DNA from: a virus
Length of the DNA stretch: 64,000 nt
Reading direction: 5' to 3' (one strand)
IMG/VR virus record: IMGVR_UViG_3300048835_000978
Location: 22,346-86,345 of that record
Positions 1 to 64,000 of this stretch are shown one piece after another; the stretch's first letter is position 1, and the number at the start of each line of letters is the position of its first letter. Both the position numbers and the translations under genes were made by a program. The notes under the pieces are model-generated. The model was not told the DNA's origin and made no database searches. It saw nothing but the letters and a program-made list of their open reading frames with translations.

Positions 1-339
1 GGCCGTGAGCTTCTGGTCGCTAAACAGATAAAGGCAGTTGTTTCGGCTGCGCAATCGAATGCCGAGCCGGATTTCCAGCTCTGTCACTGGATCGTCGACA
101 TGGATGTCGAGCGGGTCGTTCCAGTTGGGCAGTTGGTTTGGGAGTGGGGCTGGCGGCGGCGCCACGCTGGGCGGCGTGAGATTGACGCCTGGCCTGCGAG
201 TCATCGCCAGGGGCTCTCCCGTCTTGATGGTACAGCCAGCGACAACGAGCACGAAAAGCAGGCGACCGACAAAGCGGCACGTCTCGTAGGCAATCGCGCT
301 CCAGTGAAGGCCGTTGATGATGCTGGTAAGTCGATCCAT
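1..339 (-). CDS. putative lipoprotein, C-terminus cut by window edge
   Basis: The frame opens at an ATG at 339 and is still open at base 1, so at least 113 residues are encoded and the C-terminus is missing. After a polar N-terminus (MDRLTSIING) comes a hydrophobic run at residues 27-35, then VAGC with Cys36, which matches a lipobox. The next stretch is proline-rich, as in periplasmic linkers. Small lipoproteins next to membrane proteins in phages can be o-spanins, and the neighbour at 383-808 has an N-terminal membrane anchor. That role is only a guess; the gene itself is fairly likely. Confidence 0.6.
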   Translation of the reverse strand, partial: MDRLTSIINGLHWSAIAYETCRFVGRLLFVLVVAGCTIKTGEPLAMTRRPGVNLTPPSVAPPPAPLPNQLPNWNDPLDIHVDDPVTELEIRLGIRLRSRNNCLYLFSDQKLTA

Positions 340-382
340 GTCGAAAACTCGCTGAAAAGTCCTGTTGCCCGCCAAAAAGCCG

Positions 383-808
383 CTAGTTTTGTAGTTCGAC
401 TACGCTTTTTTCGCCTAGCTTTTGGCCAGTGGTTTTTCGCTCGGTGCAGCGACATGGCTTCTGACAGTCGCATGACACGACGCAAAGGCAGGCCCCGCCG
501 CCGCCGTCCTGGTGAATTCGCGGCTCGGCCTCCAGGGTGATTGGTTCGGTCGAGTGAACGGTCAGCTCAGTATTGGACTTGCCCAGATAGGTGTACCGCA
601 GTTCTCCGCGGCTGTTGTATTCCCAGCGATACATGTTGCCAGTGCGGAACGCCGCACCCGGCCAGGCCGGAGAGAGCGGCGCGATCGTGAACCCGGTGAC
701 GGGCTGCCACTTGACTTCGTTGGAAGCCTGGATCGAAGCGGCAATCATCAATCCAATCCAGATGCCGGCGAAAACAAAGTACATCGCTCCAGCGATATAA
801 CGAGCCAT
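383..808 (-). CDS. membrane-anchored hypothetical protein with Cys-rich tail
   Basis: A 141-residue protein with one predicted N-terminal membrane segment (residues about 5-26, AMYFVFAGIWIGLMIAAS). The C-terminal third holds a cluster of cysteines (CLCVVSCDCQKPCRC) that could bind metal or form disulfides. The ATG at 808 was chosen because GGAG lies 9 nt upstream and the previous gene stops at 810, so the two are translationally coupled; an in-frame ATG at 823 is also possible. No family recognised. Being next to a hydrolase and a lipoprotein suggests an envelope or lysis role, by inference only. Confidence 0.65.
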   Translation of the reverse strand: MARYIAGAMYFVFAGIWIGLMIAASIQASNEVKWQPVTGFTIAPLSPAWPGAAFRTGNMYRWEYNSRGELRYTYLGKSNTELTVHSTEPITLEAEPRIHQDGGGGACLCVVSCDCQKPCRCTERKTTGQKLGEKSVVELQN

Positions 809-809
809 T

Positions 810-1388
810 TCAGTCAACTCCATCGAGGGTGAACGCATATCTCCAGAGCATGCTGTGGGACAGGTCGCCCGGCTCTGTAATGCGGTCGGAAATGTTGGGA
901 ACGGGGTCGATTTTGCCGCCCAGTCGGGCGGACGTGCTGACGGCGAATGAGCAGAATTTCGGCAGCCACGAGGGGTCGCCGATGTCATCCATTTCCGGCT
1001 TGATGAACAGCCGGACAAACGGCAGATGCAGCAGCGCGGCTGAGTAGATTGCGGTCCATCCGTAGGGCTCGCCAACGGAGTGAGTGAACATGTGCCGCAC
1101 TGCGCCCGCGCGGTCGTATTGGTCTTCGAATTCCTGTCGGACGCGATACACGTCCCAGCGGCCAGGGTGATCTTTGACTTGGCTCCGCAAGCTGACGCAG
1201 CGGCCGCCAACGCCTTCGCACATTTCCATCACCGCGGGGATGCCGTTCCAGACGCAATACATGGCCGCGTGGCTGTAGATCGAGCGGCTGGCTGTGCGAA
1301 TCAGCTTGGAGAACGAGAAGACTCCGTAGCCACGAAACAGCAGCAAGTCGCCGTCGGCCATGTGATCGACGGCTTTCGCGAGCGACAT
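810..1388 (-). CDS. permuted NlpC/P60 (YiiX-like) hydrolase
   Basis: This 192-residue protein resembles the permuted papain-fold NlpC/P60 hydrolases (YaeF/YiiX type). It has an N-terminal DGDLLLF strand, a histidine in SHAAMY and a cysteine in PKFCSFAV, which are the usual His-then-Cys order of the permuted family. Such enzymes cleave amide bonds in peptidoglycan or lipids. A phage version could act on the cell wall, either in lysis or as a virion enzyme, but no binding domain is visible. The ATG at 1388 begins just before the conserved block; a GTG at 1451 would overlap the upstream gene. Confidence 0.6.
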   Translation of the reverse strand: MSLAKAVDHMADGDLLLFRGYGVFSFSKLIRTASRSIYSHAAMYCVWNGIPAVMEMCEGVGGRCVSLRSQVKDHPGRWDVYRVRQEFEDQYDRAGAVRHMFTHSVGEPYGWTAIYSAALLHLPFVRLFIKPEMDDIGDPSWLPKFCSFAVSTSARLGGKIDPVPNISDRITEPGDLSHSMLWRYAFTLDGVD

Positions 1389-1416
1389 GCTGTTGGTTTC
1401 AGGTGACACGGCAGTC

Positions 1417-1566
1417 CTATTTGCAGATGAGTGATTGCCTCCCGGTCCCACTGCACGCCGGGCAGGTCGCCTCGACCTTTTTGCTTGGATCGACTTGCGA
1501 CTTGTAAATCAGCTTCCCCTTGCCGCCACAGGACTCGCAAGGTCGCCTGGGTTGCTGATTCTCCAT
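1417..1566 (-). CDS. DnaJ-type zinc finger small protein
   Basis: A 49-residue protein that is almost entirely one zinc-binding unit: CESCGGKGK about 20 residues before CPACSGTGR. This CxxCxGxG pair is the repeat of the DnaJ central domain. Phages often carry such mini-proteins, whose function is unknown; a chaperone-like or RNA-binding role is possible. It sits between the NlpC/P60-like gene and a hypothetical gene, all leftward. Confidence 0.65.
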   Translation of the reverse strand: MENQQPRRPCESCGGKGKLIYKSQVDPSKKVEATCPACSGTGRQSLICK

Positions 1567-1667
1567 GACGATCACTCCATCGACTGTTAGCTGCCCGCAC
1601 GTCTTCCAGGCGCGGTCGACGTGCGGGCTGCGAGTGGGGGCTTCACACACTCGCGACTGCTCTTGAA

Positions 1668-2249
1668 TCACTTTCCGCCGCCAGAACCGGCCGGCTCTTT
1701 CCTGGTGGTCGTGGCAGGAACTTCAACGCGGTCGGTCCAGCGCTGATCTTCAGGCTTGTGCAGCTTTCCCAGCGCGCCCTTGCGTCGCTTGCCAGGCAGC
1801 TTGCGGGCCTCCTCCGATGACATCAGTTCGCCGCTAACGACGCGGGCATAGCCAGCCTCGACCGTGCGCGCCATCTCGTACAGCCAGGTCTTGATTTCGT
1901 CCTGGCTCATGTTTTCCTTGACCGACTGCGGCCAGGGCTTGGTGGGCGAAAAGAACGACGGATACTGAGACATGATCGGCTTGATCTTCTCCCAGATCGC
2001 GTGCCCCTCCGGCGTGCCGCCGTCCTTGGGCTCGGCCAGCGGGTCAAAGACCACGCCTGTTTTCTTGTCGACATCCAGGCTGATATGAATGCCTGGAATG
2101 AAATGGACTGTCGAAATCGCCTTGAGTGATTCCGCCTTGTCCTTTTGCGCCACGTTGGCGGTGTCCCAGCGGCCACGCAACCGCCGCATGAGCGGCTTGA
2201 ACGTGTGGCTTTCATTGCGAGGACCGGCAATCTCGATCACAACTTTCAT
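1668..2249 (-). CDS. hypothetical protein downstream of capsid gene
   Basis: 193 residues, no family recognised. The N-terminal half mixes beta-like segments (MKVVIEIAGP, VHFIPGIHISLDVD); the C-terminal half is charged with a Gly/Lys-rich end (EPAGSGGGK). No signal peptide or membrane segment is seen. Its place after the major capsid gene suggests a structural or assembly role such as head completion, but nothing in the sequence proves it. Confidence 0.65.
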   Translation of the reverse strand: MKVVIEIAGPRNESHTFKPLMRRLRGRWDTANVAQKDKAESLKAISTVHFIPGIHISLDVDKKTGVVFDPLAEPKDGGTPEGHAIWEKIKPIMSQYPSFFSPTKPWPQSVKENMSQDEIKTWLYEMARTVEAGYARVVSGELMSSEEARKLPGKRRKGALGKLHKPEDQRWTDRVEVPATTTRKEPAGSGGGK

Positions 2250-2291
2250 GCGTGAAACCCCCAGATGGAAAACAGAAGCAAAATAGGTGGA

Positions 2292-2630
2292 TCAGAAGCT
2301 CCTGGCCCGAAGCGTCGCCAAGCACTTCGCCAGGATGTCGACGTTTTTTTGCCGCAGCTTATTCAGTCGACGCTCGCGGTCGCCTTGTTTGGTCGTGTCG
2401 CCTTCGGGCACCGGAACCGGCAATTCGATGGCCCAGACCCAATCGATCAAGCCACGCTCATTGACGTTGACGTTGCCCGGATCGTTGTCGCGCGCTCGCC
2501 ACGGCTCGGCGGCTGGGACGATACCAAGTTCGATGGCGCGAGCATTCGCAGCCTCGGAGAACTTCTTGATGCTGATGGCCGACGCCCCCAGCAGCCAGAT
2601 TCGGATCAGATTCTCGTTTGCTTGATTCAT
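2292..2630 (-). CDS. hypothetical protein, 112 aa
   Basis: A short acidic-then-basic protein starting MNQANENLIR with no recognisable domain. The ATG at 2630 was chosen because the frame upstream of it runs into the strong terminator hairpin at 2645-2686. The gene is the first after the capsid terminator, so it is probably expressed by read-through or from a promoter within the capsid gene. Confidence 0.6.
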   Translation of the reverse strand: MNQANENLIRIWLLGASAISIKKFSEAANARAIELGIVPAAEPWRARDNDPGNVNVNERGLIDWVWAIELPVPVPEGDTTKQGDRERRLNKLRQKNVDILAKCLATLRARSF

Positions 2631-2644
2631 GGTCGAGTGAGTTG

Positions 2645-2686
2645 AAAAACGGCTGGCGCCGGCCGATGGAAAAACCGGCGCCAGCC
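2645..2686 (-). terminator. intrinsic terminator after major capsid gene
   Basis: Perfect 12-bp stem (arms 2651-2662 and 2675-2686, GGCTGGCGCCGG) followed in the minus direction by a five-T run. It lies 44 nt after the capsid stop codon and only 14 nt before the next start codon. Confidence 0.85.
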
Positions 2687-2730
2687 TGTGCAGCGACTTC
2701 CAGACCCCGCAGCCGGAAGTGGCAGGTGAA

Positions 2731-4371
2731 TTAGGACTGCATATCGGTGATGCGGTAGCCCGCGCCACCCAGTTCCAGTTGACCGCCGAAGCGCGCCCGC
2801 AAGATGATCATGCGGGTGTTGCGACGAGCCAGATCGGCATCCTCGGTGACGACGCGAATGCCGAAACCGCTGCGCCGATACATGCGATAACGGTTCATGC
2901 AGAAGAAACCGGCGTCCGCATTGTCGATCGATTCGTTGATCTTGTGCGGATGGCCCAGCAGCTCGTAGCTCTCGTGGTCCATGCCGAACACGCGGCGAGC
3001 GTCCGAAGCGCCAACCGGAATGCCACGAGCGCGACTGTAGGTCGTCTCGTTGGTGATATATACCGAACGAGCACGGCCTGCCTCGGTGCGGAACTCCTTC
3101 TTGACGCCAAACAGCAGCGCCTCGTAATCGTCGATTTCCGGCGGGCCAACAGCGCCGTTTTCGCTGGTCGTGGTGGTGACGGCGCTCGACACAAACAAGC
3201 CTTCCGGCCGATCGGTGCCGTTGCCACTCGTGACTACGTTGTCCAGCTCCTGTTGGAAGCGAACACCATAGCGATCGACCAAGGCATCGCCAATTGCGAC
3301 CGGGCTGTCGGCCTCGAAGTCCAGGCCGGACTCGATCGCGCCGGTGATCGGATGGATGTTCGTATCGAACGCGGCAATAAAGGCGTCGGTGTCGAACAGG
3401 CCGATCGACGTGCCTTCCGAAACGCCCCAGGAGAGCGTCGGGTTGCCGATCGACACACCTTCGATGCGACGCCGGGTGACGTTTCGCACCGTGACCAGCG
3501 GGTAGATTTCGCCAGTCAGCAGCGGCGTGAAGATAACCAGATCGTCGAACTCGATCGGCACAGCTTCCAGACCGCCGGAGAGCGTGTCATCGAGCAGCGT
3601 CTTGCGATGCAGCTCGTTGTGAATGCGATTGCCCTTCGACCAGAACTGCGCTTCCTCGCCTTTGTCGTCCGCGCCGACCGGACCCACGAACTTGCATTCG
3701 TGGACCGCGTACTGGCAGAGCTGCCAGTCCTCTTCGGTCATCCGCATGGCGGGCGGAATGGCCTGACGGTGAGCGTTGCAGCTCTTGTTGACCATCAGCT
3801 TGAACCAGGCGCCGGCGATGGCCTTCTGGCGATCGCTGGGCACGTCCAGGCGGCGCGGCGCGATATCGCAGTTCTCGTCGATGCCCACGCCGGTCATCAC
3901 CGGGCGACCGGAGAATTCCTTACGGAACATCTGGTCGCGGCCGCGGTACATGTCCCAGGTCGCCCCGGTGCGAGAATCGTCGAAGCGCTCGACGATCGAC
4001 TTGACGCGCACGCGAGCCTCGTCGTTGTACTCGCCCAGCGCGCTGCCGGCCATGGCGTAAGCCTTGCGGCCCAGCCCGGTCGAAGCATCGGCCCCGTCGC
4101 CGCCGGCCGGCTGCGCCTTGGTGATCGTGGTCAGCATCTTCTCCTCGAACTTGCTGAATCGATCCTCCATCCGCTTGTCCAGGTCCGAGAAAAATTCCTC
4201 GCGGGCCTGCGCGTTCGGGGTGACGGTCAATTCCTTGACCTTTTTCGGCTCCAGCTTCTCATCGAGAATCGCCGTCTGGACCGCCTCGCGCACGGCAGCG
4301 TCGTCCGCGTCGGCAGCCAGACCGAAGTTGGCGACCATGTGCTGTTTCAGTTGCGGTGTGACCTTTAACAC
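2731..4371 (-). CDS. HK97-family major capsid protein
   Basis: 546 residues matching the HK97-fold major capsid family in length, order and position next to a prohead protease. The first 80-110 residues are a charged, helical region that includes KRMEDRFSKFEEKM, like the delta/scaffold domain that the protease removes. The rest reads as a capsid domain with segments such as TLSWGVSEGT, QELDNVVTSGNGTDRPEGLF and a beta-rich end (ARFGGQLELGGAGYRI). The GTG at 4371 is preferred over TTG at 4377 because AAGGAGG sits 7 nt upstream. A strong terminator follows the gene. Confidence 0.9.
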   Translation of the reverse strand: MLKVTPQLKQHMVANFGLAADADDAAVREAVQTAILDEKLEPKKVKELTVTPNAQAREEFFSDLDKRMEDRFSKFEEKMLTTITKAQPAGGDGADASTGLGRKAYAMAGSALGEYNDEARVRVKSIVERFDDSRTGATWDMYRGRDQMFRKEFSGRPVMTGVGIDENCDIAPRRLDVPSDRQKAIAGAWFKLMVNKSCNAHRQAIPPAMRMTEEDWQLCQYAVHECKFVGPVGADDKGEEAQFWSKGNRIHNELHRKTLLDDTLSGGLEAVPIEFDDLVIFTPLLTGEIYPLVTVRNVTRRRIEGVSIGNPTLSWGVSEGTSIGLFDTDAFIAAFDTNIHPITGAIESGLDFEADSPVAIGDALVDRYGVRFQQELDNVVTSGNGTDRPEGLFVSSAVTTTTSENGAVGPPEIDDYEALLFGVKKEFRTEAGRARSVYITNETTYSRARGIPVGASDARRVFGMDHESYELLGHPHKINESIDNADAGFFCMNRYRMYRRSGFGIRVVTEDADLARRNTRMIILRARFGGQLELGGAGYRITDMQS

Positions 4372-4436
4372 GTTCAAACCTCCTTGAAAGAACCGCGACT
4401 TTCACAGGGTCGCGAGCTGTTGGCAAAAAACGCTCT

Positions 4437-6050
4437 TTAATTCAGCAGCGGCTCCAGCGGTTCAAGCTGCTGTTCAACGGTTTTAATCGCATCGAGCAGA
4501 GCGCTGCCGGCCAGGGCGGCAGCCTCTTCGTCGGCCATGAACAGGGCCGCGCAAGTTTTGCGAGTCAGTTGCTCCAGGCTGTCCGAAGCGATCGGCGCGA
4601 GCGGTGCGCCCAAGCTGGCCAGGGCCTTCGTGACAACCTGGGGCTTGATTTCGACCGCTTCGGGTGTTCCCGTCCATGCCGGCAGACCGGCATCGTTCAT
4701 CGCCCACGACGAGCGATAGCAGGCGTGCTTGCCGCCGTGGTAGATGCAGAAGATCGCCGAGTCAGCAAACGTGGCGACCATGCTGGCCCCATCGTCGTAG
4801 CTCGGCAGATCGGTTGCGCCGCTAGCGCATAAGTGAGACACCGCCGTCCGGCGCAGTTTGTGGGCGACCCACTCGAAGGAACCTTCGAGATAGTCATCCA
4901 TGATGCCGTACATGCCTTTGGTCGACAGCTCGCCGGACGACTTGGCGACCAGCGCGTCGAGCGACTTGCGGTAAACAGGCACTTCGGACGGATCGAAGTT
5001 GGCCAGATCGATCAACGACTGGCCCACTGCCCGTAGCTTCCCCTTGGTTTCCAGCGAGATTTCGCTGCTCTTGTTTTTATTGCAATCGCAGGTGCCGTCT
5101 GGCTTCATGCCGGGACAGCCGCCGGGCCTCTTTTTCTTGCGGCGCTTTTTGGCGGTTGCGGTCGTTTCCGGCGGCGTGGCCTCCGTGCCACCGGACGTGT
5201 CGTCATCGGCCAGCATCTTGCCAGCCAGGTCCGCGCCGGAAACTTGTGTCGGTCGCTGGTCGAAGATGTTCTTCGCCCAGGCTTTGACCATTTCGTGTTG
5301 CAGCATGCCGCGGCTGTGAGCCGTGGCCAGGCCGTCGAATTCCTTCGTGGCCCAAACGCTGCCTTCACCCGCGTAAACATCGAGCACCCGGCCATCAGAG
5401 TTGGCCGGGATCGAGCACAGCGTTCCCTCGTACACGTTGGCCTTTTTGACGTGCCAGCCGATGGGAATCTGCTGGCCGTTCAAGCCTTTCTTGAAACCGC
5501 GCGGCTCGAAGTCGCTGGGGATAAATCCATGGCTCATCCGCAGCGCCTTCATCCGCGTGAGCACGGCGGCATCGCGGCCCAACTCGGTGTCGGCAATGGC
5601 AAACTGACACTTGACCCACTTGTCGTTCTGGTCGAGCAGTTTGACGTGCCGGCCGATCGGCTGGAGCTTGATGTGGTGCCATAACAGCGGCATATCCACG
5701 TCAATCGCCAGACCCTTCGACTCCAGGACATCGCCGTCCCGGTCCAGATTGGACGAGGACAGGATGCCGTCGAACATGAGGATCGCGCCATCCGGCAAGT
5801 CGCTGCCGTCGCGCAGCGACTTGATCCGCATGTCCTCATCGCCCCAAGTGAGGCGCGAGGCAGCTTCGGCAATTTCCTTTTGCCACAGATCGCCCGACGC
5901 CAGATTAAAAATCTTGGTCGGGCACAGCGCGCTCTCGCCCTGGCCGAAGCATGGCAACAGGCCGCCGATGTCGCGAGCGGCCGTGCCGATGCCCCAGAGC
6001 GCGTCGCGCTCGCCGAGCGATTTCAGGATGGCTTCAATGTCGAGCTTCAT
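4437..6050 (-). CDS. prohead protease with long C-terminal extension
   Basis: 537 residues. The first 200 look like HK97-type prohead serine protease (U35 family): the strand MFDGILSSSNLDRDGDV at about 92-108, a histidine pair in LLWHH at 122-126 and a serine in RMSHGF at 171-176, consistent with the His/Ser active site. U35 proteases are usually about 200 residues, so the remaining 300 residues are extra. They include a Lys/Arg block (KKRRKKKRPGGCPG) and a CDC cysteine cluster near residue 315, and may act as a scaffold or internal protein. It precedes the capsid gene in the transcript, as expected. Confidence 0.8.
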   Translation of the reverse strand: MKLDIEAILKSLGERDALWGIGTAARDIGGLLPCFGQGESALCPTKIFNLASGDLWQKEIAEAASRLTWGDEDMRIKSLRDGSDLPDGAILMFDGILSSSNLDRDGDVLESKGLAIDVDMPLLWHHIKLQPIGRHVKLLDQNDKWVKCQFAIADTELGRDAAVLTRMKALRMSHGFIPSDFEPRGFKKGLNGQQIPIGWHVKKANVYEGTLCSIPANSDGRVLDVYAGEGSVWATKEFDGLATAHSRGMLQHEMVKAWAKNIFDQRPTQVSGADLAGKMLADDDTSGGTEATPPETTATAKKRRKKKRPGGCPGMKPDGTCDCNKNKSSEISLETKGKLRAVGQSLIDLANFDPSEVPVYRKSLDALVAKSSGELSTKGMYGIMDDYLEGSFEWVAHKLRRTAVSHLCASGATDLPSYDDGASMVATFADSAIFCIYHGGKHACYRSSWAMNDAGLPAWTGTPEAVEIKPQVVTKALASLGAPLAPIASDSLEQLTRKTCAALFMADEEAAALAGSALLDAIKTVEQQLEPLEPLLN

Positions 6051-6108
6051 TTGTGCGACTCACCTACTGGCCAGCGTTCAGTCCAATCGCTCCCGGCGGC
6101 CAACTCGG

Positions 6109-6570
6109 TTAGTTGACCTTAACCATCGACAACTGGGCCTCCTTGACCGTCACGTCGTTGCCCGAAGCATCGACAGCGATGACCATCAGTTCGACGTAAT
6201 CGTCGATGGCCAGTTCCAGCGGCCAGTTGCAGATCGACAGGCTCTGCGGCAAGTCGACCGCCGTGTGGTTCATCAGTGCCTTGGTGCCAGTGACGATCGT
6301 GCCGTTCTTGGCCAGCGCGATGCCCACCTGGCCCGCGGCGTCGCCCGACGTGCCCGACAGGTCGTCCAGCTCGCCAGTGAGCTGCGCGGAAACGATGTAC
6401 TGACCGGGAGTGTTGGCGGTGAGCCGGCTGTTGGCCGTATCGATTTCCACGTCATTGCGACCATGACGGCTGACGGCATTGGCGGACCAGCCAGTCACCT
6501 TGCGGCCGGTGGCGCGAGCGTTGAAGTTCGTCGAGCCGCCAGTGATGTACATCGAGCCATGAGCGTTCAT
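6109..6570 (-). CDS. C1q/jelly-roll-like virion surface protein
   Basis: 153 residues, beta-rich, with the pattern typical of C1q/TNF-like jelly-roll domains in phage decoration or fibre proteins: TPGQYIVSAQLTGELD, then GIALAKNGTIVTGTKA, then a final ELAIDDYVELMVIAVD strand. Its place immediately upstream of the protease and capsid genes suggests a head decoration protein or head fibre. The start at 6570 has GGAG 7 nt upstream, just after a terminator hairpin. Confidence 0.6.
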   Translation of the reverse strand: MNAHGSMYITGGSTNFNARATGRKVTGWSANAVSRHGRNDVEIDTANSRLTANTPGQYIVSAQLTGELDDLSGTSGDAAGQVGIALAKNGTIVTGTKALMNHTAVDLPQSLSICNWPLELAIDDYVELMVIAVDASGNDVTVKEAQLSMVKVN

Positions 6571-6590
6571 GTGTTTTCTCCGACAGTTAA

Positions 6591-6633
6591 AACGAAAAGC
6601 CCCGTATCGAACGCGAATGTTCGACCGGGGCTT
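6591..6633 (-). terminator. terminator hairpin before jelly-roll gene
   Basis: AAGCCCC pairs with GGGGCTT across a loop that itself holds a TCGAAC/GTTCGA stem; TTTT follows in the minus direction. It ends about 20 nt before the start codon at 6570. Confidence 0.75.
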
Positions 6634-6658
6634 AGTGGTGGTGATCGCCGCGGCTGAA

Positions 6659-6841
6659 TCAGGTTATTTGCAGATCGTCTTCAACTTGCGCCTTGCACAG
6701 TTCGCCGCGCGAGTTGTAGTGAAAGGTCGCCCGGACTTGGCCGGCTACAGCCAGCTTGCGTTGCGGAGTGGCGAGGACTTTAATCAGGTCCATCGCTGCC
6801 CGCAAGCGGTCTTCGGGCGACATTTCCTTTTCTTTTGCCAT
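6659..6841 (-). CDS. small hypothetical protein, 60 aa
   Basis: Starts MAKEKEMSPEDRLRAAMDLI and ends QVEDDLQIT. It is short, charged and unassigned. The segment FHYNSRGELCKAQ resembles YNSRGELRYTY in the protein at 383-808, a small shared motif of unknown meaning. It ends just before the terminator at 6591-6633. Confidence 0.6.
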   Translation of the reverse strand: MAKEKEMSPEDRLRAAMDLIKVLATPQRKLAVAGQVRATFHYNSRGELCKAQVEDDLQIT

Positions 6842-6896
6842 GATGATGCTAGGTGTGGTGTCGAAGATCGGTCAACGGTTCGCGCACGGGAATTTT

Positions 6897-7484
6897 TCAC
6901 AGCCACTGCACGAAACAATCGCAGCGGGGATGCAGGGGCGGCCCCCGGCCCTTAAAAGGCTTGGCATTTCGCTCCAGGCACTCGCTGCACGACTTCCCGG
7001 TCGCCCGCCAGATCGCCTTCAGCCCCAGCGGGATCGCCAGCGACGTTTCGGCATCGGTCCAGGCTTGCGTGACTTCGGTAATCGCGATCGTCTGCGCCCG
7101 CCCGCGGCCGAAAGCCTGCTGGAATAGCGAGCGGACTTGCAGATCGTTTTCGGTCGGCTTGGCCAGCAGATTGCTGGTGTGAACCGTCAGTAACCCGGCC
7201 AGGTTTTTCGAGTAGTTGGTAGCCCAGACTTGCGCGGCGGCTTGCGAGTCGCCGGCCAGATCGAACTGCGAGCGGAAACTGCGGTGCGCTCGCTGGTAGG
7301 TGCTGGCCAGCGCGGATTGCAATCGCGAGGCGAGCTTGATTTCTTGCTCGGCCCAGAACGCACTAGTTAGCCCGGCGCCACTGGCGAGCTGCGCGTTGAC
7401 GGCGCGGCGCTGCACCGAGAGGGCCTTGTAAGCTGCGGCTTCCATAGCCGCTTCGAGTGTGGTCCGACCGTGAACCGCGGGCAT
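6897..7484 (-). CDS. Mu gpF / SPP1 gp7-like minor head protein
   Basis: 195 residues. The C-terminus carries the typical end of the phage minor head (head morphogenesis) family: TGKSCSECLERN, then HPRCDCFVQWL, a CxxC/HxxCxC metal-binding arrangement. The preceding helical region (ITEVTQAWTDAE) also fits. These proteins sit at the portal and help assembly or DNA ejection. The ATG at 7484 follows the previous stop by one base (TGACATG). It is shorter than many family members, which often have 300 residues, so it is a compact version. Confidence 0.7.
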   Translation of the reverse strand: MPAVHGRTTLEAAMEAAAYKALSVQRRAVNAQLASGAGLTSAFWAEQEIKLASRLQSALASTYQRAHRSFRSQFDLAGDSQAAAQVWATNYSKNLAGLLTVHTSNLLAKPTENDLQVRSLFQQAFGRGRAQTIAITEVTQAWTDAETSLAIPLGLKAIWRATGKSCSECLERNAKPFKGRGPPLHPRCDCFVQWL

Positions 7485-7485
7485 G

Positions 7486-7839
7486 TCAGTATTGCGACCA
7501 ATCATCCTTTGGGGTGTCATCGCCAGGCAGTTCGCCGTCTGCGCCGTCGGAAATGACGAGTACACTGTCGGCGGTCGGCTTGGCATCGCGGATCGTCTTG
7601 AGCAGCCCGCGCGCCGTCGTGAGAACCGAGTTGTTCGTTGGCGGCGCGTCGCGCAGCGCCTTGCCAAGCTGCTGAATGAGCGACATGACTTGCTGCGACC
7701 AGCCATGCTCGCGGACATGGATCAGCTCGCCGTGGTCTTCGACGGAGAGCGTGTCGATCCACTTTCCCAGGTCGCTATAGCCGCGCGTCGTGGCGATCTT
7801 GTCGGCCACCCGGTCGTCGATGATTGCGTAGTAACTCAT
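7486..7839 (-). CDS. hypothetical protein in portal-minor head operon
   Basis: 117 residues, no domain recognised. It overlaps the preceding gene by ATGA and is followed immediately by the minor head gene, so it is translationally coupled on both sides. It is acidic at the C-terminus (ISDGADGELPGDDTPKDDW). The coupling argues for a structural or assembly partner. Confidence 0.65.
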   Translation of the reverse strand: MSYYAIIDDRVADKIATTRGYSDLGKWIDTLSVEDHGELIHVREHGWSQQVMSLIQQLGKALRDAPPTNNSVLTTARGLLKTIRDAKPTADSVLVISDGADGELPGDDTPKDDWSQY

Positions 7840-8645
7840 TTGCCGCGCTGCTTTCGCTTAAGTGCTTCAAATTCGGAATCGCTCAGGGCCATGAGCTTTT
7901 TGATTTCGGCTACGCTCTTGGCTTTGTATTGGGCCTTCGCGCGAAACGCACCCGTCCCCCGGCAGTAATACAGATTGTGCCCAGTATACTGATGCGCGTT
8001 CTTGCCGCCGGAGAATTCTTTTTGCCCATCATAGATGATCAGGTGCGTTGGCCTCTTGCCGCCAGCCCATTCTTTTTTGCGCTGGTTGCTCTCCGGGTGG
8101 ACTGTCACTTTGCCGTTCTTATTGTCGACCATCGCTTTGACTTCAACGCCGTGCAGCTTCCCGTTGATCTTGATCGTATTGTCCATCGGCTTGTTGTCAT
8201 CGGTGCGCTTCGCGCCGAGCTTGCGAGCGATCATGGCTTCCACTTTGTCGGCGAACGCCTGCTTCTCTTTTGTCGACGGCTTGTACGTCGCCTTCGCCCG
8301 CTCGGCCTTCGACGTGAGCGGCTTTTGTTCGGGAACTCGCGAGGCCCCTGATTTCGCAGCGGTCTTTGGTTTGGCGGCCGGCTTCGCCTTGGCGGCCGGC
8401 TTCGCCTTGGCGGCAGGTTTCGCAGCGGCAGTCCCACGCTTGCCACCACTGCCACGGCCGGAGCAGAACTGCCCGCCGCGCGGGCCTGCGGGCAAGTGAC
8501 AGGCGTTGGCTTTGGTGAGTAGGTCTGTGGCTTCATTGAGCAGCGATTCCAGCGATTTCTTTCTGGATCGCTTTCGCTGAATCCACGCATCCCCGAACTT
8601 GCCGTCCTTGGTTACAGGCACGTTGAATAATTCAGTGAGAATCAT
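7836..8645 (-). CDS. GGQF-motif protein with nuclease-like C-terminal domain
   Basis: 269 residues in three parts. The N-terminus carries LPAGPRGGQFCSGRG, a short motif seen in many phage head-region proteins ahead of enzymatic domains. Then comes an Ala/Lys/Pro linker with near-perfect repeats (AAKAKP). The C-terminal part reads HGVEVKAMVDNKNGKVTVHP, then RPTHLIIYDG and YYCRGTGAFR, which resembles C-terminal domains of phage minor head proteins thought to be nucleases or toxins. It is coupled by overlap to its neighbours. I infer a virion-associated effector, with the enzymatic activity unproved. Confidence 0.6.
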   Translation of the reverse strand: MILTELFNVPVTKDGKFGDAWIQRKRSRKKSLESLLNEATDLLTKANACHLPAGPRGGQFCSGRGSGGKRGTAAAKPAAKAKPAAKAKPAAKPKTAAKSGASRVPEQKPLTSKAERAKATYKPSTKEKQAFADKVEAMIARKLGAKRTDDNKPMDNTIKINGKLHGVEVKAMVDNKNGKVTVHPESNQRKKEWAGGKRPTHLIIYDGQKEFSGGKNAHQYTGHNLYYCRGTGAFRAKAQYKAKSVAEIKKLMALSDSEFEALKRKQRGK

Positions 8646-8791
8646 AGTAGACCGAATTTTTCCCAAGCGGCATAAGACAACGGGAATGTTTTTTTGTCGA
8701 CAAGACCCAAAATCACCGCTCGTCCAAATTCAGCGAATCCTTCGGCTGGGTTTGTTTTTGCATACTTAGACAGCCTTTCGCCTTCCTTTTT
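8642..8791 (-). other. in-frame continuation after amber codon (49 codons)
   Basis: After the TAG at 8794-8792 the same frame stays open for 49 codons to a TGA that overlaps the next ATG by four bases (ATGA). The encoded tail contains LSKYAKTNPAEGFAEFG, which matches the (S)xYAxTNPxExFAE end of phage metallopeptidases whose HExxH lies upstream. So this tail belongs to the gene at 8792-9358, and the amber codon interrupts it. Confidence 0.7.
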
Positions 8792-9358
8792 CTACGCCGC
8801 CTTCCAGTCGCTACTGTCGCTACGCATCTGCACTCCGCTTCTCATCCCGGCTTTTATAACGTCTGCTGCATGCGACAGTTCGTGCGCTAGGGTCGATTCA
8901 ATCTGATCGCGTCTATCAAAAAATTTAGATGGCCCCTGTGTTGTTATATGCACCCGACCCATATACGAATCGTAAGCAGCACGTGCGCCTTTCAGGCCGA
9001 CCGCCTTGCTCATGTCCTCTGATGTTTCATGCACAACGATCGAAACCAACTGGCTGCTGATCGCACTGGCCATCTTCTCCGGCATATCAGCAACAATTTG
9101 AGAGTACGCTTGTTCGACATAAGAAAAGCCCTCTTTGTCCGGGAATGGCTGCGACTTTTCTCCTGGACCGGCCCATGAATAGTGGCTAATTGGTACATTG
9201 TTCAATAGTTCGCGTTTACTGCCAGTTGCTGGCGGTGCGCCGCCGATGCCGCATGATGTAAATTGGCCGCCACCAGTTCGCCCAGCCGGCTTGCGACATA
9301 GGTTTCCCCTGATCTTGGCGGCAGCTTTACCAAGCAGCTGGTCGAGCGTCATGCTCAT
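8792..9358 (-). CDS. GGQF-motif metallopeptidase, interrupted by in-frame TAG
   Basis: 188 residues up to the TAG. The N-terminus has KPAGRTGGGQF, related to the motif of the next gene. The C-terminal half has TLAHELSHAAD, a clear HExxH zinc-protease signature. The usual third-ligand region (NPAEGFAEF) is present but lies after the TAG. Without it the enzyme should be inactive, unless the codon is read through or suppressed. Other genes here end in TAG (for example at 44430 and 28910), so general recoding is unlikely. Its ATG overlaps the portal stop by ATGA. Confidence 0.7.
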   Translation of the reverse strand: MSMTLDQLLGKAAAKIRGNLCRKPAGRTGGGQFTSCGIGGAPPATGSKRELLNNVPISHYSWAGPGEKSQPFPDKEGFSYVEQAYSQIVADMPEKMASAISSQLVSIVVHETSEDMSKAVGLKGARAAYDSYMGRVHITTQGPSKFFDRRDQIESTLAHELSHAADVIKAGMRSGVQMRSDSSDWKAA

Positions 9359-10920
9359 GTCGCCTTGCCCCCCTTGCCCTTCGGTACCCGCTTCTTCACG
9401 GGCGGTTTCTTGGCGGCGGCCTTAGCCTGCTGTTCCTTTGCCCCAATGACAAGCTCGGTACGTTCCATGTTGAAGCCATGGGCCTGCTCAGCCTGTGCGG
9501 CTTGCTGCTCGGCCTGGACATCGCGCATCGGCTGCTTGGCCCGCTCGTCGGTCGACGGCTCCATGTTCAGGAATTCGCGGATGTCGTTCTCGCTGGTGAT
9601 GCCGAGCTGTGCAGCCCATTGCATCTTGGCGAAGTGCATTTCGGCATCGTGCGGCTCGCACTCTTCGATCCAGGCATAAAGGTCGCCGCCGTCGCTGGGA
9701 AACTTGGTGCGGAAGCGGCGAGTCATCACCTGGCTCATCATCACGATCTGCGGATTGACCACGTTGGCGCAGAGCGTGTTGTCAGCCAGTGCCGACGAGG
9801 CGTAGCTGCTGGCCTCCATTTCGCCGGACGAAATCGGCGATACGCCGTAGCCGCGATCGATCCGCTTGCCCAGGTGTGTGTCGGTGTTGATGTAGTCCAT
9901 TTCGGCTGGCGAGTTGGTCCAGGGATAGATGTCCTCGATCAACCCGTCGATGATGGCCGGCTCGCCGTGGTGCTCGACGCCAGCGTAAGCGTACTTGACG
10001 GCATCGATCAGTTGCCGCCGCTGCTTCGGATTGAGAATGCGGCGCTGGTCCATTGGGCGGCCATCGGGACCAGGCAAGCGGCCAGCCTTGATGACCACGC
10101 CGGGTTTGGGGCCATTGCGATAGCTGGCTAGTTGTGATCGCTGGACGTGCTCGCCAAGCACGGCGGAAAACGCATTGGCTTGCAGCGGCGACAGAGCGCC
10201 GGTCGGGTCTTCCGGGTCCGGCAGATAGAAATAGCACATGTCATCGGCGGGAATCGGAATCGGCTTTGTCTGCCCGGTCGGCGTGACATCCCATCGCTCG
10301 ATCGTGGTGCGCCTGCCGAAGACTGGAGTAACCCAGTGGGCAGGGAACGGCCAGATCGACATTTCGCCATTTTCGTCCGGGCCATCGAGATACCAGTAAC
10401 TCTTGCCGGTGAGCTGCACGCTGGCGGCGGTGAAGTATGACAGGTGCCATCGCTCCATCAGATCGTTCGGCGTCTCGAACGCCCGCAGCATGGGATGGTT
10501 GTGATTAACTTCCATTCCTTCGGCCAGTTGCTTGCGGATGAAGTCTGGCGCCCGCTGGAATGTCTTGCGCAGAATCGGATCGGCCTGGATGCAATACATG
10601 CGCTCGCGGAACATCTTCGTGCGTTCCGGGCCGGCAGTCTGCCGCGACAGGCTGGTCGGCATCGTGCCAGCGCGGAATTCCTGGCGGGCGATGCGTGTGG
10701 CGATCGGACGAATGGCGGTGTAGACGTAGCCGCGGAAGTGCCTGTACTGCTCGCGGTGATGCTCGGTTTCGCGGTGGCGGCCAAACTCGTTTGAGTGCTG
10801 CTGCGAATAGAACGTGCCGCCGGATCGAGCGGACGCGCTGGCGCTGGCGGCCTTAAGAGACAGCGTGCGGTACTCGTCAGTGCGCCGCCGCGCGTCCGAG
10901 AGGATCATGTCGAGCTTCAT
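9355..10920 (-). CDS. portal protein (HK97-type)
   Basis: 521 residues resembling phage portal proteins of the HK97/lambda-like family: FRGYVYTAIRPIATRIA near the start, YWYLDGPDENGEMSIWP with the following proline-rich loop, RNGPKPGVVIKAGRL, and the ISSGEMEASSYASSALADNT segment. The portal forms the dodecameric ring through which DNA is packaged. A Gln/Ala-rich, then Lys-rich tail closes the protein. The start MKLDMILSDAR at 10920 is preferred to a longer frame start because the upstream 42 codons look non-coding. Confidence 0.85.
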   Translation of the reverse strand: MKLDMILSDARRRTDEYRTLSLKAASASASARSGGTFYSQQHSNEFGRHRETEHHREQYRHFRGYVYTAIRPIATRIARQEFRAGTMPTSLSRQTAGPERTKMFRERMYCIQADPILRKTFQRAPDFIRKQLAEGMEVNHNHPMLRAFETPNDLMERWHLSYFTAASVQLTGKSYWYLDGPDENGEMSIWPFPAHWVTPVFGRRTTIERWDVTPTGQTKPIPIPADDMCYFYLPDPEDPTGALSPLQANAFSAVLGEHVQRSQLASYRNGPKPGVVIKAGRLPGPDGRPMDQRRILNPKQRRQLIDAVKYAYAGVEHHGEPAIIDGLIEDIYPWTNSPAEMDYINTDTHLGKRIDRGYGVSPISSGEMEASSYASSALADNTLCANVVNPQIVMMSQVMTRRFRTKFPSDGGDLYAWIEECEPHDAEMHFAKMQWAAQLGITSENDIREFLNMEPSTDERAKQPMRDVQAEQQAAQAEQAHGFNMERTELVIGAKEQQAKAAAKKPPVKKRVPKGKGGKAT

Positions 10921-10951
10921 CGGCGAGCTTCCATTCTCCGCTGTGGCGATC

Positions 10952-11134
10952 TCAGCTATCGAGCCACTTAGTTCGCTTCTTTCGTAGTCGGCTTTTTCGC
11001 TGCAACCGCCCGCCGACATTGCGAGGGGATTCGAGCCCAATCGCAATTCGGTCGGCGCGACTTAACTCCCACACGCAAGGGCGGTATTGGCCGTCCCTGG
11101 TCCAGGTCCAAGCGATTGGCTTGCCGATGGACAT
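10952..11134 (-). CDS. small basic hypothetical protein, 60 aa
   Basis: MSIGKPIAWTWTRDGQYRPC begins the protein, which ends in a Lys/Arg-rich tail. It starts at the ATG in a TGATG overlap with the previous stop, which supports real translation. No family recognised. It lies between the small YRNGREAK-type gene and the portal. Confidence 0.6.
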   Translation of the reverse strand: MSIGKPIAWTWTRDGQYRPCVWELSRADRIAIGLESPRNVGGRLQRKSRLRKKRTKWLDS

Positions 11135-11391
11135 CACTTGCCTTCCGGCCGCTTGTCGAGACCCTTTTCGGCGATCATCGCCGCCACGTCATCCATGTGC
11201 AGGCAGTCGCACAGACACGCGCCAGTGATGGCCTGCTGAATCGGCGCGATGTTGCCGTTGCAGTGGTCGCTGCCGGGAGTGGCGTCATAAAGCACACCTG
11301 CGGCCACAATCTGAACTGGACCGCTGCCGTACCCGCCAAGCTGGATGATCTTGTCGCCGTTCTTCGCTTCACGCCCGTTTCTGTAATGCAC
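11134..11391 (-). CDS. small phage protein with YRNGREAKNGD motif
   Basis: 85 residues from a GTG at 11391 with GGAGG 6 nt upstream. The opening HYRNGREAKNGDKIIQ, then VLYDATPGSDHCNGNI, resembles a widespread family of small phage beta-barrel-like proteins of unknown role. The C-terminus has a CLCDCLH cysteine cluster. It overlaps the next gene by TGATG. Confidence 0.65.
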   Translation of the reverse strand: MHYRNGREAKNGDKIIQLGGYGSGPVQIVAAGVLYDATPGSDHCNGNIAPIQQAITGACLCDCLHMDDVAAMIAEKGLDKRPEGK

Positions 11392-11408
11392 GACGAACCT
11401 CCATAGAG

Positions 11409-11555
11409 TTACCACGGTCGTTTTCCGACGCGGAGACAATCTACTGGGCAATAGCGCTTTCTGCCTAGGTTTTCGTACCAGATGGCGGCTTTGGCTTCCT
11501 GCCGAAACCGCTTGGCGCGGCGGGATTTGATGCGACGAATACGGCGATCGGTCAC
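11409..11555 (-). CDS. 48-aa highly basic protein
   Basis: GTG start at 11555 overlapping the previous stop as GTGA; stop TAA at 11411-11409. The protein begins MTDRRIRRIKSRRAKRFRQE and is dominated by Arg and Lys, with two cysteines in RYCPVDC. The tight overlap on one side and short gap on the other argue that it is a real gene. It may bind nucleic acid. Confidence 0.55.
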   Translation of the reverse strand: MTDRRIRRIKSRRAKRFRQEAKAAIWYENLGRKRYCPVDCLRVGKRPW

Positions 11556-11854
11556 TTGATTTTCAGGCTCTCTTCGAGTGTCGCCAAAAATTGCTCAGAC
11601 TCTCGCCGCAACATCTTGCGGAAGAATTGCTTCTCGTACAGTTCTTTGACGGCATCGATCGCGCGGTTGTAAGCCTCTTTTTCCAGGTCGCCCGCGTCGA
11701 CGTGCTGCGTCGTCTCGACACCAATGAGCTGCCCCAGGTCGTTCATCGCCTCGATCGCTTCCGGGCAGGCTCCTGAGAGGCCAAAGAATCGAACGAAGGG
11801 CCAGAGGCGGCGGCCGACGCCCTCAAATGCGGCGATGCGTTCTGTGTCGGTCAT
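11552..11854 (-). CDS. hypothetical helical protein, 100 aa
   Basis: Mostly helical and acidic, beginning MTDTERIAAFEGVGRRLWPF and ending in a charged helix (RRESEQFLATLEESLKIK). No family recognised. It is coupled by ATGA to the upstream gene and GTGA to the downstream one. Confidence 0.65.
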   Translation of the reverse strand: MTDTERIAAFEGVGRRLWPFVRFFGLSGACPEAIEAMNDLGQLIGVETTQHVDAGDLEKEAYNRAIDAVKELYEKQFFRKMLRRESEQFLATLEESLKIK

Positions 11855-12087
11855 TGCGAAAAACCGATCTTCTGTTGCTGAGTTTCAGGCATGCGCTCGA
11901 CTTCAATTGATTCGAGCCACAATTCCTTGCGGTCACGACCTTGCCACCAGATGCATTTATAGGTGACATGCCGATTTTCCTCGATCATTACGGCGATGAC
12001 AGTTGCCGGAATTGATTCCGACTTTTCGCGATGATTCCTGTGGCCACCAATTAAGACTGGCGACCCTGGCTGAATAATTTCGATCAT
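11851..12087 (-). CDS. hypothetical protein, 78 aa
   Basis: Begins MIEIIQPGSPVLIGGHRNHR and looks like a small beta-barrel (KCIWWQGRDRKELWLESIEV). The ATG at 12087 overlaps the previous stop by ATGA, and its own stop overlaps the next ATG the same way. Function unknown. Confidence 0.65.
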   Translation of the reverse strand: MIEIIQPGSPVLIGGHRNHREKSESIPATVIAVMIEENRHVTYKCIWWQGRDRKELWLESIEVERMPETQQQKIGFSQ

Positions 12088-12344
12088 GCTTGCGGCTGCT
12101 CCATGCGGGATATGCCTTGCGTCAGCTCGGCTGACTGCCGAGAGAACCAAGCTCGATTGGCTTCAATGAACTCCATGTTCATTTCATGCAGCGCAGCGAA
12201 TCGTTTGAGCGACAATTCATGCATGCTGATTTCGTGCTCTAGCCGGCCTACTTCTTGCGACAGACGGCGATTCTCGAACACCAGCGACTGATCGCCGAGC
12301 CGGCGCAGTGGTAACAGGAAAATGCGGTTAAGCCAGTAGAGCAT
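12084..12344 (-). CDS. membrane-anchored coiled-coil protein
   Basis: 86 residues. A short hydrophobic N-terminus (MLYWLNRIFLLPL) is followed by a long charged helix with coiled-coil character (FENRRLSQEVGRLEHEI). This could be a small membrane-anchored protein such as an i-spanin-like or assembly factor. An upstream in-frame ATG at 12371 would overlap the previous gene more. Confidence 0.6.
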   Translation of the reverse strand: MLYWLNRIFLLPLRRLGDQSLVFENRRLSQEVGRLEHEISMHELSLKRFAALHEMNMEFIEANRAWFSRQSAELTQGISRMEQPQA

Positions 12345-12349
12345 GGAAC

Positions 12350-12751
12350 TCACTTGAGGAATCGTTTGCACATGCCGAGAGCGGACTGGATATACATTCC
12401 CAAATCGCTATAGGGCTCCTCGTCGATGGCAAACAACAGGTCTTCCAGGATGTCACTGATGCCAAGCACTTCGCCGGCCGCAATCGGGTCTTTGCACGAC
12501 AGTTCACCTGTATGACAGATACAAAGTGCCATGATCGGGCAGACTCGCAGTGTATTGCGCGGCGGATTGCCGGCAGGCTTGCCGCGAATCATGCCAGCAG
12601 GCGAGCGTTGATCGGAGTAGATAAACCACTCGAAGCGCTGGCGAGGGCCGTCGTGCAGTGCTGTGGCGAACGAACAGAGTACCGCGTTGCGATGGTGATC
12701 GTAGAACCGATCCATTGAGCCCAGGTTGTACTTGGATGTCATGCGTGACAT
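12350..12751 (-). CDS. hypothetical protein, 133 aa
   Basis: Contains segments VCPIMALCICHTGELSCKD and GISDILEDLLFAIDEEPYSD, with several Cys/His that might bind metal. No family recognised. It lies 5 nt after the preceding gene and 5 nt before the next start, so it is part of the same late operon. Confidence 0.65.
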   Translation of the reverse strand: MSRMTSKYNLGSMDRFYDHHRNAVLCSFATALHDGPRQRFEWFIYSDQRSPAGMIRGKPAGNPPRNTLRVCPIMALCICHTGELSCKDPIAAGEVLGISDILEDLLFAIDEEPYSDLGMYIQSALGMCKRFLK

Positions 12752-12756
12752 GCCTT

Positions 12757-13308
12757 TTAGCCCCCGGTGTCACTGCGATCCACTGAAATGACTTCCCATT
12801 TTCCAGCAGCACTGTTCCATTGATGCGTCTCCGGCGCGATGATTTCCCATTTGTCAATTGTCGACTTTCGGTCGATCATCTTTCGCCATGTTCGCTCGCA
12901 AGTCGCTCCATTCAAGTTACAAAGAAGATTGTGCATTGGCGAAACGGAAATTGACGCAATCTGGCGGTCGCCAACCTGATCGTGAATCTTCGGAACATAC
13001 TCTTTTGCTATCGCTTCCTCTGGGGTTTTGGCCCAGACCACCCAGCGATAACCGTACTGCTTGCCGTTTTCCAGCGTGCATAAGATTTCCCATGGCAACC
13101 GGCCGCCACTAAGGATAATCGGATCGCTGTGAAGCTTGCCACCTCGATAGTTGTCTTCGATCGCGTTCATCAGTTTTTCTCGCTGAGCGGCTCTTAGTAG
13201 GCTACGACGTGGCGTCTGGCATATAGCACTGCACGCCGCCGGCAATCCAAATAGGGCGGCGATCGCACCAATAATCTGACCAAAAAAAGATCGGCGAACG
13301 TTGTTCAT
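12757..13308 (-). CDS. exported hypothetical protein with Tat-like signal
   Basis: 183 residues. The N-terminus NVRRSFFGQIIGAIAALFGL has a twin-arginine motif followed by a hydrophobic core and a small-residue end (PAACSA), resembling a Tat signal peptide. The rest is unassigned, with WVVWAKTPEEAIAKEYVPKI suggesting a small alpha/beta domain. Tat export of a phage-encoded protein is unusual. The ATG overlaps the previous stop by ATGA. Confidence 0.65.
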   Translation of the reverse strand: MNNVRRSFFGQIIGAIAALFGLPAACSAICQTPRRSLLRAAQREKLMNAIEDNYRGGKLHSDPIILSGGRLPWEILCTLENGKQYGYRWVVWAKTPEEAIAKEYVPKIHDQVGDRQIASISVSPMHNLLCNLNGATCERTWRKMIDRKSTIDKWEIIAPETHQWNSAAGKWEVISVDRSDTGG

Positions 13309-13604
13309 CTCTGCTCCGAACTGATAATACTGAAATCGAACGTCGGGTCCGCGATCACAAATCGAATGTCATCGCCCCATGCAGTGCGAAGTTGATCAGT
13401 AATCGCCTGGCGGTGCTCTTTCGTCAACATCGAGCTGACGCGAACTAGCACTCGATCGCCGGGCTGTAAGTTCATGCGGCACACTTGGGCGTTCACCAGC
13501 TCGATACGCATTACTTCGGAAGTACGAAGCGAGGGCGGCGGCGGCGAAAACGGCGGCTCCGGTTTCGTGCCTGGTGGCGGCGGTTCTGGTTGCTTTGCGC
13601 CCAT
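13305..13604 (-). CDS. hypothetical protein with proline-rich N-terminus
   Basis: The first 25 residues are proline-rich (EPPPPGTKPEPPFSPPPP). The rest (MNLQPGDRVLVRVSSMLTKE) looks like a small beta domain followed by an RTAWGDDIRFVIAD segment. No family recognised. The stop overlaps the Tat-like gene start by ATGA. Confidence 0.6.
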   Translation of the reverse strand: MGAKQPEPPPPGTKPEPPFSPPPPSLRTSEVMRIELVNAQVCRMNLQPGDRVLVRVSSMLTKEHRQAITDQLRTAWGDDIRFVIADPTFDFSIISSEQR

Positions 13605-13606
13605 GG

Positions 13607-13891
13607 CTATTGCTTTAGTTCGGTGACTGAGAAGCCATGCCGTTCGTACTTTGAATCATGCGCAATCGTGGTTGCTGTGCCTCGCTTTCCAGCCAACCAG
13701 CCTTGCTTGGCCGCCGACGCGAGCAATCGCCAGAATTCATTCTCTGTGATCTTGCGATTCGGAAAGCGGCGGCGGAAGTGGCCAAGCAGCTCATCGAACT
13801 CCGGCGTGTACGGCAACCGATCGCGCGGCGTCGGGCAGGCCAAAAGCAAGCTGCGGCAGTAGTCGCGTTCCTGTCGTTCTTCCGGGGTCAT
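13607..13891 (-). CDS. hypothetical helical protein, 94 aa
   Basis: Charged helical protein with YTPEFDELLGHFRRRFPNRK and NEFWRLLASAAKQGWLAG. The ATG at 13891 gives an ATGA overlap with the previous stop; an ATG two codons earlier at 13897 is the alternative. It could be a small DNA-binding protein, but no helix-turn-helix is certain. Confidence 0.6.
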   Translation of the reverse strand: MTPEERQERDYCRSLLLACPTPRDRLPYTPEFDELLGHFRRRFPNRKITENEFWRLLASAAKQGWLAGKRGTATTIAHDSKYERHGFSVTELKQ

Positions 13892-14076
13892 GTCCATTTG
13901 CCAAAGATGGTAGGGTATTCTCTCTCGGCACTTCGCGCCATGACATGTCTTTGCAGGTCATGTATCTTTGTTGCGAACTCACTACACTCATCTGGATGGT
14001 GGTCGCCAAGACTGACAAAACAAGAGTAGGCGTCGCCGAGCATCTGGATCAGGTGGATTTCATTCTCCGTCAACAT
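13888..14076 (-). CDS. small hypothetical protein, 62 aa
   Basis: Begins MLTENEIHLIQMLGDAYSCF, with several His and Cys. It starts 4 nt after the large terminase stop and overlaps the next gene. No family recognised. Confidence 0.6.
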   Translation of the reverse strand: MLTENEIHLIQMLGDAYSCFVSLGDHHPDECSEFATKIHDLQRHVMARSAEREYPTIFGKWT

Positions 14077-14079
14077 AGA

Positions 14080-15945
14080 TCACCAACTCTCGTCGCTAAT
14101 GATTGACCTTACATCGCTGCCTCCACTGGAACGGCGGCCGTAGTTTCGCTCCAGGTACGCTACAAGGTCATTTTCGTTTTCGTCAAGCTGTCCTTCGCGC
14201 TCGCGCTGTCGCTGGATGTGCTCCGGCGCTGGCGGCCACGACACGAGCGGGCCAGAGTACATGGCGAACTGGCTATTGAGCGAATGCAGCTCGCGGACGG
14301 CATGGAACAGCATGACCGTGGCGTCGCCCTTGTCAGGCGAGCGACCGAGCTTTTCGCGGACAGTCGGCGCGTCCTCGGCCATACCAGGATGACGGTCCTT
14401 TGGCGTCAGCAGGAATCGCAGGCTGTCGCCGCTACTGGAATAGACCTTTTCCGGGGCACATAATTCCTGGGCCAGCTCATCGTCATCGGGCAGCATCCAG
14501 GCGGTATCGCCCCACTGGTCATCCGGGTTGAGCCGGCGGCCGAGCGTGCCATAGGACTCGGCTCGCAGGTTGCCGTAATAGGCCCGCAGCTCCATGCTTG
14601 GTGCCGCGCCGCCCATGAACTCGATCACCCAGACGCCCATGTCCTTGAGCTTGTCGGCGGTGCCGGCGCCCAGCCCGACTGTATCAACCACGACGGGATG
14701 GCAGTGCTTAGTCAGGTCGATGCCATACGTCTCGCTGACCAGATGGACGATGTACGCAGCATGCTCCGTGGTGCTCGTCTTCTGCCAGGTGTGCAGCGCC
14801 TTGAGCCCCAGTAAACCGCCAACGGCCAGGACGGTGTTGTCGCCGGAGAGCGAGCGGGCCACGTCGACCGCGAAACATTCGATCTCGATCGCCTCGTAGT
14901 TCCACGCTTGCTGGTGCCGCCGCAGCCACGAGGCCAGGATGACTTGCTTCTCGATGTCTTCGGTTGGAAACTTGCCATGAGCGAAGATGTCAACGTGTCG
15001 CTGATCCAGATGGCGACTGATGCCCTGGAAGCGAGCCAGATCGCATTGGTTGGGGATCAGCGGCCGGACGTGAACATAGTATTCATCCGGGATGCGTTCA
15101 TTTGGCTGAAATACGCGGTCTTTGATCGTGATGCCGTTCGGTGGCGCAACAGGCGTTTCGAGTCGCGATCGCTTGACATTGGAGCAGTCGAGGCCGCCGA
15201 CAGTGACGCATCGCCTCAGACCGAACGCACCCTCGACTGTCTGCGTGACATCCCGGTCGACACATGGATCGTACCCCTTGTAAAACCAGCCAGAGAGCGT
15301 GCGAGGATTAGACAGCGCCACAATCTTGCGGAACTGCTTCTGGGCGTTCTCGTAGAGCAGCCCGCGGCAGTTCGAGGACTCGTCGAACACGAATAGAGTA
15401 CGCGGCCCATGTTGCCCTGAAAAGCCTTCGCCGCTCGACGGGTTGCGGACGACAAGGTAGCGAGTTTCGTGGCACTTGATTTCATCAGTGAGGGCGTCGC
15501 CTGGCAAGTCGACGGCTGCGGTGTTGCGCCACATCAGCACTTCGCCGTAGAGGTTTTTCTGGCAGTGCTCGTAGCTGGTCGACGTGAGGATGATCTTGCA
15601 TTCATCCCAAACATAGAGCCACAGATTGATGGCGATCGAGACGGCCGTGCCCTTGCCGGCCTTCGTGTTTCCTTTGATGAAAATCTCGCGGATCGTGTCG
15701 TCGAAGAAAGATCGGATGATGTCGCGCTGCCAGTTGTCGATGCACAGGCAAGGGTCGAGCGGCTTGCCGGGCTCGCCTTCGAAGAATCCTGTTTCGGCTG
15801 GATCGGTGACGATCAGCGACGGCCAGATATGGGCGATCAGCGGGAACGGGTCGCCAGCGCGGCACTTGCGTTTCAGAAACTCGATCGCTGCCGCTTCCAG
15901 GGCTATTGGGTTGATCTCAGCGGGTGGCGAGTTGACGGTGCTCAT
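14080..15945 (-). CDS. terminase large subunit
   Basis: 621 residues with both functional parts of the packaging motor. The ATPase part has Walker A GNTKAGKGT at 92-100 and Walker B LFVFDES ending near residue 190. The nuclease part has the RNase H-like acidic residues in AVDVARSLSGDNT, PVVVDTVGLGAG and SPDKGDATVM. The protein cuts concatemeric DNA and pumps it through the portal encoded a few genes later. It overlaps the SPFH gene by ATGA. Confidence 0.9.
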   Translation of the reverse strand: MSTVNSPPAEINPIALEAAAIEFLKRKCRAGDPFPLIAHIWPSLIVTDPAETGFFEGEPGKPLDPCLCIDNWQRDIIRSFFDDTIREIFIKGNTKAGKGTAVSIAINLWLYVWDECKIILTSTSYEHCQKNLYGEVLMWRNTAAVDLPGDALTDEIKCHETRYLVVRNPSSGEGFSGQHGPRTLFVFDESSNCRGLLYENAQKQFRKIVALSNPRTLSGWFYKGYDPCVDRDVTQTVEGAFGLRRCVTVGGLDCSNVKRSRLETPVAPPNGITIKDRVFQPNERIPDEYYVHVRPLIPNQCDLARFQGISRHLDQRHVDIFAHGKFPTEDIEKQVILASWLRRHQQAWNYEAIEIECFAVDVARSLSGDNTVLAVGGLLGLKALHTWQKTSTTEHAAYIVHLVSETYGIDLTKHCHPVVVDTVGLGAGTADKLKDMGVWVIEFMGGAAPSMELRAYYGNLRAESYGTLGRRLNPDDQWGDTAWMLPDDDELAQELCAPEKVYSSSGDSLRFLLTPKDRHPGMAEDAPTVREKLGRSPDKGDATVMLFHAVRELHSLNSQFAMYSGPLVSWPPAPEHIQRQREREGQLDENENDLVAYLERNYGRRSSGGSDVRSIISDESW

Positions 15946-16502
15946 TTCAGGCCAGTGTTCTCGCGTTCAAGATCGAGGCCCGACAGATTCATGTAGTCGT
16001 TAGAGAGCAGTCGGTACGTCCTCACGAAAGCAAATCCGGTGACAAACGCCTGGAGTTGATTCAGCCCCCATGCGTTTAGCTCGCTAATTTCCTTGTTGAT
16101 GGACTCCTCGATGTCGCCCGGCCTCAAGTCGGTCGACGCATGAGCTGAGATATACTTGGCCGACTTCGCCAGCACAAAATTCAACAGCGTATGCTCAGGG
16201 TTCGCCACTTCGTGGTAGAGCTTTACGAGATCGCTGATCGCAAACTGGACCGCAAACGATACGGTAACGACCTTGCCGTCCGACGTGGCCATCGTCTGGT
16301 TGGTCGTCGTCATTATTCGCAGTCGAACGCTCTGTGAATAAACGCGGTCGAGAAACGGGATGCGGAAGTGGATTCCGGGCGATAGTAGCTTCGTGGTTTT
16401 GCCGAGACGAACGAGCAGTCCAGCCTCCCATGCGGCGATAACAACCCACCATTGAAATGGCTTGCCGATCGATCCGAGTAACTGTGTGAGCCAGGTGGAC
16501 AT
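15942..16502 (-). CDS. SPFH / band-7 (stomatin-prohibitin) domain protein
   Basis: 186 residues. A hydrophobic N-terminus (WWVVIAAWEAGLLVRLG) leads into a typical SPFH domain: KLLSPGIHFRIPFLDRVY, then TSDGKVVTVSFAVQFAISD, then LRPGDIEESINKEI and an AWGLNQLQAF segment. SPFH proteins are membrane-anchored and form large rings, such as HflK/HflC around FtsH. A phage copy coupled by overlap to the large terminase gene is unexpected. The start at 16502 follows the previous stop by one base. Confidence 0.7.
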   Translation of the reverse strand: MSTWLTQLLGSIGKPFQWWVVIAAWEAGLLVRLGKTTKLLSPGIHFRIPFLDRVYSQSVRLRIMTTTNQTMATSDGKVVTVSFAVQFAISDLVKLYHEVANPEHTLLNFVLAKSAKYISAHASTDLRPGDIEESINKEISELNAWGLNQLQAFVTGFAFVRTYRLLSNDYMNLSGLDLERENTGLK

Positions 16503-16503
16503 G

Positions 16504-16932
16504 TTATCTCGGCTTGCTGGACTTCGCTGAGAACCCAATCTCTTCGAGTCGCTTGAACACGTTGGCTATCGTCTTCTCGCCCACGTTCGACAGCGACATG
16601 AGTTGCCCGCGAGTGAGCTTAAGAAGATCCTTTAGGTATAGCACTCCGGCCTCTTCCATGCGGTTCACGAACCGCAGCTCGATGTCGCCGAAGATTTCGG
16701 CCAGGCTGGTTTCCAGCCACAGCTCGCGAGTCATTTCTTCGGAGCACGCCTGGCCCACCGACTTCAATTCTTTCTCTAATTCCATGATCCGCTCATTGTG
16801 AAAGTCGATCTGCATCTGAATGCAGCGGGCTCGCGTCAGTGGCGTCGATCCAGTGATGCCATCCACGCCGAGAATAACCTGAGACTCATTCCCCTTGACG
16901 AAGCGACGGCGGCCTTCGATTTGCTTGATCAT
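16504..16932 (-). CDS. RNA polymerase alpha-CTD-like protein
   Basis: 142 residues. The C-terminal 55 residues match the RpoA C-terminal helix-hairpin-helix domain: LRFVNRMEEAGVLYLKDLLK, then LTRGQLMSLSNVGEKTIAN and VFKRLEEIGF, with the usual N, GV and NVGEK positions. The N-terminal half is a charged coiled-coil-like region (NERIMELEKELK). In bacteria the alpha-CTD contacts UP elements and activators. A phage version might redirect host transcription, or merely use the fold to bind DNA. It precedes the SPFH and terminase genes. Confidence 0.65.
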   Translation of the reverse strand: MIKQIEGRRRFVKGNESQVILGVDGITGSTPLTRARCIQMQIDFHNERIMELEKELKSVGQACSEEMTRELWLETSLAEIFGDIELRFVNRMEEAGVLYLKDLLKLTRGQLMSLSNVGEKTIANVFKRLEEIGFSAKSSKPR

Positions 16933-16935
16933 TGG

Positions 16936-17241
16936 CTACCACCCACGCAACTTACGCTGCCGCTCGGTGTATCGGTCGACTCTTAGTTCTGCGGATTGCA
17001 GGGCCTGAATGCCACTGGGAGTTAGCTTAAACAGCAGGGTATCACCCTTCCGCTTGCACTCGACGTAACGCTGACGCAGCAGCCAGCGGGTGACTTCGCC
17101 CAGCGCTGGCCTGCCAAGCTCCGGGTGCTTGACCGGGACCGGCAGGCCATCGGACACGGCTGACATGTAGGCGATCTTGCGGAGCACGGTCAGCGTGCCA
17201 GCCGGCGTGACGTTCGGGTTGTGCGGCTTCCTTTGTGGCAT
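16936..17241 (-). CDS. winged-helix-like DNA-binding protein
   Basis: 101 residues with TPAGTLTVLRKIAYMS, LGEVTRWLLRQRYVECKRKG and LLFKLTPSGIQAL, the helix-turn-wing order of small winged-helix proteins. The ATG at 17241 is chosen over a TTG two codons earlier. It could regulate the late genes or act in packaging as a DNA-recognition protein. A TTGACG element lies 31 nt upstream of the start. Confidence 0.6.
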   Translation of the reverse strand: MPQRKPHNPNVTPAGTLTVLRKIAYMSAVSDGLPVPVKHPELGRPALGEVTRWLLRQRYVECKRKGDTLLFKLTPSGIQALQSAELRVDRYTERQRKLRGW

Positions 17242-17248
17242 GGGCAAG

Positions 17249-17277
17249 ATTTAGCGGCAGGGCTTCAAAACCGTCAA
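17249..17277 (-). promoter_or_regulatory. weak promoter-like element TTGACG-N17-CTAAAT
   Basis: A TTGACGG box (17272-17277) preceded by AAAAATCTGC and followed 17 nt later by CTAAAT. The start codon at 17241 is only 8 nt after the -10, so a transcript from here would be nearly leaderless. It is listed mainly because the same TTGACRG-nTTTkAa string occurs at other promoters. Confidence 0.3.
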
Positions 17278-17364
17278 GCAGATTTTTCTGGCTCCGGCTG
17301 AACTGGATCATCTTCACCGAAGTATCCAGGCGAAAAGAAGCCGCCGGCCGCGATTCAGGATTCT

Positions 17365-17670
17365 TTAAAGCTCCTCGTATTCCTTCTGTGCTGCGGCAAT
17401 TCGACACTCCAACATTTCGATGAATAGCCGCAGTGCTTCCGGCACAAGGCTGGGCTCGCGGTTGGCCCAGCACACTTTCGCAAGATCCGATTTCTGCAGA
17501 TCATTCGAGTCATTGCCATACCACACTTCGCCCTTCACTAGATCGAAGGCAACTACACTTACACTGCCACCTAGTCTTACCAACGCATCATTCAGGAACT
17601 CGATGCGGCTTTCAATCTCCGTGGCTCTCTTGAGCCGGGCTTCGAGTAAATTCTTCTCATCTCTGTTCAT
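17365..17670 (-). CDS. hypothetical coiled-coil protein, 101 aa
   Basis: Begins MNRDEKNLLEARLKRATEIE, with charged helices at both ends and a short beta segment in the middle (SVVAFDLVKGEVWYG). No family recognised. A terminator hairpin ends 12 nt upstream of the start. Confidence 0.6.
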   Translation of the reverse strand: MNRDEKNLLEARLKRATEIESRIEFLNDALVRLGGSVSVVAFDLVKGEVWYGNDSNDLQKSDLAKVCWANREPSLVPEALRLFIEMLECRIAAAQKEYEEL

Positions 17671-17682
17671 GCGTCACCCGTT

Positions 17683-17725
17683 AAAAACACCGTTGCGGCC
17701 GACTCAGGCGAACCGACCGCAACGG
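17683..17725 (-). terminator. intrinsic terminator
   Basis: Nine-bp stem CCGTTGCGG/CCGCAACGG (17690-17698 with 17717-17725) followed by GT and five T in the minus direction. The stretch 17726-17866 between it and the next gene shows no convincing gene. Confidence 0.75.
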
Positions 17726-17866
17726 CCTCGAAAGGACAAGCAGGCCCGCGTTACAACGCCACAGCGGGCTCTGGGCTACTCCTGCGGCTGGACTTTGCTT
17801 TGCTTACAAGGCAGGTACGCAACGCAACCAGCTTGCCTCGATCCATCGGGCCGCTATTGGCCGGAG

Positions 17867-18427
17867 TCAGCCGGCACCCTCCCGCGCAACATCGATCGTA
17901 GTGATCACTGTTGATAGTGCATCGGCGTCGCATGATGGCGCCGGTGCTTCAAATCCGTCAAGGGAATTTTTGGCGGCGGCGTCATTAAGGCGGCGATGCA
18001 AGGCCCACATGCCGCAACTGCACTCTTGCGGCTTTCCTCGTTTGATGACGCAATCGTCGTAATGGGCCAGATAAAGCTCTACGTAGCCGCACAAATTCCG
18101 TAGTTGCTGGATTTCGTGGTCGCGGATGCACAGTGAGCAACGGCAATCGGGGTCGCTCATTACTCGGCATGTTTCGCCAACAGCGCGATGCCTCCATTCG
18201 TCTCGCTCTTGCTCGGCCGCCAGCAACTTCGCCTGCATTTCATTGATCGCTTCCGCAATCGCCTCGCGGATGACCGACTCAACATCCGGCACGGCATGCA
18301 CCCTCGGCTCGCCGCGAAAACCAAGCAGGCTTTGCACCATCCACTCGCCGCCGCTGGGCAGGTAGCCTCGCAATTCGCTGATGCGCTCGGCAGCCTGCCT
18401 GACGATCTCGTCCACGCTTCTGTTCAT
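17867..18427 (-). CDS. hypothetical protein with Cys pairs, 186 aa
   Basis: Helical N-terminus (VDEIVRQAAERISELRGYLP), then a charged helix, then cysteine pairs (CRCSLCIRD and ECSCGMW) that could bind metal. The ATG at 18427 overlaps the previous stop by ATGA. No family recognised; this style of protein is common among phage accessory genes. Confidence 0.6.
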   Translation of the reverse strand: MNRSVDEIVRQAAERISELRGYLPSGGEWMVQSLLGFRGEPRVHAVPDVESVIREAIAEAINEMQAKLLAAEQERDEWRHRAVGETCRVMSDPDCRCSLCIRDHEIQQLRNLCGYVELYLAHYDDCVIKRGKPQECSCGMWALHRRLNDAAAKNSLDGFEAPAPSCDADALSTVITTIDVAREGAG

Positions 18428-18687
18428 TCGCACTTGCTCCGTTTCCTCGACAGCCTCTTGTCCACTTCGGCTAGCTTGGCCAGCGTAGCAAATGTCACCT
18501 TGCGTTTGCCATTCTCCATCGCGGAGAGATTCGGCCGGTTAATGCCGGTTAGCTTCTCCAGGTCGGCCAGCGATAGGCAGTGCTGCTTGCGGAAGCAGTG
18601 AATGATCTTCGGGCCGTCGCGCTCCAGCTCCTTGACGGCAGTGGCGATCAAACGAGCGCGAACCATACTAATTAGTTCAGTGGTCAT
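18424..18687 (-). CDS. XRE-family helix-turn-helix regulator
   Basis: 87 residues with a clear XRE helix-turn-helix: CLSLADLEKLTGINRPNLSA followed by MENGKRKVTFATLAKLA. It is probably a transcription regulator. It is coupled by ATGA to the AAA+ gene upstream and to the gene downstream, so it is part of a multi-gene unit, unlike a stand-alone lysogeny repressor. Confidence 0.75.
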   Translation of the reverse strand: MTTELISMVRARLIATAVKELERDGPKIIHCFRKQHCLSLADLEKLTGINRPNLSAMENGKRKVTFATLAKLAEVDKRLSRKRSKCE

Positions 18688-19580
18688 GCCGCGGCAATTA
18701 GCTCCCTGGCCTTGTTCTGTAGGATCGTTTCGATTTCTGCGAAGCTTGGGCGTGGCGTGCTTTCGTCAAAGCGAAGTGCCGACAAGCTGCCGCGGAGTAT
18801 CGGGTGCCGCCTGCATAGCGTGTCGATGAAGATCGCGACTTGCCTATCGCTCGGCGGCGGGAATTCCAATTTGGTGTCGAAGCGGCGAAACAGCGCTGGA
18901 TCGAGGCAATCAAGGCGATTGGTCGCCGCGATGAACGTGCATGTCGGCGGCATCGCGTCGAGCGACATCAATAGCTGCGTTACCATGCGATTAGCCTCTT
19001 TGTCGGCCCCACTGGTGCCAGCGGCCCGCGACTCGGCCAGGGCGTCGATTTCGTCGATGAACAGCACGCATGGTTGGCGTGCGGCGTCGCTGAACACCTT
19101 CACGAGATTCTTGGCCGACGTGCCGAAGTGGCTATCGGCAATCTGGCTGTGCTCGGCGTAGAGCAGCGGCACGCCAAGCAAGCTGGCCAGTGCTTCGGCC
19201 GCGGCGGTCTTGCCGTTGCCCGGCGGACCATGGAACAGCAGTTTGGTTCGCGGGCGAAGATTATTGGCCAGGAGCACTTCGCGGCGATCGTGCTCGCGCT
19301 TGAGCAATTCCAGCGACTGCCGCACATCATCGGGCAGCAGCAGTGTGCCAAGCGTGCGCGTGGGATTGATGGCACAGACTCCATCGGAGCAGTTCGGCAG
19401 GGCAACCAGGCTGCTGGTGGGGCCGGCGTGCTGCTCCAGCAGTTTGCGAATCCGATCGGCCAGCGAGTGGCGGCGTGCGGCGCGCTCGCTGGCTTCCAAG
19501 CAGCGAATTGCGCTGATTAACTGATCGCGATTGCCGGAGAGGGCATAGCGAAATGCGTTGATGGCCTCGGTGGACTTCAT
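18684..19580 (-). CDS. AAA+ ATPase (FtsH/katanin-like)
   Basis: 298 residues with a complete AAA+ module: Walker A GPPGNGKT at 118-125, Walker B LFIDEID at 173-179, sensor 1 IAATNRLDCLD and an arginine-finger region FRRFDTKLEF. The N-terminal 100 residues are helical and may recognise substrates. These proteins unfold or remodel partners. The coupled XRE gene downstream is a possible partner. Confidence 0.8.
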   Translation of the reverse strand: MKSTEAINAFRYALSGNRDQLISAIRCLEASERAARRHSLADRIRKLLEQHAGPTSSLVALPNCSDGVCAINPTRTLGTLLLPDDVRQSLELLKREHDRREVLLANNLRPRTKLLFHGPPGNGKTAAAEALASLLGVPLLYAEHSQIADSHFGTSAKNLVKVFSDAARQPCVLFIDEIDALAESRAAGTSGADKEANRMVTQLLMSLDAMPPTCTFIAATNRLDCLDPALFRRFDTKLEFPPPSDRQVAIFIDTLCRRHPILRGSLSALRFDESTPRPSFAEIETILQNKARELIAAA

Positions 19581-19594
19581 GCCTGTTGTTCCTG

Positions 19595-20023
19595 TTAGCG
19601 TCCGTTCGCAACGGAACTCGCTCGCGGTTCCGTTGCTTGCAAATCGTCAGGCACATGCCGCTCCAGTACCGCCCGCTCATTCCCCAGGTCGCGATTCACT
19701 GCATCGTGCTCTGTGAACTTATTCGGATAACGAGCGCGGAGCTTGTTGATGTTGGCCACCATGCACTGCTCGAAGCTCACGCCGACGTGATCGCAGAGGA
19801 TGGCCAGATACCAGAACGCATCGCCAATCTCTTCGGCGATGTTCGTGCGGTCGGCATGCTTGCCATAAAAGATCGTGCGCTTGAACGAGTCGGTCAGTTC
19901 GCCGATTTCAGTCGCGAGTCCAAAGATCGCATGTACGGCGCGAGCATCGGTAATAAGGCGATTGGCTAGCTCCGGCGTGATAGGGGCCTCGGTGGTCAGT
20001 GCCTGCTCGATATAGTTTTTCAT
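19595..20023 (-). CDS. MazG-like nucleotide pyrophosphohydrolase
   Basis: 142 residues with the MazG/all-alpha NTP pyrophosphohydrolase pattern: GLATEIGELTDSFKR (ExxE-type helix) and IAEEIGDAFWYLAIL (ExxD helix), which hold the magnesium ions. The enzyme turns (d)NTPs into (d)NMPs. Phage copies adjust nucleotide pools or ppGpp. Two further nucleotide-pool genes (ThyX and a dNTP diphosphohydrolase-like gene) lie within 4 kb. Confidence 0.7.
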   Translation of the reverse strand: MKNYIEQALTTEAPITPELANRLITDARAVHAIFGLATEIGELTDSFKRTIFYGKHADRTNIAEEIGDAFWYLAILCDHVGVSFEQCMVANINKLRARYPNKFTEHDAVNRDLGNERAVLERHVPDDLQATEPRASSVANGR

Positions 20024-20409
20024 TGCTTGTCTTTCTTGATTTCCTCAATAATCTTTTCGGGTTGTTTGATTCGCTCCCGCAGCGCGTCACGCAGCTCGTC
20101 ACGTTCTTTTTTGACGCTCTCTAGTTGCTCTTGAAAACGTCGACCATCTCTAGCTGCCTCGACGACGATCCGGGCCATGTCGACGACGTGCGTTTTCGGT
20201 GGCGAGATTTCGCAAAGCACGCGAACAATGGCAGATTGAAAATGAAACACGCCCTCTTGAACTTCGCGCTTGATGCGGTCCCGCAGGAAGTTCTTGATGT
20301 GCGAGGCTGCCCACGGCAGATCACTCTCGGCAGCAAGCGGGAATATCTCCCGGAACGCCTTGCGGATCTCGGCCTGCTCTTGCTTCGCTCGTTCGATGTC
20401 GTAATCCAC
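20020..20409 (-). CDS. coiled-coil hypothetical protein, 129 aa
   Basis: GTG start at 20409 with AGGAG 7 nt upstream. The C-terminal 40 residues form a strongly charged coiled coil (VKKERDELRDALRERIKQ). The N-terminal part is helical. It overlaps the MazG-like gene by four bases, so the products may work together. Confidence 0.6.
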   Translation of the reverse strand: MDYDIERAKQEQAEIRKAFREIFPLAAESDLPWAASHIKNFLRDRIKREVQEGVFHFQSAIVRVLCEISPPKTHVVDMARIVVEAARDGRRFQEQLESVKKERDELRDALRERIKQPEKIIEEIKKDKQ

Positions 20410-20725
20410 TGGCTATCTCCTGGCGGAATAAATATGCCCGTCTCTCCGAGCTGTCACGCGACTACTCGTCAGCAGTTTTTCCGACTCGCGTTTGGTCGTT
20501 GGCCAAGTCGATCAATCCGTCGCTACTTTCGAGCTATACCCGAAAGTCCCATCCCCCTGGCCAGAGGCGGTGCGAGATACGGTCATGTCTTCAAGGTGGA
20601 TTCCAGTTGCTTGATTCGCTCCCGCAGCTCGTCACGATCCTTCGTCACTCTCTCTACCCCACCCGCCGCAGCTCGAATCGCGGTGGCAACGAGAAACGAG
20701 CTGCGGACGGAGAGGGGAAACGGAG
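20410..20725 (-). other. 316-bp gap with remnant of duplicated coiled-coil coding sequence
   Basis: No convincing gene. A short minus-strand frame near 20582-20650 reads TKDRDELRERIKQLESTLKT and stops; it closely resembles the C-terminal ERDELRDALRERIKQ of the adjacent gene (20020-20409). This looks like a broken duplicate, perhaps left when the HNH endonuclease gene (20726-21265) was inserted. Confidence 0.45.
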
Positions 20726-21265
20726 CTAAATGGTTGATGCTTTTGGTCGCCGCCCTATCTTTCCTCGTGACACTGCGACGATTGAATAGTCAATTACGTC
20801 TGGAAAGTTTAGTTTCGCAAATTCTCCAGCCAACTCTCTGGCTGCTTGGTCGTAGGCCAGTGCCGCAACCTCTTCGCTTACGAATGTCCCTAGGTGCTTG
20901 CGAACTTTATTGAACGTGATATGTGACACCCAGCAGTTATTTTGCGAATGTCTTCGCACTCCCTTGAATCGCGAACTCGTTCCAAGAACCGGCCCGCGAT
21001 TGTGCTGATTTTGTGGCTGTGTAGCTAATCGAAGATTGTGGCGCTGATTATCAAGTCCATTGCGGTTGCGATGATCCACGAGGCAGTCTGGCTCACCCAT
21101 GATCATGCGGTGCATGTAAACCCTGCGGCCTTTTCGTCCGACTTGCATTTGGGCGTAGGATGTCTTGTTGCGAACCGCAAGTCGCCAGGGAAGGCTGGCA
21201 AGCCAATCGTAATCAGCATCATCAACAAGCACTTCATGGCCAGATGGCAAGCGTATGATTTTCAT
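20726..21265 (-). CDS. HNH homing endonuclease with AP2 domain
   Basis: 179 residues. The HNH nuclease part shows VDHRNRNGLDNQRHNLRLAT, followed by an AP2/ERF DNA-binding domain (SSRFKGVRRHSQNNCWVSHI ... ALAYDQAARELAGEFAKLNF). This is the standard structure of free-standing phage homing endonucleases. It sits directly behind thyX with an ATGA overlap. Confidence 0.85.
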   Translation of the reverse strand: MKIIRLPSGHEVLVDDADYDWLASLPWRLAVRNKTSYAQMQVGRKGRRVYMHRMIMGEPDCLVDHRNRNGLDNQRHNLRLATQPQNQHNRGPVLGTSSRFKGVRRHSQNNCWVSHITFNKVRKHLGTFVSEEVAALAYDQAARELAGEFAKLNFPDVIDYSIVAVSRGKIGRRPKASTI

Positions 21266-22668
21266 TTCACGAACTCTGCCACTTGTCCGATGCCGTCCGG
21301 TGAGTCGATTAACCGGATGTCCTGAAATGAGTCTGCATACCTGCTTTTTTGCAACTCACGAACCACCTGGACATAGACTTCCCGTATCTCTGCATCGGCG
21401 TGCCGGGAGCATCGCTGTTGAACCATCCTGCGCCACTGACTGACGGACGCGGAGAAGATCATTTCGGTTTGCAGTGCGTTGCCGAGATAGCCGCGTGCCG
21501 CGCCGCGGGCTTGCTTGCGGGCGGAAGTCTTGTCGACCTTGCGGTCGATCAGATACGCCTCAAGCTCGTGAACGGTCAGACGGTAAGTGTTCTGTGCCGA
21601 CTTCATCGTTTCATCCGCACAGCTCGGGATAGCTGTGTCTTCGGCATGCACATCGTTGATGTATGCCGTGATCAGTGGATGCTCGACCCACGGCGAACCA
21701 TCTTCATCCACATACCGCGTACTCCGCTGGCTGATCGCGGTGAAGTCGCCATGTCGGACTTGCTCGTGTGAGAAGCCGCGGCTGCCGGAGAGGTAGAGGG
21801 AGATCCACTTTTCGTGGTCAGTTTCAGGCGGCATGATCATCGCCGAAGTCGACGACGATTGCTCCGGTCGCTTAATGATGTGTGGCGCAACTTGATGGCC
21901 AAGCTCAGCGAGAAGACGACCAAGATCATTGTGAGCATCAATTCGATACTCGTCGTCAAGGTTACCGAACTCGTCGGCGAAGGATTGCCATTCGAGTATC
22001 GCGCGAAGATTGACGGTTATTCTGAAATCGGCATTGTGCCAGTGGCTGTGGAAGATAATGCCGGGACGATTAATCAGCAGATAGGCAGCGTAATCGGCAT
22101 CGAAGCCCTGAACGCCGATCGTGAAATTGAAATGCTCCAACACGCTGCCGTGGCCAACGGCGAGGATGTGGTCGTGGTAGCCCTCAACTCTGCTGCATGA
22201 CACGCCGGCTTTTTGTGCGAAATGGGCGGCGACATCGCTCCATTTCCTGAACTTGCCTGCCTTCATTGCGAACTCGATCAGCGACAGATTGTCGCCGTTT
22301 GCTGCGTCGTGATAGCGGCCATCCTTTATGTTCACAAATGCCGATGGATTGGAATCTGCTCGACCGAACGCATGGCACGTCATGCAGCCATTGTGCTCGA
22401 CGCCAACAAACTGCACCCCCAGCTCCCGATACTCGGCAATCACGTCTAGTTTCGATGCGATCTCCGCGCTATTGAACTCTCCTGATCGGCTAAAGCTCGG
22501 CCTGCCCTTGCCCAGAGAGTCGTAACATACTCGCCCTGCCAACTCGCTCAGCCGCTCAGCCGCCGTCCCCTGCATTTGATCGCTGCGCGGCACGCCCATC
22601 TCTGGCGGAATTCGCACTTCGTCGCCGCCGTCCCAAACAAGGCGGGCTTTCAGTAGATCGTTGGACAT
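21262..22668 (-). CDS. thyX: flavin-dependent thymidylate synthase ThyX with inserted primase-like domain
   Basis: 468 residues. Residues 31-58 (QMQGTAAERLSELAGRVCYD) and 163-181 (GYHDHILAVGHGSVLEHF) are consecutive parts of ThyX, and the signature EQVRHGDFTAISQRSTRY lies further on. ThyX makes dTMP from dUMP with FAD and NADPH. Between residues about 59 and 162 lies a foreign domain (IASKLDVIAEYRELGVQF ... DGRYHDAANGDNLSLIEFA) that is closely similar to residues 12-102 of the primase at 53616-54662. The frame is intact throughout. Typical ThyX is 220-320 residues, so the extra length fits an insertion. Confidence 0.8.
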   Translation of the reverse strand: MSNDLLKARLVWDGGDEVRIPPEMGVPRSDQMQGTAAERLSELAGRVCYDSLGKGRPSFSRSGEFNSAEIASKLDVIAEYRELGVQFVGVEHNGCMTCHAFGRADSNPSAFVNIKDGRYHDAANGDNLSLIEFAMKAGKFRKWSDVAAHFAQKAGVSCSRVEGYHDHILAVGHGSVLEHFNFTIGVQGFDADYAAYLLINRPGIIFHSHWHNADFRITVNLRAILEWQSFADEFGNLDDEYRIDAHNDLGRLLAELGHQVAPHIIKRPEQSSSTSAMIMPPETDHEKWISLYLSGSRGFSHEQVRHGDFTAISQRSTRYVDEDGSPWVEHPLITAYINDVHAEDTAIPSCADETMKSAQNTYRLTVHELEAYLIDRKVDKTSARKQARGAARGYLGNALQTEMIFSASVSQWRRMVQQRCSRHADAEIREVYVQVVRELQKSRYADSFQDIRLIDSPDGIGQVAEFVK

Positions 22669-22678
22669 GAGGGTGCTC

Positions 22679-22690
22679 CTAGAGTTTCAG
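22679..22690 (-). promoter_or_regulatory. CTAG leader motif before thyX (variant)
   Basis: Minus strand reads CTGAAACTCTAGGAGCAC: the CTAG is 10 nt upstream of the ATG and runs into the ribosome-binding GGAG. A diverged copy of the repeated leader motif. Confidence 0.5.
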
Positions 22691-22712
22691 GAAAGAGGAA
22701 AGGGGTTAAGGG

Positions 22713-23012
22713 TCAGGCCGCCGCCTGTTTCCGCCGGGCGAACTTCACTTGGTTGCGATAGATGCGATCACACTGCTCGTTCGCCTTGTCGGCCGAGCCG
22801 TATGGCCCGATGACACCGACTTTCATCGACTTGTCGAGCACGATCGCCAGCGGCGGCAAGGCCCAGTTCGTGCGATCGATCCAGACTTCTTTGCTCCGGC
22901 CGTCGAAGCAAACCCACCAGCGCGAGCAGAACAGCGCGAAGCCTGTTCGCTGAATGGCCAGGCCGATCTGGATTCCGATGACGACGGCGATGAGGGCGAT
23001 GAGGATGTTCAT
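22713..23012 (-). CDS. membrane-anchored hypothetical protein, 99 aa
   Basis: One N-terminal membrane segment (ILIALIAVVIGIQIGLAIQ) followed by a soluble part with RWWVCFDGRSKEVWIDRTNW and a basic tail. No family recognised. It overlaps the preceding gene by ATGA. Confidence 0.6.
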   Translation of the reverse strand: MNILIALIAVVIGIQIGLAIQRTGFALFCSRWWVCFDGRSKEVWIDRTNWALPPLAIVLDKSMKVGVIGPYGSADKANEQCDRIYRNQVKFARRKQAAA

Positions 23013-23455
23013 TGAGTCGACTGTGCTTTCAGGTAGTGCTCGTACTCCGGCCGCTCCGGGATGTCGATCAGGTGCGGCATTTTTTCCTCGAAGTGGCACA
23101 GCGTCATCAGGTTCCAAATCGCATGACCCAGATCGTCCTCTTCCGTCTTCCCTTCCAGATAGCTGGCGATATGCTCCAGCGCGTGGTTGATCAACACGCT
23201 GGCGGGCATGCCCTTTTTCCAGTTGTGCGGCGGGTACTTCACGGCCCCTTCCGCACAGGCATTGCCGACGCGACGCAGGCCGACAGGGCTGATCAGATCG
23301 AGGCGAGCCTTGGGGCTGCTGCCGCGAACGGCTCCGGTGTCGAACTTCGTGACGGCTTGGTCGTCCATGATTTCCTCGAACCCTCCGTGATAGATGCCGC
23401 CGCACGGCCCGCGAACAGGAATGGCCATGAACGTGCGAATGTTGCTGTCAGCCAT
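23009..23455 (-). CDS. dATP/dGTP diphosphohydrolase-like protein (DUF5664 type)
   Basis: 148 residues resembling the MazG-related family typed as dATP/dGTP diphosphohydrolase N-terminal domain: TGAVRGSSPKARLDLISPVG, then AEGAVKYPPHNWKKGMP, then INHALEHIASYLEGKTEEDD and HAIWNLMTLCHFEE. The Glu/Asp-rich helices would bind metal. Some relatives (MazZ) serve the 2-aminoadenine DNA pathway, but no PurZ is present in the window. It overlaps the previous gene by 8 nt. Confidence 0.65.
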   Translation of the reverse strand: MADSNIRTFMAIPVRGPCGGIYHGGFEEIMDDQAVTKFDTGAVRGSSPKARLDLISPVGLRRVGNACAEGAVKYPPHNWKKGMPASVLINHALEHIASYLEGKTEEDDLGHAIWNLMTLCHFEEKMPHLIDIPERPEYEHYLKAQSTQ

Positions 23456-23864
23456 CGTGATTCCTGCGCGGCAGCGACCCTGGATAGGGATTGCGTGCTT
23501 CCGGCGGCGAGCTGAACTCGGTCGGAATGAAATCGCCAGTCTCGGCGGGCAGATTGGATTGCTCCGGCTCCGGCTCGGCCAGCCTGCGCTGGAGCGATTC
23601 GGGCAACTGGAGCACGAACTGCTCGGCGATCGCGGCGATCTGCTTGACGGCCGCCGGCTCATCGGTCAGCGATTCGTGCAGCAGCTCGCGGAGCGCGGCG
23701 AGCTTGGCGGCCAGGTCTTTTGAGAGCGACGGCTGATTCTGGAGCTTGGCGATTTCAACGCCAATGGCCTGTCGGAATTTACCGGAAATCGCGGCATGCC
23801 GAGTGTACTTCGGTGAGTTGGTCCAGGCCGTGTAGCGGCGGATAGCAAGGAGAAGATCGACCAT
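23448..23864 (-). CDS. hypothetical helical protein, 138 aa
   Basis: First gene of a leftward unit, read from the promoter at 23962-23991 through a 5' hairpin. It begins MVDLLLAIRRYTAWTNSP and is helical in the middle (LAAKLAALRELLHESL). No family recognised. The ATG at 23864 has GGGGG upstream. Confidence 0.6.
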   Translation of the reverse strand: MVDLLLAIRRYTAWTNSPKYTRHAAISGKFRQAIGVEIAKLQNQPSLSKDLAAKLAALRELLHESLTDEPAAVKQIAAIAEQFVLQLPESLQRRLAEPEPEQSNLPAETGDFIPTEFSSPPEARNPYPGSLPRRNHDG

Positions 23865-23893
23865 ATTACTGGCCCCCTAGGACGCGGAGGAAA

Positions 23894-23953
23894 GCGACGG
23901 CGGCGGGAAGCTTTGTCCTTGATCGCCCGAACGCGGCTGGTCGCCGCCGTCGC
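23894..23953 (-). other. 5'-leader hairpin, perfect 12-bp stem
   Basis: GCGACGGCGGCG (23894-23905) pairs with CGCCGCCGTCGC (23942-23953); TTTCC follows. It lies between the predicted transcription start (about 23955) and the start codon at 23864, so it is at the very 5' end of the mRNA. It may stabilise the message or act as an attenuator. Confidence 0.6.
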
Positions 23954-23961
23954 GAGGGCAG

Positions 23962-23991
23962 AATATGGCCGACTGTTATCAAAACTGTCAA
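23962..23991 (-). promoter_or_regulatory. sigma70-like promoter TTGACA-N18-CATATT
   Basis: Perfect -35 TTGACA (23986-23991) with an 18-nt spacer and CATATT as -10 (23962-23967). It points leftward toward 23864 and lies back to back with the rightward promoter at 24005-24033. Confidence 0.6.
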
Positions 23992-24004
23992 CAAGATTTT
24001 TTAA

Positions 24005-24033
24005 TCGTTGCTGATAACGGGGTTAGGTATAAT
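24005..24033 (+). promoter_or_regulatory. rightward promoter TCGTTG-N17-TATAAT
   Basis: A perfect TATAAT (24028-24033) preceded by 17 nt and a weak -35 (TCGTTG). It lies 38 nt upstream of the only plus-strand gene. Confidence 0.5.
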
Positions 24034-24071
24034 CGATGCAGTGGCTCCGGCACTTAATGGAGGGGAACGAA

Positions 24072-24380
24072 ATGGCACACCAACAGAAGCAGAGTTATTG
24101 CTATCGGTGTCAACAGGTGTCGCTGCACACCCGCGACACCTACGAAGTTCCGCACGTACTACACCTAGGGCTGGCGCTCTTGATGTGCGGACTGTGGCTG
24201 CCGTTCTGGATTTTGCACGCAGCGCTGAATGCCTATTCAACGATGCCCTATCGCTGCTCGGTGTGCGGGCAAATTGCCGGCGAACGGATTGATTCGCCGT
24301 GGGCCAGGGCAATCGGTAGGTCCGTGAGAAAATCGCTCAAGCCTGGTGTCAGCGACTCCACGGAGCAGGCGACTCGTTAG
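24072..24380 (+). CDS. zinc-ribbon membrane protein, only plus-strand gene
   Basis: 102 residues from an ATG with a very strong GGAGGGGAACGAA site. CYRCQQVS opens the protein, a hydrophobic stretch (LGLALLMCGLWLPFWILHA) follows and CSVCGQIAG completes the second half of what looks like a split zinc ribbon with a membrane hairpin between. It is divergent from the unit at 23864 and convergent with the gene at 24377-24577, with overlapping stop codons. As the only rightward gene it may be a lysogenic or independently acquired gene. Confidence 0.7.
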   Translation: MAHQQKQSYCYRCQQVSLHTRDTYEVPHVLHLGLALLMCGLWLPFWILHAALNAYSTMPYRCSVCGQIAGERIDSPWARAIGRSVRKSLKPGVSDSTEQATR

Positions 24381-24577
24381 CGGCATTGCTTGTGCTTGCG
24401 CTTGCTTAACTCCCTTGGCCCCAGCCGCTCGTAGCAATCCCCGCAGCGATTGTGCGGCGGATCGTGATGCGGAAACTCCGCGCAGCATGCCTCGCAGATG
24501 AATTCGAGGCAATCATCGCACTGCTTTAGTTCGTCGCGGCTGCACCTGGCGCCGCAGTTGGCACAACGCATAGTCAT
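24377..24577 (-). CDS. small zinc-finger protein, 66 aa
   Basis: Nine cysteines arranged CANCGARC, CDDCLEFICEACC and CGDC with histidines in HHDPPH, suggesting two zinc sites of a RING/B-box-like or zinc-ribbon kind. It overlaps the small terminase-like gene by ATGA and runs convergently into the plus-strand gene. Confidence 0.65.
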   Translation of the reverse strand: MTMRCANCGARCSRDELKQCDDCLEFICEACCAEFPHHDPPHNRCGDCYERLGPRELSKRKHKQCR

Positions 24578-25104
24578 TCCGGCTTGTGTTCAATCTGCTG
24601 CGCCTTGTCGATCTGTTGCTTCAACAGGAACAGCGATTGGAGTTGTTCATCTGTGAGTGATTGCGCCACCCGCTCCGCGAGGGCGTACGGTTGACTTCCA
24701 TCGGGCGTGGTCGGGGCGATCTTGACTGGCTTGTAGAGCCCGAACAGCTTGCAAATCTCGGCGTTGGCGGCAATCACTTCCATACCAGAGTCGGATTGCC
24801 GGATCACGGTTCGCAGCGAGGCGAGCACGTTGGCGACAAGCTCACGCGGGCCTTCGTCGGCGAGGGATAGCAAATAATCTCTCGCGCGAGAAATGTACGT
24901 TTCGGCCTGACGACCACCCACGCCGTATTTCTGCTTCAGCATCGCCTTGATCTGATGCTTATGAAAGTGCCTCGCCAGCATGTCCGCGCAAGCAGCCACC
25001 CGCTCGTTGACATCCTTCGCCGTGGACTTGGGGGTGCGTACCTTCCCGTCCTTCGTGGTGACATACTTGTGACCAGTCTGGGGGTCGGTGATCGGCTCGG
25101 TCAT
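24574..25104 (-). CDS. helix-turn-helix protein, candidate small terminase subunit
   Basis: 176 residues. The N-terminal half has a helix-turn-helix (HQIKAMLKQKYGVGGRQAET), and the C-terminal half (ICKLFGLYKPVKIAPTTPDG) resembles the oligomerisation end of phage small terminase proteins. If so it recognises the packaging site, though it is 8.6 kb from the large subunit. ATG at 25104 in a TGATG overlap. The alternative is a simple transcription regulator. Confidence 0.5.
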   Translation of the reverse strand: MTEPITDPQTGHKYVTTKDGKVRTPKSTAKDVNERVAACADMLARHFHKHQIKAMLKQKYGVGGRQAETYISRARDYLLSLADEGPRELVANVLASLRTVIRQSDSGMEVIAANAEICKLFGLYKPVKIAPTTPDGSQPYALAERVAQSLTDEQLQSLFLLKQQIDKAQQIEHKPE

Positions 25105-25319
25105 CACGCATTGCCCTGGTAAACCTTGATCGGCGGCGGCGGCGGCGAAGGAGTCGGCCGGAGTGACTTCATTGCCTCGCGATCAGGCCACCCAGGCGGC
25201 TTGGAGATTCCATCACCACCACATACCTTGCATGGCACGCGACGCCAGAACTGCCACCAGCGGGCCGATGGGTCCGGCATGGTGCCGCTGCTCCGACATT
25301 GATCGCACCAGTTTTTCAC
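25104..25319 (-). CDS. small zinc-binding protein, 71 aa
   Basis: CDQCRSSGTMP and CKVCGGDG form a DnaJ-like or rubredoxin-like zinc knuckle pair, followed by a proline-rich tail (RPTPSPPPPPIKVY). The GTG start overlaps the previous stop by GTGA. Confidence 0.6.
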   Translation of the reverse strand: MKNWCDQCRSSGTMPDPSARWWQFWRRVPCKVCGGDGISKPPGWPDREAMKSLRPTPSPPPPPIKVYQGNA

Positions 25320-25492
25320 GGCGACCTCGATTGCAAAATAAACATGCAGATCAAAAACGGCGACACGATGAACGTGCCAACCGCGATACCGACTGCAATT
25401 CCTAGTGCGTAGAAAAAACCACAGCGACCACGATCGGAATTCAGATCAAACACACCGAGTCTTGTGTTGATCCGCAAAAGCAAGTCGATCAT
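25316..25492 (-). CDS. 58-aa membrane protein
   Basis: Begins MIDLLLRINTRLGVFD, then has a 25-residue hydrophobic span (FYALGIAVGIAVGTFIVSPF). The ATG overlaps the SET gene stop (ATGA) and its own stop overlaps the next GTG (GTGA), so it is translationally coupled on both sides. Function unknown. Confidence 0.65.
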   Translation of the reverse strand: MIDLLLRINTRLGVFDLNSDRGRCGFFYALGIAVGIAVGTFIVSPFLICMFILQSRSP

Positions 25493-26013
25493 CTTCGCTT
25501 CGCCTTTTTCCTTCGCTTGGCGGCCAGCAACTTCGGCAAGTCCTCTTCGGACACAATGTAGCCCCGGCAGTTATACGAGCCACAGTGACATTTCGGGAAC
25601 TCCCCTTGAAACGGCCAGCCGTAGTCGTAGCACAATTCCTGCCCGGTAGCGATGAAGCACAGAGCGCGCAACTCCCAACAGTGTGGGATGTTGGGATTGG
25701 TGTTCTGGATGCAGTTCGGCGAGCAGGAGTGGTTGACCAGGCCCCCCGGCATGTAGGGCTCCAGGATCATGCGATGATCGTCCAGTTCCATGCAGTAATG
25801 CGAGCCATAGGGCGATCGCTTGGTGTCTGGAATCAGCCGGCCGTAGATTCGCATGACCAGCTCGTCCGGGAGAAAATCGCGCAGGGCGATCACAGAACGG
25901 CCAGCGTTGGGCGTGGTGATGATTTCAAAATTCGAGTAGAGATAGTCGTCCGTGCCGCGGCCATCGGGGTCGGTGAAGCGCGCGCGGGGGTTATTCTTCT
26001 TCGTCTTCGCCAT
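25489..26013 (-). CDS. SET-domain protein lysine methyltransferase-like
   Basis: 174 residues with a complete SET domain: GRSVIALRDFLPDELVM, the knot motif NHSCSPNC at 94-101, CYDYG at 128-132, and a post-SET zinc site CHCGSYNCRG at 142-151. SET enzymes transfer a methyl group from SAM to protein lysines. The N-terminus is basic (AKTKKNNPRAR). Phage-encoded SET proteins are rare. A Lys-rich H1-like protein is encoded 2.4 kb upstream and is an obvious candidate substrate. ATG at 26013 is preferred to one at 26043 because it overlaps the ParB-like gene less. Confidence 0.8.
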   Translation of the reverse strand: MAKTKKNNPRARFTDPDGRGTDDYLYSNFEIITTPNAGRSVIALRDFLPDELVMRIYGRLIPDTKRSPYGSHYCMELDDHRMILEPYMPGGLVNHSCSPNCIQNTNPNIPHCWELRALCFIATGQELCYDYGWPFQGEFPKCHCGSYNCRGYIVSEEDLPKLLAAKRRKKAKRR

Positions 26014-27133
26014 CGTTTTCGTCTTCTGTTTCGTCGGGGTCAAAGTACAGGAACACCGGGTCGCCCGTTTCCGGGCAGAGAGCCCAGAAATTGTGCGTGT
26101 CGGTCGGCACGGTCATTTCGCGAATCGGAATGTAACCATGGGCGCCGCCGCAGCGATCGCAGCAAGGGATCGATGAATAGGGTTGCTCTTCGGCCTTTTT
26201 CGGGTCGGCCTGGATGACGCGCATGGCGCAGAGCGAATCGAACACGCCGCGGCCGTCGATGATCGTGCGGTCCTGCTCGGTCCCTTGGTCCAGCGCGCAG
26301 GCAAAGGCATCGCGTTGAATGCGATCTTTGAAAACGAGCACGGCATAGAAGCCTGGATCGTCGCGGTCCCCGGTGGAAGAGACTTGCTTCTGGGTGCGGT
26401 CGGTCGCCTCGCGGATTCTCTCGGCCAAGTCCTCTAAGTCAGGCGCGCGATCCTCGAATCCTTCGTCGCCAAAGAGGCGGTAGTATTCGCCCAGGTCAAA
26501 GCCCGCTTCCTCGATGCCGATCTTGTCATCGGCGAAGAGAGATTTCAGTTTGTCTTGATCGTACTCGCCTTGCATGAGCGCGTTGGAAAGTGCGGTCATG
26601 GTTTCCAGGTGAGTTTTTTCGTCCATGTCGACCACGGCGACGTGCAGCCGGTAGTTGGTCCCCTTGTGGTGCGAATCCATGATCGAGAGACGCTGGTGGC
26701 CGCCGACGAGATAGCCGTTGCGTTTGTTCCAGACGATCGGCTCGATCAGGCCGACGCGCTTGATCGTCGATTGGAGCTTCTTGCGGGCCTTGGACGTGAT
26801 GGTTTTCGGGTTTTTCGGGTGCGGCTTGAGATCGCGCCGGTGCTTGACCTCGAACGTGAATTTCTCCAGCTCGGTCAGCGCGGCGGGCGCAGTGTCTTTA
26901 GCGCGCGAGGACTTCGCGGCGGCTGGAGAGGGTGTTTCAGAGGGAGAGGGGTCGCCGGCGGCTTCTGCGGGCTCGGCCTGTGGGCTGCCTGTGTGATCGT
27001 CGTGTGATGGCTGTGGGGCTTCTGCGGGCTCCCCGGTGCCAACGACTGGCTCTCCGGCCTCACTGGGCGGCTGAGGCGGCTGCTGCTTCGCCTTGCGGGG
27101 CTTCCTGGCCTTCGTCTCGTCAGTTAGTTCCAT
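25991..27133 (-). CDS. ParB/sulfiredoxin-fold nuclease-like protein
   Basis: 380 residues. Residues 1-90 are Pro/Ala/Glu-rich and disordered. Then comes a ParB N-terminal domain: DLKPHPKNPKTITSKARKKL, GLIEPIVWNKRNGYLVGGHQ and RLSIMDSHHKGT. The C-terminus has a CDRCGG pair and a very acidic end. Such proteins often sit with PAPS-reductase-like proteins, as here, in phages and mobile elements, where they may act in DNA modification or degradation. It is not a partition gene on this evidence, as no ParA is near. Confidence 0.75.
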   Translation of the reverse strand: MELTDETKARKPRKAKQQPPQPPSEAGEPVVGTGEPAEAPQPSHDDHTGSPQAEPAEAAGDPSPSETPSPAAAKSSRAKDTAPAALTELEKFTFEVKHRRDLKPHPKNPKTITSKARKKLQSTIKRVGLIEPIVWNKRNGYLVGGHQRLSIMDSHHKGTNYRLHVAVVDMDEKTHLETMTALSNALMQGEYDQDKLKSLFADDKIGIEEAGFDLGEYYRLFGDEGFEDRAPDLEDLAERIREATDRTQKQVSSTGDRDDPGFYAVLVFKDRIQRDAFACALDQGTEQDRTIIDGRGVFDSLCAMRVIQADPKKAEEQPYSSIPCCDRCGGAHGYIPIREMTVPTDTHNFWALCPETGDPVFLYFDPDETEDENDGEDEEE

Positions 27134-27699
27134 GTTCTGCCTCTGATTACGTTGGCGATCGTTGCAGCACTGACACCAAACTCACGGCCGAGCATTGCGT
27201 AACTCATGTCGCCAACGGCATATTTGCGGCGAATCTCACTCGCCTTAGCTGTGGTCAGAATGGCGCTGCCGTTTAGTTCGCCCTTGTTGTGTCGAGTCTG
27301 AGTGTTATGCCTGATTCGATCTCGATAATTCTCCATTGGCGTGCCCCACTTGATTTCGCTTAACCGATTGTCGGACTTATCGCCATCCTTATGACGACAC
27401 TCCTGACCCGGCGGACACGGACCAACGAATGCTTCGAGAATAAGGCGATGAACCAAACAAAGTATTTTCTTGCCATCGCGACACAGGCTGACTCGGTAGT
27501 ACCCGCCTGATGTTTTAATTGGACGAAGCTGATGCCACGTATCACTTAAATAAGATTCGCAGCCACCACCTTTTTTGCCCCTGACTTTCCGGCAGCTCCA
27601 AACAGAGCCATCATCGCCTGCCCTATAGCCAGGGAACCGCTTAATCGGCCTGTACTGGACGGGCACGGTCTTTTGCTGCTGCATGCGTTCCAATTCCAT
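27124..27699 (-). CDS. NUMOD4/HNH homing endonuclease
   Basis: 191 residues. KRFPGYRAGDDGSVWSCRK is a NUMOD4-like start, followed by VHRLILEAFVGPCPPGQECR and KDGDKSDNRLSEIKWGT, the HNH core, and a C-terminal helix-turn-helix (MLGREFGVSAATIANVIRGR). It overlaps the 3' end of the PP-loop gene by 59 bases, consistent with insertion between two adjacent genes. The ATG at 27684 is an alternative start. Confidence 0.8.
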   Translation of the reverse strand: MELERMQQQKTVPVQYRPIKRFPGYRAGDDGSVWSCRKVRGKKGGGCESYLSDTWHQLRPIKTSGGYYRVSLCRDGKKILCLVHRLILEAFVGPCPPGQECRHKDGDKSDNRLSEIKWGTPMENYRDRIRHNTQTRHNKGELNGSAILTTAKASEIRRKYAVGDMSYAMLGREFGVSAATIANVIRGRTWN

Positions 27700-28360
27700 A
27701 CCAATCACGACGCTTAACAATTGCTTCAACGAATGGATAGACAAGCCGGATTTTCTCGTAATCCTCCGGGAAGGAATCATATAGCCACAGTACGCTCGAA
27801 ACCGTCAACCCCAGACCGCCAGAAGTTGCCCCGTCCGACGATGGGACGGGGATTTTCTTGGATTGCAAATAGGCGAGAACGTGCCACTTGTTCCATTTCT
27901 CGATCGGATAGATGCGTTCCTGGTGAGACTTCGAGAGCGCTTTCATCGTCCGGCGACGCCAGAGCGAATCGGACATCTTGCCACCATGGGCCACGATCGA
28001 GCATTTGGCGTCAGAGAGGGCCAGCCGCTCGATGTCATGGACATTCAGGTCGGGCATCGAGGCGAACGCGGGGTCCGGGAAGCGGTAGGTGCCGTGCTTG
28101 AGGCATTGCAGCATGCCCCAGTGCGGATACTGGCGGATGTCGATTTTCCATCGCTGGCGAGCGTACTCCAGGCGTTCTTCGACGTGGGCCAGGCCCGGCA
28201 CGAAAAACATGTGAAACGCTTCAACGCGCGCGAAGAGAGAGCAGCACAGGTCCATCACGCACAGCGAATCCTTGCCGCCGGAGTAGCTGACGAGGATCGA
28301 GTCGTGCTCTTTGGCGAGACGGACCAGACGCTTAATGGTCTGGTCGAATACGACAGCCAT
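27641..28360 (-). CDS. PAPS reductase-like PP-loop protein
   Basis: 239 residues with the PP-loop SYSGGKDSLCVMDL near residue 28 and a later SLWRRRTMKALS segment, as in phosphoadenosine-phosphosulfate reductase-like proteins. Phage members lack the reductase Cys motif and act in other adenylation chemistry, including sulfur modification of DNA or tRNA. It is next to the ParB-like gene, a known pairing. Its last 20 codons overlap the HNH gene, so the C-terminus may have been changed by that insertion. Confidence 0.75.
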   Translation of the reverse strand: MAVVFDQTIKRLVRLAKEHDSILVSYSGGKDSLCVMDLCCSLFARVEAFHMFFVPGLAHVEERLEYARQRWKIDIRQYPHWGMLQCLKHGTYRFPDPAFASMPDLNVHDIERLALSDAKCSIVAHGGKMSDSLWRRRTMKALSKSHQERIYPIEKWNKWHVLAYLQSKKIPVPSSDGATSGGLGLTVSSVLWLYDSFPEDYEKIRLVYPFVEAIVKRRDWYGIGTHAAAKDRARPVQAD

Positions 28361-28382
28361 CGGTGAAGCCCCGAACGCGCAC

Positions 28383-28427
28383 AAAAAAAGAGCAGCCAGG
28401 ATCGCATGAGTTAGATGCGATCCTGGC
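28383..28427 (-). terminator. intrinsic terminator after H1-like gene
   Basis: Thirteen-bp stem (GCCAGGATCGCAT with ATGCGATCCTGGC) followed by TGCTC and seven T. It isolates the H1-like gene as its own unit, and ends 23 nt before the next start codon at 28360. Confidence 0.85.
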
Positions 28428-28462
28428 GAAACAGTCGAGTTGAAGAGACGGACGCGAGAGGC

Positions 28463-28819
28463 TTACTGCCCGGCGCCGGTCTTGGCGTTGATGCGGCCAG
28501 ACTTGATCAGCGAGGACAGCTTTCGCTTGCCGTGACGCTTGACGAGATTGGCCATGCGGCCACCCTTGCCGCCGGACTTCTTGCCGCCGGACTTTTTCTT
28601 CGGCGCGGCCTTTTTCTTCGGCGCGGCCTTCTTCGGTGCGGCTGCCTTTTTCTTGGCGGCCTTCTTCTTCGGTGCGGCCGGCTTCTTTTTGGGAGCGGCC
28701 TTCGGCTTCGCTTTCTTCTTCGCCACGTTGACTCCTTTCACAGTGTCAATGACCTTGCGAACGGCGCGGCCGGCTTTGTAAGCCACGCTCGGTTCGCTCT
28801 TACGACGTTTCTTTGCCAT
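28463..28819 (-). CDS. histone H1-like Lys/Ala/Pro-rich DNA-binding protein
   Basis: 118 residues. The middle is made of near-repeats such as KKKAAPKKKAA, like histone H1 tails and bacterial H1-like proteins, flanked by KAGRAVRKVIDTVKGV and a C-terminal KRHGKRKLSSLIKSGR segment. Expected to bind and condense DNA. It has its own promoter (28860-28889) and terminator, suggesting strong separate expression. Lysines make it a possible target of the SET protein encoded downstream. Confidence 0.75.
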   Translation of the reverse strand: MAKKRRKSEPSVAYKAGRAVRKVIDTVKGVNVAKKKAKPKAAPKKKPAAPKKKAAKKKAAAPKKAAPKKKAAPKKKSGGKKSGGKGGRMANLVKRHGKRKLSSLIKSGRINAKTGAGQ

Positions 28820-28859
28820 TGCTTGACTCGCAGCTTGGTATCTGCATTCAACGGCGATG

Positions 28860-28889
28860 ATTATCGATGCGGACTTGAAAATCCGTCAA
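28860..28889 (-). promoter_or_regulatory. promoter TTGACG-N18-GATAAT for H1-like gene
   Basis: -35 TTGACG (28884-28889), 18-nt spacer, -10 GATAAT (28860-28865). The predicted start is about 34 nt upstream of the ATG at 28819. It shares the extended TTGACGGATTTT string with other elements in the window. Confidence 0.6.
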
Positions 28890-28909
28890 CGATCTGCGCA
28901 AGGTGCGCG

Positions 28910-29311
28910 CTAGGTCCATTCGGTGAATGTCTCGCATTGCTCGCGCTCGAAGCCGTACTCCGGGATGATCAAGCCGTCGATGTTTTGCTCCAGCCACTCG
29001 GCGACGTAGCGACGATGGCAGTAGTCCAATGGCTCGCAGAAGCAGAGCATGGCGATCGCTTCGCATCCTGGTGCCAGGCCCGCGGTCAGCTCGGTGAGGA
29101 ATGCGTGCGGGTCGAGCGAATGGAAGATCGGAAAGTAAAGTGCATCGTACTCCTCGTGCGTTTTGGCTTTCATGGCCAGCGGCGGCGGCGCGACGGTGTA
29201 GATGCGTCTGCCGCGAAAGTTGCGGGCTGGCCAGCGGGCAATCGATACGGGCTCGATCGAGGGCGGCAGCGTGCGGATGCGAGAAAAACAGGACGTGTAA
29301 AGTTCGATCAT
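28910..29311 (-). CDS. DUF488-like protein
   Basis: 133 residues. The C-terminal half (AMLCFCEPLDYCHRRYVAEW) has the CxC...CHR signature of DUF488 proteins, and the N-terminus (ELYTSCFSRIRTLPP) also fits. The function of the family is unknown; members are common in phages and mobile elements. The leader holds the AAACCTAGT motif and a GGAG site. Confidence 0.7.
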   Translation of the reverse strand: MIELYTSCFSRIRTLPPSIEPVSIARWPARNFRGRRIYTVAPPPLAMKAKTHEEYDALYFPIFHSLDPHAFLTELTAGLAPGCEAIAMLCFCEPLDYCHRRYVAEWLEQNIDGLIIPEYGFEREQCETFTEWT

Positions 29312-29326
29312 GGGTTGGGCTCCGAA

Positions 29327-29338
29327 CTAGGTTTTGGG
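29327..29338 (-). promoter_or_regulatory. CTAG leader motif before DUF488-like gene
   Basis: Minus strand CCCAAAACCTAGTTCGGAG; CTAG 15 nt from the ATG and directly after the terminator at 29347-29370. Confidence 0.55.
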
Positions 29339-29346
29339 AAAGCGCA

Positions 29347-29370
29347 TAAAAAAACCCGCTCGATGGCGGG
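29347..29370 (-). terminator. intrinsic terminator
   Basis: CCCGC/GCGGG stem with a short loop followed by seven T in the minus direction. It ends the unit at 29389-30178 and is 36 nt from the next start codon. Confidence 0.8.
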
Positions 29371-29388
29371 TGCCTCGATCGAGGATCG

Positions 29389-29853
29389 TTATTCGTTTGC
29401 CTCCTTGCCATCGACGATCCTGTCTACGATGGTCAGTGTGCCGAAGTAATGGACGTAGCCGCCGTCAAGCCATGGTTCACTCAGCTTGTCCGGCCGCTCA
29501 TTGCGAAAGATGATCGCCCGGTCGCCGTCCCAGCCAGTTTCGCGAAGTCTGTTGATCGCTTCGGGCACGCTGGAGTCAATGCCCCATCGCCCCGGACCCA
29601 GCGCCAGGTAGGTTGTCACAATCGTAACATCCCCTATGGTCTGGAACGTCAGTTCGTGCGGGTACAGCCTGCTCATGCCGGCTGGGTAGGTGACTTGCTG
29701 GACTTTCACGCCATCGAGCAGCTTTTCGCGTTCGATGTTGTAGTTCTCCGCTCGTTCCACGATCGCGTCCTGGAAGCCAAGAATGTAGGCTCCAGCCGCT
29801 GATGATGCGGCGACGGCCGCCCAAAGTAAGTGGATGCTGATGCTCTTTAACAT
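29389..29853 (-). CDS. exported or membrane-anchored hypothetical protein
   Basis: 154 residues. N-terminal signal-anchor (SISIHLLWAAVAASSAAGAY) followed by a soluble domain with LTFQTIGDVTIVTTYLALGP and DRAIIFRNERPDKL. No family recognised. It sits between the 82-residue gene and a terminator. Confidence 0.6.
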   Translation of the reverse strand: MLKSISIHLLWAAVAASSAAGAYILGFQDAIVERAENYNIEREKLLDGVKVQQVTYPAGMSRLYPHELTFQTIGDVTIVTTYLALGPGRWGIDSSVPEAINRLRETGWDGDRAIIFRNERPDKLSEPWLDGGYVHYFGTLTIVDRIVDGKEANE

Positions 29854-29929
29854 GGTGCCTCCTCAGTGTTGGTTGGTGCCACTGCCGTCGGTGTCCCTAC
29901 TTCGATCGTAATTGATAGTGCAGGAAATT

Positions 29930-30178
29930 CTATACCGGCATGGAAAACAAATCACCCAGGGCAGTGTGCTCGTCGAACGCCTGGAGCACGCCAACTTCCT
30001 GCATCCGCTCGAACATGTCCCGGTGGACGGCCCACCATGTTTCGCGCTGATGCTTGGTGCTGGCGTTGGGATTGCGCACCAAAATGATCGGTGCGTGTTT
30101 GCGGGTGCGGCCCCACTTGGCTTCGATCCCGGCGAGGCGGAACGTGCTGACGCGGTACTGGAGTGAGGGTGCGACCAT
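29930..30178 (-). CDS. hypothetical protein, 82 aa
   Basis: Begins MVAPSLQYRVSTFRLAGIEA and has IILVRNPNAST and a helical end. ATG at 30178 with AAAGGA 5 nt upstream. It follows the terminator at 30203-30255. The 76 bases to the next gene show nothing. Confidence 0.6.
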   Translation of the reverse strand: MVAPSLQYRVSTFRLAGIEAKWGRTRKHAPIILVRNPNASTKHQRETWWAVHRDMFERMQEVGVLQAFDEHTALGDLFSMPV

Positions 30179-30202
30179 TGGGTTCCTTTCGGATGCAGAA
30201 AC

Positions 30203-30255
30203 AAAAACTCCCGCCGCCCAGCGCGCCCACAACTGACGCGCCAGGTCGACGGGAG
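30203..30255 (-). terminator. intrinsic terminator after helicase gene
   Basis: CTCCCG (30209-30214) pairs with CGGGAG (30250-30255), with inner GC-rich pairing, followed by five T. It lies 20 nt after the helicase stop. Confidence 0.75.
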
Positions 30256-30274
30256 CCCCTAGTGTTGGAATTGG

Positions 30275-32518
30275 TTAGTCAAACAAGAACTTCTCGCGGA
30301 ACGTGATCTTCCGCTTGGGTGCCGCCGGCTTGGACTGCTCGACGACGGGTTGCGGCTGCGGCTGCTGCTTTCGCTGACGGCCAGCGGCTTTGTCAGGCTT
30401 GGCAGGCGGCAATGATGCGGCCACTGGTGCGGCTGGTGCCACTGCCGGCGGCTTGAAGTGAGCATTGCCTTGCACCTGACTGACTTTCGACCAGACGCGC
30501 TCGGCGTCCATGTCATCCATGCGGTTGACGAGCGAGCGAGCCAGAGCGATTTGCATCGACTCGTCGTCTTCACCCGACATGGCCGCGAGCCCTTCGGACG
30601 AAAATTTACCCTCGATCGCTTCGGACGCCACGAGCTTGCGTCCCATGAGCGTCATCGCGCGGGCCTGCATGGTGCCGGCATAGAACGAGTAGAACACCTT
30701 GCATGGCAGGTGCTGGCCAATCCGCCATGAACGGCGAGCGGCCTGCCGCAGCGTGAACAGGTCGTAGCCGGTTTCGTGAAAGAACAACGAGGGGAAGTTG
30801 TGTCGCCCTCGCTTGTCGAACAGATCGAGCCCAGTGCGGACCAGCCGGGGATGTGAAATGATCACGTCCAGCTTGGGCGCGTGCTCGTTAATCCAGTCCT
30901 CGCGAGCATCGGTGCTGACGGATGACCGCAGCACGCGAGCCTTGAGTTTGGCATCCCGTAGGGCACGCTCCACGCGGCCAGCGACATCGTGCTTGTTGGT
31001 GCAAGTGACGTACACCCAGCACTGCCGGCCGGCGCCATGCTCGGCCAGGATCGTTTCGACCAGGGCTTGCTCTTTCGCACGGATGGACTCACCCAAGTCC
31101 GGCGGTTGGACCACCGGAATGAAGTGATTCTGGATACCCTTGGGCGTCTCGACCTTTTGCCAATAGCCCACTTCGTCCCAGCCATACGGCATGTCCGGGT
31201 AAGTCAGCAGGCAATCAAGCATGGCGGACAGCAGGCGACGATCATTGCGAGCGATCATCTGCTTGACGACGATGCGCAACGCCTCTTCGGTTTCCTGGTA
31301 GGCTTCCGCGAGCTTGCGGTCCATCTTGATCGGCATCACGATTTCCTCGAACGTGGGCAAGTTGTCAGACAACTCGTCCAGCGAGAGGAATACGCACTTG
31401 TCGATCAGGTGGCGGCCGAACAGCGTAGGCATGATGCCAGGGATGGCCTTTTGGATCGTGCGCTGCGAGCCCTTCGATCGCTTGTTGTCAGCGCTCGCGG
31501 CGTCGCTCGTGGTGACGACCTTTGTTTCCATCCGGCCGTAGCGGCGATTGAAGTCCGTCACGTTGCCCCAATGCAAACCCTCGGCGGTGAGGGATTGTGG
31601 AGCGATGCGCAGGATCAGCGTGCGCAGGTGCCACGCATAACCGCCGACGAGCGTACCAGTCAGGCCGATCACCTTGCGGCAAGCGGCGGCCAGCGTGCCC
31701 ATGGCGTTGGCGCGGGCAGATGTCGGCGAATTCTCTTCATGGATTTCGTCGACCACCAGATAGTCGAAGAATCCCCGCAGGTGCTTTTTGATGTAGTCCG
31801 CTGGCGCCCATTTCTTCGTGACGCCATTGTAGGTCCACAGCGGCGAGCCACAGCCTGGACTTTCTTCGGTGCCGACACAGAAGAGGCGACGCTTGGCCAG
31901 CTCGCTCGGCGGAATCGGCGACCCCTTTTTGTTGAGGATAAACCGCCCGCAATTCGGGCACTGCGGGCAAGTCGACTTGTCAACCTTTGAATAGCCCTTA
32001 CGGGTTTTCCAGATCGTGTACGCCGGCTCCCAGGCCGCGCCGTCTTTGGCGGTCGTCTCTTTGACGATCCAGTATTCAGGACCAGTCGGGCGCGAGCGAC
32101 GATCGAGGCGAGTGAGCTGCCGGAACGACCGGAGCTGTACAACTTGAGCGCCGGGGACAGTTTCTTCGATCTCGCGCTGCCATTTTTGCGTGAGTTGGGG
32201 CGGGCAGAAGATTAACACGCGCTGCGGCTTGCCTTTGCCGTACAACTTGATGGCGGCGTGAATTGCGGCCATCGCCATGATGGTTTTGCCGGTGCCACAC
32301 TCGGCGACCATAAGAATCGCCGGGCTGTGCTCCAGCGCCTTGGCTGCTGCGGTGGCGGCGTGCAACTGCGGATCAAATGGCTTGCGATCGAAATCGAGTT
32401 CAATCGGCTTGTCGCGGCCAGGAACGTGCAGCGGCGTAAGTGTTTTAATGGATGATCGGCCGAGTAATGGGCCGTACTGGGTCAAATAAGAATCGAGCGA
32501 ATCGATGTTCGCGAGCAT
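30275..32518 (-). CDS. SNF2-like DEAH helicase
   Basis: 747 residues. Walker A is AECGTGKT at 72-79, Walker B VVDEIH, motif III GLTGTLVGG and the C-terminal motif QAARRSWRIGQ is typical of SNF2-like proteins. Between the first motifs is a zinc finger (CPQCPNCGR). Such helicases remodel protein on DNA. The upstream DUF6094-like adenine methyltransferase suggests a pair working on DNA modification or anti-restriction, like the methylase/helicase DarB of phage P1. ATG at 32518 has AAGGA 8 nt upstream. Confidence 0.8.
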   Translation of the reverse strand: MLANIDSLDSYLTQYGPLLGRSSIKTLTPLHVPGRDKPIELDFDRKPFDPQLHAATAAAKALEHSPAILMVAECGTGKTIMAMAAIHAAIKLYGKGKPQRVLIFCPPQLTQKWQREIEETVPGAQVVQLRSFRQLTRLDRRSRPTGPEYWIVKETTAKDGAAWEPAYTIWKTRKGYSKVDKSTCPQCPNCGRFILNKKGSPIPPSELAKRRLFCVGTEESPGCGSPLWTYNGVTKKWAPADYIKKHLRGFFDYLVVDEIHEENSPTSARANAMGTLAAACRKVIGLTGTLVGGYAWHLRTLILRIAPQSLTAEGLHWGNVTDFNRRYGRMETKVVTTSDAASADNKRSKGSQRTIQKAIPGIMPTLFGRHLIDKCVFLSLDELSDNLPTFEEIVMPIKMDRKLAEAYQETEEALRIVVKQMIARNDRRLLSAMLDCLLTYPDMPYGWDEVGYWQKVETPKGIQNHFIPVVQPPDLGESIRAKEQALVETILAEHGAGRQCWVYVTCTNKHDVAGRVERALRDAKLKARVLRSSVSTDAREDWINEHAPKLDVIISHPRLVRTGLDLFDKRGRHNFPSLFFHETGYDLFTLRQAARRSWRIGQHLPCKVFYSFYAGTMQARAMTLMGRKLVASEAIEGKFSSEGLAAMSGEDDESMQIALARSLVNRMDDMDAERVWSKVSQVQGNAHFKPPAVAPAAPVAASLPPAKPDKAAGRQRKQQPQPQPVVEQSKPAAPKRKITFREKFLFD

Positions 32519-32532
32519 TGAGTTGATCCTTG

Positions 32533-32545
32533 CACTAGGGTTTTC
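32533..32545 (-). promoter_or_regulatory. CTAG leader motif before helicase gene
   Basis: Minus strand CTGAAAACCCTAGTGCAAGGA; CTAG 16 nt from the ATG. Confidence 0.6.
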
Positions 32546-32562
32546 AGGAGTGACGCAATGTT

Positions 32563-33300
32563 TCAGGACACTAAACCTAAATGCCTCCAAGCCTTTCCAT
32601 TCAATATCCTGTATATAGTTGATTTATTCACGCACAATTTATTAGCTATATCGATAGCAGACCGCCTGCCAGACGTGATGTCGTTAAAGGCGGTTCTGAC
32701 TTGCATTTCCGTGAGCTTGTGCATCGGCTGATCTTCGCCGACAGCTCGCTTATAGCTTTGTGTTCCATGAACATACATATCTGCTGAATTCTCGTTCCGT
32801 GTCCCCCATTGAATATTGTTGAGTCTGTTGTTTGATCGATCGCGATCTGGAAAGTGACGGCACACCATCCCTGGCGGTCGCGGTCCCACGAAAGTTTCTA
32901 ACACTAGGTCGTGAACGTACCTCATCTCCGGTGGAGACTGCAATGAAACGGCAAGGTATCCACTAATAGGATTTTTGGCTGGGCGTCTCTTTTTCCATTC
33001 GCCACAGATCATCGACCAAATCGATCCGTCCGTTCCAGCAGCATAGTTTTCCCTTCCAGGGACTAACTTGTACCTCACTCCCGGCTTGCTAGGCGGAAGT
33101 GGCGATAGTAATTCTGGAAATAACCTCCTCCACATCGTGTTTACGTAGATGTTGATACGGACTCCATTGCGGTAAAAGCCGATCGCACCACTACCTGGAA
33201 TCTTGAGCTTCTTCCACGAGCCGGATACGTCGGACCAGATGGATCTATCTGACCCAATGGCGTACTGGCTGGCATTAGGAATTCTTCGACGCTCTATCAT
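32563..33300 (-). CDS. HNH homing endonuclease, 245 aa
   Basis: Two NUMOD4-like units (QYAIGSDRSIWSDVSG and NYAAGTDGSIWSMICGEW) precede an HNH core (VHDLVLETFVGPRPPGMVCR ... DRSNNRLNNIQWGT) and a C-terminal helix-turn-helix (LCVNKSTIYRILNGKAW). It is inserted between the helicase and the gene at 33310-33918. Confidence 0.8.
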   Translation of the reverse strand: MIERRRIPNASQYAIGSDRSIWSDVSGSWKKLKIPGSGAIGFYRNGVRINIYVNTMWRRLFPELLSPLPPSKPGVRYKLVPGRENYAAGTDGSIWSMICGEWKKRRPAKNPISGYLAVSLQSPPEMRYVHDLVLETFVGPRPPGMVCRHFPDRDRSNNRLNNIQWGTRNENSADMYVHGTQSYKRAVGEDQPMHKLTEMQVRTAFNDITSGRRSAIDIANKLCVNKSTIYRILNGKAWRHLGLVS

Positions 33301-33309
33301 GCGTGATCC

Positions 33310-33918
33310 TTATTCCACAATCTTAAGATGTCCTTCACGAACGCCGCGACTTACTAAGTCGTCAAAATAGTCCGTCCCACCAACCACAACCACCGCGTTG
33401 CAGTTGAAGCACGACAGTTTCTCGATCGGACTGTTGCGGTAGCCGCGCTCATCGGCGAGCGCGGCTTGCATGATCCACGGCGTCCAGCTCCGCAGAACCG
33501 GCGTCGTGATATGCTCACTCCGCAAGAAATTCCAAAACGCCTGCTCGGTTAGGTCCGGGATCAGGCGTTTGTCTTTGGCGATGGCCAACATGTGCCATTG
33601 CCCTTCGGAGACGTAGTGCTTGTAGATGCGATAGCCGTTGTCATAGGGCTGGTAGTAGCCGTAGTAGATCGGGTCGCATCCAGTGAATCGCACCTGACCC
33701 ACCTTGCTGTGCAGTAGGGCCGCCATCGCCTTGACGGACGTGGACGGCCCAACGGCTGACAGGATGGCCAGGTGCTCGCTGCGGTAGCCAGTCTTATCGA
33801 TGGCCGCCGCGGCACAGCGAAGCGTGAAGTCCGAGCCCTTGGCGACCGTCTGGACTGTTCCCAGCTTGCGTGGTGCCACTGCCGGCTCGCTACTCTTCGC
33901 TGTCGCTTCCCTGCTCAT
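33310..33918 (-). CDS. hypothetical protein between methyltransferase and helicase
   Basis: 202 residues from an ATG with GAGG upstream. Segments GYRSEHLAILSAVGPSTSVK, YQPYDNGYRIYKHYVSEGQW and LSCFNCNAVVVVGG do not match a family I recognise. It overlaps the methyltransferase gene by 29 nt. Its place between the methyltransferase and helicase suggests a partner of that pair. Confidence 0.6.
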   Translation of the reverse strand: MSREATAKSSEPAVAPRKLGTVQTVAKGSDFTLRCAAAAIDKTGYRSEHLAILSAVGPSTSVKAMAALLHSKVGQVRFTGCDPIYYGYYQPYDNGYRIYKHYVSEGQWHMLAIAKDKRLIPDLTEQAFWNFLRSEHITTPVLRSWTPWIMQAALADERGYRNSPIEKLSCFNCNAVVVVGGTDYFDDLVSRGVREGHLKIVE

Positions 33919-34951
33919 GGTCGTTTTCCTCGCTAGATTGCTCATCGGCTTCATCCTGGAAGGTCATAATGTTGCCAAGGTGATCCAGGGCGCGAACCAC
34001 CAGACTGATTTTTTCCGAATACACTTGGGTCGTTTGCACGGCCCCGTCCTCTTTTTCCTCTTCATCGCGGGACACCAGATAGGTGATCTTTTTGGCGGTC
34101 CCGCGAACAACGTGTGGCGGCTCGTCTGGCGGCGACACGATGCCATCCAGGTGCCCAGCGGTAAGCAATAGGGCTCGATGCCCCTTGCCTAACGACATGG
34201 GCGGCCGAGCGATGCCGCGATCGACTTGCGGTTGCAAGTGCTGATTGAGCGGCGAACGATCGACCATTTCCCAGGCTTCTTCGTCGGTCAGCATCGACTT
34301 GCGGAAGGTCGTGGGGCCTGGAGTCGCCGGAATGGCGTACAGTCCAGGGGAATCGCTCGCCTCAGTCGACCACTTGCGAAGCCATGAGGCTTCTGCTTTT
34401 TCGCGCTTCACGCCAAAGATGACCACTTCCTTGTACTGCCGGTGAGCAGCCAGGTAGGGCATCCAGGCGATCTGCCTGTATCGCCCCAGAAGCGTGTCGC
34501 AGATGTCCGATCGAGTCATCACGTCGGCCGGACAGGCGAGGCACATCACCCCGCCTGGCGCCAGTAGATCGGTGCAGCGGCGAAGGAATTGACCCTCGAC
34601 GCGAACACCCCCGCCCAGCTCAAAGTCATAAGGCGGGTTGCACCAGATGAACCCGAACCGGCTGTGCGGGCTGACTGACACCGAGTTGAAGTCGGAGTAA
34701 AGAACCGTCGCCCCTTCGAGCAAGGCGGCGGCCTCGCGCGATCGGGTGCGGTCCAACTCCACGGCATAGACCATCTCCGGCGGAACATGCAAGGCGTCGG
34801 CGAACTGCTTGGCGGCAGCACCAGCGCCACAGCATGGGTCCAGGAAAGCAAAACGGCCGCCAGTTGGCGGCCGAAGATGCTTGACGATGGAAGCGACGAC
34901 TGGGGGCGGAACCGGGAAAAAACCACCGCGCTTTTGGCCTTCGAGCCTCAT
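33890..34951 (-). CDS. DUF6094-like N6-adenine DNA methyltransferase
   Basis: 353 residues with class I SAM methyltransferase motifs: FAFLDPCCGAG (SAM loop) near residue 40 and WCNPPYD (NPPY catalytic motif) near 105. The start MRLEGQKRGGFFPVPPPV matches DUF6094-type proteins, which are found in phages and integrative elements beside SNF2 helicases. The acidic C-terminus (EQSSEENDHEQGSDSEE) is unusual. Presumed to methylate adenine to protect phage DNA. Confidence 0.75.
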   Translation of the reverse strand: MRLEGQKRGGFFPVPPPVVASIVKHLRPPTGGRFAFLDPCCGAGAAAKQFADALHVPPEMVYAVELDRTRSREAAALLEGATVLYSDFNSVSVSPHSRFGFIWCNPPYDFELGGGVRVEGQFLRRCTDLLAPGGVMCLACPADVMTRSDICDTLLGRYRQIAWMPYLAAHRQYKEVVIFGVKREKAEASWLRKWSTEASDSPGLYAIPATPGPTTFRKSMLTDEEAWEMVDRSPLNQHLQPQVDRGIARPPMSLGKGHRALLLTAGHLDGIVSPPDEPPHVVRGTAKKITYLVSRDEEEKEDGAVQTTQVYSEKISLVVRALDHLGNIMTFQDEADEQSSEENDHEQGSDSEE

Positions 34952-35448
34952 CTTAAGGATTCCTTTCTGTTGCTGATCTGAATGAACTCAATGTTTGGAC
35001 CCATGTAAGTTGCGATGCTGCCGTAAATTAAAACAGGCATGTCCAACTTATGCTCGCGGGCTTCGGCGATGATGTCTCGGAACGTCTCACGATCCAGGAT
35101 ACCGGGTCCAGATGTATTGAAAATCAAGAAGTGACCAACATTTTTGGCTACGGCAAAAAGATGTCGACCGTCAACACGAGTAATGCGCTTGGCGACCTTT
35201 TCATCCGGCCAGCACTGAACGAATTCGGCGTCAGCTCGCCGCTGCCACGCTTCTCGATCATTGATCCAATTGCGTGTTTCTGGCGTTAGGCAGTAGGCAG
35301 GAACAAGAACTTCAGAATGCGGGTTGCGAAATATGGCGTATCTAGCATTCAGTGGCCCTGTCGGTCCCGTCCAGCCGGAGAATTGACCACGAGTCCACTT
35401 CACCTTGCCAGTTACAAAATCCTTGTAGGTGTGCTTCGTAGCCTTCAT
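34948..35448 (-). CDS. hypothetical protein, 166 aa
   Basis: Begins MKATKHTYKDFVTGKVKWTR. Contains VAKNVGHFLIFNTSGPGILD and an alpha/beta pattern, no family recognised. It overlaps the methyltransferase gene by ATGA and follows the DUF7352-like gene directly. Confidence 0.6.
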   Translation of the reverse strand: MKATKHTYKDFVTGKVKWTRGQFSGWTGPTGPLNARYAIFRNPHSEVLVPAYCLTPETRNWINDREAWQRRADAEFVQCWPDEKVAKRITRVDGRHLFAVAKNVGHFLIFNTSGPGILDRETFRDIIAEAREHKLDMPVLIYGSIATYMGPNIEFIQISNRKESLR

Positions 35449-35724
35449 TCATACACCGCCTTTCTTATGCCCGAATAAATGCCACACAAACGGCGTCTGC
35501 TGGAACGTGGCAATGAATTCCAGCGTCGCCAACTGGGCTTCGTCGATCTCATGCCCGGTGCCGAAGATATGAAACACGCGGCTAACTCGCTGTGCCTTTG
35601 GATCGACCAGAGCCCAGAGACATGGCTGACCATCCTGGCATTCGACATGTAGGATGCGAGCATTGGCCGGCATTTCGATCACGACGGCATTGTTGATTGG
35701 GAATGTAAACTTCCAGATCGTCAT
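35449..35724 (-). CDS. DUF7352-like small phage protein
   Basis: 91 residues matching a common small phage family: TIWKFTFPINNAVVIEMPAN, then ILHVECQDGQPCLWALVDP and VFHIFGTGHEI. Function unknown; the fold is probably a small beta sandwich. Confidence 0.75.
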   Translation of the reverse strand: MTIWKFTFPINNAVVIEMPANARILHVECQDGQPCLWALVDPKAQRVSRVFHIFGTGHEIDEAQLATLEFIATFQQTPFVWHLFGHKKGGV

Positions 35725-35738
35725 TGTTACTGCCTCTC

Positions 35739-35969
35739 TTAAATGTAAGCCCCGATGAACCGCTTCACTTCTGCGGACGGCTCTGGGGTGATGTCATAAT
35801 GGAAACCACGGACGCCATAGCTCGGATGCGTCTCGCCGACTGGAATGTCGGCATCGCACGTCGCGATACATCCGACGCACAATCCGTAGCCAGCGTCGCG
35901 ATTCCACCACTGCCTGCCGATCGCCTCGTCACCACAGCAGCAGCACGTTAGTCGCTTGGGTCGTGTCAT
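35739..35969 (-). CDS. small Cys-rich zinc-binding protein, 76 aa
   Basis: MTRPKRLTCCCCGDEAIGRQ opens with a cysteine knuckle, completed by CVGCIATC. The ATG shares the A of the previous stop (TGATG). Such small zinc proteins are frequent among phage accessory genes. Confidence 0.6.
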   Translation of the reverse strand: MTRPKRLTCCCCGDEAIGRQWWNRDAGYGLCVGCIATCDADIPVGETHPSYGVRGFHYDITPEPSAEVKRFIGAYI

Positions 35970-36166
35970 CACTCGCCAGCCTTCCAATTCAGGTCGCGAA
36001 TATGGCCGATAACCACAACGCATGGCAGGCCAATTACAAGGCCATGCGTCGTGCCGCAGTACGTTGGTCCGAATGACACGAACCAACGCCACCATGCCAG
36101 CGGACGGCGCTCGAATGAGAGCCAGCAGCGGGTGGTGGATATGTCGCCGAAGCTGATGTACTTCAC
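35969..36166 (-). CDS. small membrane-like protein, 65 aa
   Basis: GTG start at 36166 overlapping the previous stop (GTGA), stop overlapping the next ATG (TGATG). It is rich in Trp (SFERRPLAWWRWFVSFG) with a hydrophobic segment (GLVIGLPCVVVIGHI), so membrane association is likely. Confidence 0.6.
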   Translation of the reverse strand: MKYISFGDISTTRCWLSFERRPLAWWRWFVSFGPTYCGTTHGLVIGLPCVVVIGHIRDLNWKAGE

Positions 36167-36540
36167 GATGCACCGCTTTCCAGGATGGTAAGCTTGCTAG
36201 CCACGCGGCGAGCGGCATTAAGCGCTCGATGCAAGGTAGCCTGCTCACCTATGTTGTTGCTGATGTAATACGACACGTCGCTGTCGGCCAGCAGGTCGTG
36301 ACACTGCCGAAGCGCCTCACGCAACTCGCCAATCATGTCTGCCTCAGCGCACTCTGTTGCTCGCTCGCCAAAGTGCTTGACGTAGCTGTTCCATGCGGCC
36401 ACGACGAGACGGCCATCGTTGTCGCCGGTGAGCCCCACGACGCCGCTCTTGTCGTGGTCCGTGCGAATGAATCGAACGTCGGCGTTCCATTGCTGGCGTT
36501 CTGCCAAGTAAAGCTTGCCGCGTGTGAATTCCTGGCTCAT
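36163..36540 (-). CDS. hypothetical protein, 125 aa
   Basis: Begins MSQEFTRGKLYLAERQQWNA. Has KSGVVGLTGDNDGRLVVAAW and a helical C-terminus (ALRQCHDLLADSDVSYYI). Coupled on both sides by four-base overlaps. No family recognised. Confidence 0.6.
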   Translation of the reverse strand: MSQEFTRGKLYLAERQQWNADVRFIRTDHDKSGVVGLTGDNDGRLVVAAWNSYVKHFGERATECAEADMIGELREALRQCHDLLADSDVSYYISNNIGEQATLHRALNAARRVASKLTILESGAS

Positions 36541-36770
36541 GTCAATCTCCGAATTTGAATCAGTTCCAGTTCATGGTCCCATAGCCACTGGTCCTGGCCC
36601 TGGTAGCCCGGCGGATTGCGGCCATGCACGATGACGTTTTCCAAGTCGACTTCGCGAACCAGCGTCGCGCGTCGCCCCTGGCGGTCGGGCAGCTTGTTAC
36701 GCACGACGCGGCCGATGAAGCCGGTGGTTTCGTGACGCACAAGCTGCCCACGGCGTAGTGCTCGGATCAT
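36537..36770 (-). CDS. small beta-barrel-like protein, 77 aa
   Basis: MIRALRRGQLVRHETTGFIG and VREVDLENVIVHGRNPPGY suggest an SH3-like barrel. It overlaps the ankyrin gene by ATGA. Function unknown. Confidence 0.6.
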   Translation of the reverse strand: MIRALRRGQLVRHETTGFIGRVVRNKLPDRQGRRATLVREVDLENVIVHGRNPPGYQGQDQWLWDHELELIQIRRLT

Positions 36771-37786
36771 TTGCGGCCTTTGCCTTTCGGTTGGAGCAGT
36801 GCCGCGGCGGCCTCGGCCTGGTTGTCGACTGCCACGGCATGCGGGGTCATGCCATCGGTATCCTTGATCTGCTTGGCTCCGTGCTCCAGCAGCAGTTGGA
36901 TGTTGTCGACGGCGTTGAAGTAGGCGGCGTAATGCAACGCGGTCCAGGGGTCATCTTCGGCCCGTAGATTCACGTCTGCGTCGGCGTTGAGCAGTTCGCT
37001 CAAGATCAGCAGATGCTCCGGCTTCTTGTAGCAGCACACCTTGCAGATGGCCTGGAAGCCTTCGTGCTCGCAGTTGGGCGACAATCCACGAGCGAGCAAA
37101 TCCTGAACGCGGTTCACGTCGCCGCGGTGAATGGCGGCAAACAGGGCCTTCGGAGTCGGCGTATCGTCGCGCGGCTTGCGAGGCGCGTTACTTCGCTTTC
37201 CTGACGACTTGAATTCGCTCGACTGGATGCCGGTGCCATTGGCCCACGAGGCAACGGCGTCGCGAATCGTGTTGCCTGCATCCTCTTCCGGCACGAGCGT
37301 TGACAGGGCGCCAACGATTGCAGTGTCGCCATGCGGCAGCACAAAGCCGAGCGTGCCCCGCGAGATGCCGATACCATTGTCTGGCTGGATGTCGAGCAGC
37401 AGGGCAATTTCTGGCAGCTCGGCTTGCTTGGCATATTCGAGCAGCTTGCCGAGCGTTTCCGTCGAGAGGACTGTCACGGAGTTGTAAGTGACGGACTCGA
37501 TGACCTTAGCGACCGGCGGGAGCTTGCCGGGGTCTTTTAGGGCGATCACTTTTTCGAGAGCCAGCGATTTAGTTGCTCGCTTTGCCGTCAATTGCTCCAG
37601 GTGGCAAGCCTCGAAAACCTTGTCGGGCTCATTGGCTGCATTGTCAACCGACACGGCGATCGCGATCCGGCTATCGGTGGCCAGTAGTCGCTGGCTCTTG
37701 CTGTCGAACATCGCGACGTGCAGTGCGTATCGCCCTGGTTCGCCGCAGATCGGGGCTACGTTGTGAATGCGGGTTAGGGTTGGCAT
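36767..37786 (-). CDS. ankyrin-repeat protein with sliding-clamp-like N-terminus
   Basis: 339 residues. The C-terminal 130 residues hold ankyrin repeats (TPKALFAAIHRGDVNRVQDL, DPWTALHYAAYFNAVDNIQL, TPHAVAVDNQAEAAAALL). The N-terminal 190 residues (RYALHVAMFDSKSQRLLATD) loosely resemble beta-clamp-like domains with the ATDSR pattern; that is uncertain. Ankyrin proteins in phages can bind host proteins. ATG at 37786; the longer frame has no ribosome site. Confidence 0.65.
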   Translation of the reverse strand: MPTLTRIHNVAPICGEPGRYALHVAMFDSKSQRLLATDSRIAIAVSVDNAANEPDKVFEACHLEQLTAKRATKSLALEKVIALKDPGKLPPVAKVIESVTYNSVTVLSTETLGKLLEYAKQAELPEIALLLDIQPDNGIGISRGTLGFVLPHGDTAIVGALSTLVPEEDAGNTIRDAVASWANGTGIQSSEFKSSGKRSNAPRKPRDDTPTPKALFAAIHRGDVNRVQDLLARGLSPNCEHEGFQAICKVCCYKKPEHLLILSELLNADADVNLRAEDDPWTALHYAAYFNAVDNIQLLLEHGAKQIKDTDGMTPHAVAVDNQAEAAAALLQPKGKGRK

Positions 37787-37800
37787 GGTTGATTGCTCCA

Positions 37801-37840
37801 AAAGAAAACCGCCGGGCGCGACTGATGCCACGCCCGGCGG
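37801..37840 (-). terminator. intrinsic terminator before ankyrin gene
   Basis: Ten-bp stem CCGCCGGGCG/CGCCCGGCGG followed by TTTTCTTTT. It sits between the coiled-coil gene and the ankyrin gene, ending 14 nt before its ATG. Confidence 0.85.
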
Positions 37841-37860
37841 CGGTGATGGGAAGATGGTTA

Positions 37861-38415
37861 TTAAATGCTAGCGGCAGCGACCGGCAGCTTAAAACTGCGC
37901 TCAAATCGCAGGCCGAGGCGATTCGCTTCCGCTTGCGATCGCTCCAGTTCGGACTTGATTGCGGTAAGCGACTCCTGCTCTTGAGTCAGTTCCTTTTCGA
38001 GCGATTCAACCTTGCTTTCCCGCATGCGGACCTGACCCTCGATTTGAAAGACGCGGCCACGAGCAAATGCGAGCGGATGAACGGCCAGCAGAACCGCCTT
38101 GGCGATGTCCCTGACTGTCTTGCGAGCGACATCAGTCGGGTTGTCGTCGCATCCACCCGGCTTGTATTGCGTCCGACGTGTGTAGTCACGAGCACGGAAG
38201 AATTTTCCATCGCTGTGGCGAATCGCGTCGTGATAATGATTGCGATCGACCTTTTCTAAGTCGACGTTACCACGATACTCGACGCCGTTAATCGTGAGCG
38301 AATCGAACCTCATGTAAACCTGTTCTTCGGACCTTACGTCGTACTCAACTTCGCCGTACTTCGTCTTAACGGTGCCCTCGCGATCTTTCAGGACGCTGGG
38401 GGTGATAACGATCAT
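37861..38415 (-). CDS. coiled-coil hypothetical protein, 184 aa
   Basis: N-terminal beta-like part (DSLTINGVEYRGNVDLEKVD), a short basic middle and a C-terminal coiled coil (MRESKVESLEKELTQEQESL). No family recognised. It has a variant leader motif and GGAG upstream. Confidence 0.6.
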   Translation of the reverse strand: MIVITPSVLKDREGTVKTKYGEVEYDVRSEEQVYMRFDSLTINGVEYRGNVDLEKVDRNHYHDAIRHSDGKFFRARDYTRRTQYKPGGCDDNPTDVARKTVRDIAKAVLLAVHPLAFARGRVFQIEGQVRMRESKVESLEKELTQEQESLTAIKSELERSQAEANRLGLRFERSFKLPVAAASI

Positions 38416-38429
38416 GGTTATGCTCCAGA

Positions 38430-38440
38430 ACTAAGGTTTA
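38430..38440 (-). promoter_or_regulatory. leader motif variant before 37861-38415 gene
   Basis: Minus strand CATTAAACCTTAGTTCTGGAG; one base differs from the CTAG core, 15 nt from the ATG. Confidence 0.45.
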
Positions 38441-38479
38441 ATGAAAAGCAATCTGCCCAACAGTCAGCCGCCCGGTAGA

Positions 38480-39055
38480 TCAGGCGTACCACGAGCAATA
38501 ATGAGCCTCGTTGTCGCCAGTCGGTGTGGCGTAGCCGTGACTCATGCGGATGCCGCCCTCGCCAATCGTCTTTCGCATCGGCGGGCCAATAAACTTGTCA
38601 CGAGCCGGCATGCGACGATCGGCCATGCCGTTGTAGTCACCTTGGCTTCCAGGAACGGTGCGGCTGCCGATCTCCCGCATGGTGATCGTGCAGCCCTTTT
38701 TCTCGGTGACTTGATAGAAGTCGCAGTTTGTTTGCTCGTAGCCCCACGAGCAATGCAATAGTGTGCCGACGTTGATAATCTCGACCATCTTAGCGATGTC
38801 GGCGGCGCGGCGACCCTTGCGAGCAGACTTGTGAGTCTCGCGAGAATCAGCCGACCCCTTTTCCTTGCGTATGAAGGCGGCGGCCTTTTCAGCGTTGTCG
38901 AAGTAGTAATGAGCAGTCGGCTTTCGAGCCCGGCCCACCCACAACTTGACGCCGACTCTGCCAGTGGCAGAGTACGAGTAAGTGACCCAGCGAATGTCTT
39001 TGTAGGACTCGGCGTCAGCCGGCGGCAGGTCGGTAAGGAAGGAACGTCGTGCCAT
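38480..39055 (-). CDS. hypothetical protein with SWGYEQTNCDFYQ motif
   Basis: 191 residues. The segment LLHCSWGYEQTNCDFYQVTE, then KKGCTITMREIG, matches a small domain found in phage and plasmid polyvalent proteins (SWGYDQTNxDFYQV). N-terminal part: TYSYSATGRVGVKLWVGRAR. Function unknown. ATG at 39055 is preceded by GGAG. Confidence 0.65.
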   Translation of the reverse strand: MARRSFLTDLPPADAESYKDIRWVTYSYSATGRVGVKLWVGRARKPTAHYYFDNAEKAAAFIRKEKGSADSRETHKSARKGRRAADIAKMVEIINVGTLLHCSWGYEQTNCDFYQVTEKKGCTITMREIGSRTVPGSQGDYNGMADRRMPARDKFIGPPMRKTIGEGGIRMSHGYATPTGDNEAHYCSWYA

Positions 39056-39068
39056 GATGAAATTCTCC

Positions 39069-39078
39069 ACTAGGGTTT
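39069..39078 (-). promoter_or_regulatory. CTAG leader motif
   Basis: Minus strand TTTCCTTAAACCCTAGTGGAG; CTAG 14 nt from the ATG at 39055. Confidence 0.6.
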
Positions 39079-39112
39079 AAGGAAACGTGAATGCCGCCAG
39101 GCGGCAGCTGGT

Positions 39113-39319
39113 CTACTCCATTTCGATCACACAGGCGTTGGATGTTATGGGTTCGTCCATGTCATCGTCGATGCCGTGCTCGTTAAAATCTTCCTTGTCG
39201 GCATCTTCCTCGAAATGCCGAGCATTAGTTGCCCGTAGGTATCGATCGCCATAATTAACGACGACCTTGGCCTTTGGGTGCATACGTTTCAGGTAAAGCA
39301 ATAAATCTTCGACCAACAT
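39113..39319 (-). CDS. small hypothetical protein, 68 aa
   Basis: MLVEDLLLYLKRMHPKAKVV, then an acidic C-terminal half (ADKEDFNEHGIDDDMDEP). ATG with GGAG 8 nt upstream. No family recognised. Confidence 0.6.
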   Translation of the reverse strand: MLVEDLLLYLKRMHPKAKVVVNYGDRYLRATNARHFEEDADKEDFNEHGIDDDMDEPITSNACVIEME

Positions 39320-39365
39320 GACTTGCTCTCCAGCTTTTGAAGTTGGCTGCCCGGTGCCACAGCGG

Positions 39366-39584
39366 CTACTCGGCGATGCGAACGAAGTGCGGAATGCCAT
39401 CCGCGTCGTCAACTAGAACGTGAACGGCTTGCGGCTTCATGCGAAACCTCTCGTAAACTGCCCGATCGGCGTCCGGCCGTCGCATGGCAATCTGCATGAG
39501 GCGCTGAGCCTCGTCGAAGTCGCCAGCGTTGCGGGCCTTGAAAGATGCTTCGAGTAAATCAGCCGTGGTTGCTTCGTTATCCAT
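39366..39584 (-). CDS. small hypothetical protein, 72 aa
   Basis: Helical N-terminus (TTADLLEASFKARNAGDFDE) resembling a single TPR-like unit, then a short beta part. It overlaps the HNH gene upstream by 8 nt. Confidence 0.55.
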   Translation of the reverse strand: MDNEATTADLLEASFKARNAGDFDEAQRLMQIAMRRPDADRAVYERFRMKPQAVHVLVDDADGIPHFVRIAE

Positions 39585-40233
39585 ATTGTCTCCTTTCTCC
39601 TGACTTAATCCGCCTTACATGGCGAACTGTTATACCGAAAGTCTTGGCTATTACCGACAAGCTAATGCCTCTTTCGATCTTGTTGTGTATCCGCTTAATA
39701 TCTTCATTGCTCAATCGGGCCATTCCATGCCTTTCCCCACGGTTTGATGTCCCATGATTAACACGATCCATTTGGTTTGAGCTAACTGTGCCCCACCGAA
39801 GGTTGTCTAGTCGGCAGTCAAGCGGATTGCCGTTTCTGTGACACCCCTCATAGCCTTGTGGCCTGGGACCAATAAAAGTTTCCAAGACAAGAATATGAAC
39901 TTTCGTAAGTCGCGTTTGCGACCCATTACATAGCTTGACGGTCAAGTATTCTCCAGATACTCCGGGACTGAGAAGTTGGCCGGCGTACCCACCTTTATAT
40001 CCAACATCTCTCCTTAGTCGTCCAAGATTGGATACTGAATACACTTGCTCAAACCCGACAACTGGGCGCCACAACTCGCCTTTAATGAAGTTCCTCCTCC
40101 CCATGTCCTTAATAATTAATTCCTTGGCGACAGCTCTCGCCGCTGCTCGCGTCACATACGGCCCTAGATTGCAACTGCCACCAGTAACCCACCAGGACTT
40201 GTCGGCACGACGCTGAATTCTCAGTTGAGCCAT
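39577..40233 (-). CDS. NUMOD4-HNH endonuclease fused to a small N-terminal domain
   Basis: 218 residues. The first 48 residues (AQLRIQRRADKSWWVTGGSC ... ARAVAKELIIKD) look like a separate small domain. Then a NUMOD4 start (GELWRPVVGFEQVYSVSNLG), HNH core (VHILVLETFIGPRPQGYEGC ... LDCRLDNLRWGT) and a C-terminal helix-turn-helix (SVIAKTFGITVRHVRR). The fusion suggests the endonuclease gene inserted into or behind a small gene and captured its start. It overlaps the previous gene by 13 nt. Confidence 0.75.
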   Translation of the reverse strand: MAQLRIQRRADKSWWVTGGSCNLGPYVTRAAARAVAKELIIKDMGRRNFIKGELWRPVVGFEQVYSVSNLGRLRRDVGYKGGYAGQLLSPGVSGEYLTVKLCNGSQTRLTKVHILVLETFIGPRPQGYEGCHRNGNPLDCRLDNLRWGTVSSNQMDRVNHGTSNRGERHGMARLSNEDIKRIHNKIERGISLSVIAKTFGITVRHVRRIKSGERRQYG

Positions 40234-40514
40234 GCCGCCTCCAGTCTGGCAATCTCTGAACCCCAGTCGGTTCCGTCTACTGCAAGCGTGAAGTATACAC
40301 GTTGCCCGCACCTGAGCCTTTTGAGAACAATTGGCTTGTCAGCCAGTGACTCAACAGCCATGGCAAGCAGCCAGTGCGTTAATTCGTCGACACTCTGTTC
40401 GCAATCAACCGGCTTGCTTTTCTCGATAGCTTCACTGAGTAACTTGAAATCCATTCGAGAAACGCCGGGCATGCCAACTGCAAACTGAATAGGAATGTGA
40501 AGGTACGCCATCAT
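40221..40514 (-). CDS. hypothetical protein, 97 aa
   Basis: MMAYLHIPIQFAVGMPGVSR, helical middle (SVDELTHWLLAMAVESLADK) and a beta end (RVYFTLAVDGTDWG). Start overlaps the previous stop by ATGA. No family recognised. Confidence 0.6.
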   Translation of the reverse strand: MMAYLHIPIQFAVGMPGVSRMDFKLLSEAIEKSKPVDCEQSVDELTHWLLAMAVESLADKPIVLKRLRCGQRVYFTLAVDGTDWGSEIARLEAAWLN

Positions 40515-41119
40515 GGGTACTCCGTTACGATGTGCCCGAATCGCTCACATGCCTCTTTGGTTTCCAAGGTATGCACAGCGACACGGCTAGTTAGATGGCC
40601 ACGAATCCGCCGCGAGTCCCGGTAGGCCGATTGCTGCCATTCCGGGAAGCACTTGCGAAAGTCCGGCTCGTGGTCGGCTTTGAGATTGATTCGCCGATTG
40701 AGCGCCTGCATAAACTCACGACGGAACCCAGCCAGGCCGAGCCCCTCTGACATCCGATTCATGCGGATGCGGTTCGAGTCGGACTCTTTCAGCAGAGAAA
40801 ATGCTCGCTTATACGCCGACGACATTTCCCGGACGTGCCTGTATCGCCACAGCGGCAGGGAGTTTCGATGCTCGACGAGAGCGTCGAAGATACATTGCTT
40901 GTCAGCGGCCGATGGCTCATGCCAATTGCCGCGATAATACTGGTCGACAACAAAGGCTTGTCGACCGCGATATGGTGCGGTGTGCAGCTTGTTGTGGTGC
41001 CACCGCAGCGGACGGCCAGCGTCACGACTAATCAGGTACGCGATCACTGAGCTAACGCCCGCCAGCGTGACGAATCCGCCACTATCAGCACGACCGACAT
41101 GCCATACTGGTAGTTTCAT
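40511..41119 (-). CDS. hypothetical protein, 202 aa
   Basis: MKLPVWHVGRADSGGFVTLA start, then a basic helical body (YRHVREMSSAYKRAFSLLKE, RREFMQALNRRINLKADHEP). May bind nucleic acid given its charge. Coupled by ATGA with neighbours on both sides. Confidence 0.6.
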   Translation of the reverse strand: MKLPVWHVGRADSGGFVTLAGVSSVIAYLISRDAGRPLRWHHNKLHTAPYRGRQAFVVDQYYRGNWHEPSAADKQCIFDALVEHRNSLPLWRYRHVREMSSAYKRAFSLLKESDSNRIRMNRMSEGLGLAGFRREFMQALNRRINLKADHEPDFRKCFPEWQQSAYRDSRRIRGHLTSRVAVHTLETKEACERFGHIVTEYP

Positions 41120-41292
41120 TTGCGATTCCTCCGAAGTTGTTGCAGCTCTCGCCGAACTATTTCGCGGGCGCCATGGGCTAAGTAGCTTCGCCACTGGCGG
41201 CCGCTGGGGCTCGACTTAGAGAGCTTTGTGTGGTCGTTGATCCACGCTTGCCCACGAGTGAGCAAGCGGATCTTGTGGATGACTGGGTGCAT
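41116..41292 (-). CDS. 58-aa basic protein
   Basis: Begins MHPVIHKIRLLTRGQAWIND and is rich in Arg and Lys. ATG at 41292 with GGGAG 7 nt upstream; its stop overlaps the next ATG (ATGA). The ribosome site and coupling make it a credible gene despite its size. Confidence 0.6.
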   Translation of the reverse strand: MHPVIHKIRLLTRGQAWINDHTKLSKSSPSGRQWRSYLAHGAREIVRRELQQLRRNRK

Positions 41293-41310
41293 TAAGTCGC
41301 TCCCGTTTGA

Positions 41311-41964
41311 TTAGCCGGCCAGCTTGAGCTGCGCGGCTTGATACAAGTGATACATTCCGTTCGGCAGCCCCCTGCCGCGAATCCTGGCTTGATCGGCCTT
41401 GATCTCGACGACGCGCTTGCGAAGCGTGCCGACCGTGCGCGGATGGATGTCGATTTCCAGATGCCGCAGCAAGTCGACCAGATCGTCGCCGGAGACGTAC
41501 TCGCCCTGCTTGACTTTGGCGGCGATGGCATCGATCCGCTTCTGTCGCTCGGCGGCTTTGTCGGCGAGTCGTTGCTGCTCCTTCGCCTCGCGCTCATCCC
41601 GGCGGCCTTGCAAGAACGCTTCATAGCGTTCGTGGCCAATGTACTTGCGGAACGCGGCGTCGGTGCCAGCGACCGTGTTCGGCAGCTCGACGCCAGTGAA
41701 TGCAGTGAACAGCGCTCGCCAGTTTTTGTTGCTGGGATGCAGGAACCCTTTGCTATGCCGCTCCATCATCCGGTCGGGATCGAGGATGATTTCGACCCAC
41801 TGGTGAGCCTCGCTACGCAGCTTCTCTTTGTATTCAGCAAGCTGCTCCGGCGTGATCTTGGCGAGCTGCTCGGCGCGGTACTCGCGATAGTAGGCCATTT
41901 CGTCGTCGTATCGACTCTGCGCGAACTGCTCGACGGCCGCATGCTGGTTGGGGGTAAGTGTCAT
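41311..41964 (-). CDS. coiled-coil hypothetical protein, 217 aa
   Basis: MTLTPNQHAAVEQFAQSRYD start, then long charged helices (RRDEREAKEQQRLADKAAER). One segment (FTAFTGVELPNTVAGTDAAF) is more globular. No family recognised. It has a leader motif 14 nt upstream of the ATG. Confidence 0.65.
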   Translation of the reverse strand: MTLTPNQHAAVEQFAQSRYDDEMAYYREYRAEQLAKITPEQLAEYKEKLRSEAHQWVEIILDPDRMMERHSKGFLHPSNKNWRALFTAFTGVELPNTVAGTDAAFRKYIGHERYEAFLQGRRDEREAKEQQRLADKAAERQKRIDAIAAKVKQGEYVSGDDLVDLLRHLEIDIHPRTVGTLRKRVVEIKADQARIRGRGLPNGMYHLYQAAQLKLAG

Positions 41965-41977
41965 GGCTTCATTCCTC

Positions 41978-41988
41978 ACTAGGGTTTT
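41978..41988 (-). promoter_or_regulatory. CTAG leader motif
   Basis: Minus strand TTTCCAAAAACCCTAGTGAGG; CTAG 14 nt from the ATG at 41964. Confidence 0.6.
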
Positions 41989-42026
41989 TGGAAACGAGAT
42001 TGGAAACGGGAATCGAGAGCCAGCGG

Positions 42027-42236
42027 TCACAGTCGAATCCGCAGGTTCTCCAGGATCGATTGTTCTCCAGGGGTCAGTTTTCGCTCGGCCTGAATCTTGC
42101 GTGCCAAGTCGCGAATCTCGCCAATGCAGATGGCCTCGGCCATGCCTCGCTCGGATGCGGTGCCGCCATAATTCACGCGGTCTTGCTGCATGGCGGCGTA
42201 CAGTTGTGTAATGGTCCATGGCTTCAATTGTTTCAT
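42027..42236 (-). CDS. small paralogous protein A, 69 aa
   Basis: MKQLKPWTITQLYAAMQQDR, ending KLTPGEQSILENLRIRL. It is a clear paralogue of the next gene upstream (42284-42514): both share xQLYxAMQ, a central alanine-rich helix and a KLxPxExxIxxN end. No family recognised. Leader motif present. Confidence 0.6.
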   Translation of the reverse strand: MKQLKPWTITQLYAAMQQDRVNYGGTASERGMAEAICIGEIRDLARKIQAERKLTPGEQSILENLRIRL

Positions 42237-42248
42237 GGTCAATGCTCC

Positions 42249-42259
42249 ACTAGGGGTTT
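42249..42259 (-). promoter_or_regulatory. CTAG leader motif
   Basis: Minus strand CTGAAACCCCTAGTGGAG; CTAG 13 nt from the ATG at 42236. Confidence 0.55.
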
Positions 42260-42283
42260 CAGGACCGGCCGCATCGCGGCGGC

Positions 42284-42514
42284 TCACTTCACGTTGTCAA
42301 CGATCACTCGCTCCAGCGGATTCAGCTTGCGGGTCAGCTTGGCTGCCGCAGCCTGGATGTCGCTGGCGCCTTTAGACCAGCAGGCGTCGCGAGCGGCGTC
42401 GGTTGTGCATTGCCGCAGCTCGCGTTGCATGGCCTCGTAGAGTTGACAGATGGAACGAGAACGTGGTTGGTTTTCCAGGTAATCCATTTCGGCTTCGATC
42501 TGGTGAAGGTGCAT
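42284..42514 (-). CDS. small paralogous protein B, 76 aa
   Basis: MHLHQIEAEMDYLENQPRSR, then ICQLYEAMQRELRQCTTDAA and RKLNPLERVIVDNVK. Paralogue of the next gene. ATG preceded by GGAG. Function unknown. Confidence 0.6.
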   Translation of the reverse strand: MHLHQIEAEMDYLENQPRSRSICQLYEAMQRELRQCTTDAARDACWSKGASDIQAAAAKLTRKLNPLERVIVDNVK

Positions 42515-42530
42515 TGGCTACTCCGTTCGT

Positions 42531-42602
42531 TTATTCATGGGAATCCAAAATCGCCAGCACGGCCGCGAGGCCGAGCAGTAGATAGAAGAGAGAGGCGAGC
42601 AT
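42531..42602 (-). CDS. 23-aa membrane microprotein
   Basis: Encodes MLASLFYLLLGLAAVLAILD plus SHE: one hydrophobic helix. GGAG lies 7 nt upstream of the ATG and the stop is 17 nt before the next gene. Its size and lack of relatives keep confidence modest. Small one-helix phage peptides can regulate membrane proteins. Confidence 0.5.
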   Translation of the reverse strand: MLASLFYLLLGLAAVLAILDSHE

Positions 42603-42620
42603 TCCTTTGCTCCTGATGAT

Positions 42621-42875
42621 TTAAGTCGGCGGATGAATAACTTCGTCGCTATTGCAATCCGACCAGAGCGTGTGCCAATTACCGCACCCGTCGTCGTACT
42701 TCAGGAGCACCATGCGAATCTCGCCGCGATACAGCGGCTTAACGATGTCGTCCACCCTTTCGATCGTGGCTCCGACGTGAGGCAAGTTCAGGCTTTGTAA
42801 CGCTCTCACCCGCATCCCAACGTAAGCCTCGCTGGGGCGAACTGGCTTGATCTTTTGTTTGTGCTTCGTTTCCAT
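42621..42875 (-). CDS. small beta-barrel-like protein, 84 aa
   Basis: KPVRPSEAYVGMRVRALQSL, then GEIRMVLLKYDDGCGNWHTL suggest a KOW/SH3-like barrel. It starts 4 nt after the DUF6011-like gene. Function unknown. Confidence 0.6.
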   Translation of the reverse strand: METKHKQKIKPVRPSEAYVGMRVRALQSLNLPHVGATIERVDDIVKPLYRGEIRMVLLKYDDGCGNWHTLWSDCNSDEVIHPPT

Positions 42876-42878
42876 GGT

Positions 42879-43553
42879 TCATCCCCAAGGGAGTTGGTAC
42901 TTCTCACTGCACACCGGCCCATAGCCCACTTCCACAGAACGCGGATCAGTGAGCGGCCTGGCACAGAAGCAGCAATTGCCAGTCTCGCGGCCATACTCGG
43001 CAGCGACTTCGGCCGGGTCCGCGGCGAAGCGTTTCAGGAAAGCGATCACGTCTTGATCGCTGTTCTTTCCCTCGACCAACACGCCACCCTTGGTGACGTG
43101 CCCGTACCAGCGGTTGTTGGGGAAGTGGCCATCGTCAGTGACCATGATCGAGCCAGCGTATTTGCTGTTTGGCCCGGCTAGGTACAACCGCACGCGGTCG
43201 CCGCTCTCCAGGTCGAAGCTGATCTTCGGCTTGCGAAGCGACTCGGCGGCGTGCTGGAACATGGCGTAGACTTGCGAGAAATCGCCAACCTTGTGAGTCG
43301 GCTTCTCTGGTGCCACGCCCGACGATTGGGCTCGCTCAATTGCCTCGTTGACTAGCTTGTGAACGTATGGCCACTGCCGCTCGGTCAGGCTGCCGTAGCG
43401 CCGCCAGGACGTAACGAGCGACTTGGCGAATTCAAGCGCCCGCGGCGGTGTGCCAAGGGCCTTTTCGTCGGCGATGTCGCAGAGGCGAGCAATCGCAGTG
43501 GCGTCGGACATGTCGCTGTCGAAGGACTGTCCGGTGGAAAGAGTCATCATCAT
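42879..43553 (-). CDS. DUF6011-like zinc-finger protein
   Basis: 224 residues. The C-terminus carries the DUF6011 zinc motif: GNCCFCARPLTDPRSVEVGY followed by GPVCSEKY. The middle has a beta-rich part (LESGDRVRLYLAGPNSKYAG, GHVTKGGVLVEGKN). DUF6011 units are common in phage and mobile-element proteins; function unknown. Confidence 0.7.
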   Translation of the reverse strand: MMMTLSTGQSFDSDMSDATAIARLCDIADEKALGTPPRALEFAKSLVTSWRRYGSLTERQWPYVHKLVNEAIERAQSSGVAPEKPTHKVGDFSQVYAMFQHAAESLRKPKISFDLESGDRVRLYLAGPNSKYAGSIMVTDDGHFPNNRWYGHVTKGGVLVEGKNSDQDVIAFLKRFAADPAEVAAEYGRETGNCCFCARPLTDPRSVEVGYGPVCSEKYQLPWG

Positions 43554-43567
43554 GGTAGGTGCCTCGA

Positions 43568-43578
43568 ACTAGGGTTTC
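43568..43578 (-). promoter_or_regulatory. CTAG leader motif
   Basis: Minus strand TTTCCGAAACCCTAGTTCGAGG; CTAG 15 nt from the ATG at 43553. Confidence 0.6.
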
Positions 43579-43606
43579 GGAAATGAAGGACAGCGGGCGA
43601 CGGCTG

Positions 43607-44338
43607 TCACCACTCGTCCGGATTTTCTTTCTCGTGTTGGAATGCACACTCGGCGTGCATTGAGCCTTGCGGCGTACTCTCGCCGTCCGACTCTTCTTGG
43701 ATCATCTCACCGCAGTGCGCGCATTCGATTCCCTCGTGACGATGGCTGCTGCCTGGTGGCCCGCCAGCAAAGTCGCCGCCGCAGGTATCTTTGGCGTCGT
43801 CTAGGTCGCAATCGCGAATCGTCTTATCGATCAACTGCTCCAGTCCTTCGCCGGTCTTGAACGTGAATTGCCATTTATCGTCAGGCCGCGGCTCAAGTTG
43901 GAACCATGCGGACCTATTGACCAATGACATGCAGATCGCGCGGACATAGCGGCCAGTCACAAGGCGATCAACAACCAGCTCGTCAGCCGCGACAACCAGC
44001 TTGTCGGCAATGTCTTTGAGTCGGCGGTAGAGTTCTTGCCTGCTCATAAAGAAATCGCGGCTGGGCTCCGGCGTCTGCTCAGCGGGTTCCTTGTCGGCCA
44101 GCTCGGCGCTGCCATTGTGTTCCGCAATGAACAAGGCATCGCGAGCCTGCCGCAATGCTTGCGGATCGTGCTCATTCAGGAATGCCACAATCTTCGGGTC
44201 GAGCACGAGCATCGACAGTGCCGTAAACATCCGCTGGCCGCGAAACCACAACTCTTTAACAAGCGGATCGCAGAGCGAATGCAACGGAACGATCTTGCAA
44301 TCGGCTTTCGTGGCGTGCGGATGACCTTTAATAAACAT
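43607..44338 (-). CDS. hypothetical protein with C-terminal zinc site, 243 aa
   Basis: MFIKGHPHATKADCKIVPLH start, helical middle (RQELYRRLKDIADKLVVAAD) and a C-terminal zinc-ribbon-like part (IECAHCGEMIQ ... HAECAFQHEKEN). No family recognised. It follows the terminator at 44358-44390. Confidence 0.6.
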   Translation of the reverse strand: MFIKGHPHATKADCKIVPLHSLCDPLVKELWFRGQRMFTALSMLVLDPKIVAFLNEHDPQALRQARDALFIAEHNGSAELADKEPAEQTPEPSRDFFMSRQELYRRLKDIADKLVVAADELVVDRLVTGRYVRAICMSLVNRSAWFQLEPRPDDKWQFTFKTGEGLEQLIDKTIRDCDLDDAKDTCGGDFAGGPPGSSHRHEGIECAHCGEMIQEESDGESTPQGSMHAECAFQHEKENPDEW

Positions 44339-44357
44339 GGGCAGTGACCTTTCAATG

Positions 44358-44390
44358 AAAAGGCCCCGCATGGCTGCGGCCATGCGGGGC
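44358..44390 (-). terminator. intrinsic terminator after GHKL-like gene
   Basis: Eleven-bp stem GCCCCGCATGG/CCATGCGGGGC followed by TTTT. It lies 39 nt after one stop codon and 19 nt before the next start. Confidence 0.85.
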
Positions 44391-44429
44391 TCGGTGAAGA
44401 AACGAACGAAACTCTGGCGTCAGGTCCGG

Positions 44430-45902
44430 CTATGCCTCGACAGCCTGTCGCTCCATCAGCAGCTTGGCGGCCAAGCCGAACGCGAAATTCTGAAAGTCCC
44501 GCGTGAAGTCGCCGGCCTGGGTGATGTAATGGGCCAATTCTTCAAGCATGACGTAATGCAATATCGCGCTGCGTCCGGTGGCGATGTCCGCGTGAATGCA
44601 GATTTCGCTGGTGCCCATCAAGTGGTATCCCAGCGTCTGCTTTCCGCCGTTGTCGGTCAACATCATGTAGCAGCGGATGCCCGGCAGCAGCTTGCCATTG
44701 GTCATGCCGCGAGCTTCCAGCTCGCCCCAGATTTCATTGGCCACGGCAAGCGTGTCGTCGGTCGGCGGCAGCATCTGCTTGCCTTCCCGCTCATCTTTGG
44801 TCATGACATCGACATCGGTCGTGATGCCATAACGCTGCAACACTTCGTACCAGTTGGATTGCCGAACGGTGATCGTCCGGTATCCCTTCGAGGCGAGTGA
44901 ATCGACAACGTAGTCGATCGGCATGCAGGCGACTCCATCGCCAACCGCCAGTTTCCAGGCCGCCTGCCACTTCTCCTTTATGGCCTTGATCTTCTCGCTG
45001 CTACCGTAGCGAATAGGCTCGATCAGGTCATAGGACGAGAAATCCTTTTCCCAGTAGTCCGGGCTGTCCGGGTCGACGATGGCCCGAAACAGCGTGACCA
45101 GCGTGGCGGCATCTGCATTCGCCAAAGCGACCGAGGCGGCATCTTCGCACGAGGAATCATTGACGTTGCGGCTTTCATCCATCCGCAGGTCGTCACCCAG
45201 GTTGTAGTCGAACAAGCTGGGGCGCTCGTCGTCGATCTGGCGAACGAACACGCCATTGCGATAGATGGCAGCCGACTTTCGACCATCCATGTTGCGATCG
45301 GTCTTGAGCAACACACGCTTGGTGAGGCTGTCCGGCTCGCCCAGGTGCAAGAACCGCTTCGGTAGCTCGCGGTGAATCTTGCTGATCTCCGGTGCTAACG
45401 GGACAAAGACTCGCGTGTGGCCAGCCTTGGCTCGCATCTTCGATTCGTCCACCACGTCAATCACGGCATTGCGCCAGGTGCCGGTTTCCCGCGTCGCACG
45501 ATCGAGTGCGTTGCTGACAAACTCGCGGATGGCCATGGCCAAGTTATCCCAGTCGTGGACGCCGTGCTCCAGCACGAAGCCCAGTTCCTGGCGAACGCGG
45601 CCAGACTTGCCAGAGCGTTCATCCTTGCCAGACATGTTGCAGACGACCGCTCCGTACTCATGCGAGAGCAGGCCATCGGTGACGGGTTTCGGCTCGCGGT
45701 GAAACTCCAGCTTGCGGGTGCCGCAGTAGACGGTCGGGTTGATGTCGTGTCGCAGCAGCAGGCCAACCGCTTGCTTGGCGCCGGAGCCGAACTGACCGAT
45801 CAGGTTGCTGGACGAGCTGTCCATGCGAGTCGTCGAAACGCCAAGCATAGTGAATCCCTCGACAGGTGCCACGCCGGGGTTCTCGATGAGCAAAAACAAC
45901 AT
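44430..45902 (-). CDS. GHKL-like ATPase with HExxH-like C-terminus
   Basis: 490 residues. The N-terminus reads MLGVSTTRMDSSSSNLIGQF then GSGAKQAVGLLLRH, resembling the glycine-rich lid of GHKL ATPases. The middle has REFVSNALDRATR. The C-terminus has LEELAHYITQAGDFTRDFQN, which resembles the metal-binding helix of metallopeptidases but has no clean HExxH. The pattern fits phage proteins of the rIIA-like sort, but that is not certain. A strong leader motif and terminator flank it. Confidence 0.6.
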   Translation of the reverse strand: MLFLLIENPGVAPVEGFTMLGVSTTRMDSSSSNLIGQFGSGAKQAVGLLLRHDINPTVYCGTRKLEFHREPKPVTDGLLSHEYGAVVCNMSGKDERSGKSGRVRQELGFVLEHGVHDWDNLAMAIREFVSNALDRATRETGTWRNAVIDVVDESKMRAKAGHTRVFVPLAPEISKIHRELPKRFLHLGEPDSLTKRVLLKTDRNMDGRKSAAIYRNGVFVRQIDDERPSLFDYNLGDDLRMDESRNVNDSSCEDAASVALANADAATLVTLFRAIVDPDSPDYWEKDFSSYDLIEPIRYGSSEKIKAIKEKWQAAWKLAVGDGVACMPIDYVVDSLASKGYRTITVRQSNWYEVLQRYGITTDVDVMTKDEREGKQMLPPTDDTLAVANEIWGELEARGMTNGKLLPGIRCYMMLTDNGGKQTLGYHLMGTSEICIHADIATGRSAILHYVMLEELAHYITQAGDFTRDFQNFAFGLAAKLLMERQAVEA

Positions 45903-45913
45903 GATGAAACTCC

Positions 45914-45925
45914 ACTAGGGTTTTT
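45914..45925 (-). promoter_or_regulatory. CTAG leader motif
   Basis: Minus strand TTTCCTAAAAACCCTAGTGG; CTAG 12 nt from the ATG at 45902 and directly after a terminator. Confidence 0.6.
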
Positions 45926-45940
45926 AGGAAACAGAGAGAG

Positions 45941-46021
45941 AAAAGAAACAGCCGGCGGCTTGCCTCATGCGTCGTGCGTGACATGTGGTCAATCGCGTCA
46001 GGCAGGGCGAAGCCGCCGGCT
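45941..46021 (-). terminator. long terminator hairpin
   Basis: AGCCGGCGGCTT (46010-46021 arm) pairs with AAGCCGCCGGCT (45950-45961 arm), 12 bp perfect, with inner GCCT/AGGC pairing, then GTTTCTTTT. Confidence 0.8.
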
Positions 46022-46042
46022 TGAAGGATGCTGACAGCCGAA

Positions 46043-46423
46043 CTACTCGACGATCAGCCTCTTGCTCGGTGCGGTGCGCTCGGTCACGGCCTCGGCCGCG
46101 GCCTCGCCGGCGAGACGAACGAATTCGTCTTTCCATGACGGGTATCGAGCGCCATCGACGATGGCCAGATTGAAGCCACAGCGAGTCGCACTGGTGCGGC
46201 CCGCCTGCTTCATCCAGTCCATGATCTGATCGCGAAGCAACTCTTCGGCTTTCTTGAGCGATCGACTGGCCCGATCCAGCTCCGCACGCTCGGCTGAGAC
46301 TCGCTTGTACTCGCTGATCTGATCAGCGGTCGGCGGCGGAACCTTTTTCGGTGCCGGGCCGGCGGCGGCGACTGGCGGGGCGGGCAGTTTGATCGAGCGG
46401 CGTGAATTGCGTACAGTTGCCAT
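46043..46423 (-). CDS. hypothetical protein, 126 aa
   Basis: Proline-rich N-terminus (IKLPAPPVAAAGPAPKKVPP), coiled-coil middle (RASRSLKKAEELLRDQIMDW) and an alanine-rich end. Reminiscent of small phage proteins beside recombination genes, but no family recognised. Confidence 0.6.
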   Translation of the reverse strand: MATVRNSRRSIKLPAPPVAAAGPAPKKVPPPTADQISEYKRVSAERAELDRASRSLKKAEELLRDQIMDWMKQAGRTSATRCGFNLAIVDGARYPSWKDEFVRLAGEAAAEAVTERTAPSKRLIVE

Positions 46424-46457
46424 AGGTAGTTCTCCTTGTCGAAAGGGGAATGAGACA

Positions 46458-46496
46458 GAGCCCGGCGAAGTGGCGCTTCGACCGGGCTCGTTTTTT
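46458..46496 (+). terminator. rightward-pointing intrinsic terminator
   Basis: GAGCCCGG pairs with CCGGGCTC around an inner CGAAG/CTTCG stem and is followed on the plus strand by six T. It would stop rightward transcription, yet all nearby genes are leftward. Confidence 0.7.
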
Positions 46497-46516
46497 GGCC
46501 CAGCTACGTGATGGGC

Positions 46517-46726
46517 CTATGGTCTGCCTGCAATCCACTCAACACCGTAGGCGTGAGCAACTTGCAGATTCGGTACGACTTCCAGGGCGACAACGTGGAG
46601 TAAGTTCACGCCGGCCTTTCTGGCGACTTCTCGCGGAAGTTCGTCGTGGGTGCATGCCAAGGCCAAGCGGATAGCCCGCCAGTATCGGTGGCTTCCGTAC
46701 TGACATCGCAATAGATACATTGCCAT
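46517..46726 (-). CDS. small hypothetical protein, 69 aa
   Basis: MAMYLLRCQYGSHRYWRAIR start, then a helical part (DELPREVARKAGVNLLHVVA). ATG 4 nt after the previous stop. No family recognised. Confidence 0.55.
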   Translation of the reverse strand: MAMYLLRCQYGSHRYWRAIRLALACTHDELPREVARKAGVNLLHVVALEVVPNLQVAHAYGVEWIAGRP

Positions 46727-46729
46727 TGA

Positions 46730-47233
46730 TCACACTCCGTAGGGTTCAGTATCCGGTGCATACACAACTTCTTCCGGCTGTTCATCGGTCATGGTCGCCA
46801 GTGCCTTGCGGCACACGCTGGCCTGCTTCTCGCAGCCGCCGGCCACGTCGAGCCATGAGGCGGCGCTGGTTGCCTCGCGGATAAAACCAGCGGTCAAGTC
46901 GAGCTGCCGGACGGCACACTCCAAAGCGTTCTTTCGCTCGGATTCATCGGCGGCGAGCTGCTGCTTGAAGGGCTCGAAGTCCGCTGCGATGGCTGCGTTG
47001 TAAGCCTGCTCAACTAGCTCCGCGAATTCCGCGACGGCTCCAGAGCGATTGCCAACTGCCTTGCCGTTGACGTGGCAGATGTCCCAGGTGCCCGGCGGTG
47101 CGTCGGCCAGCGTCGGGCCTGGTTGAATCGCGACGATCACGCGAAGGCCAGGAATCGGCGACAGGTCCAAGCGACATGGTGCCGGCGTGCGCGAAATCTG
47201 CATGACGTGCGAAGCGACGACTACAAGTCTCAT
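46730..47233 (-). CDS. hypothetical protein, 167 aa
   Basis: Beta-like N-terminal half (LSPIPGLRVIVAIQPGPTLA) and helical C-terminal half (AEFAELVEQAYNAAIAADFE). No family recognised. It follows the terminator at 47254-47281. Confidence 0.6.
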   Translation of the reverse strand: MRLVVVASHVMQISRTPAPCRLDLSPIPGLRVIVAIQPGPTLADAPPGTWDICHVNGKAVGNRSGAVAEFAELVEQAYNAAIAADFEPFKQQLAADESERKNALECAVRQLDLTAGFIREATSAASWLDVAGGCEKQASVCRKALATMTDEQPEEVVYAPDTEPYGV

Positions 47234-47253
47234 GATTCATTGCTCCAGAAATG

Positions 47254-47281
47254 AAAAAGGCCAGCTCGAAGTGAGCTGGCC
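47254..47281 (-). terminator. intrinsic terminator
   Basis: Nine-bp stem GGCCAGCTC/GAGCTGGCC with an ACTTC loop followed by five T. It ends 20 nt before the next start codon. Confidence 0.9.
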
Positions 47282-47303
47282 CGGTGCCAATTTTCGGTGC
47301 GGA

Positions 47304-47444
47304 TCAAAACTCGCTGTCGAGCAGTTCCCTTACTCGCTCGGCGTCACCGCTCTTGACGGCTTCGCGAATGCTCTCATTCTCCAGAGCGATCTGTGGATCG
47401 ATCATCCGAGCACCGCACAGCACGAGGAATTCAATCTTCGTCAT
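47304..47444 (-). CDS. 46-aa ankyrin-like protein
   Basis: MTKIEFLVLCGARMIDPQIA, ending EAVKSGDAERVRELLDSEF, the first half of an ankyrin-type repeat. Its ATG shares the A of the AAA gene stop (TAATG). Short, but the coupling supports expression. Confidence 0.55.
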   Translation of the reverse strand: MTKIEFLVLCGARMIDPQIALENESIREAVKSGDAERVRELLDSEF

Positions 47445-48622
47445 TACATTTTCCTTCCATCTAAACGCGGGTCGCGGGCGGCATCCAGGTACTTCTGATA
47501 TTCGCCGGTCAGTAGTTTGTCGCCACCCGACAGACAAACGGTGATGACGCGGCGAGGGTCGTTCGACTTCTCGCGATCGACCACGTAGTCGATCGCCGGC
47601 TCGATCCATTCGTGCTTGCCGAGCGGCTTGCCATCTTCATCGGTCGCGGCAATCTCGCGTTCAAGGATGCGACGCAGCACCGTCTTGTCCGGTCGCGGGC
47701 AATAAATCTTGTGCGAGAATCGCGACGCCAAGGCCCCGTCCATGACCGACTCGAACAGCGCGATGTCGTTGACCGTGGCCAGCGTCAGGACATGTACCTT
47801 GCGTTGCAGCGTGCCAACCCGGTAATTGGTCTTGCGAATCTCGGCTCGATGGTCGAGCAAGCCAAGCAACCAGCGAAGCGATGCTTCATCGGTTTTCTCA
47901 ATCTCTTCGCAGATCATCACAGGCGGCACTTCGGCGGCTTCGAGCAGAATCTTCTCAGCGCCGGCCTTGGTGGTCGACGTGCAGTCGAATCGCAACACGG
48001 ACTCTTCGCCCACCATGTCGGCGACACAGTTTAAAATTTGTGTTTTTCCGCAGGCGGGCGGCCCGTACAGAACCGCATGGAAGCGGTTCTGGAAGTTGGA
48101 CTTCACCGCGGCATCGACCGCCGACAGGACCAGGGCGATTTGCGGGTCGCGGGCGTAGATGTTCTCGAAAAACTTCGAGCGATCAGGGTCCATGCGAACC
48201 TTGGCGTAAGCCCGACGCGGGCTGATCGAGTCAATCAGAGGCGTTTCGCTGTGACCATTGCGGCCAGGAATCGCGTTCGCGGCGGCGGCGTTGGTGCCAG
48301 ACCCGGCGTCGTCGTCGACCACTTCCCAGCCAGGGCTGTTGGCGGCCTGCTTGGTGATCCGCACCAGTTCCGCGAACCGCTCGACCAGGACCGATTTCTC
48401 GGCCTTGCGGCCTTGCGGCTTGAATGACATCGACACGCGGTAGGCGTAACCGCTGCCATTGATGGCGATCGGCTCCGGCGTTCGCTTGTGGCCGCTCGGT
48501 ATCCATTGGCGACCGCGACGGCCAGCCATGGCGCGGCTGACGATGCGGTCGATCTGCTTGCGAACGGCGTCCGGGCGAAGTTGACGGGCGGAATGCTTTT
48601 GCAGAGTGAGGCTGTAAGCCAT
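47444..48622 (-). CDS. AAA ATPase (MoxR/RuvB-like)
   Basis: 392 residues. Walker A is LYGPPACGKT near residue 190, Walker B VPPVMICEEIEK, sensor 1 LTLATVND and arginine finger LASRFSHKIY. The N-terminal 140 residues are unassigned with a Gly/Asn-rich linker. The family remodels protein complexes such as helicases. Leader motif upstream; gene is coupled to a mini-ankyrin gene. Confidence 0.75.
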   Translation of the reverse strand: MAYSLTLQKHSARQLRPDAVRKQIDRIVSRAMAGRRGRQWIPSGHKRTPEPIAINGSGYAYRVSMSFKPQGRKAEKSVLVERFAELVRITKQAANSPGWEVVDDDAGSGTNAAAANAIPGRNGHSETPLIDSISPRRAYAKVRMDPDRSKFFENIYARDPQIALVLSAVDAAVKSNFQNRFHAVLYGPPACGKTQILNCVADMVGEESVLRFDCTSTTKAGAEKILLEAAEVPPVMICEEIEKTDEASLRWLLGLLDHRAEIRKTNYRVGTLQRKVHVLTLATVNDIALFESVMDGALASRFSHKIYCPRPDKTVLRRILEREIAATDEDGKPLGKHEWIEPAIDYVVDREKSNDPRRVITVCLSGGDKLLTGEYQKYLDAARDPRLDGRKM

Positions 48623-48638
48623 TGCGTGAATTCCCTTG

Positions 48639-48650
48639 AACTAGGGTTTG
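48639..48650 (-). promoter_or_regulatory. CTAG leader motif
   Basis: Minus strand TTTCCTCAAACCCTAGTTC; CTAG 17 nt from the ATG at 48622. Confidence 0.6.
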
Positions 48651-48673
48651 AGGAAAGATGGTGCCAGCCCGGC

Positions 48674-49054
48674 TTAATTGAGCCAGAACAAAATGGCATC
48701 GCGAAACTGGCCAGCGGTCTGCTGGCGAATCTCGGCAGACAGATGCGTGCGGCGCCCAATCTCGGCAACGACAGCTTGGACTGTGGTGATCGCTGCGGCC
48801 GTGGTGATCGGATCGAGCGTCAACCATGGCTGGCGAGCGGTGACGGAATACTTGCATCGCGGCCCATAGATCAGGGCCAGATGTTCGATGGCCACCCGGC
48901 GAAGCTCGCGAAGCGACAGCTTGCGATAGTCGACCTGGGCGGGCATCGGCTTGACGGTGCGCTTGAGAGCTTTGACGTAGCGGCCGGCGAGTTTCTTGCG
49001 AATCTCGGCCTGCACGTCGTTGACGGATAGGTGGTTGTGGTTGAGACGTTTCAC
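48674..49054 (-). CDS. hypothetical helical protein, 126 aa
   Basis: GTG start overlapping the previous stop (GTGA). Basic helical N-terminal half (VQAEIRKKLAGRYVKALKRT), then ITTAAAITTVQAVVAEIGRR. No family recognised. Confidence 0.6.
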   Translation of the reverse strand: MKRLNHNHLSVNDVQAEIRKKLAGRYVKALKRTVKPMPAQVDYRKLSLRELRRVAIEHLALIYGPRCKYSVTARQPWLTLDPITTAAAITTVQAVVAEIGRRTHLSAEIRQQTAGQFRDAILFWLN

Positions 49055-49284
49055 TTCGCCAGCTCCATTTTTACTTGCTTGACCGAAGAGGCAGTTCGCA
49101 AATCGTCAAGCAGATTCGATGCGTTAATCCAATCGCCATAGACCACAAACGAGTGGCCCATCCGATCAACCCATCGAACGGCATACGTTGGATTCAGTGC
49201 ATCGCGGTACGGCTTGCATTGACGATCGCCACGGGCCTTGGCAGTGATGCGGCGGCCGGCGCGAATAGTGGTACTTTTCTTCAT
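49051..49284 (-). CDS. small basic protein downstream of the RNA leader, 77 aa
   Basis: MKKSTTIRAGRRITAKARGD start, then a beta-like part (YAVRWVDRMGHSFVVYGDWI). It is the first gene after the long non-coding region and its terminator (49305-49367), so it would be the first one controlled by read-through. GGGAG lies 7 nt upstream. Confidence 0.6.
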   Translation of the reverse strand: MKKSTTIRAGRRITAKARGDRQCKPYRDALNPTYAVRWVDRMGHSFVVYGDWINASNLLDDLRTASSVKQVKMELAK

Positions 49285-49304
49285 TTCGTTCTCCCTTGCT
49301 TAAT

Positions 49305-49367
49305 GAAAAGGATGCGAGGTTGTTCAACCACGCGGCCCGGTGCCAGGTGGGTGAACACTCTCGCATC
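49305..49367 (-). terminator. terminator at end of the non-coding region
   Basis: GATGCGAG/CTCGCATC outer stem with an inner GTTCACC/GGTTGAAC-type stem and CTTTTC tail. Its 5' arm overlaps the hairpin at 49363-49385. Confidence 0.75.
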
Positions 49368-49385
49368 TACTTGGAAGGTAGATGC
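49363..49385 (-). other. candidate antiterminator hairpin
   Basis: GCATCTAC/GTAGATGC, 8 bp perfect with a 7-nt loop. Its 3' arm (GATGC) is also the start of the terminator stem, so the two cannot form together. Confidence 0.5.
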
Positions 49386-50248
49386 GTAGGTGGTCGATTT
49401 GATCTGTGGTGTTGCACTTCGGTCCCGTCGTTTATCCCCTGCTAGTTCTGGCTCTCTTTCCCAGAGAGCATCGGGGAACGTCATTCACGACTGGTGCCGC
49501 ATTCCTACCGCCATGGTTCCCATGGCTAGCAACGCTGGAAGCACTACTCGGCAGCCCGGTGTTTTTAATGCTCGGTGGCATTCATTTATGGATGGGCTCG
49601 GCTTTCGTGCGGACATGGCGACTGGCGCCGTTCAGTCCGTTGCGAAGGATCGATTGATCCGTTTGGGTTTGTGCTATCGGCATCGCAGAGGCGAGAGGGA
49701 GATTCGCCCGGTGCCAAGTGTGCGGCTTGGCGTTGGGCTCTTGCATTCTCGCGGGCGGCTTCGACTGACTCTTTCCCCGTAGGTACTCGTGCGACATGCG
49801 GCTGGTGCGATGCTACAGATTCGACTTTTGTTTGGCGTCACTTCCACGACGCTATTGTCTGGCGATCACTACTCGCCAGCTTTCGCCCTTCGTTTTTGCT
49901 CATCGGCTAGGTCGCGCCGACTGGGGGCTACTCGCAAGTCCCGCCCGTTCTGCTGCTCGTTTCGCTCGCAATCAGTGATTCCAAGATCAGGGTAAGGCGA
50001 TGATTCGCCAGAGACGCAATTCTCAGCTCGGGTTGATGCACATCAGCCCGGCCCCCCTGCTCGGTTTTGATTAACTAAGACGCGCTGGCAATCGCCCAGA
50101 ACGGTGAGACTGACGGGCTGTTCGGGTGAACGTACTGGAAAGACTAGGTAAAGACCAGGAACCCATCGGCCCCATGATCGTTCTGGACTGGGGCAGGTAA
50201 TGGCCATAAGGAAATTTGGCCAAAGGGAAGTTAGATTGTCAAAGAACT

Positions 50249-50283
50249 GACTAAACTATAGTTTAGTCATCGACCAAAAACAA
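50249..50283 (-). promoter_or_regulatory. promoter with overlapping perfect 20-bp palindromic operator
   Basis: Palindrome at 50249-50268, ending on each side with GACTAAAC/GTTTAGTC. It covers a -10 TATAGT (50255-50260); 17 nt away is a -35 TTGTTT (50278-50283). The central TAAACT-AGTTTA half sites match those at 63734-63747. Confidence 0.65.
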
Positions 50284-50401
50284 GCCCTGATTGAATATTT
50301 TAAGTCGTTGCCACATAAGGGTTTATGGCCTGATTTTTGGGCCTGAAAGCGGCTTTTCTGGCCAATTTCGACGCGGCCAGCGTTTTTGTGGTATCTGTAC
50401 A

Positions 50402-51100
50402 CTACCTTTTCTGGTTCGCCTGTCCACTAATCAACCCCTTCAATCTCTCTGCCACCCTGCGCGCCTCGGCGCTCGACGCCCCGCCATGAATCGAAGCCTG
50501 GAGCCAGTGGACCAGTCGCGCGGGATCGCTGATCGTCGCCCATCGCCAGAGTCGCAGGCCGGCGGGAATGACCGATGGCCGCAGTGCGCGGACCCAGCGA
50601 GCCAGAGCATCGGGCTCGGCTGGTGGCCCGGCGCCAGGCAGCTCGAAGCACTCGGCGGCCGGCGGTGCTGGGATCGGATAGTAGGTGAGGCAGGTAACGA
50701 CGGGCGCAAATTTGGTCGGCTGGCGACTGCGATAAAACCGCCGGCCGCCGCACCAGTAGCACGGCACGGTGCCAACTGGGGCTCGCTTGGCGCTAGGATC
50801 CGGCGGAACCGGCAGTGATTCGAACCACTCGTTGAGGTCGTCGACGCGCGGGATCGGTTGCTGCCAACCATCGGGCGTGGCGATCAGCAGCCGACGAACC
50901 ATGGCCTGGGACTTCGGCGGCTGGCAGGCGAGGCAGGCGACGTGGCGGTAGGCGTCCTGCCAGAACTCAAATGCTCCGCAGGTGGGGCATGGTGCTGCCG
51001 CGTCTTCGGGGGCGAGTACGGCGGTGCCAGCGGGTGCGGTCAGTGTTTCGCCGAGCGCCGCACGCTTGGCTCGCATTTTTTCGAGGAGATCGAGGGGCAT
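50402..51100 (-). CDS. zinc-ribbon hypothetical protein, 232 aa
   Basis: PCPTCGAFEFWQDAY with CLAC forms one zinc ribbon, and PCYWCGGRRFYRS starts a second. The C-terminal 70 residues (RPSVIPAGLRLWRWATISD) are helical. It lies between the putative origin and the operator and may be a replication accessory protein. No family recognised. Confidence 0.65.
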   Translation of the reverse strand: MPLDLLEKMRAKRAALGETLTAPAGTAVLAPEDAAAPCPTCGAFEFWQDAYRHVACLACQPPKSQAMVRRLLIATPDGWQQPIPRVDDLNEWFESLPVPPDPSAKRAPVGTVPCYWCGGRRFYRSRQPTKFAPVVTCLTYYPIPAPPAAECFELPGAGPPAEPDALARWVRALRPSVIPAGLRLWRWATISDPARLVHWLQASIHGGASSAEARRVAERLKGLISGQANQKR

Positions 51101-51502
51101 GGCAGATGACTCGCGACGATTGAAATAAATTGACGTTTATATGTTCGGCCTGAATTTAGGTCCGGCGACTCACGATCTGGCCGATGAAGCAGTACAGGGA
51201 ACACTCTGGCGCACAGGCGGCGCACACTTAGCCGTAATTCAACCAGTTTGTGGTAAAGAGCTTACGTAATACTGTTCCGTCTGTGCGCTCCACGACGCAA
51301 AAAACAGAGACGCATGGGAAAGAAATTGAAGAATTAAATAAATTGAGGAATTCATCCGTCTGAATTTTTGAATTTATGAATTTGTTATTTTTTCGCCGTA
51401 TGGGGGTGCTAAGTGTATAGGACAGACGGTACAGTGACGTAAGTAGTAGTAGTAGTAGTAGTAGATTACTAACTAACTAACTACTACTACTATACTTATT
51501 CA
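51101..51502. other. AT-rich intergenic region, candidate replication origin
   Basis: 402 bases without a gene, far more AT-rich than the rest. A 25-nt imperfect inverted repeat, CTTACGT...ACTGTnCCGTCTGT, is at 51261-51284 and inverted at 51422-51445. Between its arms are three direct TGAATTT copies exactly 8 bp apart (51361, 51369, 51377), a further CCGTCTG (51356-51362) and T/A runs. This is the layout of an iteron plus unwinding element. The replicative helicase gene starts the adjacent module. Confidence 0.5.
51442..51493. repeat. (AGT)n and (AACT)3 microsatellite forming a hairpin
   Basis: Seven tandem AGT units (51442-51464), three AACT units and four CTA units (51481-51492). The AGT and CTA tracts are complementary and can form a 12-bp stem. 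It sits 10 nt after the helicase stop codon and could be a terminator-like or slippage-prone element. Confidence 0.7.
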
Positions 51503-53341
51503 TTACTCAGTGTTTTGACTTAAGGCCGTTCCATCACTGTGCGCCGATGTGTTATTACAGTACACCTCAGCACCGATGAATTCATCATCTAGGTAAGGTA
51601 GGCTGACTGATATGCAATAGGAAACCTGCCCGCCAACTCGCCGCCGTGCCGTGGTTGCGCTGGGAAGCCGTTTAAGGATCTGGTCGATGCTCTTGGCTCC
51701 CCAGGCCGTATTCTTCAGTTGGTGGTCTGTGACGGCCTTGTACGCAAGAATTAGGGCCGCTTTGCCGTCGACCTTGATGCCTGATTTCGCCAGGGCTTGC
51801 TCTGCCTCGTCTCGATCGGCCGAATACTCCCCCTTGCGAACGGTTTCGATAAGCTGGGATACTGAGTAAGCTTTGCGGCCGGTGTGAATATGGGATGATA
51901 GGATAGCCCGCATAAGCTCTTTTTCGTCCTCGGATTCAGTCGCCTCGGATTCGACCTGGATGTCACGCACCATTTCCATGAGAACTTGCCTGGCGTCGTC
52001 CGTATCGGCGTGCTGGACGGCTGCCAGCATGGAAGCAGGCACGGCGTAGCTCTCGATCGCCCGGTCACTAACGCCGGCCACGCGGACGTTCTTTAGCTGG
52101 GCGGCAATTCGCTTCGCCTGATGGATGTAGCGGATCGACACGGCCAGCATGCGGTGGCCAAAGTCATGCAGCTCATCCTGTGACGGCAGAACCAGCTTCC
52201 GCTCTTTCGGCCGGATCAGCTCCAGCATGATGAAGCGGTTGCGATCGGGCTCGCGACGCAAGTGCAGCTCCACGGCCGCCACCCAGACGATGTGATTCAG
52301 GCTGAATTCCTCGCCCTTCTGGTTGGCGGTGCCACGCAGCGTTTTGGCCCCGCGGCCGGACGTGCGGAGCATGTTCAGGATCTCTTCGCGATTGCGGCCA
52401 GCAGTGAGCCCATCGGCTTCGAACTCATCGCACAGGATGATCCGGTTGCTCGTTTTAATCACCTGCCGAATGCCGGCCGCCGAGCTTTGGGAGCTGTTGA
52501 TGACGAGCTTGCCGTAGATGCCAGAGAGGAAACTGAATAGCGTCGTCTTGCCGGTGTTCGACGCACCAGTCAAAGCGACCTGCGGGCGCCAGGCCCATAA
52601 CGACTGGACCCAGGTGGCCATTACGAGCCCCGCCATGACGAATGGGCTGGAAACCTGATGCCGCCATGTCCACATGTCGAAATAGCTCTGTGCCCGGTAC
52701 ATCGTCTCGATGGCGAAATCTTTGTCGCACCGGGCCAGGTAGCCAGCAAGCCGTTCGAAGTCATACCAGGGCTCGGCCGTGAGCCCCAGATTTAAGATCT
52801 GGCCACGGCATCGCGGCTGATCGACGCGCTCCAGCTCCTGGGAGCCATTGAACTCAGCCGCCTCGCCGGCGCTTACGAGCACGACTGAGTTATGCTCGCG
52901 GCCTGTCTCGTCGATGCCGGCACAGCAACCCACTCCCGGCCGCGTGTAGCGGTCCAGGCGGCGCTCGTAAGAGCTGACCATGGCGATTGCCGACTTCACG
53001 TCGTTGACATCGACCAGCCCCGGTATGTCCTCCGTCTTGCGGCGGACGAGGCGGTCGCGAGCGGGCTCGCCGGCAATCATCAACAGCCGGTCGTAGCTGA
53101 TTTTGTCGATGTCGCGTACTTCGTCCTCGCGGCGTCGGTGCCGCGACCAGAGCACGACCCCGGAGTCGCCTACCTGTCCAAGCACGTCAATTTGCAGCAT
53201 GTCGAGTATCTGCTTCTCTCGCGCGATCCCATCAGCCGACAGTGATTGCTCGGCTGTCGGCTGCGATGGGTCGGCGACTGGTGTTGGCGCGTAAGCCTCT
53301 GCTGCTTCGGCGAGTGCCAGCAAATCCTGATAGGTCCGCAT
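51503..53341 (-). CDS. replicative P-loop helicase (SF3/DUF927-like)
   Basis: 612 residues. The P-loop GASNTGKTTLF and Walker B RIILCDEFEAD lie in the middle, flanked by PFVMAGLVMATWVQSLWAWR and SLNHIVWVAAVELHLRREPD. The order and spacing fit phage superfamily 3 or DUF927-type helicases that work with a separate primase, here at 53616-54662. The C-terminal 200 residues may bind D-loop or origin DNA. ATG at 53341; a longer frame start has no ribosome site. Confidence 0.75.
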   Translation of the reverse strand: MRTYQDLLALAEAAEAYAPTPVADPSQPTAEQSLSADGIAREKQILDMLQIDVLGQVGDSGVVLWSRHRRREDEVRDIDKISYDRLLMIAGEPARDRLVRRKTEDIPGLVDVNDVKSAIAMVSSYERRLDRYTRPGVGCCAGIDETGREHNSVVLVSAGEAAEFNGSQELERVDQPRCRGQILNLGLTAEPWYDFERLAGYLARCDKDFAIETMYRAQSYFDMWTWRHQVSSPFVMAGLVMATWVQSLWAWRPQVALTGASNTGKTTLFSFLSGIYGKLVINSSQSSAAGIRQVIKTSNRIILCDEFEADGLTAGRNREEILNMLRTSGRGAKTLRGTANQKGEEFSLNHIVWVAAVELHLRREPDRNRFIMLELIRPKERKLVLPSQDELHDFGHRMLAVSIRYIHQAKRIAAQLKNVRVAGVSDRAIESYAVPASMLAAVQHADTDDARQVLMEMVRDIQVESEATESEDEKELMRAILSSHIHTGRKAYSVSQLIETVRKGEYSADRDEAEQALAKSGIKVDGKAALILAYKAVTDHQLKNTAWGAKSIDQILKRLPSATTARRRVGGQVSYCISVSLPYLDDEFIGAEVYCNNTSAHSDGTALSQNTE

Positions 53342-53378
53342 CCTTGTTCCTTCAAGAAAACCTTGATGTGCTGGCGGG

Positions 53379-53579
53379 CTAAGAGCGACGCAGGGGCTTT
53401 TTGTTCTCCGCATGCAGAACGGTAACGGGATGATTGAATTGCACGCCTTCGAGCTTCGACCGCTCGGTCGGGTCGACGCAGCGCTTGAGCAGCCGCTTCT
53501 TTTTCCACCTTTTGCGGATCGCTTCGGCTCGCTCCAGCAACTCTTCTGGTGTGAAGCATCCTTGTGGTACTCCGTTCAT
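53379..53579 (-). CDS. small basic protein, 66 aa
   Basis: FTPEELLERAEAIRKRWKKK, then RSKLEGVQFNHPV: a basic helical protein lying between primase and helicase. ATG at 53579 with GAGGAG 7 nt upstream; variant leader motif precedes it. It may be a loader or adaptor, by position only. Confidence 0.6.
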   Translation of the reverse strand: MNGVPQGCFTPEELLERAEAIRKRWKKKRLLKRCVDPTERSKLEGVQFNHPVTVLHAENKKPLRRS

Positions 53580-53592
53580 CACACTACTCCTC

Positions 53593-53603
53593 GCTAAGTT
53601 TCA
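53593..53603 (-). promoter_or_regulatory. leader motif variant (CTTAG)
   Basis: Minus strand CCTGAAACTTAGCGAGGAG; core differs by one base, 14 nt from the ATG at 53579. Confidence 0.4.
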
Positions 53604-53615
53604 GGAATTGCAGAC

Positions 53616-54662
53616 TCAGACGCCGTTAAAGAAGTCCCGAACATCCTTTCCTTTGCTCTTGGTGACTTCATAAGGCAGGGTCACGTTTCGCAACTCGGCG
53701 GCCACGCCATGCAGCGCGTACAGCCATTTCTTGGCCCCGGTCACACCGGCCTCGTCGGTGTCGTGAGCCACGAATACTTTGCGGCCGGCGAAGAAGCCGG
53801 CAACATGGGGCGGGATGTCGCCTGTCTCGCTGGATGCGTTACAGGTGACAAGGTGAGCGTCGCGCTGCTCGGCGGGAATCTTGCCGAACAGCGCGAGCAT
53901 GTCGGTGGGGCCGGCTGTTTTCCAGATCAGCTCGATGCGCGGGTCATTGAGCATCATCTGTGACAGCGCATGCGTGCCCATCATGGCTCCGAATGTCGGA
54001 CCTACGGACAGCATTTTCGGCTGCTTGGCAGGACGATCGGGACCGGCGGGAATATCGAAGTGCGTGCCAGAGATATTCCAGATGACCCAGGCGACCGGAT
54101 CGGCGTCGAGTAATTGATGCCCAAAGGCCGGCAGCGCGACGACCTTGTAGCGGCCGATGTGCCGCTCTTTGGTTTTCCTGTCGCGGTAGCACGGCCAGCG
54201 AGCGACGCGACCGCCGTTGAGCTTGACCGCTTCCAGCGTGATGCCCGGCTTGTGCTTCTTGCACCACATTTCAGCCAGGACATCGTTACCAGAGTCCCAT
54301 TGCTCGAACTCCAGCGCTTCGCGCGGGTCTTGAGGGCGCCGGCCGCGGCCGATTTCTACGCCGGCTTTTTCTGCGAAGTGCTTGCGGGCATCGACCCAAT
54401 TGGACCACTGCCCGTTGCCGTAGCGGACGGCGAAGTCCCACAGAGACAGCGACTCGCCATTGCCTTTATCCCCATAGCGGCCCGTTTGCACGCTCACCCA
54501 GGCCGAGGCGGTCGATTCTTCGCGGCCCCTGGCGTAGCAGGCTGCGTAGCCATTGTCGCGCACGCGGCCGTCAAACTTGACGCCGAGTGCTTCGTATTCA
54601 ACTATGATGTCGAGGCGCGACAGAATCTCATTGTTAATGTCCTCGAACTTTTTGCCGGACAT
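53616..54662 (-). CDS. TOPRIM DNA primase
   Basis: 348 residues. The TOPRIM domain includes WKTAGPTDMLAL and KVFVAHDTDEAG, the latter with the DxD metal motif. In the first motif the usual catalytic Glu of (V/I)EGPTD is replaced by Ala, which is odd for an active primase. The N-terminal 100 residues are the domain that is also inserted in ThyX. It makes RNA primers for replication or has a regulatory role if inactive. Works with the helicase at 51503-53341. Confidence 0.75.
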   Translation of the reverse strand: MSGKKFEDINNEILSRLDIIVEYEALGVKFDGRVRDNGYAACYARGREESTASAWVSVQTGRYGDKGNGESLSLWDFAVRYGNGQWSNWVDARKHFAEKAGVEIGRGRRPQDPREALEFEQWDSGNDVLAEMWCKKHKPGITLEAVKLNGGRVARWPCYRDRKTKERHIGRYKVVALPAFGHQLLDADPVAWVIWNISGTHFDIPAGPDRPAKQPKMLSVGPTFGAMMGTHALSQMMLNDPRIELIWKTAGPTDMLALFGKIPAEQRDAHLVTCNASSETGDIPPHVAGFFAGRKVFVAHDTDEAGVTGAKKWLYALHGVAAELRNVTLPYEVTKSKGKDVRDFFNGV

Positions 54663-55098
54663 GTTTCTCGCCCTCCTTGGGCTGGATGGCGGCGAGCACT
54701 GCCGCCAGCGACTTCTCCGCGCCGGTGGCGCGGGCGAATTCGCAGAGCCTGCTATTCAGGACCGCAATCTCGCCCGACACGAGCGAGCTGCGGTATTTCT
54801 TGCGGACGATGCGGAACAAGCCTTCGCGATCCGCGATCGTATAAAAATCAGTGCCTCGCACGCGCTCGGCCAGCGGGTGATCCGACAGGTCGTCGTCGGC
54901 CCCTTGCTTGGCCGCTTCGGCAGTCTCACGCTGCTCGCGGCGGATGCGCTGCACTTCCTCGTACAACAGTGGGTGATTGCTTTTCAGCAGCAAGCGGCCG
55001 TGCCCGTTTGCGCAGGCCAGGCCGCTCTCGGTGATCGAGTACAGTTCATTGCACTGCGGGCAATGCGTCTCATGCTGCTGGCTCTTGGCCCGCGTCAT
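54634..55098 (-). CDS. zinc-binding hypothetical protein, 154 aa
   Basis: THCPQCNELYSITESGLACA gives a CxxC...C zinc site near the N-terminus. The rest is helical (EEVQRIRREQRETAEAAKQG) with FYTIADREGLFRIVRKKYRS. No family recognised. Overlaps the next gene by 29 nt, so it is tightly coupled in the replication unit. Confidence 0.6.
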   Translation of the reverse strand: MTRAKSQQHETHCPQCNELYSITESGLACANGHGRLLLKSNHPLLYEEVQRIRREQRETAEAAKQGADDDLSDHPLAERVRGTDFYTIADREGLFRIVRKKYRSSLVSGEIAVLNSRLCEFARATGAEKSLAAVLAAIQPKEGEKHVRQKVRGH

Positions 55099-55732
55099 TG
55101 GTGAATTCCTCCATGTGCTTGACGATCGTGACCGACTTGCCGCGGCCAACGCCTTCGAGCTGCACGAAATGACCGTTGTGCTGCTGGCGATAGGCTTCCA
55201 GTTCACCGAAGGTATTCAGGCCGTGCTTGCGAGCCAGCTTGGCGAGTCCTTCCGGCAGGAATTCGTCGACCTCGGCGTCGAGCACGTCGTCGCCGAAGCT
55301 GCTCAGGTCGACATTCGGCCGCTCCGTCGTGGTGCCAGTCGCAGTGGGGTCGTGGGCGATGATGCCGGCGGGAGTGGTCGTGCTGGTTGCTCCTGGCGGC
55401 ACAGTCTGCTTGGCCTTGCGGGTCCGCTTTTTGGCGGCAGCCTTGGGCGGCGACTTGCCGAGAATGCTTTCACGGACGGCCGCGGCCAACAGCCCGCGAG
55501 AGACTTCCAGTTCGACCTTGGCGTCGGCCAGCATTTTTTTCAGGTCTTTGGACTGGATGATCTTGGCTTCGATTTCCATGACCCGCTGCTCGTCCAGGCC
55601 GACCGTCTCGCGCAGTCGTCCGATTTCAGCCTCCAGCGACAGGTCTTTGACTGGCGACTCGGCAGCGGCCGACTCCTCGATCGCCTGGTTGTCACTGCCG
55701 TTGTCGCTCACACCCGCAGTTGAAATCCGCAT
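55070..55732 (-). CDS. coiled-coil replication-region protein, 220 aa
   Basis: An N-terminal coiled coil (LEAEIGRLRETVGLDEQRVM), a KRTRKAKQT basic stretch, a Thr/Pro linker, and a C-terminal part ending GELEAYRQQHNGHFVQLEGV. Start: ATG at 55732 with AGGAG 8 nt upstream is preferred to the ATG at 55738, which overlaps the ERCC4 stop. Function unknown. Confidence 0.6.
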   Translation of the reverse strand: MRISTAGVSDNGSDNQAIEESAAAESPVKDLSLEAEIGRLRETVGLDEQRVMEIEAKIIQSKDLKKMLADAKVELEVSRGLLAAAVRESILGKSPPKAAAKKRTRKAKQTVPPGATSTTTPAGIIAHDPTATGTTTERPNVDLSSFGDDVLDAEVDEFLPEGLAKLARKHGLNTFGELEAYRQQHNGHFVQLEGVGRGKSVTIVKHMEEFTNDAGQEPAA

Positions 55733-55734
55733 CG

Positions 55735-56280
55735 TCATTCTCCTCGTGTCAATTTGTCGAATGCCCTGCACAAAAATCGATACGCGAAACGCTCGGCCCA
55801 GAGCCGGCTGCCAGCGAAGTACCAGGGCACGTTGTACTTCGATGGCCAGCTCGCGGCCGTACCCAAAATGGTCGATTGCTTGCCGGACAGCGGCGGCAGG
55901 CTGTCCAGAATGGAATCCAGCGAGTCTTCGACCACCACGCAACAGAAGCCGCCGGAGTTGACCATGGCGGCCATGCGCTCGTGCTCGCGCTCGAAGCGGA
56001 CATGACCACCAGTGACCGAACCAATGAAGTCAGCACCGCTCTTGCGTTCGATCGTCAGCCGATCTTCCAGGCCGCTGATCGTGTAGTCGCCTGTCTTCAG
56101 TTCGACGCGACGGGTGCGGATCATCACCGGCACAAATGAGCCCTTCGGGCCGAGTCGATCGTAGATGCCTTGAAACGACCAGGGGGCTTGCTCCGAATTG
56201 TCGACCAGGGCAATCCATGGCGCGACGTACAATTCGGACGACGGCTGAGCTGGCGGCTTGTCAGTTGTGCGAACACGCAT
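55735..56280 (-). CDS. ERCC4-type nuclease
   Basis: 181 residues. ALVDNSEQAPW and RRVELKTGDYTISGLEDRLT followed by IERKSGADFIG are the signature acidic and ERK motifs of the ERCC4/XPF/Mus81 nuclease fold. Phage relatives cut branched or flap DNA during recombination or packaging. It follows the RecD-like helicase gene. Confidence 0.8.
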   Translation of the reverse strand: MRVRTTDKPPAQPSSELYVAPWIALVDNSEQAPWSFQGIYDRLGPKGSFVPVMIRTRRVELKTGDYTISGLEDRLTIERKSGADFIGSVTGGHVRFEREHERMAAMVNSGGFCCVVVEDSLDSILDSLPPLSGKQSTILGTAASWPSKYNVPWYFAGSRLWAERFAYRFLCRAFDKLTRGE

Positions 56281-56297
56281 AGTCACCGATCCTTGGT

Positions 56298-58691
56298 TTA
56301 AGCCTCGATTGCCTCATGCTTGTCAGTGAGTTGCATCGCATCGTCCAGCATTGCGCGAAGCGACTCGACGAGAAATGTCTTGCGGCCGGGCAGCACGACC
56401 TTGCGGCACATCTGTTTGAGCGTGCCCATCTTTCCAACCAGGAACGTCACAAACTTGCCGCGGGAACAGGCGGTAAACGCCCATTCGCGACAGCAGACAC
56501 CATAGTCGCCGGTCGCTCCGGGGTACTCGTCCAGCGCGACGATGACGCACGCTGTTTCGCTGCCTTGCATCTTGTGGCAAGTGCAGGCGTACCCCAGGTC
56601 CAGGTCACAGCCGGCCTCGTTGTCATCGTTCTTTTTCTTGTCGTCGTCGTCGTCGCTGGCCCGGCCACGAGGGACCAACACAACGCGCTTCGGATTCTGG
56701 AACTCAACGATCGTTTTCTTCTCATGCACTTCGAGCACGCGGCCGAACTCGCCATTTGCGACATACGCCTTGGGCTGACTGTCTTCGGATGCAGACTCAA
56801 TGATGCCGTCCGGGTCCGTGTCGCTGTTGGGCGCGATCGGCAGTTGCGAGTTTTTCAGGCAGATCAACTTATCGCCCACGCGAAACGGCGAGCCCTCGAT
56901 GCCCTGGCCGCTAGGATTCAGCTCGTGCTGGAGCAGTTTATTGAGCGTCTTGCGAGCCAGGGTCGACTTGGCGTTGACCGCCACGATGACTTGCGTGTCC
57001 CAGATCGGGTCGAATGCCTTTGTTTCGCGAATCGTGCGGACGAGCCCGATAATCCGCTCGGCGGCATTGCCTTTGGTGGCTGGAATGAGTTTGAGATTCT
57101 TGGGCGGCGCGTCATGCGGGGCGAGCGAGTCATCCGTTGGGATAATCGGCTCGTCCAAGCAGATTGCCCGGCAGGCCCGGACGATCGTACCGCTGTTGCG
57201 GCGGATTTTCGTGAGCCTGCCAGTCGGGATCATGTCGAGCAAGTCACACAGCGGAGCGCCGTGCTCGATGGGCGGCAACTGATTGATGTCGCCAACGAGC
57301 AATAGATTCGTGCCACGCCTGATCGCACCGAGCAGCATGGCGAACAGCCCGGTGCCGACCATGGACATTTCATCGACGATAATGAAAGAGTGAGGGAGTG
57401 GATTGTCAGGCCCATGCTCGAATTCCCATTCGCCGCCGTCGACCGCCTTGACGCCCAGCAGACGGTGAATCGTCGTGGCGCTAATCTGAATGCCCCTCGA
57501 TTGCATCGCTTCACTGGCTCGCATGGCAGCCTTGCCCGTCGGCGCCACGATAGCCAGCGGGGCAGCAGGGAAGTCATCGAGAATCGCCTTGACCAGTGAG
57601 GCTACGGCGGTTGTTTTGCCAGTGCCCGGCAGCCCAGTCAGGATGCCGATCGAACCGGCAATGGCCTTGGCCAGTTCGATGCGTTGGTGCCAACGAGCGT
57701 CGTCATTCGTCTCTTCGTCGTTCCGCAGATTGTCGAACGCGGGATGATCGGCGTCTGGCCAGTTGCGTTCCCAGGAAAGCATTTCGACGACCTTCGCCGC
57801 CACGGCTTTTTCGCTATTAGCCTTGCGAGCGTCGGCAATCCAGAATTGCTCGCGATCGTCCCAGCGCGTCGCCAACAGCTTCATGTCGATTGCTGTCTTG
57901 ACCGCGCCGGCCGGGTCAATCTCGGCCCCGGAAATTCGCTCGCGCAAACCGCGAATGATTGCATCGGCGGGCAGCCAGGTATGTCCTTCCATGTCGGAAG
58001 CGACGGTATGCCAGGCGCAGTACGCCTGACGCCGCAAGTCGCCCGGCGGATGACCGAGCTTGAGGTACATGTTGTCGGCGCGCAGGAAGCCACACCCCCG
58101 GAACCGCATGATCTGGTAGGGGTCGTCTTTGAGCATGTTGACGGCTCGCGCACCCCAGGCTTGAATCGCTTTCTCGACCGTATTGCGAGGGAAGCCGTAG
58201 CCGTTAATTAGGGCCATTAGCTCGATCTGGCAGGATTCGAGTCCCTTCCAGTGTTCGAGCTGTTCCGCCGCGGCGATCGCGGCGTCGAGTGAAAGTCGCG
58301 GGATTGCATGAGCCACGATTTCTGGCGACTCGCGGAGCATGCGCACGGCGTCCTGGCCATACTTCGACCACATCGCCGAGGCGATCGACTGGCCAACGCC
58401 CTTGCACTGCTCCAGGTAGCGAATGATGCCTGAGCGCTCGACGGGCTCGCAGCGACGGAACGACGAGAACTTGAAGCCCTTGCCGTGCTTGGGATGCGAC
58501 TCCCAGTAGCCGAAGAAGAAATACTCGCCACCCTCCAGCAGCTCGCCATATTGAGAGTTGCCGAGGATGCGGAACACTGCCGGCATGGTGCCGCGATCGA
58601 GCGACGTGGGGCGAGCGTCGGCGATGGCGAACGTGTCGCGACGCCAGAATTCGCCCGCGAAAATAGCGCGGATTTCGATGTTTTTGGCCAT
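56298..58691 (-). CDS. RecD-like SF1B helicase
   Basis: 797 residues. Walker A ILTGLPGTGKTTAV, motif II SFIIVDEMSMVG, motif III VGDINQLPPI and a late CTCHKMQGSE motif identify a RecD2-type 5'-3' helicase. The first 350 residues have the helix-hairpin-helix part of RecD2 (LEQCKGVGQSIASAMWSKYG). A DDDDDKKKNDDNEAG insert late in the chain is odd. It probably serves recombination or replication restart. ATG at 58691. Confidence 0.85.
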   Translation of the reverse strand: MAKNIEIRAIFAGEFWRRDTFAIADARPTSLDRGTMPAVFRILGNSQYGELLEGGEYFFFGYWESHPKHGKGFKFSSFRRCEPVERSGIIRYLEQCKGVGQSIASAMWSKYGQDAVRMLRESPEIVAHAIPRLSLDAAIAAAEQLEHWKGLESCQIELMALINGYGFPRNTVEKAIQAWGARAVNMLKDDPYQIMRFRGCGFLRADNMYLKLGHPPGDLRRQAYCAWHTVASDMEGHTWLPADAIIRGLRERISGAEIDPAGAVKTAIDMKLLATRWDDREQFWIADARKANSEKAVAAKVVEMLSWERNWPDADHPAFDNLRNDEETNDDARWHQRIELAKAIAGSIGILTGLPGTGKTTAVASLVKAILDDFPAAPLAIVAPTGKAAMRASEAMQSRGIQISATTIHRLLGVKAVDGGEWEFEHGPDNPLPHSFIIVDEMSMVGTGLFAMLLGAIRRGTNLLLVGDINQLPPIEHGAPLCDLLDMIPTGRLTKIRRNSGTIVRACRAICLDEPIIPTDDSLAPHDAPPKNLKLIPATKGNAAERIIGLVRTIRETKAFDPIWDTQVIVAVNAKSTLARKTLNKLLQHELNPSGQGIEGSPFRVGDKLICLKNSQLPIAPNSDTDPDGIIESASEDSQPKAYVANGEFGRVLEVHEKKTIVEFQNPKRVVLVPRGRASDDDDDKKKNDDNEAGCDLDLGYACTCHKMQGSETACVIVALDEYPGATGDYGVCCREWAFTACSRGKFVTFLVGKMGTLKQMCRKVVLPGRKTFLVESLRAMLDDAMQLTDKHEAIEA

Positions 58692-58713
58692 GGCTAGGAT
58701 TTCAGGAGAAGAC

Positions 58714-58742
58714 CCAGCGGGCCGGATCACCCAGCCCGCTGG
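58714..58742 (-). terminator. hairpin after SSB-like gene
   Basis: Nine-bp stem CCAGCGGGC/GCCCGCTGG with a short loop; the tail GTCTTC is not a clean T run, so it may be a weak terminator or processing hairpin. It ends 22 nt before the helicase ATG. Confidence 0.5.
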
Positions 58743-58803
58743 TGAAGGAGTCAGCCAGAAACGCGCGTCCTGCACGAATAGGGAGCCTGGCTAACGATGC
58801 GGA

Positions 58804-59439
58804 CTACTTGAATGAATCCCACACCGAGCCGCCCGTAGCGACCGGCTGCGTCGACTGCTGCGTCGTCTTGTGGGTCGGAGTCGGCTTGTTTTCCTGACTG
58901 TGGCCATTGCCATTGCTAGCCGGTGCGCCGCCGAGTAAGGCGATCCACTCCGGGTCTTTCGGAATGCCCTCTGCCTTTTTCGACAGCGGGTGCATGAACG
59001 ACCAGCCGGCGTCGGGGAACTTCTTGTCAGCGCTGGCGCCGGTGCCGGGCCGCTCGTCGATGTCGGCGCAGTATTGCCGACCCACGACCTCCTCGATCGG
59101 AATATCGACTTCCTCGCCGCGAGCCTTGGCATCCTGCCACTGCTGATCGGTCGCCAGATCGGTCGCGATCGTGAACAACCGCAGCGCGTTCTGTGCGCCT
59201 TCGGACGTGCTGTCCGGGTTAAAGTAATTGGTCATCGTGCGGCCGGTCTGGTCGCCATCGGCGGGATTCTTCGGCTTACCAGCCAAGACAACCGCCTTGA
59301 TCGACAGCTTGCGGCCTTTGTCGCCGTCTTTCAGCTCGTAGCTCTCGACGCTGAAATGATAGCGGCCGGGACGAGGCATCTTGCCGCCGCCGCTGCTTTC
59401 GCCTTCACTGACGTTATCCGACTTGCATCGCAGACTCAT
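58804..59439 (-). CDS. DUF669-like SSB-type protein, 211 aa
   Basis: PRPGRYHFSVESYELKDGDK, then KLSIKAVVLAGK, MTNYFNPDS and VVGRQYCADIDERP follow the pattern of DUF669-like phage ssDNA-binding proteins (an OB-fold with a disordered tail). The C-terminus is Thr/Gln/Ser-rich and ends GGSVWDSFK. It precedes the RecD-like helicase. A leader motif lies upstream. Confidence 0.6.
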   Translation of the reverse strand: MSLRCKSDNVSEGESSGGGKMPRPGRYHFSVESYELKDGDKGRKLSIKAVVLAGKPKNPADGDQTGRTMTNYFNPDSTSEGAQNALRLFTIATDLATDQQWQDAKARGEEVDIPIEEVVGRQYCADIDERPGTGASADKKFPDAGWSFMHPLSKKAEGIPKDPEWIALLGGAPASNGNGHSQENKPTPTHKTTQQSTQPVATGGSVWDSFK

Positions 59440-59452
59440 TGCATCACTCCTA

Positions 59453-59463
59453 ACTAGGTTTCC
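59453..59463 (-). promoter_or_regulatory. CTAG leader motif
   Basis: Minus strand TTTCCTGGAAACCTAGTTAG; CTAG 14 nt from the ATG at 59439. Confidence 0.55.
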
Positions 59464-59483
59464 AGGAAACACACGCTCAAACA

Positions 59484-61211
59484 TCAAAACGGAATGGGGT
59501 CGACCGCATCCTCCGTCTTCTGCAACATGTCGAACAGCTCTTGGCCATGGGCCAGGGTCATATCCTCGTAACGCGAGTAGCCGCGAGCCTGGAGCCACTT
59601 GTCCCGCACGATATCCGGGAAGCCGATGCGAGCTGCCACGGTCTTGATCTTGTTGATTTGATCCGGTGAGCAATGGCCGTTAGCCCGCTTGGCGAGCAAT
59701 GCCTTGAGTCGGTCGATCGATTCCGCGGCCTGCTCCTTCGACAAGAGCGTGATATGCTCGACCCCGTAGGCTTTCATCACACCTTGCCAGGGAGCGATGT
59801 CATTGCCGAACGCTTGCGGCAGCAGGGCGTAAATTTCATCCCGCTGGGCCTGCGTGCAGAGCGGCGAATTCGCCTCGTGCTCGGCAATCTGTTGATCGAT
59901 CTTGGCGACCTTTTCTTCTCGCTTCTGGTCGGCCGACTGCTGCTGGCTGGCCTCATGCGCCTCGCGCTGCTTGGCGGCGGCGGCTTTCATCTGCTCCAGC
60001 TTCGACAACTCGGCTTGCGCGGTTTCCTTATTGGCTTCCGCGATGCGAGCCTGGAGCTGCAACCGCTGGTCGTCGGTCATGGTTTCTTCGACGACGCGCT
60101 CGGCGGGTTTCAGATTGCTGAAATCCGGCGGACTGAGGATGTAGTTGCGAATCGCATTGGGCGAGGCTTCCGGGAGCCGCGGCGGCAGCACCGGCTTGTC
60201 TTCGTCGGCACTGGCGCCAAAGAACAACAGCCGCTCTTTCATCAGAATGCCGGCAGGGACTCGCGGCGCTTCTTTGCCTTTGGTCTTGGGTTTACGGTCC
60301 AGCTCCAGGTGCAGCGTGGCGAGCTTGCTAAGCACGTCCAAGCCTTCGGCGATCCGGTTGCCCGTCTTGGAGTTTCCTTCCCATTCGTTTTTCAAGTGGA
60401 CTGTCAACACGAACGTCTCGAACCGCAGCCGGCAATCCGTGGCCAGGATGTAACTCAACACGGACTTCACATCCGGCCACAGGTACGTGCTGGCCATCTT
60501 CTCGTACTGGTTCGCCGTGCGGCCGAAGGCTTCCGGGTGCATCTTGAGCCATTCGACCAAGCCCTCCTGGAGTGGAGTGAACGTGTCGCACGCTCCGACG
60601 CGATACTGCTTGGGCTCGATCTTCAACAGCGACAGATACCAGGCGCGAAACAGCGAAGCGGACGGCGAGTTGTTCACGTCCGGCTTTTTGAGCAGGATTT
60701 GCCGCCACAAAGGATCGGTGTCCTGCGCGGGGAACACCTTGCGATGCACGCCTTCCATGACGGCCGCGCGAGTGTCGAGCCAGCGGATGTTGAAGAAGCT
60801 CTCGTAGCTCTCGGCCGAGCCCTCCTGGTCCCAGACGATCGTAGTGGGATCGTGGTCGCGGGTGCGGCAGTCGGGGTCGATGTTCAGATAGAACAGCGTC
60901 TTGCCGCTGTTGACTTCGCCGCTAATCAAGATGATCGGAATGCGCATCGGCCCCCAAAGCGATTGCTTGGATTTATCCTGCGCGACGGGCTTGGTGGCTG
61001 TGGCCATGGGTTCTCCTCTGTCGAAATGTGTGATCTTGCCGTGGTGATCGGTGTGATGCCGGAAGTCGCCGAGCTTTCGCATCCAGCCAGTCAGGTTGTC
61101 GATCGGCTGGCCCAGGAACCTTTGGGCGATGGGTGCCGCCTCGCGAATGACGCCGGCAGAATCAGTCGCAACGCGAATCGTGAACTGAGTACATGAAAGC
61201 CAGTGGAACAT
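59484..61211 (-). CDS. recombination NTPase (AAA_24/RecA-like) with fused N-terminal domain
   Basis: 575 residues. The NTPase part has ISGEVNSGKTLFY as Walker A and matches phage proteins that bind ssDNA or act as recombinases. The C-terminus has DEIYALLPQAFGNDIAPWQG and a coiled-coil middle. The first 68 residues (FTIRVATDSAGVIREAAPIA ... LGQPIDNLTGWMRK) resemble a small stand-alone phage protein and are in frame without a stop. The ATG at 61211 shares a base with the previous stop (TAATG), while an internal ATG at 61007 has a strong GAGGAG, so two products are likely. Confidence 0.7.
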   Translation of the reverse strand: MFHWLSCTQFTIRVATDSAGVIREAAPIAQRFLGQPIDNLTGWMRKLGDFRHHTDHHGKITHFDRGEPMATATKPVAQDKSKQSLWGPMRIPIILISGEVNSGKTLFYLNIDPDCRTRDHDPTTIVWDQEGSAESYESFFNIRWLDTRAAVMEGVHRKVFPAQDTDPLWRQILLKKPDVNNSPSASLFRAWYLSLLKIEPKQYRVGACDTFTPLQEGLVEWLKMHPEAFGRTANQYEKMASTYLWPDVKSVLSYILATDCRLRFETFVLTVHLKNEWEGNSKTGNRIAEGLDVLSKLATLHLELDRKPKTKGKEAPRVPAGILMKERLLFFGASADEDKPVLPPRLPEASPNAIRNYILSPPDFSNLKPAERVVEETMTDDQRLQLQARIAEANKETAQAELSKLEQMKAAAAKQREAHEASQQQSADQKREEKVAKIDQQIAEHEANSPLCTQAQRDEIYALLPQAFGNDIAPWQGVMKAYGVEHITLLSKEQAAESIDRLKALLAKRANGHCSPDQINKIKTVAARIGFPDIVRDKWLQARGYSRYEDMTLAHGQELFDMLQKTEDAVDPIPF

Positions 61212-61468
61212 TACCGTTCTGTTTTTGATCGGCGTGGTGCGGGAGCCGCCAGCTTGCGACCGGAAGGTACTTTCGACGCAGCCACCACGCCGTTTGCTTT
61301 GAAGTAAGCTAGGTGAGCCCGCTTCGCTTCCCATTCCGTCAACGCAGGCATGCTGGCGGAAATCGATTCGGCCATGCGCCGCAACGTCTCGGCGCGGGAT
61401 ACGGGGCAGCAGCCGGCCATCATGCGGTCGAACTGCTCGCCGGAGTTGTTGAAGTAGTCGCGGGCCAT
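61211..61468 (-). CDS. hypothetical protein, 85 aa
   Basis: MARDYFNNSGEQFDRMMAGC, helical with a basic C-terminus (KVPSGRKLAAPAPRRSKTE). Its stop and the next ATG share a base. No family recognised. Confidence 0.6.
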   Translation of the reverse strand: MARDYFNNSGEQFDRMMAGCCPVSRAETLRRMAESISASMPALTEWEAKRAHLAYFKANGVVAASKVPSGRKLAAPAPRRSKTER

Positions 61469-62554
61469 TTAAGTCCTCACCCATCGGCTTAAGCCGTCAA
61501 GAATGTTCTCCAGCGCGGTGACTTGCTTGGCGGTCACTCGGTCGCGCTGGTCGATGTAATTGTTGATCGATCCGGCGGTTTCGGATGCGCTGGAGCCGAA
61601 ATCCTCGGCGTCCTCCGGCAAGTCTTCGACCATGCCCATGATTTGGTCGATCAGCTCGCGGGCGTGCTCCACGTCGCCATCGACGCTCTTGGCATTAGTC
61701 GCCGACCGCAAGCCCTTTGGCTGTTCAGGCTGCGCCACCGGCGCGGCTGGGGGCGTGCTACGTCCGTTGTCCCCAGCCGCGCCGCCGTTATTAGTCAGTC
61801 CATCGAAAAGTCGCAGGCTCGTGGCGACATGGAGCGTGCATTCCAGGTCGCGGCGTAAATAAGCAATCGCGGCCTTGCGATCTTCGCGCCATAGCCGAGC
61901 GAAGTCCGCGCCGCTGCCGTTCTTGCGCGGCCCGCCGAAGTAGGCGCTCAACAAGTCCAGACTGACGCGATCACCCCAGACGCCACAACCCCAGACTGCC
62001 GCCGTGTCGACCAGCATCGGGTGCCAGTAGCGGCGGTTTTTGTCGAGCACCCAGGACGGAAAGTCGACGCCGAGCAACCAGCTCCGTCGCACCAAAAACG
62101 GCATGTCGAAAGAGTGAATGCAATGGCCGATATAGCGGCCTTGCGGCGACTCTGCATAAGCGGCCTGGAGCATGCTCCAGAACTGCCGGATCAGCGCGGC
62201 CTCGTCGTCATTGCCATCGGCGATCATGCTGCGGCCATCGGGCATCATGTAGCCAATGGCCAGGACACAGCCAGTGCCAGCGCACAACGCGGCCTTTTCG
62301 ATCAGGCCCGCTTCGTACTCGGCTTTCTTGTTGACTAGCAGTTGGTCGTACTGCTCGATTGCGGCCTCGTGCTCCGCTCGCTTGCCCGCAATCTTCTCAG
62401 CGGCCTTCGCGGAGCCGAGATTGCCAACCTTGACGCTGTTGGGGTCGAACTCGCCGGGATGCGGGTACTGCGACGGGTCGAACGGACCATGCACATCCGG
62501 GAGTCGTTCGAGCGGCAGACATGACGTTTCAATGTCGAACACAAGCGCGGGCAT
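61469..62554 (-). CDS. DEDD 3'-5' exonuclease (PolB-exo-like)
   Basis: 361 residues. The catalytic acids are in VFDIETSCLPLE (DxE), IGHCIHSFDMPFL and YLRRDLECTLHV, the order of DnaQ/PolB-type exonucleases. The C-terminal 100 residues are Pro/Ala-rich then acidic. It likely proofreads or trims DNA ends. ATG at 62554 with GGAG 7 nt upstream. Confidence 0.8.
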   Translation of the reverse strand: MPALVFDIETSCLPLERLPDVHGPFDPSQYPHPGEFDPNSVKVGNLGSAKAAEKIAGKRAEHEAAIEQYDQLLVNKKAEYEAGLIEKAALCAGTGCVLAIGYMMPDGRSMIADGNDDEAALIRQFWSMLQAAYAESPQGRYIGHCIHSFDMPFLVRRSWLLGVDFPSWVLDKNRRYWHPMLVDTAAVWGCGVWGDRVSLDLLSAYFGGPRKNGSGADFARLWREDRKAAIAYLRRDLECTLHVATSLRLFDGLTNNGGAAGDNGRSTPPAAPVAQPEQPKGLRSATNAKSVDGDVEHARELIDQIMGMVEDLPEDAEDFGSSASETAGSINNYIDQRDRVTAKQVTALENILDGLSRWVRT

Positions 62555-62578
62555 GGTGTAACTCCATCGTTTTGACAA

Positions 62579-62610
62579 GCCACTCGGCGGCACAATTACC
62601 GCCGAGTGGC
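62579..62610 (-). terminator. strong hairpin after CsrA gene
   Basis: Twelve-bp perfect stem GCCACTCGGCGG/CCGCCGAGTGGC with an 8-nt loop; followed by TTGTC, a poor T run. It lies 36 nt after the csrA stop and 25 nt before the exonuclease start. Confidence 0.6.
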
Positions 62611-62645
62611 GAACCGAAATGCCTCAAACACTGCCCTTGCCTCGA

Positions 62646-62882
62646 CTAGCCTGTCGGCTCAGTCGGAACGACATCCGTATCGCTCGCCGGATTGACTTCC
62701 CTGTCGGCGGCATCCCTGTACTGCTGTGGAAGATGGTCCCTTACTTCCGATCGCCGGATGGGGATTTCCTTCGGGGCTTCGACGCCGATCTGAACTTGGG
62801 CGCCGTTGTAGCCAACGAAGAAAACCTTGATGTCGTCACCGATCTCAAGGGATTGTCCGGGTCGCCGGGAGAGAACTAAGAT
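62646..62882 (-). CDS. csrA: CsrA-like RNA-binding protein with AUC start
   Basis: 78 codons reading (M)LVLSRRPGQSLEIGDDIKV, then QVQIGVEAPKEIPIRRSEVR, which is CsrA to the residue in order, including Arg44. CsrA binds GGA motifs in mRNA, often at ribosome sites. No ATG, GTG or TTG lies in frame after the last upstream stop (a TGA near 62935). The codon at the right position is ATC at 62882-62880, and it is preceded by a near-perfect AAAGGAGGTG 6 nt away. It overlaps the 3' end of the AP2/HNH gene. A C-terminal tail of about 25 residues is acidic. Start codon is inferred. Confidence 0.75.
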   Translation of the reverse strand: MLVLSRRPGQSLEIGDDIKVFFVGYNGAQVQIGVEAPKEIPIRRSEVRDHLPQQYRDAADREVNPASDTDVVPTEPTG

Positions 62883-63484
62883 GGCACACCTCCTTTTGTG
62901 CTGAAATTCGTAAAAGCAAAATCTCCGAATACTTCAATCGCCGCATTGTCATACGCCATGGCGGCTTCTGTTTCGTCAGCGAAGTGACCAATGTGAATCG
63001 ACTTCCGGTCGACATGCAGTAAAACTCGCCACTTGTTGGCAGCCTTGTTCCAGTGGACCCCCTTGAACTGCGATGTCTTCGCGTTCTTCCGCTTCCTGGT
63101 ATTCCGCATTTGCTGCGTGCGGGTGGCCCATCGGCAATTACCCGGTTCGTAGTGGCCGTTGGTGTCGCGGCGATCCAGTTCAAGGCCGTCGGCATATCCA
63201 TTGGAAATTGCCCAATCCCGGAAGGTCTCAAAGCTCGTTTTCCATTCCTCGCAAACCGCGATTCCGCGTGCGCCGTAATACTCGTATGCGGGGCATGATC
63301 GAAGGTAGCATCGCGATTTCATGGATCGCCAAGCCAAGTACAGCCTCGACTTGCTTTGGCCGTGCGTTCTGGCGGGCGACTGAAACCCGGCTACGCGACA
63401 TGGCACAGAGCAGAATCGCCTCCGTTTGCTTGGCGGGTGGCAAAACGACCTTCCGCAAACAGGGCACGTCGCAGCAATAGGCAT
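62876..63484 (-). CDS. HNH homing endonuclease with AP2 domain and N-terminal zinc finger
   Basis: 202 residues. CPVCGRSFCHPPSKRRRFCS is a zinc-finger-like start, then an HNH-like part (GLELDRRDTNGHYEPGNCRW) and an AP2 domain (SQFKGVHWNKAANKWRVLLH ... AMAYDNAAIEVFGDFAFTNF). It is an invasive endonuclease like the one behind thyX. Its stop codon TAG overlaps the first CsrA codons, so the insertion may have removed the original csrA start. Confidence 0.75.
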   Translation of the reverse strand: MPIAATCPVCGRSFCHPPSKRRRFCSVPCRVAGFQSPARTHGQSKSRLYLAWRSMKSRCYLRSCPAYEYYGARGIAVCEEWKTSFETFRDWAISNGYADGLELDRRDTNGHYEPGNCRWATRTQQMRNTRKRKNAKTSQFKGVHWNKAANKWRVLLHVDRKSIHIGHFADETEAAMAYDNAAIEVFGDFAFTNFSTKGGVPS

Positions 63485-63729
63485 CCATGCACCTTGAATC
63501 CAAAACGCGACTTGCTCAAGAAAGTCGCGCAAAAGCTACCAACCGAGAGAGTGCCAACAAGGCAGCCGCCACCTTGGCGGTTCAAACCCTAGAAAACCGC
63601 TGCGGGTGGTTCCCTGGGGCCGGTAGCTTGATTAACAACTGACGCTGCACAGTGCGCCAGGTCGCCCGGAGAGCGGGCCTGAAGCACTAGGTTTTAGGGG
63701 TGCCGCTTAATGTCCGGCTGACAACCAAG
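63485..63729 (-). other. leader region with CTAG motif copies, no convincing gene
   Basis: Lies between the promoter at 63730-63758 and the HNH start codon. It holds a minus-strand AAACCTAGTG at about 63686-63695 and, in the opposite direction, AAACCCTAG at 63583-63591, plus small GC hairpins (GCCCGCTCTCCGGGC). I see no gene with a ribosome site here. Confidence 0.5.
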
Positions 63730-63758
63730 ACTCTAAACTAAAGTTTATTTCGTGTCAA
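63730..63758 (-). promoter_or_regulatory. sigma70-like promoter with repressor operator
   Basis: -35 TTGACA (63753-63758), 17-nt spacer, -10 TAGAGT (63730-63735). The palindrome TAAACTAAAGTTTA at 63734-63747 overlaps spacer and -10, so repressor binding would block it. The -35 overlaps the repressor stop codon. Confidence 0.7.
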
Positions 63759-64000
63759 GCGGTTCGCCTTGGATTTTTTTGACACGGAGAAAGTAGCTCG
63801 TCAATTTTGACAGCAAGCGCTTCGGCCACTCTAGCAAGGAACGCGGCCGAAGGTAACTTAATCCCGCGAACCATGAGCGAAATCCTCATTTCGCTCTCAC
63901 CAATCTTGCGAGCCAAGTCTGATTGGTTCATGCCGCGCAACAGCAGCAATCGCCGAACATTTTCGGCGATATACATTTTTGCTTCTTCGTCCGTGAGCAC
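63755..64000 (-). CDS. XRE-family repressor, possibly cut by window edge
   Basis: 81 residues. MNQSDLARKIGESEMRISLM followed by VRGIKLPSAAFLARVAEALA is a typical XRE/lambda-Cro helix-turn-helix. The frame starts with GTG at the last bases of the window; more could lie upstream. Its place directly before an operator-bearing early promoter makes it the likely phage repressor or Cro-like regulator. The C-terminus lacks any peptidase domain, so induction by RecA self-cleavage is not expected. Confidence 0.7.
   Translation of the reverse strand: MLTDEEAKMYIAENVRRLLLLRGMNQSDLARKIGESEMRISLMVRGIKLPSAAFLARVAEALAVKIDELLSPCQKNPRRTA

Follow-up and report, generated by a model that had tools for sequence, protein, structure and literature searches.

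A phage ThyX interrupted by a predicted zinc-free primase-type domain, a possible tie between dTMP synthesis and phage replication

The window analysed here, a stretch of 64,000 nucleotides from the IMG/VR virus record IMGVR_UViG_3300048835_000978, contains at positions 21262-22668, on the minus strand, a single open frame for a flavin-dependent thymidylate synthase (ThyX) of 468 aa. The protein was matched by the Pfam Thy1 profile (E 3.5e-27; 95.9 bits for a cut-off of 24.8) and by structure, residues 272-467 of its AlphaFold model aligning with ThyX of M. tuberculosis (3gwc) with a Z of 20.8 over 183 residues; the confidence of the model is low in the N-terminal ThyX half outside the insert described below. 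The gene lies within a stretch of nucleotide-metabolism genes, about 31 kb away from the primase gene, and its neighbours, at window positions 19595-20023 and 23009-23662, code for a MazG-like pyrophosphatase and for a protein resembling dATP/dGTP pyrophosphohydrolases. An HNH-AP2 endonuclease gene (20726-21265), possibly a free-standing homing endonuclease, shares four bases with the end of thyX, and another HNH endonuclease gene is found at 27124-27780.

Residues 1-58 of ThyX (22495-22668; this and all the following features of the window are on the minus strand), which end in CYDSLGKGRPS, could be aligned with the ThyX of three sister phages, L183, L198 and L199. They are followed by an insert of residues 59-161 (22186-22494), a short N-terminal linker included, which is missing from these three proteins and from 73 other phage ThyX. 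Beyond the insert come residues 162-188 (22105-22185), which form the EGYHDHILAVGHGSVLEH segment conserved in the ThyX alignment, a second extra region of residues 189-291 (21796-22104), which marks a long form of ThyX and contains ITVNLRAILEW, and the C-terminal core of residues 292-468 (21265-21795), in which Pfam and PDB alignments and a conservation table located RHG (305-307), S316, R318, Y319 and R419.

The insert separates AGRVCYDSLGKGRPS from EGYHDHILAVGHGSVLEH with the frame kept, and these segments adjoin in the uninserted relatives, in agreement with the split of neighbouring conserved parts that the preliminary description had reported. Comparison with L198 showed a junction of GQGRSS/DGFHAHI in the sister protein and of GKGRPS/[103 aa]/EGYHDHI in the window. 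The insert region was empty in the 73 other phage ThyX, where the few non-zero columns arise from flanking residues that spilled over in the alignment. The insert is unlikely to be an artefact of assembly, because the frame is preserved and a second viral record (IMGVR_UViG_3300048589_000597), which may not be independent, is 100% identical over 11,404 bases and encodes the same ThyX.

The insert was rejected as an intein, since its junctions (GRPS/FSRSGEF and VSCSRV/EGYHDH) present neither an N-terminal C or S nor a C-terminal (H)N followed by C, S or T, which bears out the earlier remark that it has no intein-like end. Extra sequence likewise interrupts the ThyX of intein-bearing phages (mycobacteriophages, PMC5050341; L041 and L199), but those inteins splice out and are located at active-site motifs, whereas the insert stays in the protein and is devoid of splicing residues. 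The ThyX inteins that we read were located within the motif HGS (L199, 4783-6963; about 331 aa) or after RHRAGTAF (about 313 aa; L041, 3698-5551, and L042, 1721-3574). The thyX frame of L040 (266-1048) contains an in-frame TAA where its relatives have a Gln codon (SELS*RYV), which may reflect a nonsense mutation, an error or stop recoding. The Thy1 of Thermus thermophilus (6j61) is also a ThyX with an added domain, but this domain is a C-terminal appendage and not an insertion.

The counterpart of the insert in the same phage is the N-terminal domain of P0002 (53616-54662), a primase-like protein of 348 aa with a TOPRIM-type C-terminal part, homologous to L095, L098 and L099. Local alignment of ThyX residues 69-160 with P0002 residues 12-106 (54345-54629) gave a BLOSUM62 score of 220 and an identity of 47-49%, while 1000 shuffles of P0002 gave a mean score of 36 (SD 5) and a maximum of 74. 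The foreign segment first noticed by its match to the primase N-terminus is thus confirmed, with limits refined to 59-161 for the insert and to 69-160 and 12-106 for the homology. Compared as DNA, the insert and P0002 could be aligned over a short stretch only, so their similarity is old and of protein level.

A search of the whole record (86,345 bases) found these two copies of the domain and no third, the second copy with an E of 2e-24. The overlap of the HNH-AP2 endonuclease gene with the end of thyX could be expected if the insert were a mobile protein element, whether intein-like or borne by an endonuclease, moving among replication genes, but this explanation is largely refuted and highly improbable: splicing residues are missing at both ends, terminal repeats were looked for at the insert and none was found, the record has only the two copies, and all other copies found represent the primase domain, almost always at its usual position, with none in the other ThyX genes that we read. 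The true inteins of sister ThyX, moreover, are located elsewhere, at active-site motifs. The sharing of a module by the two enzymes is real; in primases, this domain reads the template and passes on the primer. The mobile domain offered as an alternative in the preliminary description is weakened by the same copy number and lack of repeats and splicing motifs.

On the evidence of profiles and of the predicted structure, the insert is a DnaG-type zinc-binding domain (CHC2 zinc ribbon) without its four zinc ligands, the fold covering residues 69-160 (22189-22464). The PF01807 profile compared with the insert alone gave 14.5 bits (E 0.032), which is below its cut-off of 24.9, in a collinear match of positions 17-93 out of 98. 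Comparison by hhalign of the subfamily profile with a two-row alignment of DnaG zinc-binding domains gave 96.4% and an E of 1.2e-9 over 84 columns, and a seven-row HMM of the domain reached two canonical DnaG proteins (E of about 5e-4 to 7e-4), at the weak end of its matches in planctomycete genomes. Searches of PDB sequences with the domain gave chance matches only.

AlphaFold modelling of ThyX from the single sequence gave a mean pLDDT of 35; with a 29-row alignment the pLDDT was about 92 for the insert and below 50 for the linker region (51-64). The model presents the insert as a separate domain and not as an ordinary ThyX loop and, like the successful profile comparison, sustains the initial reading. 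Structural comparison of model residues 57-162 with VIA-align showed that they resemble the zinc-binding domains of Bacillus DnaG (1d0q_A; Z 10.6, rmsd 3.0, 94 of 102 residues) and of the Aquifex primase (2au3; Z 10.1), as well as human Twinkle (Z 6.5). A divergent primase N-terminal module of this fold has a precedent in the N-terminal domain of the Twinkle and T7 gp4 primase-helicases (7t8c), although this domain belongs to a helicase and not to a nucleotide-synthesis enzyme.

The insert shares with the DnaG zinc-binding domain (PF01807; 1d0q, 2au3) the fold, the order of elements, the PS-A and G-x-Y motifs and the length, and its homologs are likewise N-terminal in TOPRIM primases. It differs in being lodged in ThyX with no TOPRIM core behind it, such as its homologs have, and in the replacement of all four ligands. 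In an HMM alignment with a canonical DnaG (L110), the positions of the zinc ligands (C-x2-H ... C-x2-C) are occupied by A100, R103, D121 and N124. R103 and D121 are invariant across the seven-row alignment, and this pair may stand in for zinc. The zinc ligands are missing throughout the source primase subfamily, which retains the DnaG zinc-binding-domain fold.

A degenerate DNA pattern built from the two copies (GR-x-[DE]-x-[NT]-x-SA...G-x-Y-x-D) recovered this primase family. It matched five more viral stretches, representing four distinct ones, and each of these codes for a protein of the P0002 kind (one shortened by its contig stretch). Another match was L099, a Pirellulales protein of 921 aa in which the domain, a TOPRIM-like part and an AAA ATPase form one chain. 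The single chain of L099 corresponds to P0002 plus its downstream neighbour, the primase-helicase ATPase part (51503-53413; PHROG DNA primase, E 6e-25), which matches the C-terminal part of L099. Toprim_2 was weakly detected in L095 and L099. Of 392 planctomycete genomes, 10 contained the domain as detected with the seven-row profile. Most of the proteins concerned are primase-like, and some have TOPRIM together with D5 or DnaB parts of helicases; the homologs are N-terminal to TOPRIM and accompanied by D5, DnaB or AAA helicase parts. In L106 (1-1869), from a planctomycete genome, a single chain unites the zinc-free domain with a TOPRIM-like part and the N-terminal domain of a DnaB-type helicase, a layout like that of T7 gp4. 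In several phages, a Prim-Pol (AEP) primase whose C-terminal part contains a divergent copy of the domain is encoded about 3 kb from thyX (L091/L092, 5353-6255; L041, 2-586; L013, 2-541; L023, 1-624). The host of the phage is probably a planctomycete, because the closest primases occur there, which is the one basis for this assignment.

When ThyX alignments were used as queries, about 150 phage ThyX loci were collected, the searches overlapping in part. The three closest proteins were L198 (47% identical), L199 (42%) and L183 (40%), all with the second extra region and all without the insert, which places the gain of the insert in this phage's own lineage, after the split from them. As judged by sequence, the donor was the N-terminal domain of a primase of the phage TOPRIM type. 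In a 15-row tree the insert clustered with L095, L098, P0002 and L106 with a support of 99/96, and a 10-row tree left its exact placement unsettled. A recent duplication from the resident primase was also considered and is unsupported: the insert is about equidistant from three phage primases (49-50%) and P0002 is nearer to L098 (60%) than to the insert (49%), a clade of the insert and P0002 being not rejected (p-AU 0.16). A first genome scan for relatives gave no matches, and scans for close relatives with the ThyX, primase or two-copy domain alignment gave at most the identical record. The insert is known from one phage only, in two records that are perhaps not independent.

Codon comparison of the insert with P0002 showed an agreement of 65-66% at positions 1 and 2 and of 40% at position 3, with a dN of 0.50, a dS of 1.43 and a dN/dS of about 0.35, a value averaged over both lineages and with dS near saturation. 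The insert retains 20 of the 25 columns that are invariant in five primases, while each primase, left out in turn, retains 20 of 21-24. This ratio and the columns kept indicate that the insert is under constraint, and its fold is likely constrained slightly less than in the primases; such constraint speaks for retention of the fold and says nothing on the binding target. They also bear on the explanation that the insert is a neutral passenger, a foldable domain put by recombination into a surface loop that tolerates it and remaining there folded but functionless. The loop is variable in length among ThyX, inteins are also present in thyX of related phages, so that the gene is often invaded, and the insert occurs in a single phage. 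We nevertheless consider this explanation rather unlikely, as the insert, though it has diverged from the primases by about 50%, still keeps most of the invariant columns and a clean frame, and a useless domain of 100 residues in a phage would be expected to decay or to be lost by deletion.

The active site of this ThyX is atypical. The third Arg of the RHR signature, present in 73 of 73 other phage ThyX, is Gly (RHG 305-307, window 21748-21756), so that the protein does not conform to RHR-x7/8-S; TGNxR is replaced by SASVS, in which N and R are both Ser, and the protein falls short of the NCBIfam thyX equivalog cut-off. These changes could suggest that the protein has ceased to act as a thymidylate synthase, and that the insert and the altered active site mark the new role of a pseudoenzyme or of an enzyme with another substrate. 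We regard this as decidedly unlikely: the equivalents of T. maritima H53, R78, H79, S88, R90, Y91 and R174, matched by motif, are retained (for the role of R174, see PMC8316439), and the RHR and TGNxR changes predate the insert, because the insert-free L183 and L198 also have RHG, and the insert-free L199 has RHK. The insert was rejected as the cause of the RHR loss for the same reason. The sister proteins, which are 40-47% identical to the window protein and share its long-form region, differ from it in having no primase domain, and L199 in having an intein at another site.

The second extra region (103 residues, 189-291), absent from ordinary ThyX, had no place in the preliminary description, nor had the identity of the inserted domain. 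It is common to L183, L198 and L199 and missing from most ThyX, crAss-like phages having a shorter version, and it predates the insert. It contains a T-x-N-[LFP]-R motif (ITVNLR here, VTLNLR in L183 and ITTNFR in crAss-like phages), and the usual C-terminal TGNxR is mostly lost. As a guess, T-x-N-L-R might replace the lost NxR, as if the FAD-binding motif had moved, which would also speak against a pseudoenzyme.

The insertion point corresponds to about residue 40 of T. maritima ThyX, just past the loop of residues 27-37, when counted with S30 and H53 of this protein as anchors. The loop controls access of folate (PMC11940539). Such a position would suit a regulatory insert that opens or closes folate access when DNA, a nucleotide or a partner binds to it, but this is unlikely, as no ligand is known for the insert and the low pLDDT of linker 51-64 suggests that the domain may be loosely tethered.

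The zinc-binding domain of primases reads the template or single-stranded DNA and hands the primer over to the polymerase. Swaps of this domain between T7 and plant primases transfer specificity too (PMC10557236). With the fold, origin, boundaries and constraint of the insert as described above, we infer its binding, location and benefit as follows. The N-terminal domain of a phage TOPRIM primase was taken up in frame by a long-form ThyX, in a surface segment just past the folate-access loop, where it would act as a folded docking or single-stranded-DNA-binding module. Known ThyX structures are tetramers, and the module would tether the tetramer to single-stranded DNA, to the phage primase-helicase or to the polymerase, so that dTMP would be produced at the site of phage DNA copying.

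We favour this docking module, over folate gating and neutral passage as its main rivals, because the primase of the phage has the same domain, the fold is DnaG-like, the insert is under constraint and the main catalytic residues of ThyX are kept. Against it count the loss of all zinc ligands, the distance of about 31 kb between thyX and the primase gene, hence no operon link, the RHG active site and the occurrence of the insert in one phage. By analogy with primases, it could well be, though we put it tentatively, that the insert ties dTMP synthesis to replication in this way; that ThyX rides on single-stranded DNA or on the primase-helicase for on-the-spot delivery of precursors, with folate access possibly gated by binding, is conceivable but doubtful. 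Placement of ThyX at the replisome by the shared module, as proposed in the preliminary description, is a reasonable suggestion.

No paper on a fusion of ThyX with a primase domain was found in the open-access literature searched, where a ThyX with a zinc-free primase domain is apparently unrecorded, and such a protein is apparently limited to one phage. It has long been asked if enzymes of nucleotide synthesis are bound physically to the replication fork, and the evidence is for the most part indirect. The presence of a primase-type domain in ThyX suggests a tie between this enzyme and the phage replication machinery, and a natural fusion makes the idea of fork tethering directly testable on one protein, for which the three relatives devoid of the insert can serve as controls. 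The DnaG zinc-binding domain also gains a zinc-free subfamily, present in phages and planctomycetes.

Follow-up and report, generated by a model that had tools for sequence, protein, structure and literature searches.

A start-associated motif in an uncultured phage genome and a candidate multi-target antisense RNA that may read it

The nearest known arrangement to the one analyzed here, and the only described one that was found, is that of the start-associated sequences (SAS) of cluster K mycobacteriophages, short asymmetric sequences present in 11-19 copies, all in one orientation, at the start codons of non-structural genes (PMC3203893). Four of these phages, Anaya, Adephagia, Angelica, and CrimD, each carry in addition one reverse SAS copy that is unlinked to any gene and was left unexplained (Pope et al., 2011, PMC3203893). 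The function of the SAS was unknown when they were described (PMC3203893) and was still so in later work (PMC11373665; PMC12699233). At the RNA level, the c4 antisense RNA of P1 and P7 and the sar RNA of P22 are structured molecules that carry complementary bases in their loops, pair around a ribosome-binding site, and block translation (PMC12197685). Phage small regulatory RNAs also include VpdS of VP882 and PreS of lambda, of which VpdS affects both phage and host mRNAs (PMC12197685).

The window considered here, which is the whole stretch of 64,000 bases that was analyzed, covers positions 22346-86345 in the record of an uncultured virus (86,345 bases; GC content 58.7%). It contains a start-site motif with the consensus (T)TTCC-(TG)-AAACCCTAGT, followed after 0-5 nt by GGAG and then by ATG, in which n(1-3) lies between TTCC and AAACCCTAGT (the TTTCC-to-AAAC spacer is 1-3 nt across the sites) and UAG is invariant. 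Twelve genes carry the motif or a variant immediately 5′ of the Shine-Dalgarno (SD) sequence, with 0-5 nt from TAG to the first GG. An earlier note on this DNA had listed the same 12 ATGs as preceded by the motif, and the motif or a variant, followed by an SD, does lie upstream of all of them; TAG and ATG are, however, 10-18 nt apart and not the 10-17 nt given there, and the copies at four of the ten starts that were presented as carrying the motif itself, 22668 (AAACTCTAGG), 29311 (AAAACCTAGT), 42236 (AACCCCTAGT), and 59439 (GAAACCTAGT), are variants.

The motif is real. Exact copies of AAACCCTAGT occur six times, on the minus strand only, and at no more than one mismatch the window holds 11 matches against 0.9 expected, a number reached in none of 100 shuffles, which bears out the earlier view that its use is too regular for chance. 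A PWM search for TTTCC-n(1-4)-AAACCCTAGT over the whole 86,345-base record returned, at a score of at least 15, 14 sites on the minus strand and none on the plus strand, with a clear score gap below them; when this genome-wide count was set against controls, as had been proposed, Markov-1 simulated genomes gave a mean of 0.47 sites and a maximum of 3 at the same score. The SD-linked starts account for 12 of the 14 sites (Table 1). The other two, at 58693-58709 and 63686-63701, had been missed, and the second of them may be a chance match, given that about 0.9 one-mismatch matches are expected in the window. The premise that CTAG is a scarce tetramer holds in a mild form only, with 62 occurrences seen where 94 are expected.

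Table 1. Motif sites, features of the proposed RNA locus, and related features. Positions are those of the window, except for Anaya.
Feature	Sequence	Position	Strand	Context
Motif	TTTCCTGAAACTCTAGG	22678-22694	minus	10 nt from TAG to ATG 22668; ThyX-like gene (Pfam Thy1, E 3.5e-27)
Motif	TTTCCCAAAACCTAGT	29326-29341	minus	5′ of ATG 29311; after terminator-like hairpin 29371-29354
Motif	ACTCCTGAAAACCCTAGT	32534-32551	minus	5′ of ATG 32518; ResIII/SNF2-type helicase
Variant	TTTTCATTAAACCTTAGT	38430-38447	minus	5′ of ATG 38415
Motif	TTTCCTTAAACCCTAGT	39069-39085	minus	5′ of ATG 39055
Motif	TTTCCAAAAACCCTAGT	41978-41994	minus	5′ of ATG 41964
Variant	GGTCCTGAAACCCCTAGT	42249-42266	minus	5′ of ATG 42236
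Motif	TTTCCGAAACCCTAGT	43568-43583	minus	5′ of ATG 43553
Motif	TTTCCTAAAAACCCTAGT	45914-45931	minus	5′ of ATG 45902
Motif	TTTCCTCAAACCCTAGT	48640-48656	minus	5′ of ATG 48622; AAA ATPase; strongest predicted antisense-loop pairing, -17.7 kcal/mol
Variant	ATTCCTGAAACTTAGC	53593-53608	minus	5′ of ATG 53579
Variant	TCTCCTGAAATCCTAGC	58693-58709	minus	Abuts ATG 58691, without SD between; RecD2-like helicase
Motif	TTTCCTGGAAACCTAGT	59453-59469	minus	5′ of ATG 59439
Motif-like	ACCCCTAAAACCTAGT	63686-63701	minus	Noncoding leader, 5′ part of proposed RNA
csrA-like gene		62736-62882	minus	PF02599, E 5.4e-19 at 62736-62879
Proposed antisense-loop RNA		63500-63723	minus	About 200-220 nt, noncoding; MFE z-score -2.16; ends inferred from promoter and terminator
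Intrinsic terminator of proposed RNA		63505-63530	minus
Predicted hairpin	GCGGUUU-UCUAGGGUUU-GAACCGC	63577-63600	minus	Apical loop 63593-63584; the record's only reverse motif core
Sigma70-like promoter	TTGACA-N17-TAGAGT	63730-63758	minus	Sole promoter-like match in window 45-64 kb
Operator-like palindrome	TAAACTTTAGTTTA	63734-63747	minus	Overlaps -10; near-perfect repeat of perfect palindrome 50252-50265
Small Cro/CI-type helix-turn-helix gene		63755-63976	minus	Directly upstream of promoter/operator; fold judged by eye from sequence
Anaya anti-SAS hairpin	loop CCUCCUAUCC	L106:29862-29914 = JF704106 59861-59913		Conserved in Anayavirus-type genomes

All 14 PWM sites fall within 22.7-63.7 kb, the non-structural half of the genome, and the structural part, with its genes for portal, capsid, protease, and tape measure, is free of them, the whole record having been scored. 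No gene body in the window contains a match at 0-1 mismatch, as against the similar numbers inside genes that random occurrence would give. The gene string is compact and most sites occupy intergenic gaps of 36-140 nt. Genes with names among those tagged encode a ThyX-like enzyme, a ResIII/SNF2 helicase, an AAA ATPase, and a RecD2-like helicase. In its mRNA context the motif is more accessible than the same position at 93 control starts (0.68 vs 0.52, p 0.002), with composition partly controlled.

The main rival account of such sites is a phage-specific promoter, recognized by a single-subunit RNA polymerase or by a phage sigma factor or activator, at which transcription would start at TAGT or immediately after it so that the mRNA begins at the SD; a promoter for a phage-modified polymerase was also among the earlier suggestions. 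The shared orientation of the sites and their position ahead of genes fit this account, as do the few sigma70-like promoters in the region, the element length of 15-18 nt, which resembles T7-type promoters, and the location of several sites just 3′ of terminator-like hairpins (29371-29354, 43608-43589). Against it, no RNA polymerase or sigma family was recognized among the predicted proteins, and a search with PF00940 (T7-type RNA polymerase), run without a positive control and on an incomplete record, gave no match; because the record is incomplete, a polymerase could be missing from it. The internal spacing of 1-3 nt and the distance of 0-5 nt to the first GG are together a poor fit to a rigid promoter, each mRNA would carry its SD at the very 5′ terminus, and the antisense loop described below would be left without explanation. 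We consider a promoter unlikely.

The variable spacing inside the motif favors recognition as RNA over recognition as a rigid DNA site, and it also bears on the least likely of the explanations, that the motif is a DNA repressor site acting as a roadblock inside a long operon in the manner of L5-type stoperators. Sites in one orientation, intergenic, near starts, and confined to the non-structural half would suit a roadblock, and the record does encode HTH regulators. Spacing that varies and tight coupling to the SD do not suit it, nor is there a second class of the sites at promoters, the sigma70-like promoter carrying a different palindrome, and we hold this explanation to be very improbable.

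If the motif is read in the mRNA, a protein could be the reader, either the phage CsrA or another RNA-binding protein that would control translation of the whole set. The csrA-like gene looks intact and keeps, as judged by eye, the RNA-contact residues matching L4 and R44 of E. coli CsrA, and a GGA is present in the SD after nearly every motif. A GGA within an SD is generic, however, the ANGGA core was found by inspection at only 2 of the 12 motif SDs, and CsrA accounts for neither AAACCCTAG nor TTTCC. The suggestion that the motif is the target of a translational regulator is therefore supported in kind, while CsrA, which would leave the conserved AAACCCTAG unread, is probably not that regulator; a protein reader of any sort appears quite improbable.

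A different reader is suggested by the distribution of the motif core. AAACCCTAG is present in six copies in the whole 86,345-base record and its antisense-orientation counterpart, CTAGGGTTT, in one: of the seven places at which CTAGGGTTT occurs, six are the plus-strand complements of exact sites and one, at 63592-63584, is on the minus strand. This reverse copy is predicted to lie in an apical loop of 10 nt, UCUAGGGUUU, closed by a 7-bp stem (the hairpin by itself, -8.9 kcal/mol), with the loop apical in both the MFE and the centroid folds, the stem GCGGUUU/GAACCGC as in the MFE, and the loop predicted to be mostly unpaired (mean 0.75) across all transcript ends tried. As a measure of chance, the intergenic hairpin loops of the genome contain 0.37% of all 9-mers and 0.8% of the permutations of this 9-mer. 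One antisense copy, placed in the loop of a hairpin, suggests that the regulator is an RNA, a kind of reader that the earlier suggestions did not include.

The hairpin lies between the Cro/CI-like gene, which ends at 63755, and an HNH/AP2-type gene, and it is flanked by promoter-like and terminator-like sequences (Table 1). The interval folds more stably than shuffled versions of it (z-score -2.16). We propose, with moderate confidence, that these start-associated sites act in the mRNA, where a regulatory RNA encoded by the phage itself reads them through an antisense loop. A noncoding RNA of about 200 nt would be transcribed leftwards from the sigma70-type promoter at 63758-63730, stop near 63505, and display UCUAGGGUUU in its hairpin. 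Nine loop bases (CUAGGGUUU) would pair with AAACCCUAG, which in about 12 non-structural genes precedes the SD by 0-5 nt, and this pairing, overlapping the 30S footprint, would change the translation of the whole gene set together, most likely reducing it. Repression is the default expectation because of where the pairing falls, and activation is also possible. The operator beside the Cro/CI-like gene suggests that the RNA may be under the control of the developmental switch of the phage. A 22-bp perfect palindrome, TGACTAAACTATAGTTTAGTCA, at window 50248-50269, shares its core with the operator at 63734-63747 and is likely to be another operator bound by that HTH regulator. A search of 63400-63880 against Rfam gave no match at E<=5.

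Duplexes between the loop and the individual sites are predicted at about -10 to -18 kcal/mol. The best 8 predicted loop targets among 113 gene starts all bear the motif, although this ranking is circular in part, since loop and motif are complementary. The loop has mismatches at several sites (29311, 42236, 59439, and 53579), and substitutions in the 9-mer, about 6 wobble-compatible and 5 mismatching, are uninformative and were not used as evidence. TTTCC and the T after TAG are conserved and are not accounted for by pairing with the loop, and a search of the record for complements to the TTTCCTGAAAC part returned, besides these sites, a single unrelated position (43031, plus strand). A target hairpin in which UUUCC pairs with GGAG and holds the motif in its loop gained no support from an arm-swap test, which showed no coevolution of the two arms (-2.83 kcal/mol for native and -3.14 kcal/mol for swapped arms, p 0.69), and we therefore make no claim of loop-loop kissing. 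Predictions of full-length RNA duplexes, in which long spurious pairing dominated, were set aside. Pairing by an antisense loop is the best reading, since it explains the SD adjacency, the strand bias, the single reverse copy and its placement in a loop, the promoter and terminator flanks, and the flexible spacing. The earlier interpretation is supported in part, its emphasis shifting from a promoter or CsrA to a probable multi-target antisense RNA.

A similar arrangement is present in a second, unrelated group, the Anaya-type phages of cluster K. The reverse SAS copy of Anaya (L106:29871-29883) lies in a 385-nt intergenic region with a z-score of -5.96, where CCUCCUAUCC makes up the entire apical loop, 10 nt in length, of a long hairpin and has 9 nt complementary to the SAS; further very stable hairpins lie alongside it in this region. 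In Adephagia, late transcription begins in the interval homologous to the Anaya hairpin region (PMC11373665). Among 17 genomes, Anaya and the homologous regions of 16 further phages, a perfect anti-SAS loop is retained in 10 and is missing or altered in 7, and the idea that every cluster K phage carries such a loop was therefore rejected. In the 10 loop-keeping genomes, 93% of cells in the stem are paired, against 36-45% in slid controls, and two pairs have changed on both sides; as possession of the loop was the criterion by which these genomes were chosen, its invariance carries no weight as evidence. The SAS of Keshu, Shandong1, and Amgine are of the ordinary kind, and the right halves of these genomes contain no other reverse copy. 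By eye, with a single U bulged out, the loops of Ekdilam, Amgine, and Shandong1 would still match the SAS over about 9, 7, and 7 bp, respectively. No published report of an RNA at this interval was found in the part of the phage literature that the search covered.

The record itself is probably incomplete, since Pfam scans of the predicted proteins found portal, capsid, protease, and tape measure and no terminase family, and no end repeats were found. Searches for relatives bearing the motif in IMG/VR and phage records (megablast in phages, tblastn with six large proteins, a related-locus search with four, IMG/VR scans for motif and hairpin patterns, and blastn of the RNA region) found none, returning only identical contigs, very distant homologs, and chance matches; two IMG/VR contigs are 100% identical to the record over 17-22 kb. 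The csrA-like frame has an apparent rare AUC start after AGGAGG (GCC AUC UUA GUU CUC UCC CGG). Other non-structural proteins (window 21262-63322) include a SET domain (E 3e-11), ankyrin repeats (7e-13), a PAPS reductase, an ERCC4 nuclease, and the N-terminal domain of a dATP/dGTP diphosphohydrolase, and HNH/NUMOD4/AP2-type homing-endonuclease-like genes are found among the minus-strand genes at 20726-21265, 32563-33300, 39577-40311, and 62876-63532. A 142-aa protein (gene 16504-16932, minus) has a region resembling the C-terminal domain of RNA polymerase alpha (16540-16677, PF03118 E 1.7e-7, above the curated cut-off) and is possibly a mimic of the host alpha CTD.

More tentatively, and with rather less than even confidence, the start-associated repeats of unrelated phages may be docking sites for a noncoding RNA, encoded by the phage and carrying a single antisense apical loop, that would retime the translation of an entire set of early genes. 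For cluster K an early-to-late switch is perhaps involved, as suggested by the position of the RNA where late transcription starts. Known phage antisense RNAs are mostly single-target, and if the proposal is true it would represent a compact, RNA-only regulon, the translational counterpart of a repressor that has many operators. It would also give a testable answer to the function of the cluster K SAS, open since 2011. Cluster K mycobacteriophages can be cultured in M. smegmatis and RNA-seq data for them have been published, and this partial second instance in cultured phages makes the antisense-loop idea testable. More cases could be sought as a repeated start-proximal motif with one reverse copy in the loop of an intergenic hairpin.

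Compared with known systems, the motif resembles the stoperators of L5 and cluster A in its many one-oriented sites (13 bp in stoperators) within short intergenic gaps, but stoperators are repressor sites in DNA and are uncoupled from the SD. Promoters of T7-type single-subunit RNA polymerases are likewise asymmetric elements of 15-18 bp upstream of many genes in the same direction; here, by contrast, the internal spacing varies, no polymerase is recognizable, and the SD lies directly at the element. For VpdS and PreS we know of no comparable series of near-identical sites placed where the phage's own genes begin. The proposed RNA resembles the c4 type in that its complementary bases lie in an RNA loop, here a predicted 10-nt apical loop, but it has no Rfam match, and c4 and sar each have a single target, ant, located close to the gene for the RNA, whereas one loop here would serve about 12 separate genes over 37 kb. 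No DNA similarity between this phage and a cluster K phage was detected, and the SAS differ from the present motif in several respects: their sequences are unrelated to it, the 13-nt SAS (GGGATAGGAGCCC) contains the SD while the core here lies 5′ of the SD and is accompanied by an extra TTTCC, and several SAS-bearing cluster K phages are without the antisense loop. The two arrangements are nonetheless alike in having many one-oriented, start-proximal copies in non-structural genes (here 14 on the minus strand and none on the plus strand) and a single reverse copy away from gene starts, which for CTAGGGTTT is predicted to occupy a 10-nt loop, as in Anaya-type phages.

Follow-up and report, generated by a model that had tools for sequence, protein, structure and literature searches.

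A terminator-like stem-loop (HP2) lying just ahead of a minus-strand gene in an uncultured phage is best read, albeit tentatively, as a probably leaky intrinsic-type terminator, which ends an untranslated leader of ~1 kb and competes in part with an overlapping hairpin (HP1) for the pairing of its base. Both structures lie in a 64-kb window (the whole stretch of DNA that we analyzed), itself a section of an 86.3-kb IMG/VR virus record. Nearly all genes of this phage window are carried by the minus strand, among them relatives of portal, head-maturation protease, RecD-like helicase and primase genes. The first gene downstream of HP2 (49051-49284, minus strand) encodes a 77-aa protein with no family match and is followed by genes for a 126-aa protein and an AAA-type ATPase. 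Its start codon at 49284 is preceded by a Shine-Dalgarno-like sequence, AAGGGAGA, positioned by eye at 49290-49297 (minus strand).

HP1, on the minus strand at 49362-49386, consists of nine perfect base pairs (CGCAUCUAC-CUUCCAA-GUAGAUGCG) with a folding energy of -13.1 kcal/mol (z = -7.7 relative to shuffled sequences). HP2, on the same strand at 49311-49367, is a 57-nt stem-loop with small internal loops and an energy of -34.3 kcal/mol (z = -6.0). The inverted repeats that the first-pass annotation had placed at 49311-49367 and 49363-49385 are thus both present on the minus strand, the second corresponding to HP1 and recovered by the repeat search within 49353-49395. The GATGC segment that they were said to share is a real overlap, which in fact extends to six bases, GAUGCG (49362-49367, minus strand), common to both structures as judged from the sequence and the alternative folds. 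These six bases can pair either with CGCAUC at 49381-49386, which forms HP1, or with CGCAUC at 49311-49316, which forms HP2, the two partners being identical hexamers. On the 3' side of HP2 is a short U-rich tail, CUUUUCAU (49303-49310, minus strand), characterized by its sequence, its d-score and a comparison of tails, and the distance from the end of HP2 to the start codon is 26 nt. As a separate observation, TGGCACCGGGC is found within HP2 (49335-49349) and recurs in the leader (49706-49720) and near 47288, ahead of gene 47233 (minus strand).

Computed folds of the two hairpins have nearly equal energies. The best fold with the complete HP1 reaches -34.4 kcal/mol and the best with the complete HP2 base -34.3 kcal/mol, while the minimum free energy structure (-34.5 kcal/mol) combines eight HP1 pairs with HP2 minus its lowest five pairs. 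This exchange is almost energy-neutral because both strands in competition read CGCAUC. The complete HP1 is compatible with the upper stem of HP2 (the -34.4 kcal/mol fold), and the contested part of HP2 is restricted to the basal 5-8 bp, which adjoin the short U-tract. The claim that only one of the two hairpins can form therefore fails, since HP1 and the HP2 upper stem coexist; the comparison of free energies proposed alongside it does bear out a competition between near-equal folds, confined to the HP2 base. The balance between HP1 and HP2 depends on the folding model, and calculation cannot fix it: formation of the HP1 base varies from ~4% to 61% with temperature or with the treatment of dangling ends, and the HP2 base pairs are 74-79% formed in the 60-nt context that was applied to all terminators.

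We favor a terminator-like reading of HP2 because strong intergenic stem-loops in this phage are U-tailed and mostly lie just before a start codon. Minus-strand stem-loops of at least 22 kcal/mol were picked by energy alone, regardless of T content, and divided, using our own uncurated gene boundaries, into 13 intergenic ones and 36 within genes. Their 8-base tails contain 4.5 T in the intergenic group vs 1.5 in the group within genes (Mann-Whitney, p = 1.5e-5), and the majority of the 13 are found shortly ahead of a start codon. The stem-loop at 44363, ahead of another start codon, has the tail CTTTTCATT, which is the same as that of HP2. This phage-wide U-tailed set, HP2 included, supports a terminator-like function as the best reading. 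Taken singly, HP2 makes a weak case for a terminator, since its U-tract is poor: the tail has 5 T of 8 with just four consecutive U, and the d-score (a standard terminator score, in our own implementation) is slightly negative at -5.8, whereas several other stem-loops of the phage score far above zero.

HP2 stands out from the other terminator-like stem-loops by the hairpin that precedes it. An upstream perfect stem overlaps its 5' arm over 9 bp, while such stems reach at most 5 bp in the other 11 of the 12 stem-loops compared, the comparison being weak for 47289-47259, where the stem boundaries are off and pairing probabilities unusable. When the upstream 100 nt are shuffled, a perfect stem of at least 9 bp over the 5' base of HP2 appears in ~0.3% of cases. 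This corresponds to a chance of a few percent for one such overlap among 12 sites, which makes the special status of HP1 suggestive, not proven. It also leaves some room for a rather unlikely alternative, namely that HP2 is an ordinary gene-boundary terminator with which HP1 overlaps incidentally, without regulatory effect. Such a view fits with the presence of about a dozen similar U-tailed stem-loops ahead of genes, and with a base of HP2 that is mostly formed despite HP1 in one folding context, but it sits poorly with nine perfect base pairs positioned exactly over the HP2 base. We consider it very unlikely that HP2 is instead an RNA-processing or 5'-stabilizing stem (e.g., an RNase III-type site) that separates the leader from the operon mRNA. 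With its 57 nt and internal loops, HP2 exceeds a typical terminator in length and is less regular, and its U-tract is weak. These features would suit such a role, as would its end 26 nt ahead of the start codon, a position like that of other gene-start stem-loops here; however, U-rich tails are needed by terminators, not by processing stems, and the set has U-rich tails.

Upstream of the 77-aa gene, a 1117-bp stretch (49285-50401, minus strand) displays no coding signal, its ORFs on both strands having non-coding scores and zero matches to Pfam or PHROGs families. A 67-aa ORF (49281-49484) that overlaps the next start by ATGA was considered as a hidden gene and rejected, with a score of -0.22 and no ribosome-binding site. 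The gene upstream of the leader (50402-51100, minus strand) is itself a 232-aa ORF with a weak coding score of 0.05 and neither a Shine-Dalgarno nor a family match, and the non-coding stretch would amount to 2.2 kb if it were not a gene. A perfect 22-bp palindrome, TGACTAAACTATAGTTTAGTCA, present in a single copy in the record, is found at 50248-50269 and is a possible operator. As read by eye on the minus strand, the palindrome contains TATAGT, with TTGTTT 17 bp upstream, a combination that would give a leader of ~965 nt if it acted as a promoter; a consensus promoter scan gave no site at the palindrome. The very long leader reported by the first-pass annotation is thus confirmed as a long non-coding stretch, and we infer that the transcript starts near 50249, which would yield a putative leader or non-coding RNA of ~965 nt. 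Elsewhere in the window, 63720-63770 (minus strand) displays TTGACA followed 17 bp later by TAGAGT, with a palindrome-like core, AAACTTTAGTT, in between, which is another possible promoter read by eye.

A reading in which the region from ~50249 to 49303 encodes a large structured non-coding RNA in its own right, with HP1 and HP2 at its 3' end and gene 49284 merely next to it, seems quite unlikely. The ~965 nt without coding signal fold more stably than shuffled sequences (z -3.1 to -4.6) and contain five perfect hairpins with stems of 6 bp or more, where 1.2 would be expected, as would befit such an RNA, but several coding windows of the phage lie equally far below their shuffles, so stable folding was not accepted as a demonstration of RNA structure. 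Known families offer no counterpart either, with zero matches to Rfam covariance models at gathering score and, in a relaxed search up to E 10, only implausible eukaryotic or viral families in the region, with E above 2. No homologue of the region turned up when phages, plasmids and IMG/VR were searched at the DNA level. The leader resembles GOLLD and ROOL in being phage-encoded, several hundred nucleotides long and rich in hairpins, and differs from them in having neither a covariance-model match nor relatives that would establish a conserved fold. In phages, GOLLD and ROOL are often close to tRNA islands (PMC12286853); the 64-kb window contains no tRNA genes.

Relatives of the phage were found through some of its proteins. 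IMG/VR protein searches with the 77-aa protein, the primase and the ATPase were empty, while RecD and primase alignments led to phages at 30-39% identity, three of which retain that gene order, and a single short contig, part of a Pirellulales MAG, also came up in the search for relatives. The leader was not found in the RecD/primase-related phages, searches of six related-phage records detected neither the downstream ATPase nor gene 44430, and two contigs whose portal protein is identical do not contain the HP1/HP2 region. Among the related phages, L017, L018 and L020 carry within a single ORF of about 910-930 aa the counterparts of what are two separate genes here (53616-54662 and 51503-53413, minus strand).

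In front of some eleven genes, each of them on the minus strand, lies a motif resembling TTTCCnnAAACCCTAGT, with a Shine-Dalgarno after it. This motif, followed at a variable distance by GGAG, occurs just before start codons at 48640-48649, 45914-45923, 43568-43577, 42249-42258, 41978-41987, 39069-39078, 38430-38439, 32534-32543 and 29326-29335 (minus strand), and its core is present in 11 copies in the window at no more than one mismatch, vs 0.9 expected. The HP2 tail is similar to the start of the motif without containing its core, and the center of the 50248-50269 palindrome, AAACTATAGTTT, is similar to the core. Other viral contigs did not show the motif in repeated copies, and its 34 single scattered matches in other phages, nearly all away from start codons, are probably due to chance. 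Sequestration of the Shine-Dalgarno by the pyrimidine tract of the motif was also rejected, as tracts swapped between genes pair equally well.

Attenuators and riboswitch expression platforms comprise a terminator and a mutually exclusive antiterminator. HP1 and HP2 are reminiscent of these systems in that HP1 overlaps the 5' side of HP2 where an untranslated leader ends. However, the overlap is limited here to six bases at the base of the stem, the upper stem of HP2 is present in both states and the two structures do not exclude each other. Moreover, the U-tract is weak and the locus revealed no sensor or ligand domain, no leader peptide and no conserved antiterminator. What survives of the antiterminator/terminator attenuator initially proposed ahead of the 49284 operon is therefore its attenuator-like geometry, together with the U-tailed set and the sole 9-bp overlap among 12. 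HP2 also resembles the leaky intercistronic intrinsic terminators of phages, as a U-tailed stem-loop just before a Shine-Dalgarno, of a kind found at many gene boundaries of this phage; from such terminators it differs by the 1.1-kb non-coding stretch and the overlapping perfect hairpin upstream.

If HP2 is a leaky terminator, exchange between HP1 and HP2 might tune read-through into gene 49284. Transcription would likely start near the 50248-50269 palindrome and produce an untranslated transcript of roughly 1 kb, on which HP1 would be the first of the two to fold as the RNA emerges, occupying the six bases without which the HP2 base cannot close up to the U-tract. The upper stem of HP2 would form regardless, and its base would then be disputed via strand exchange of the identical CGCAUC hexamers. 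Where HP2 wins, the closed stem would abut the U-tract and termination would be favored; where HP1 wins, a gap of about five unpaired bases would lie between stem and U-tract, and the polymerase would read through. Termination itself, the promoter and a regulated shift of the balance are what we infer from this arrangement. A bolder version, which we regard as a long shot, is that the ~965-nt stretch is a new phage structured RNA with a palindromic operator and a bistable 3' terminator that, through its energy-neutral strand exchange, sets how much transcription reaches the 49284 operon. If HP2 is merely a leaky terminator, the locus is ordinary. If the tuning is real, this phage would adjust an intrinsic terminator through degenerate strand exchange at the foot of the stem, without full mutual exclusion, and a function could be assigned to the longest non-coding stretch of this genome region.
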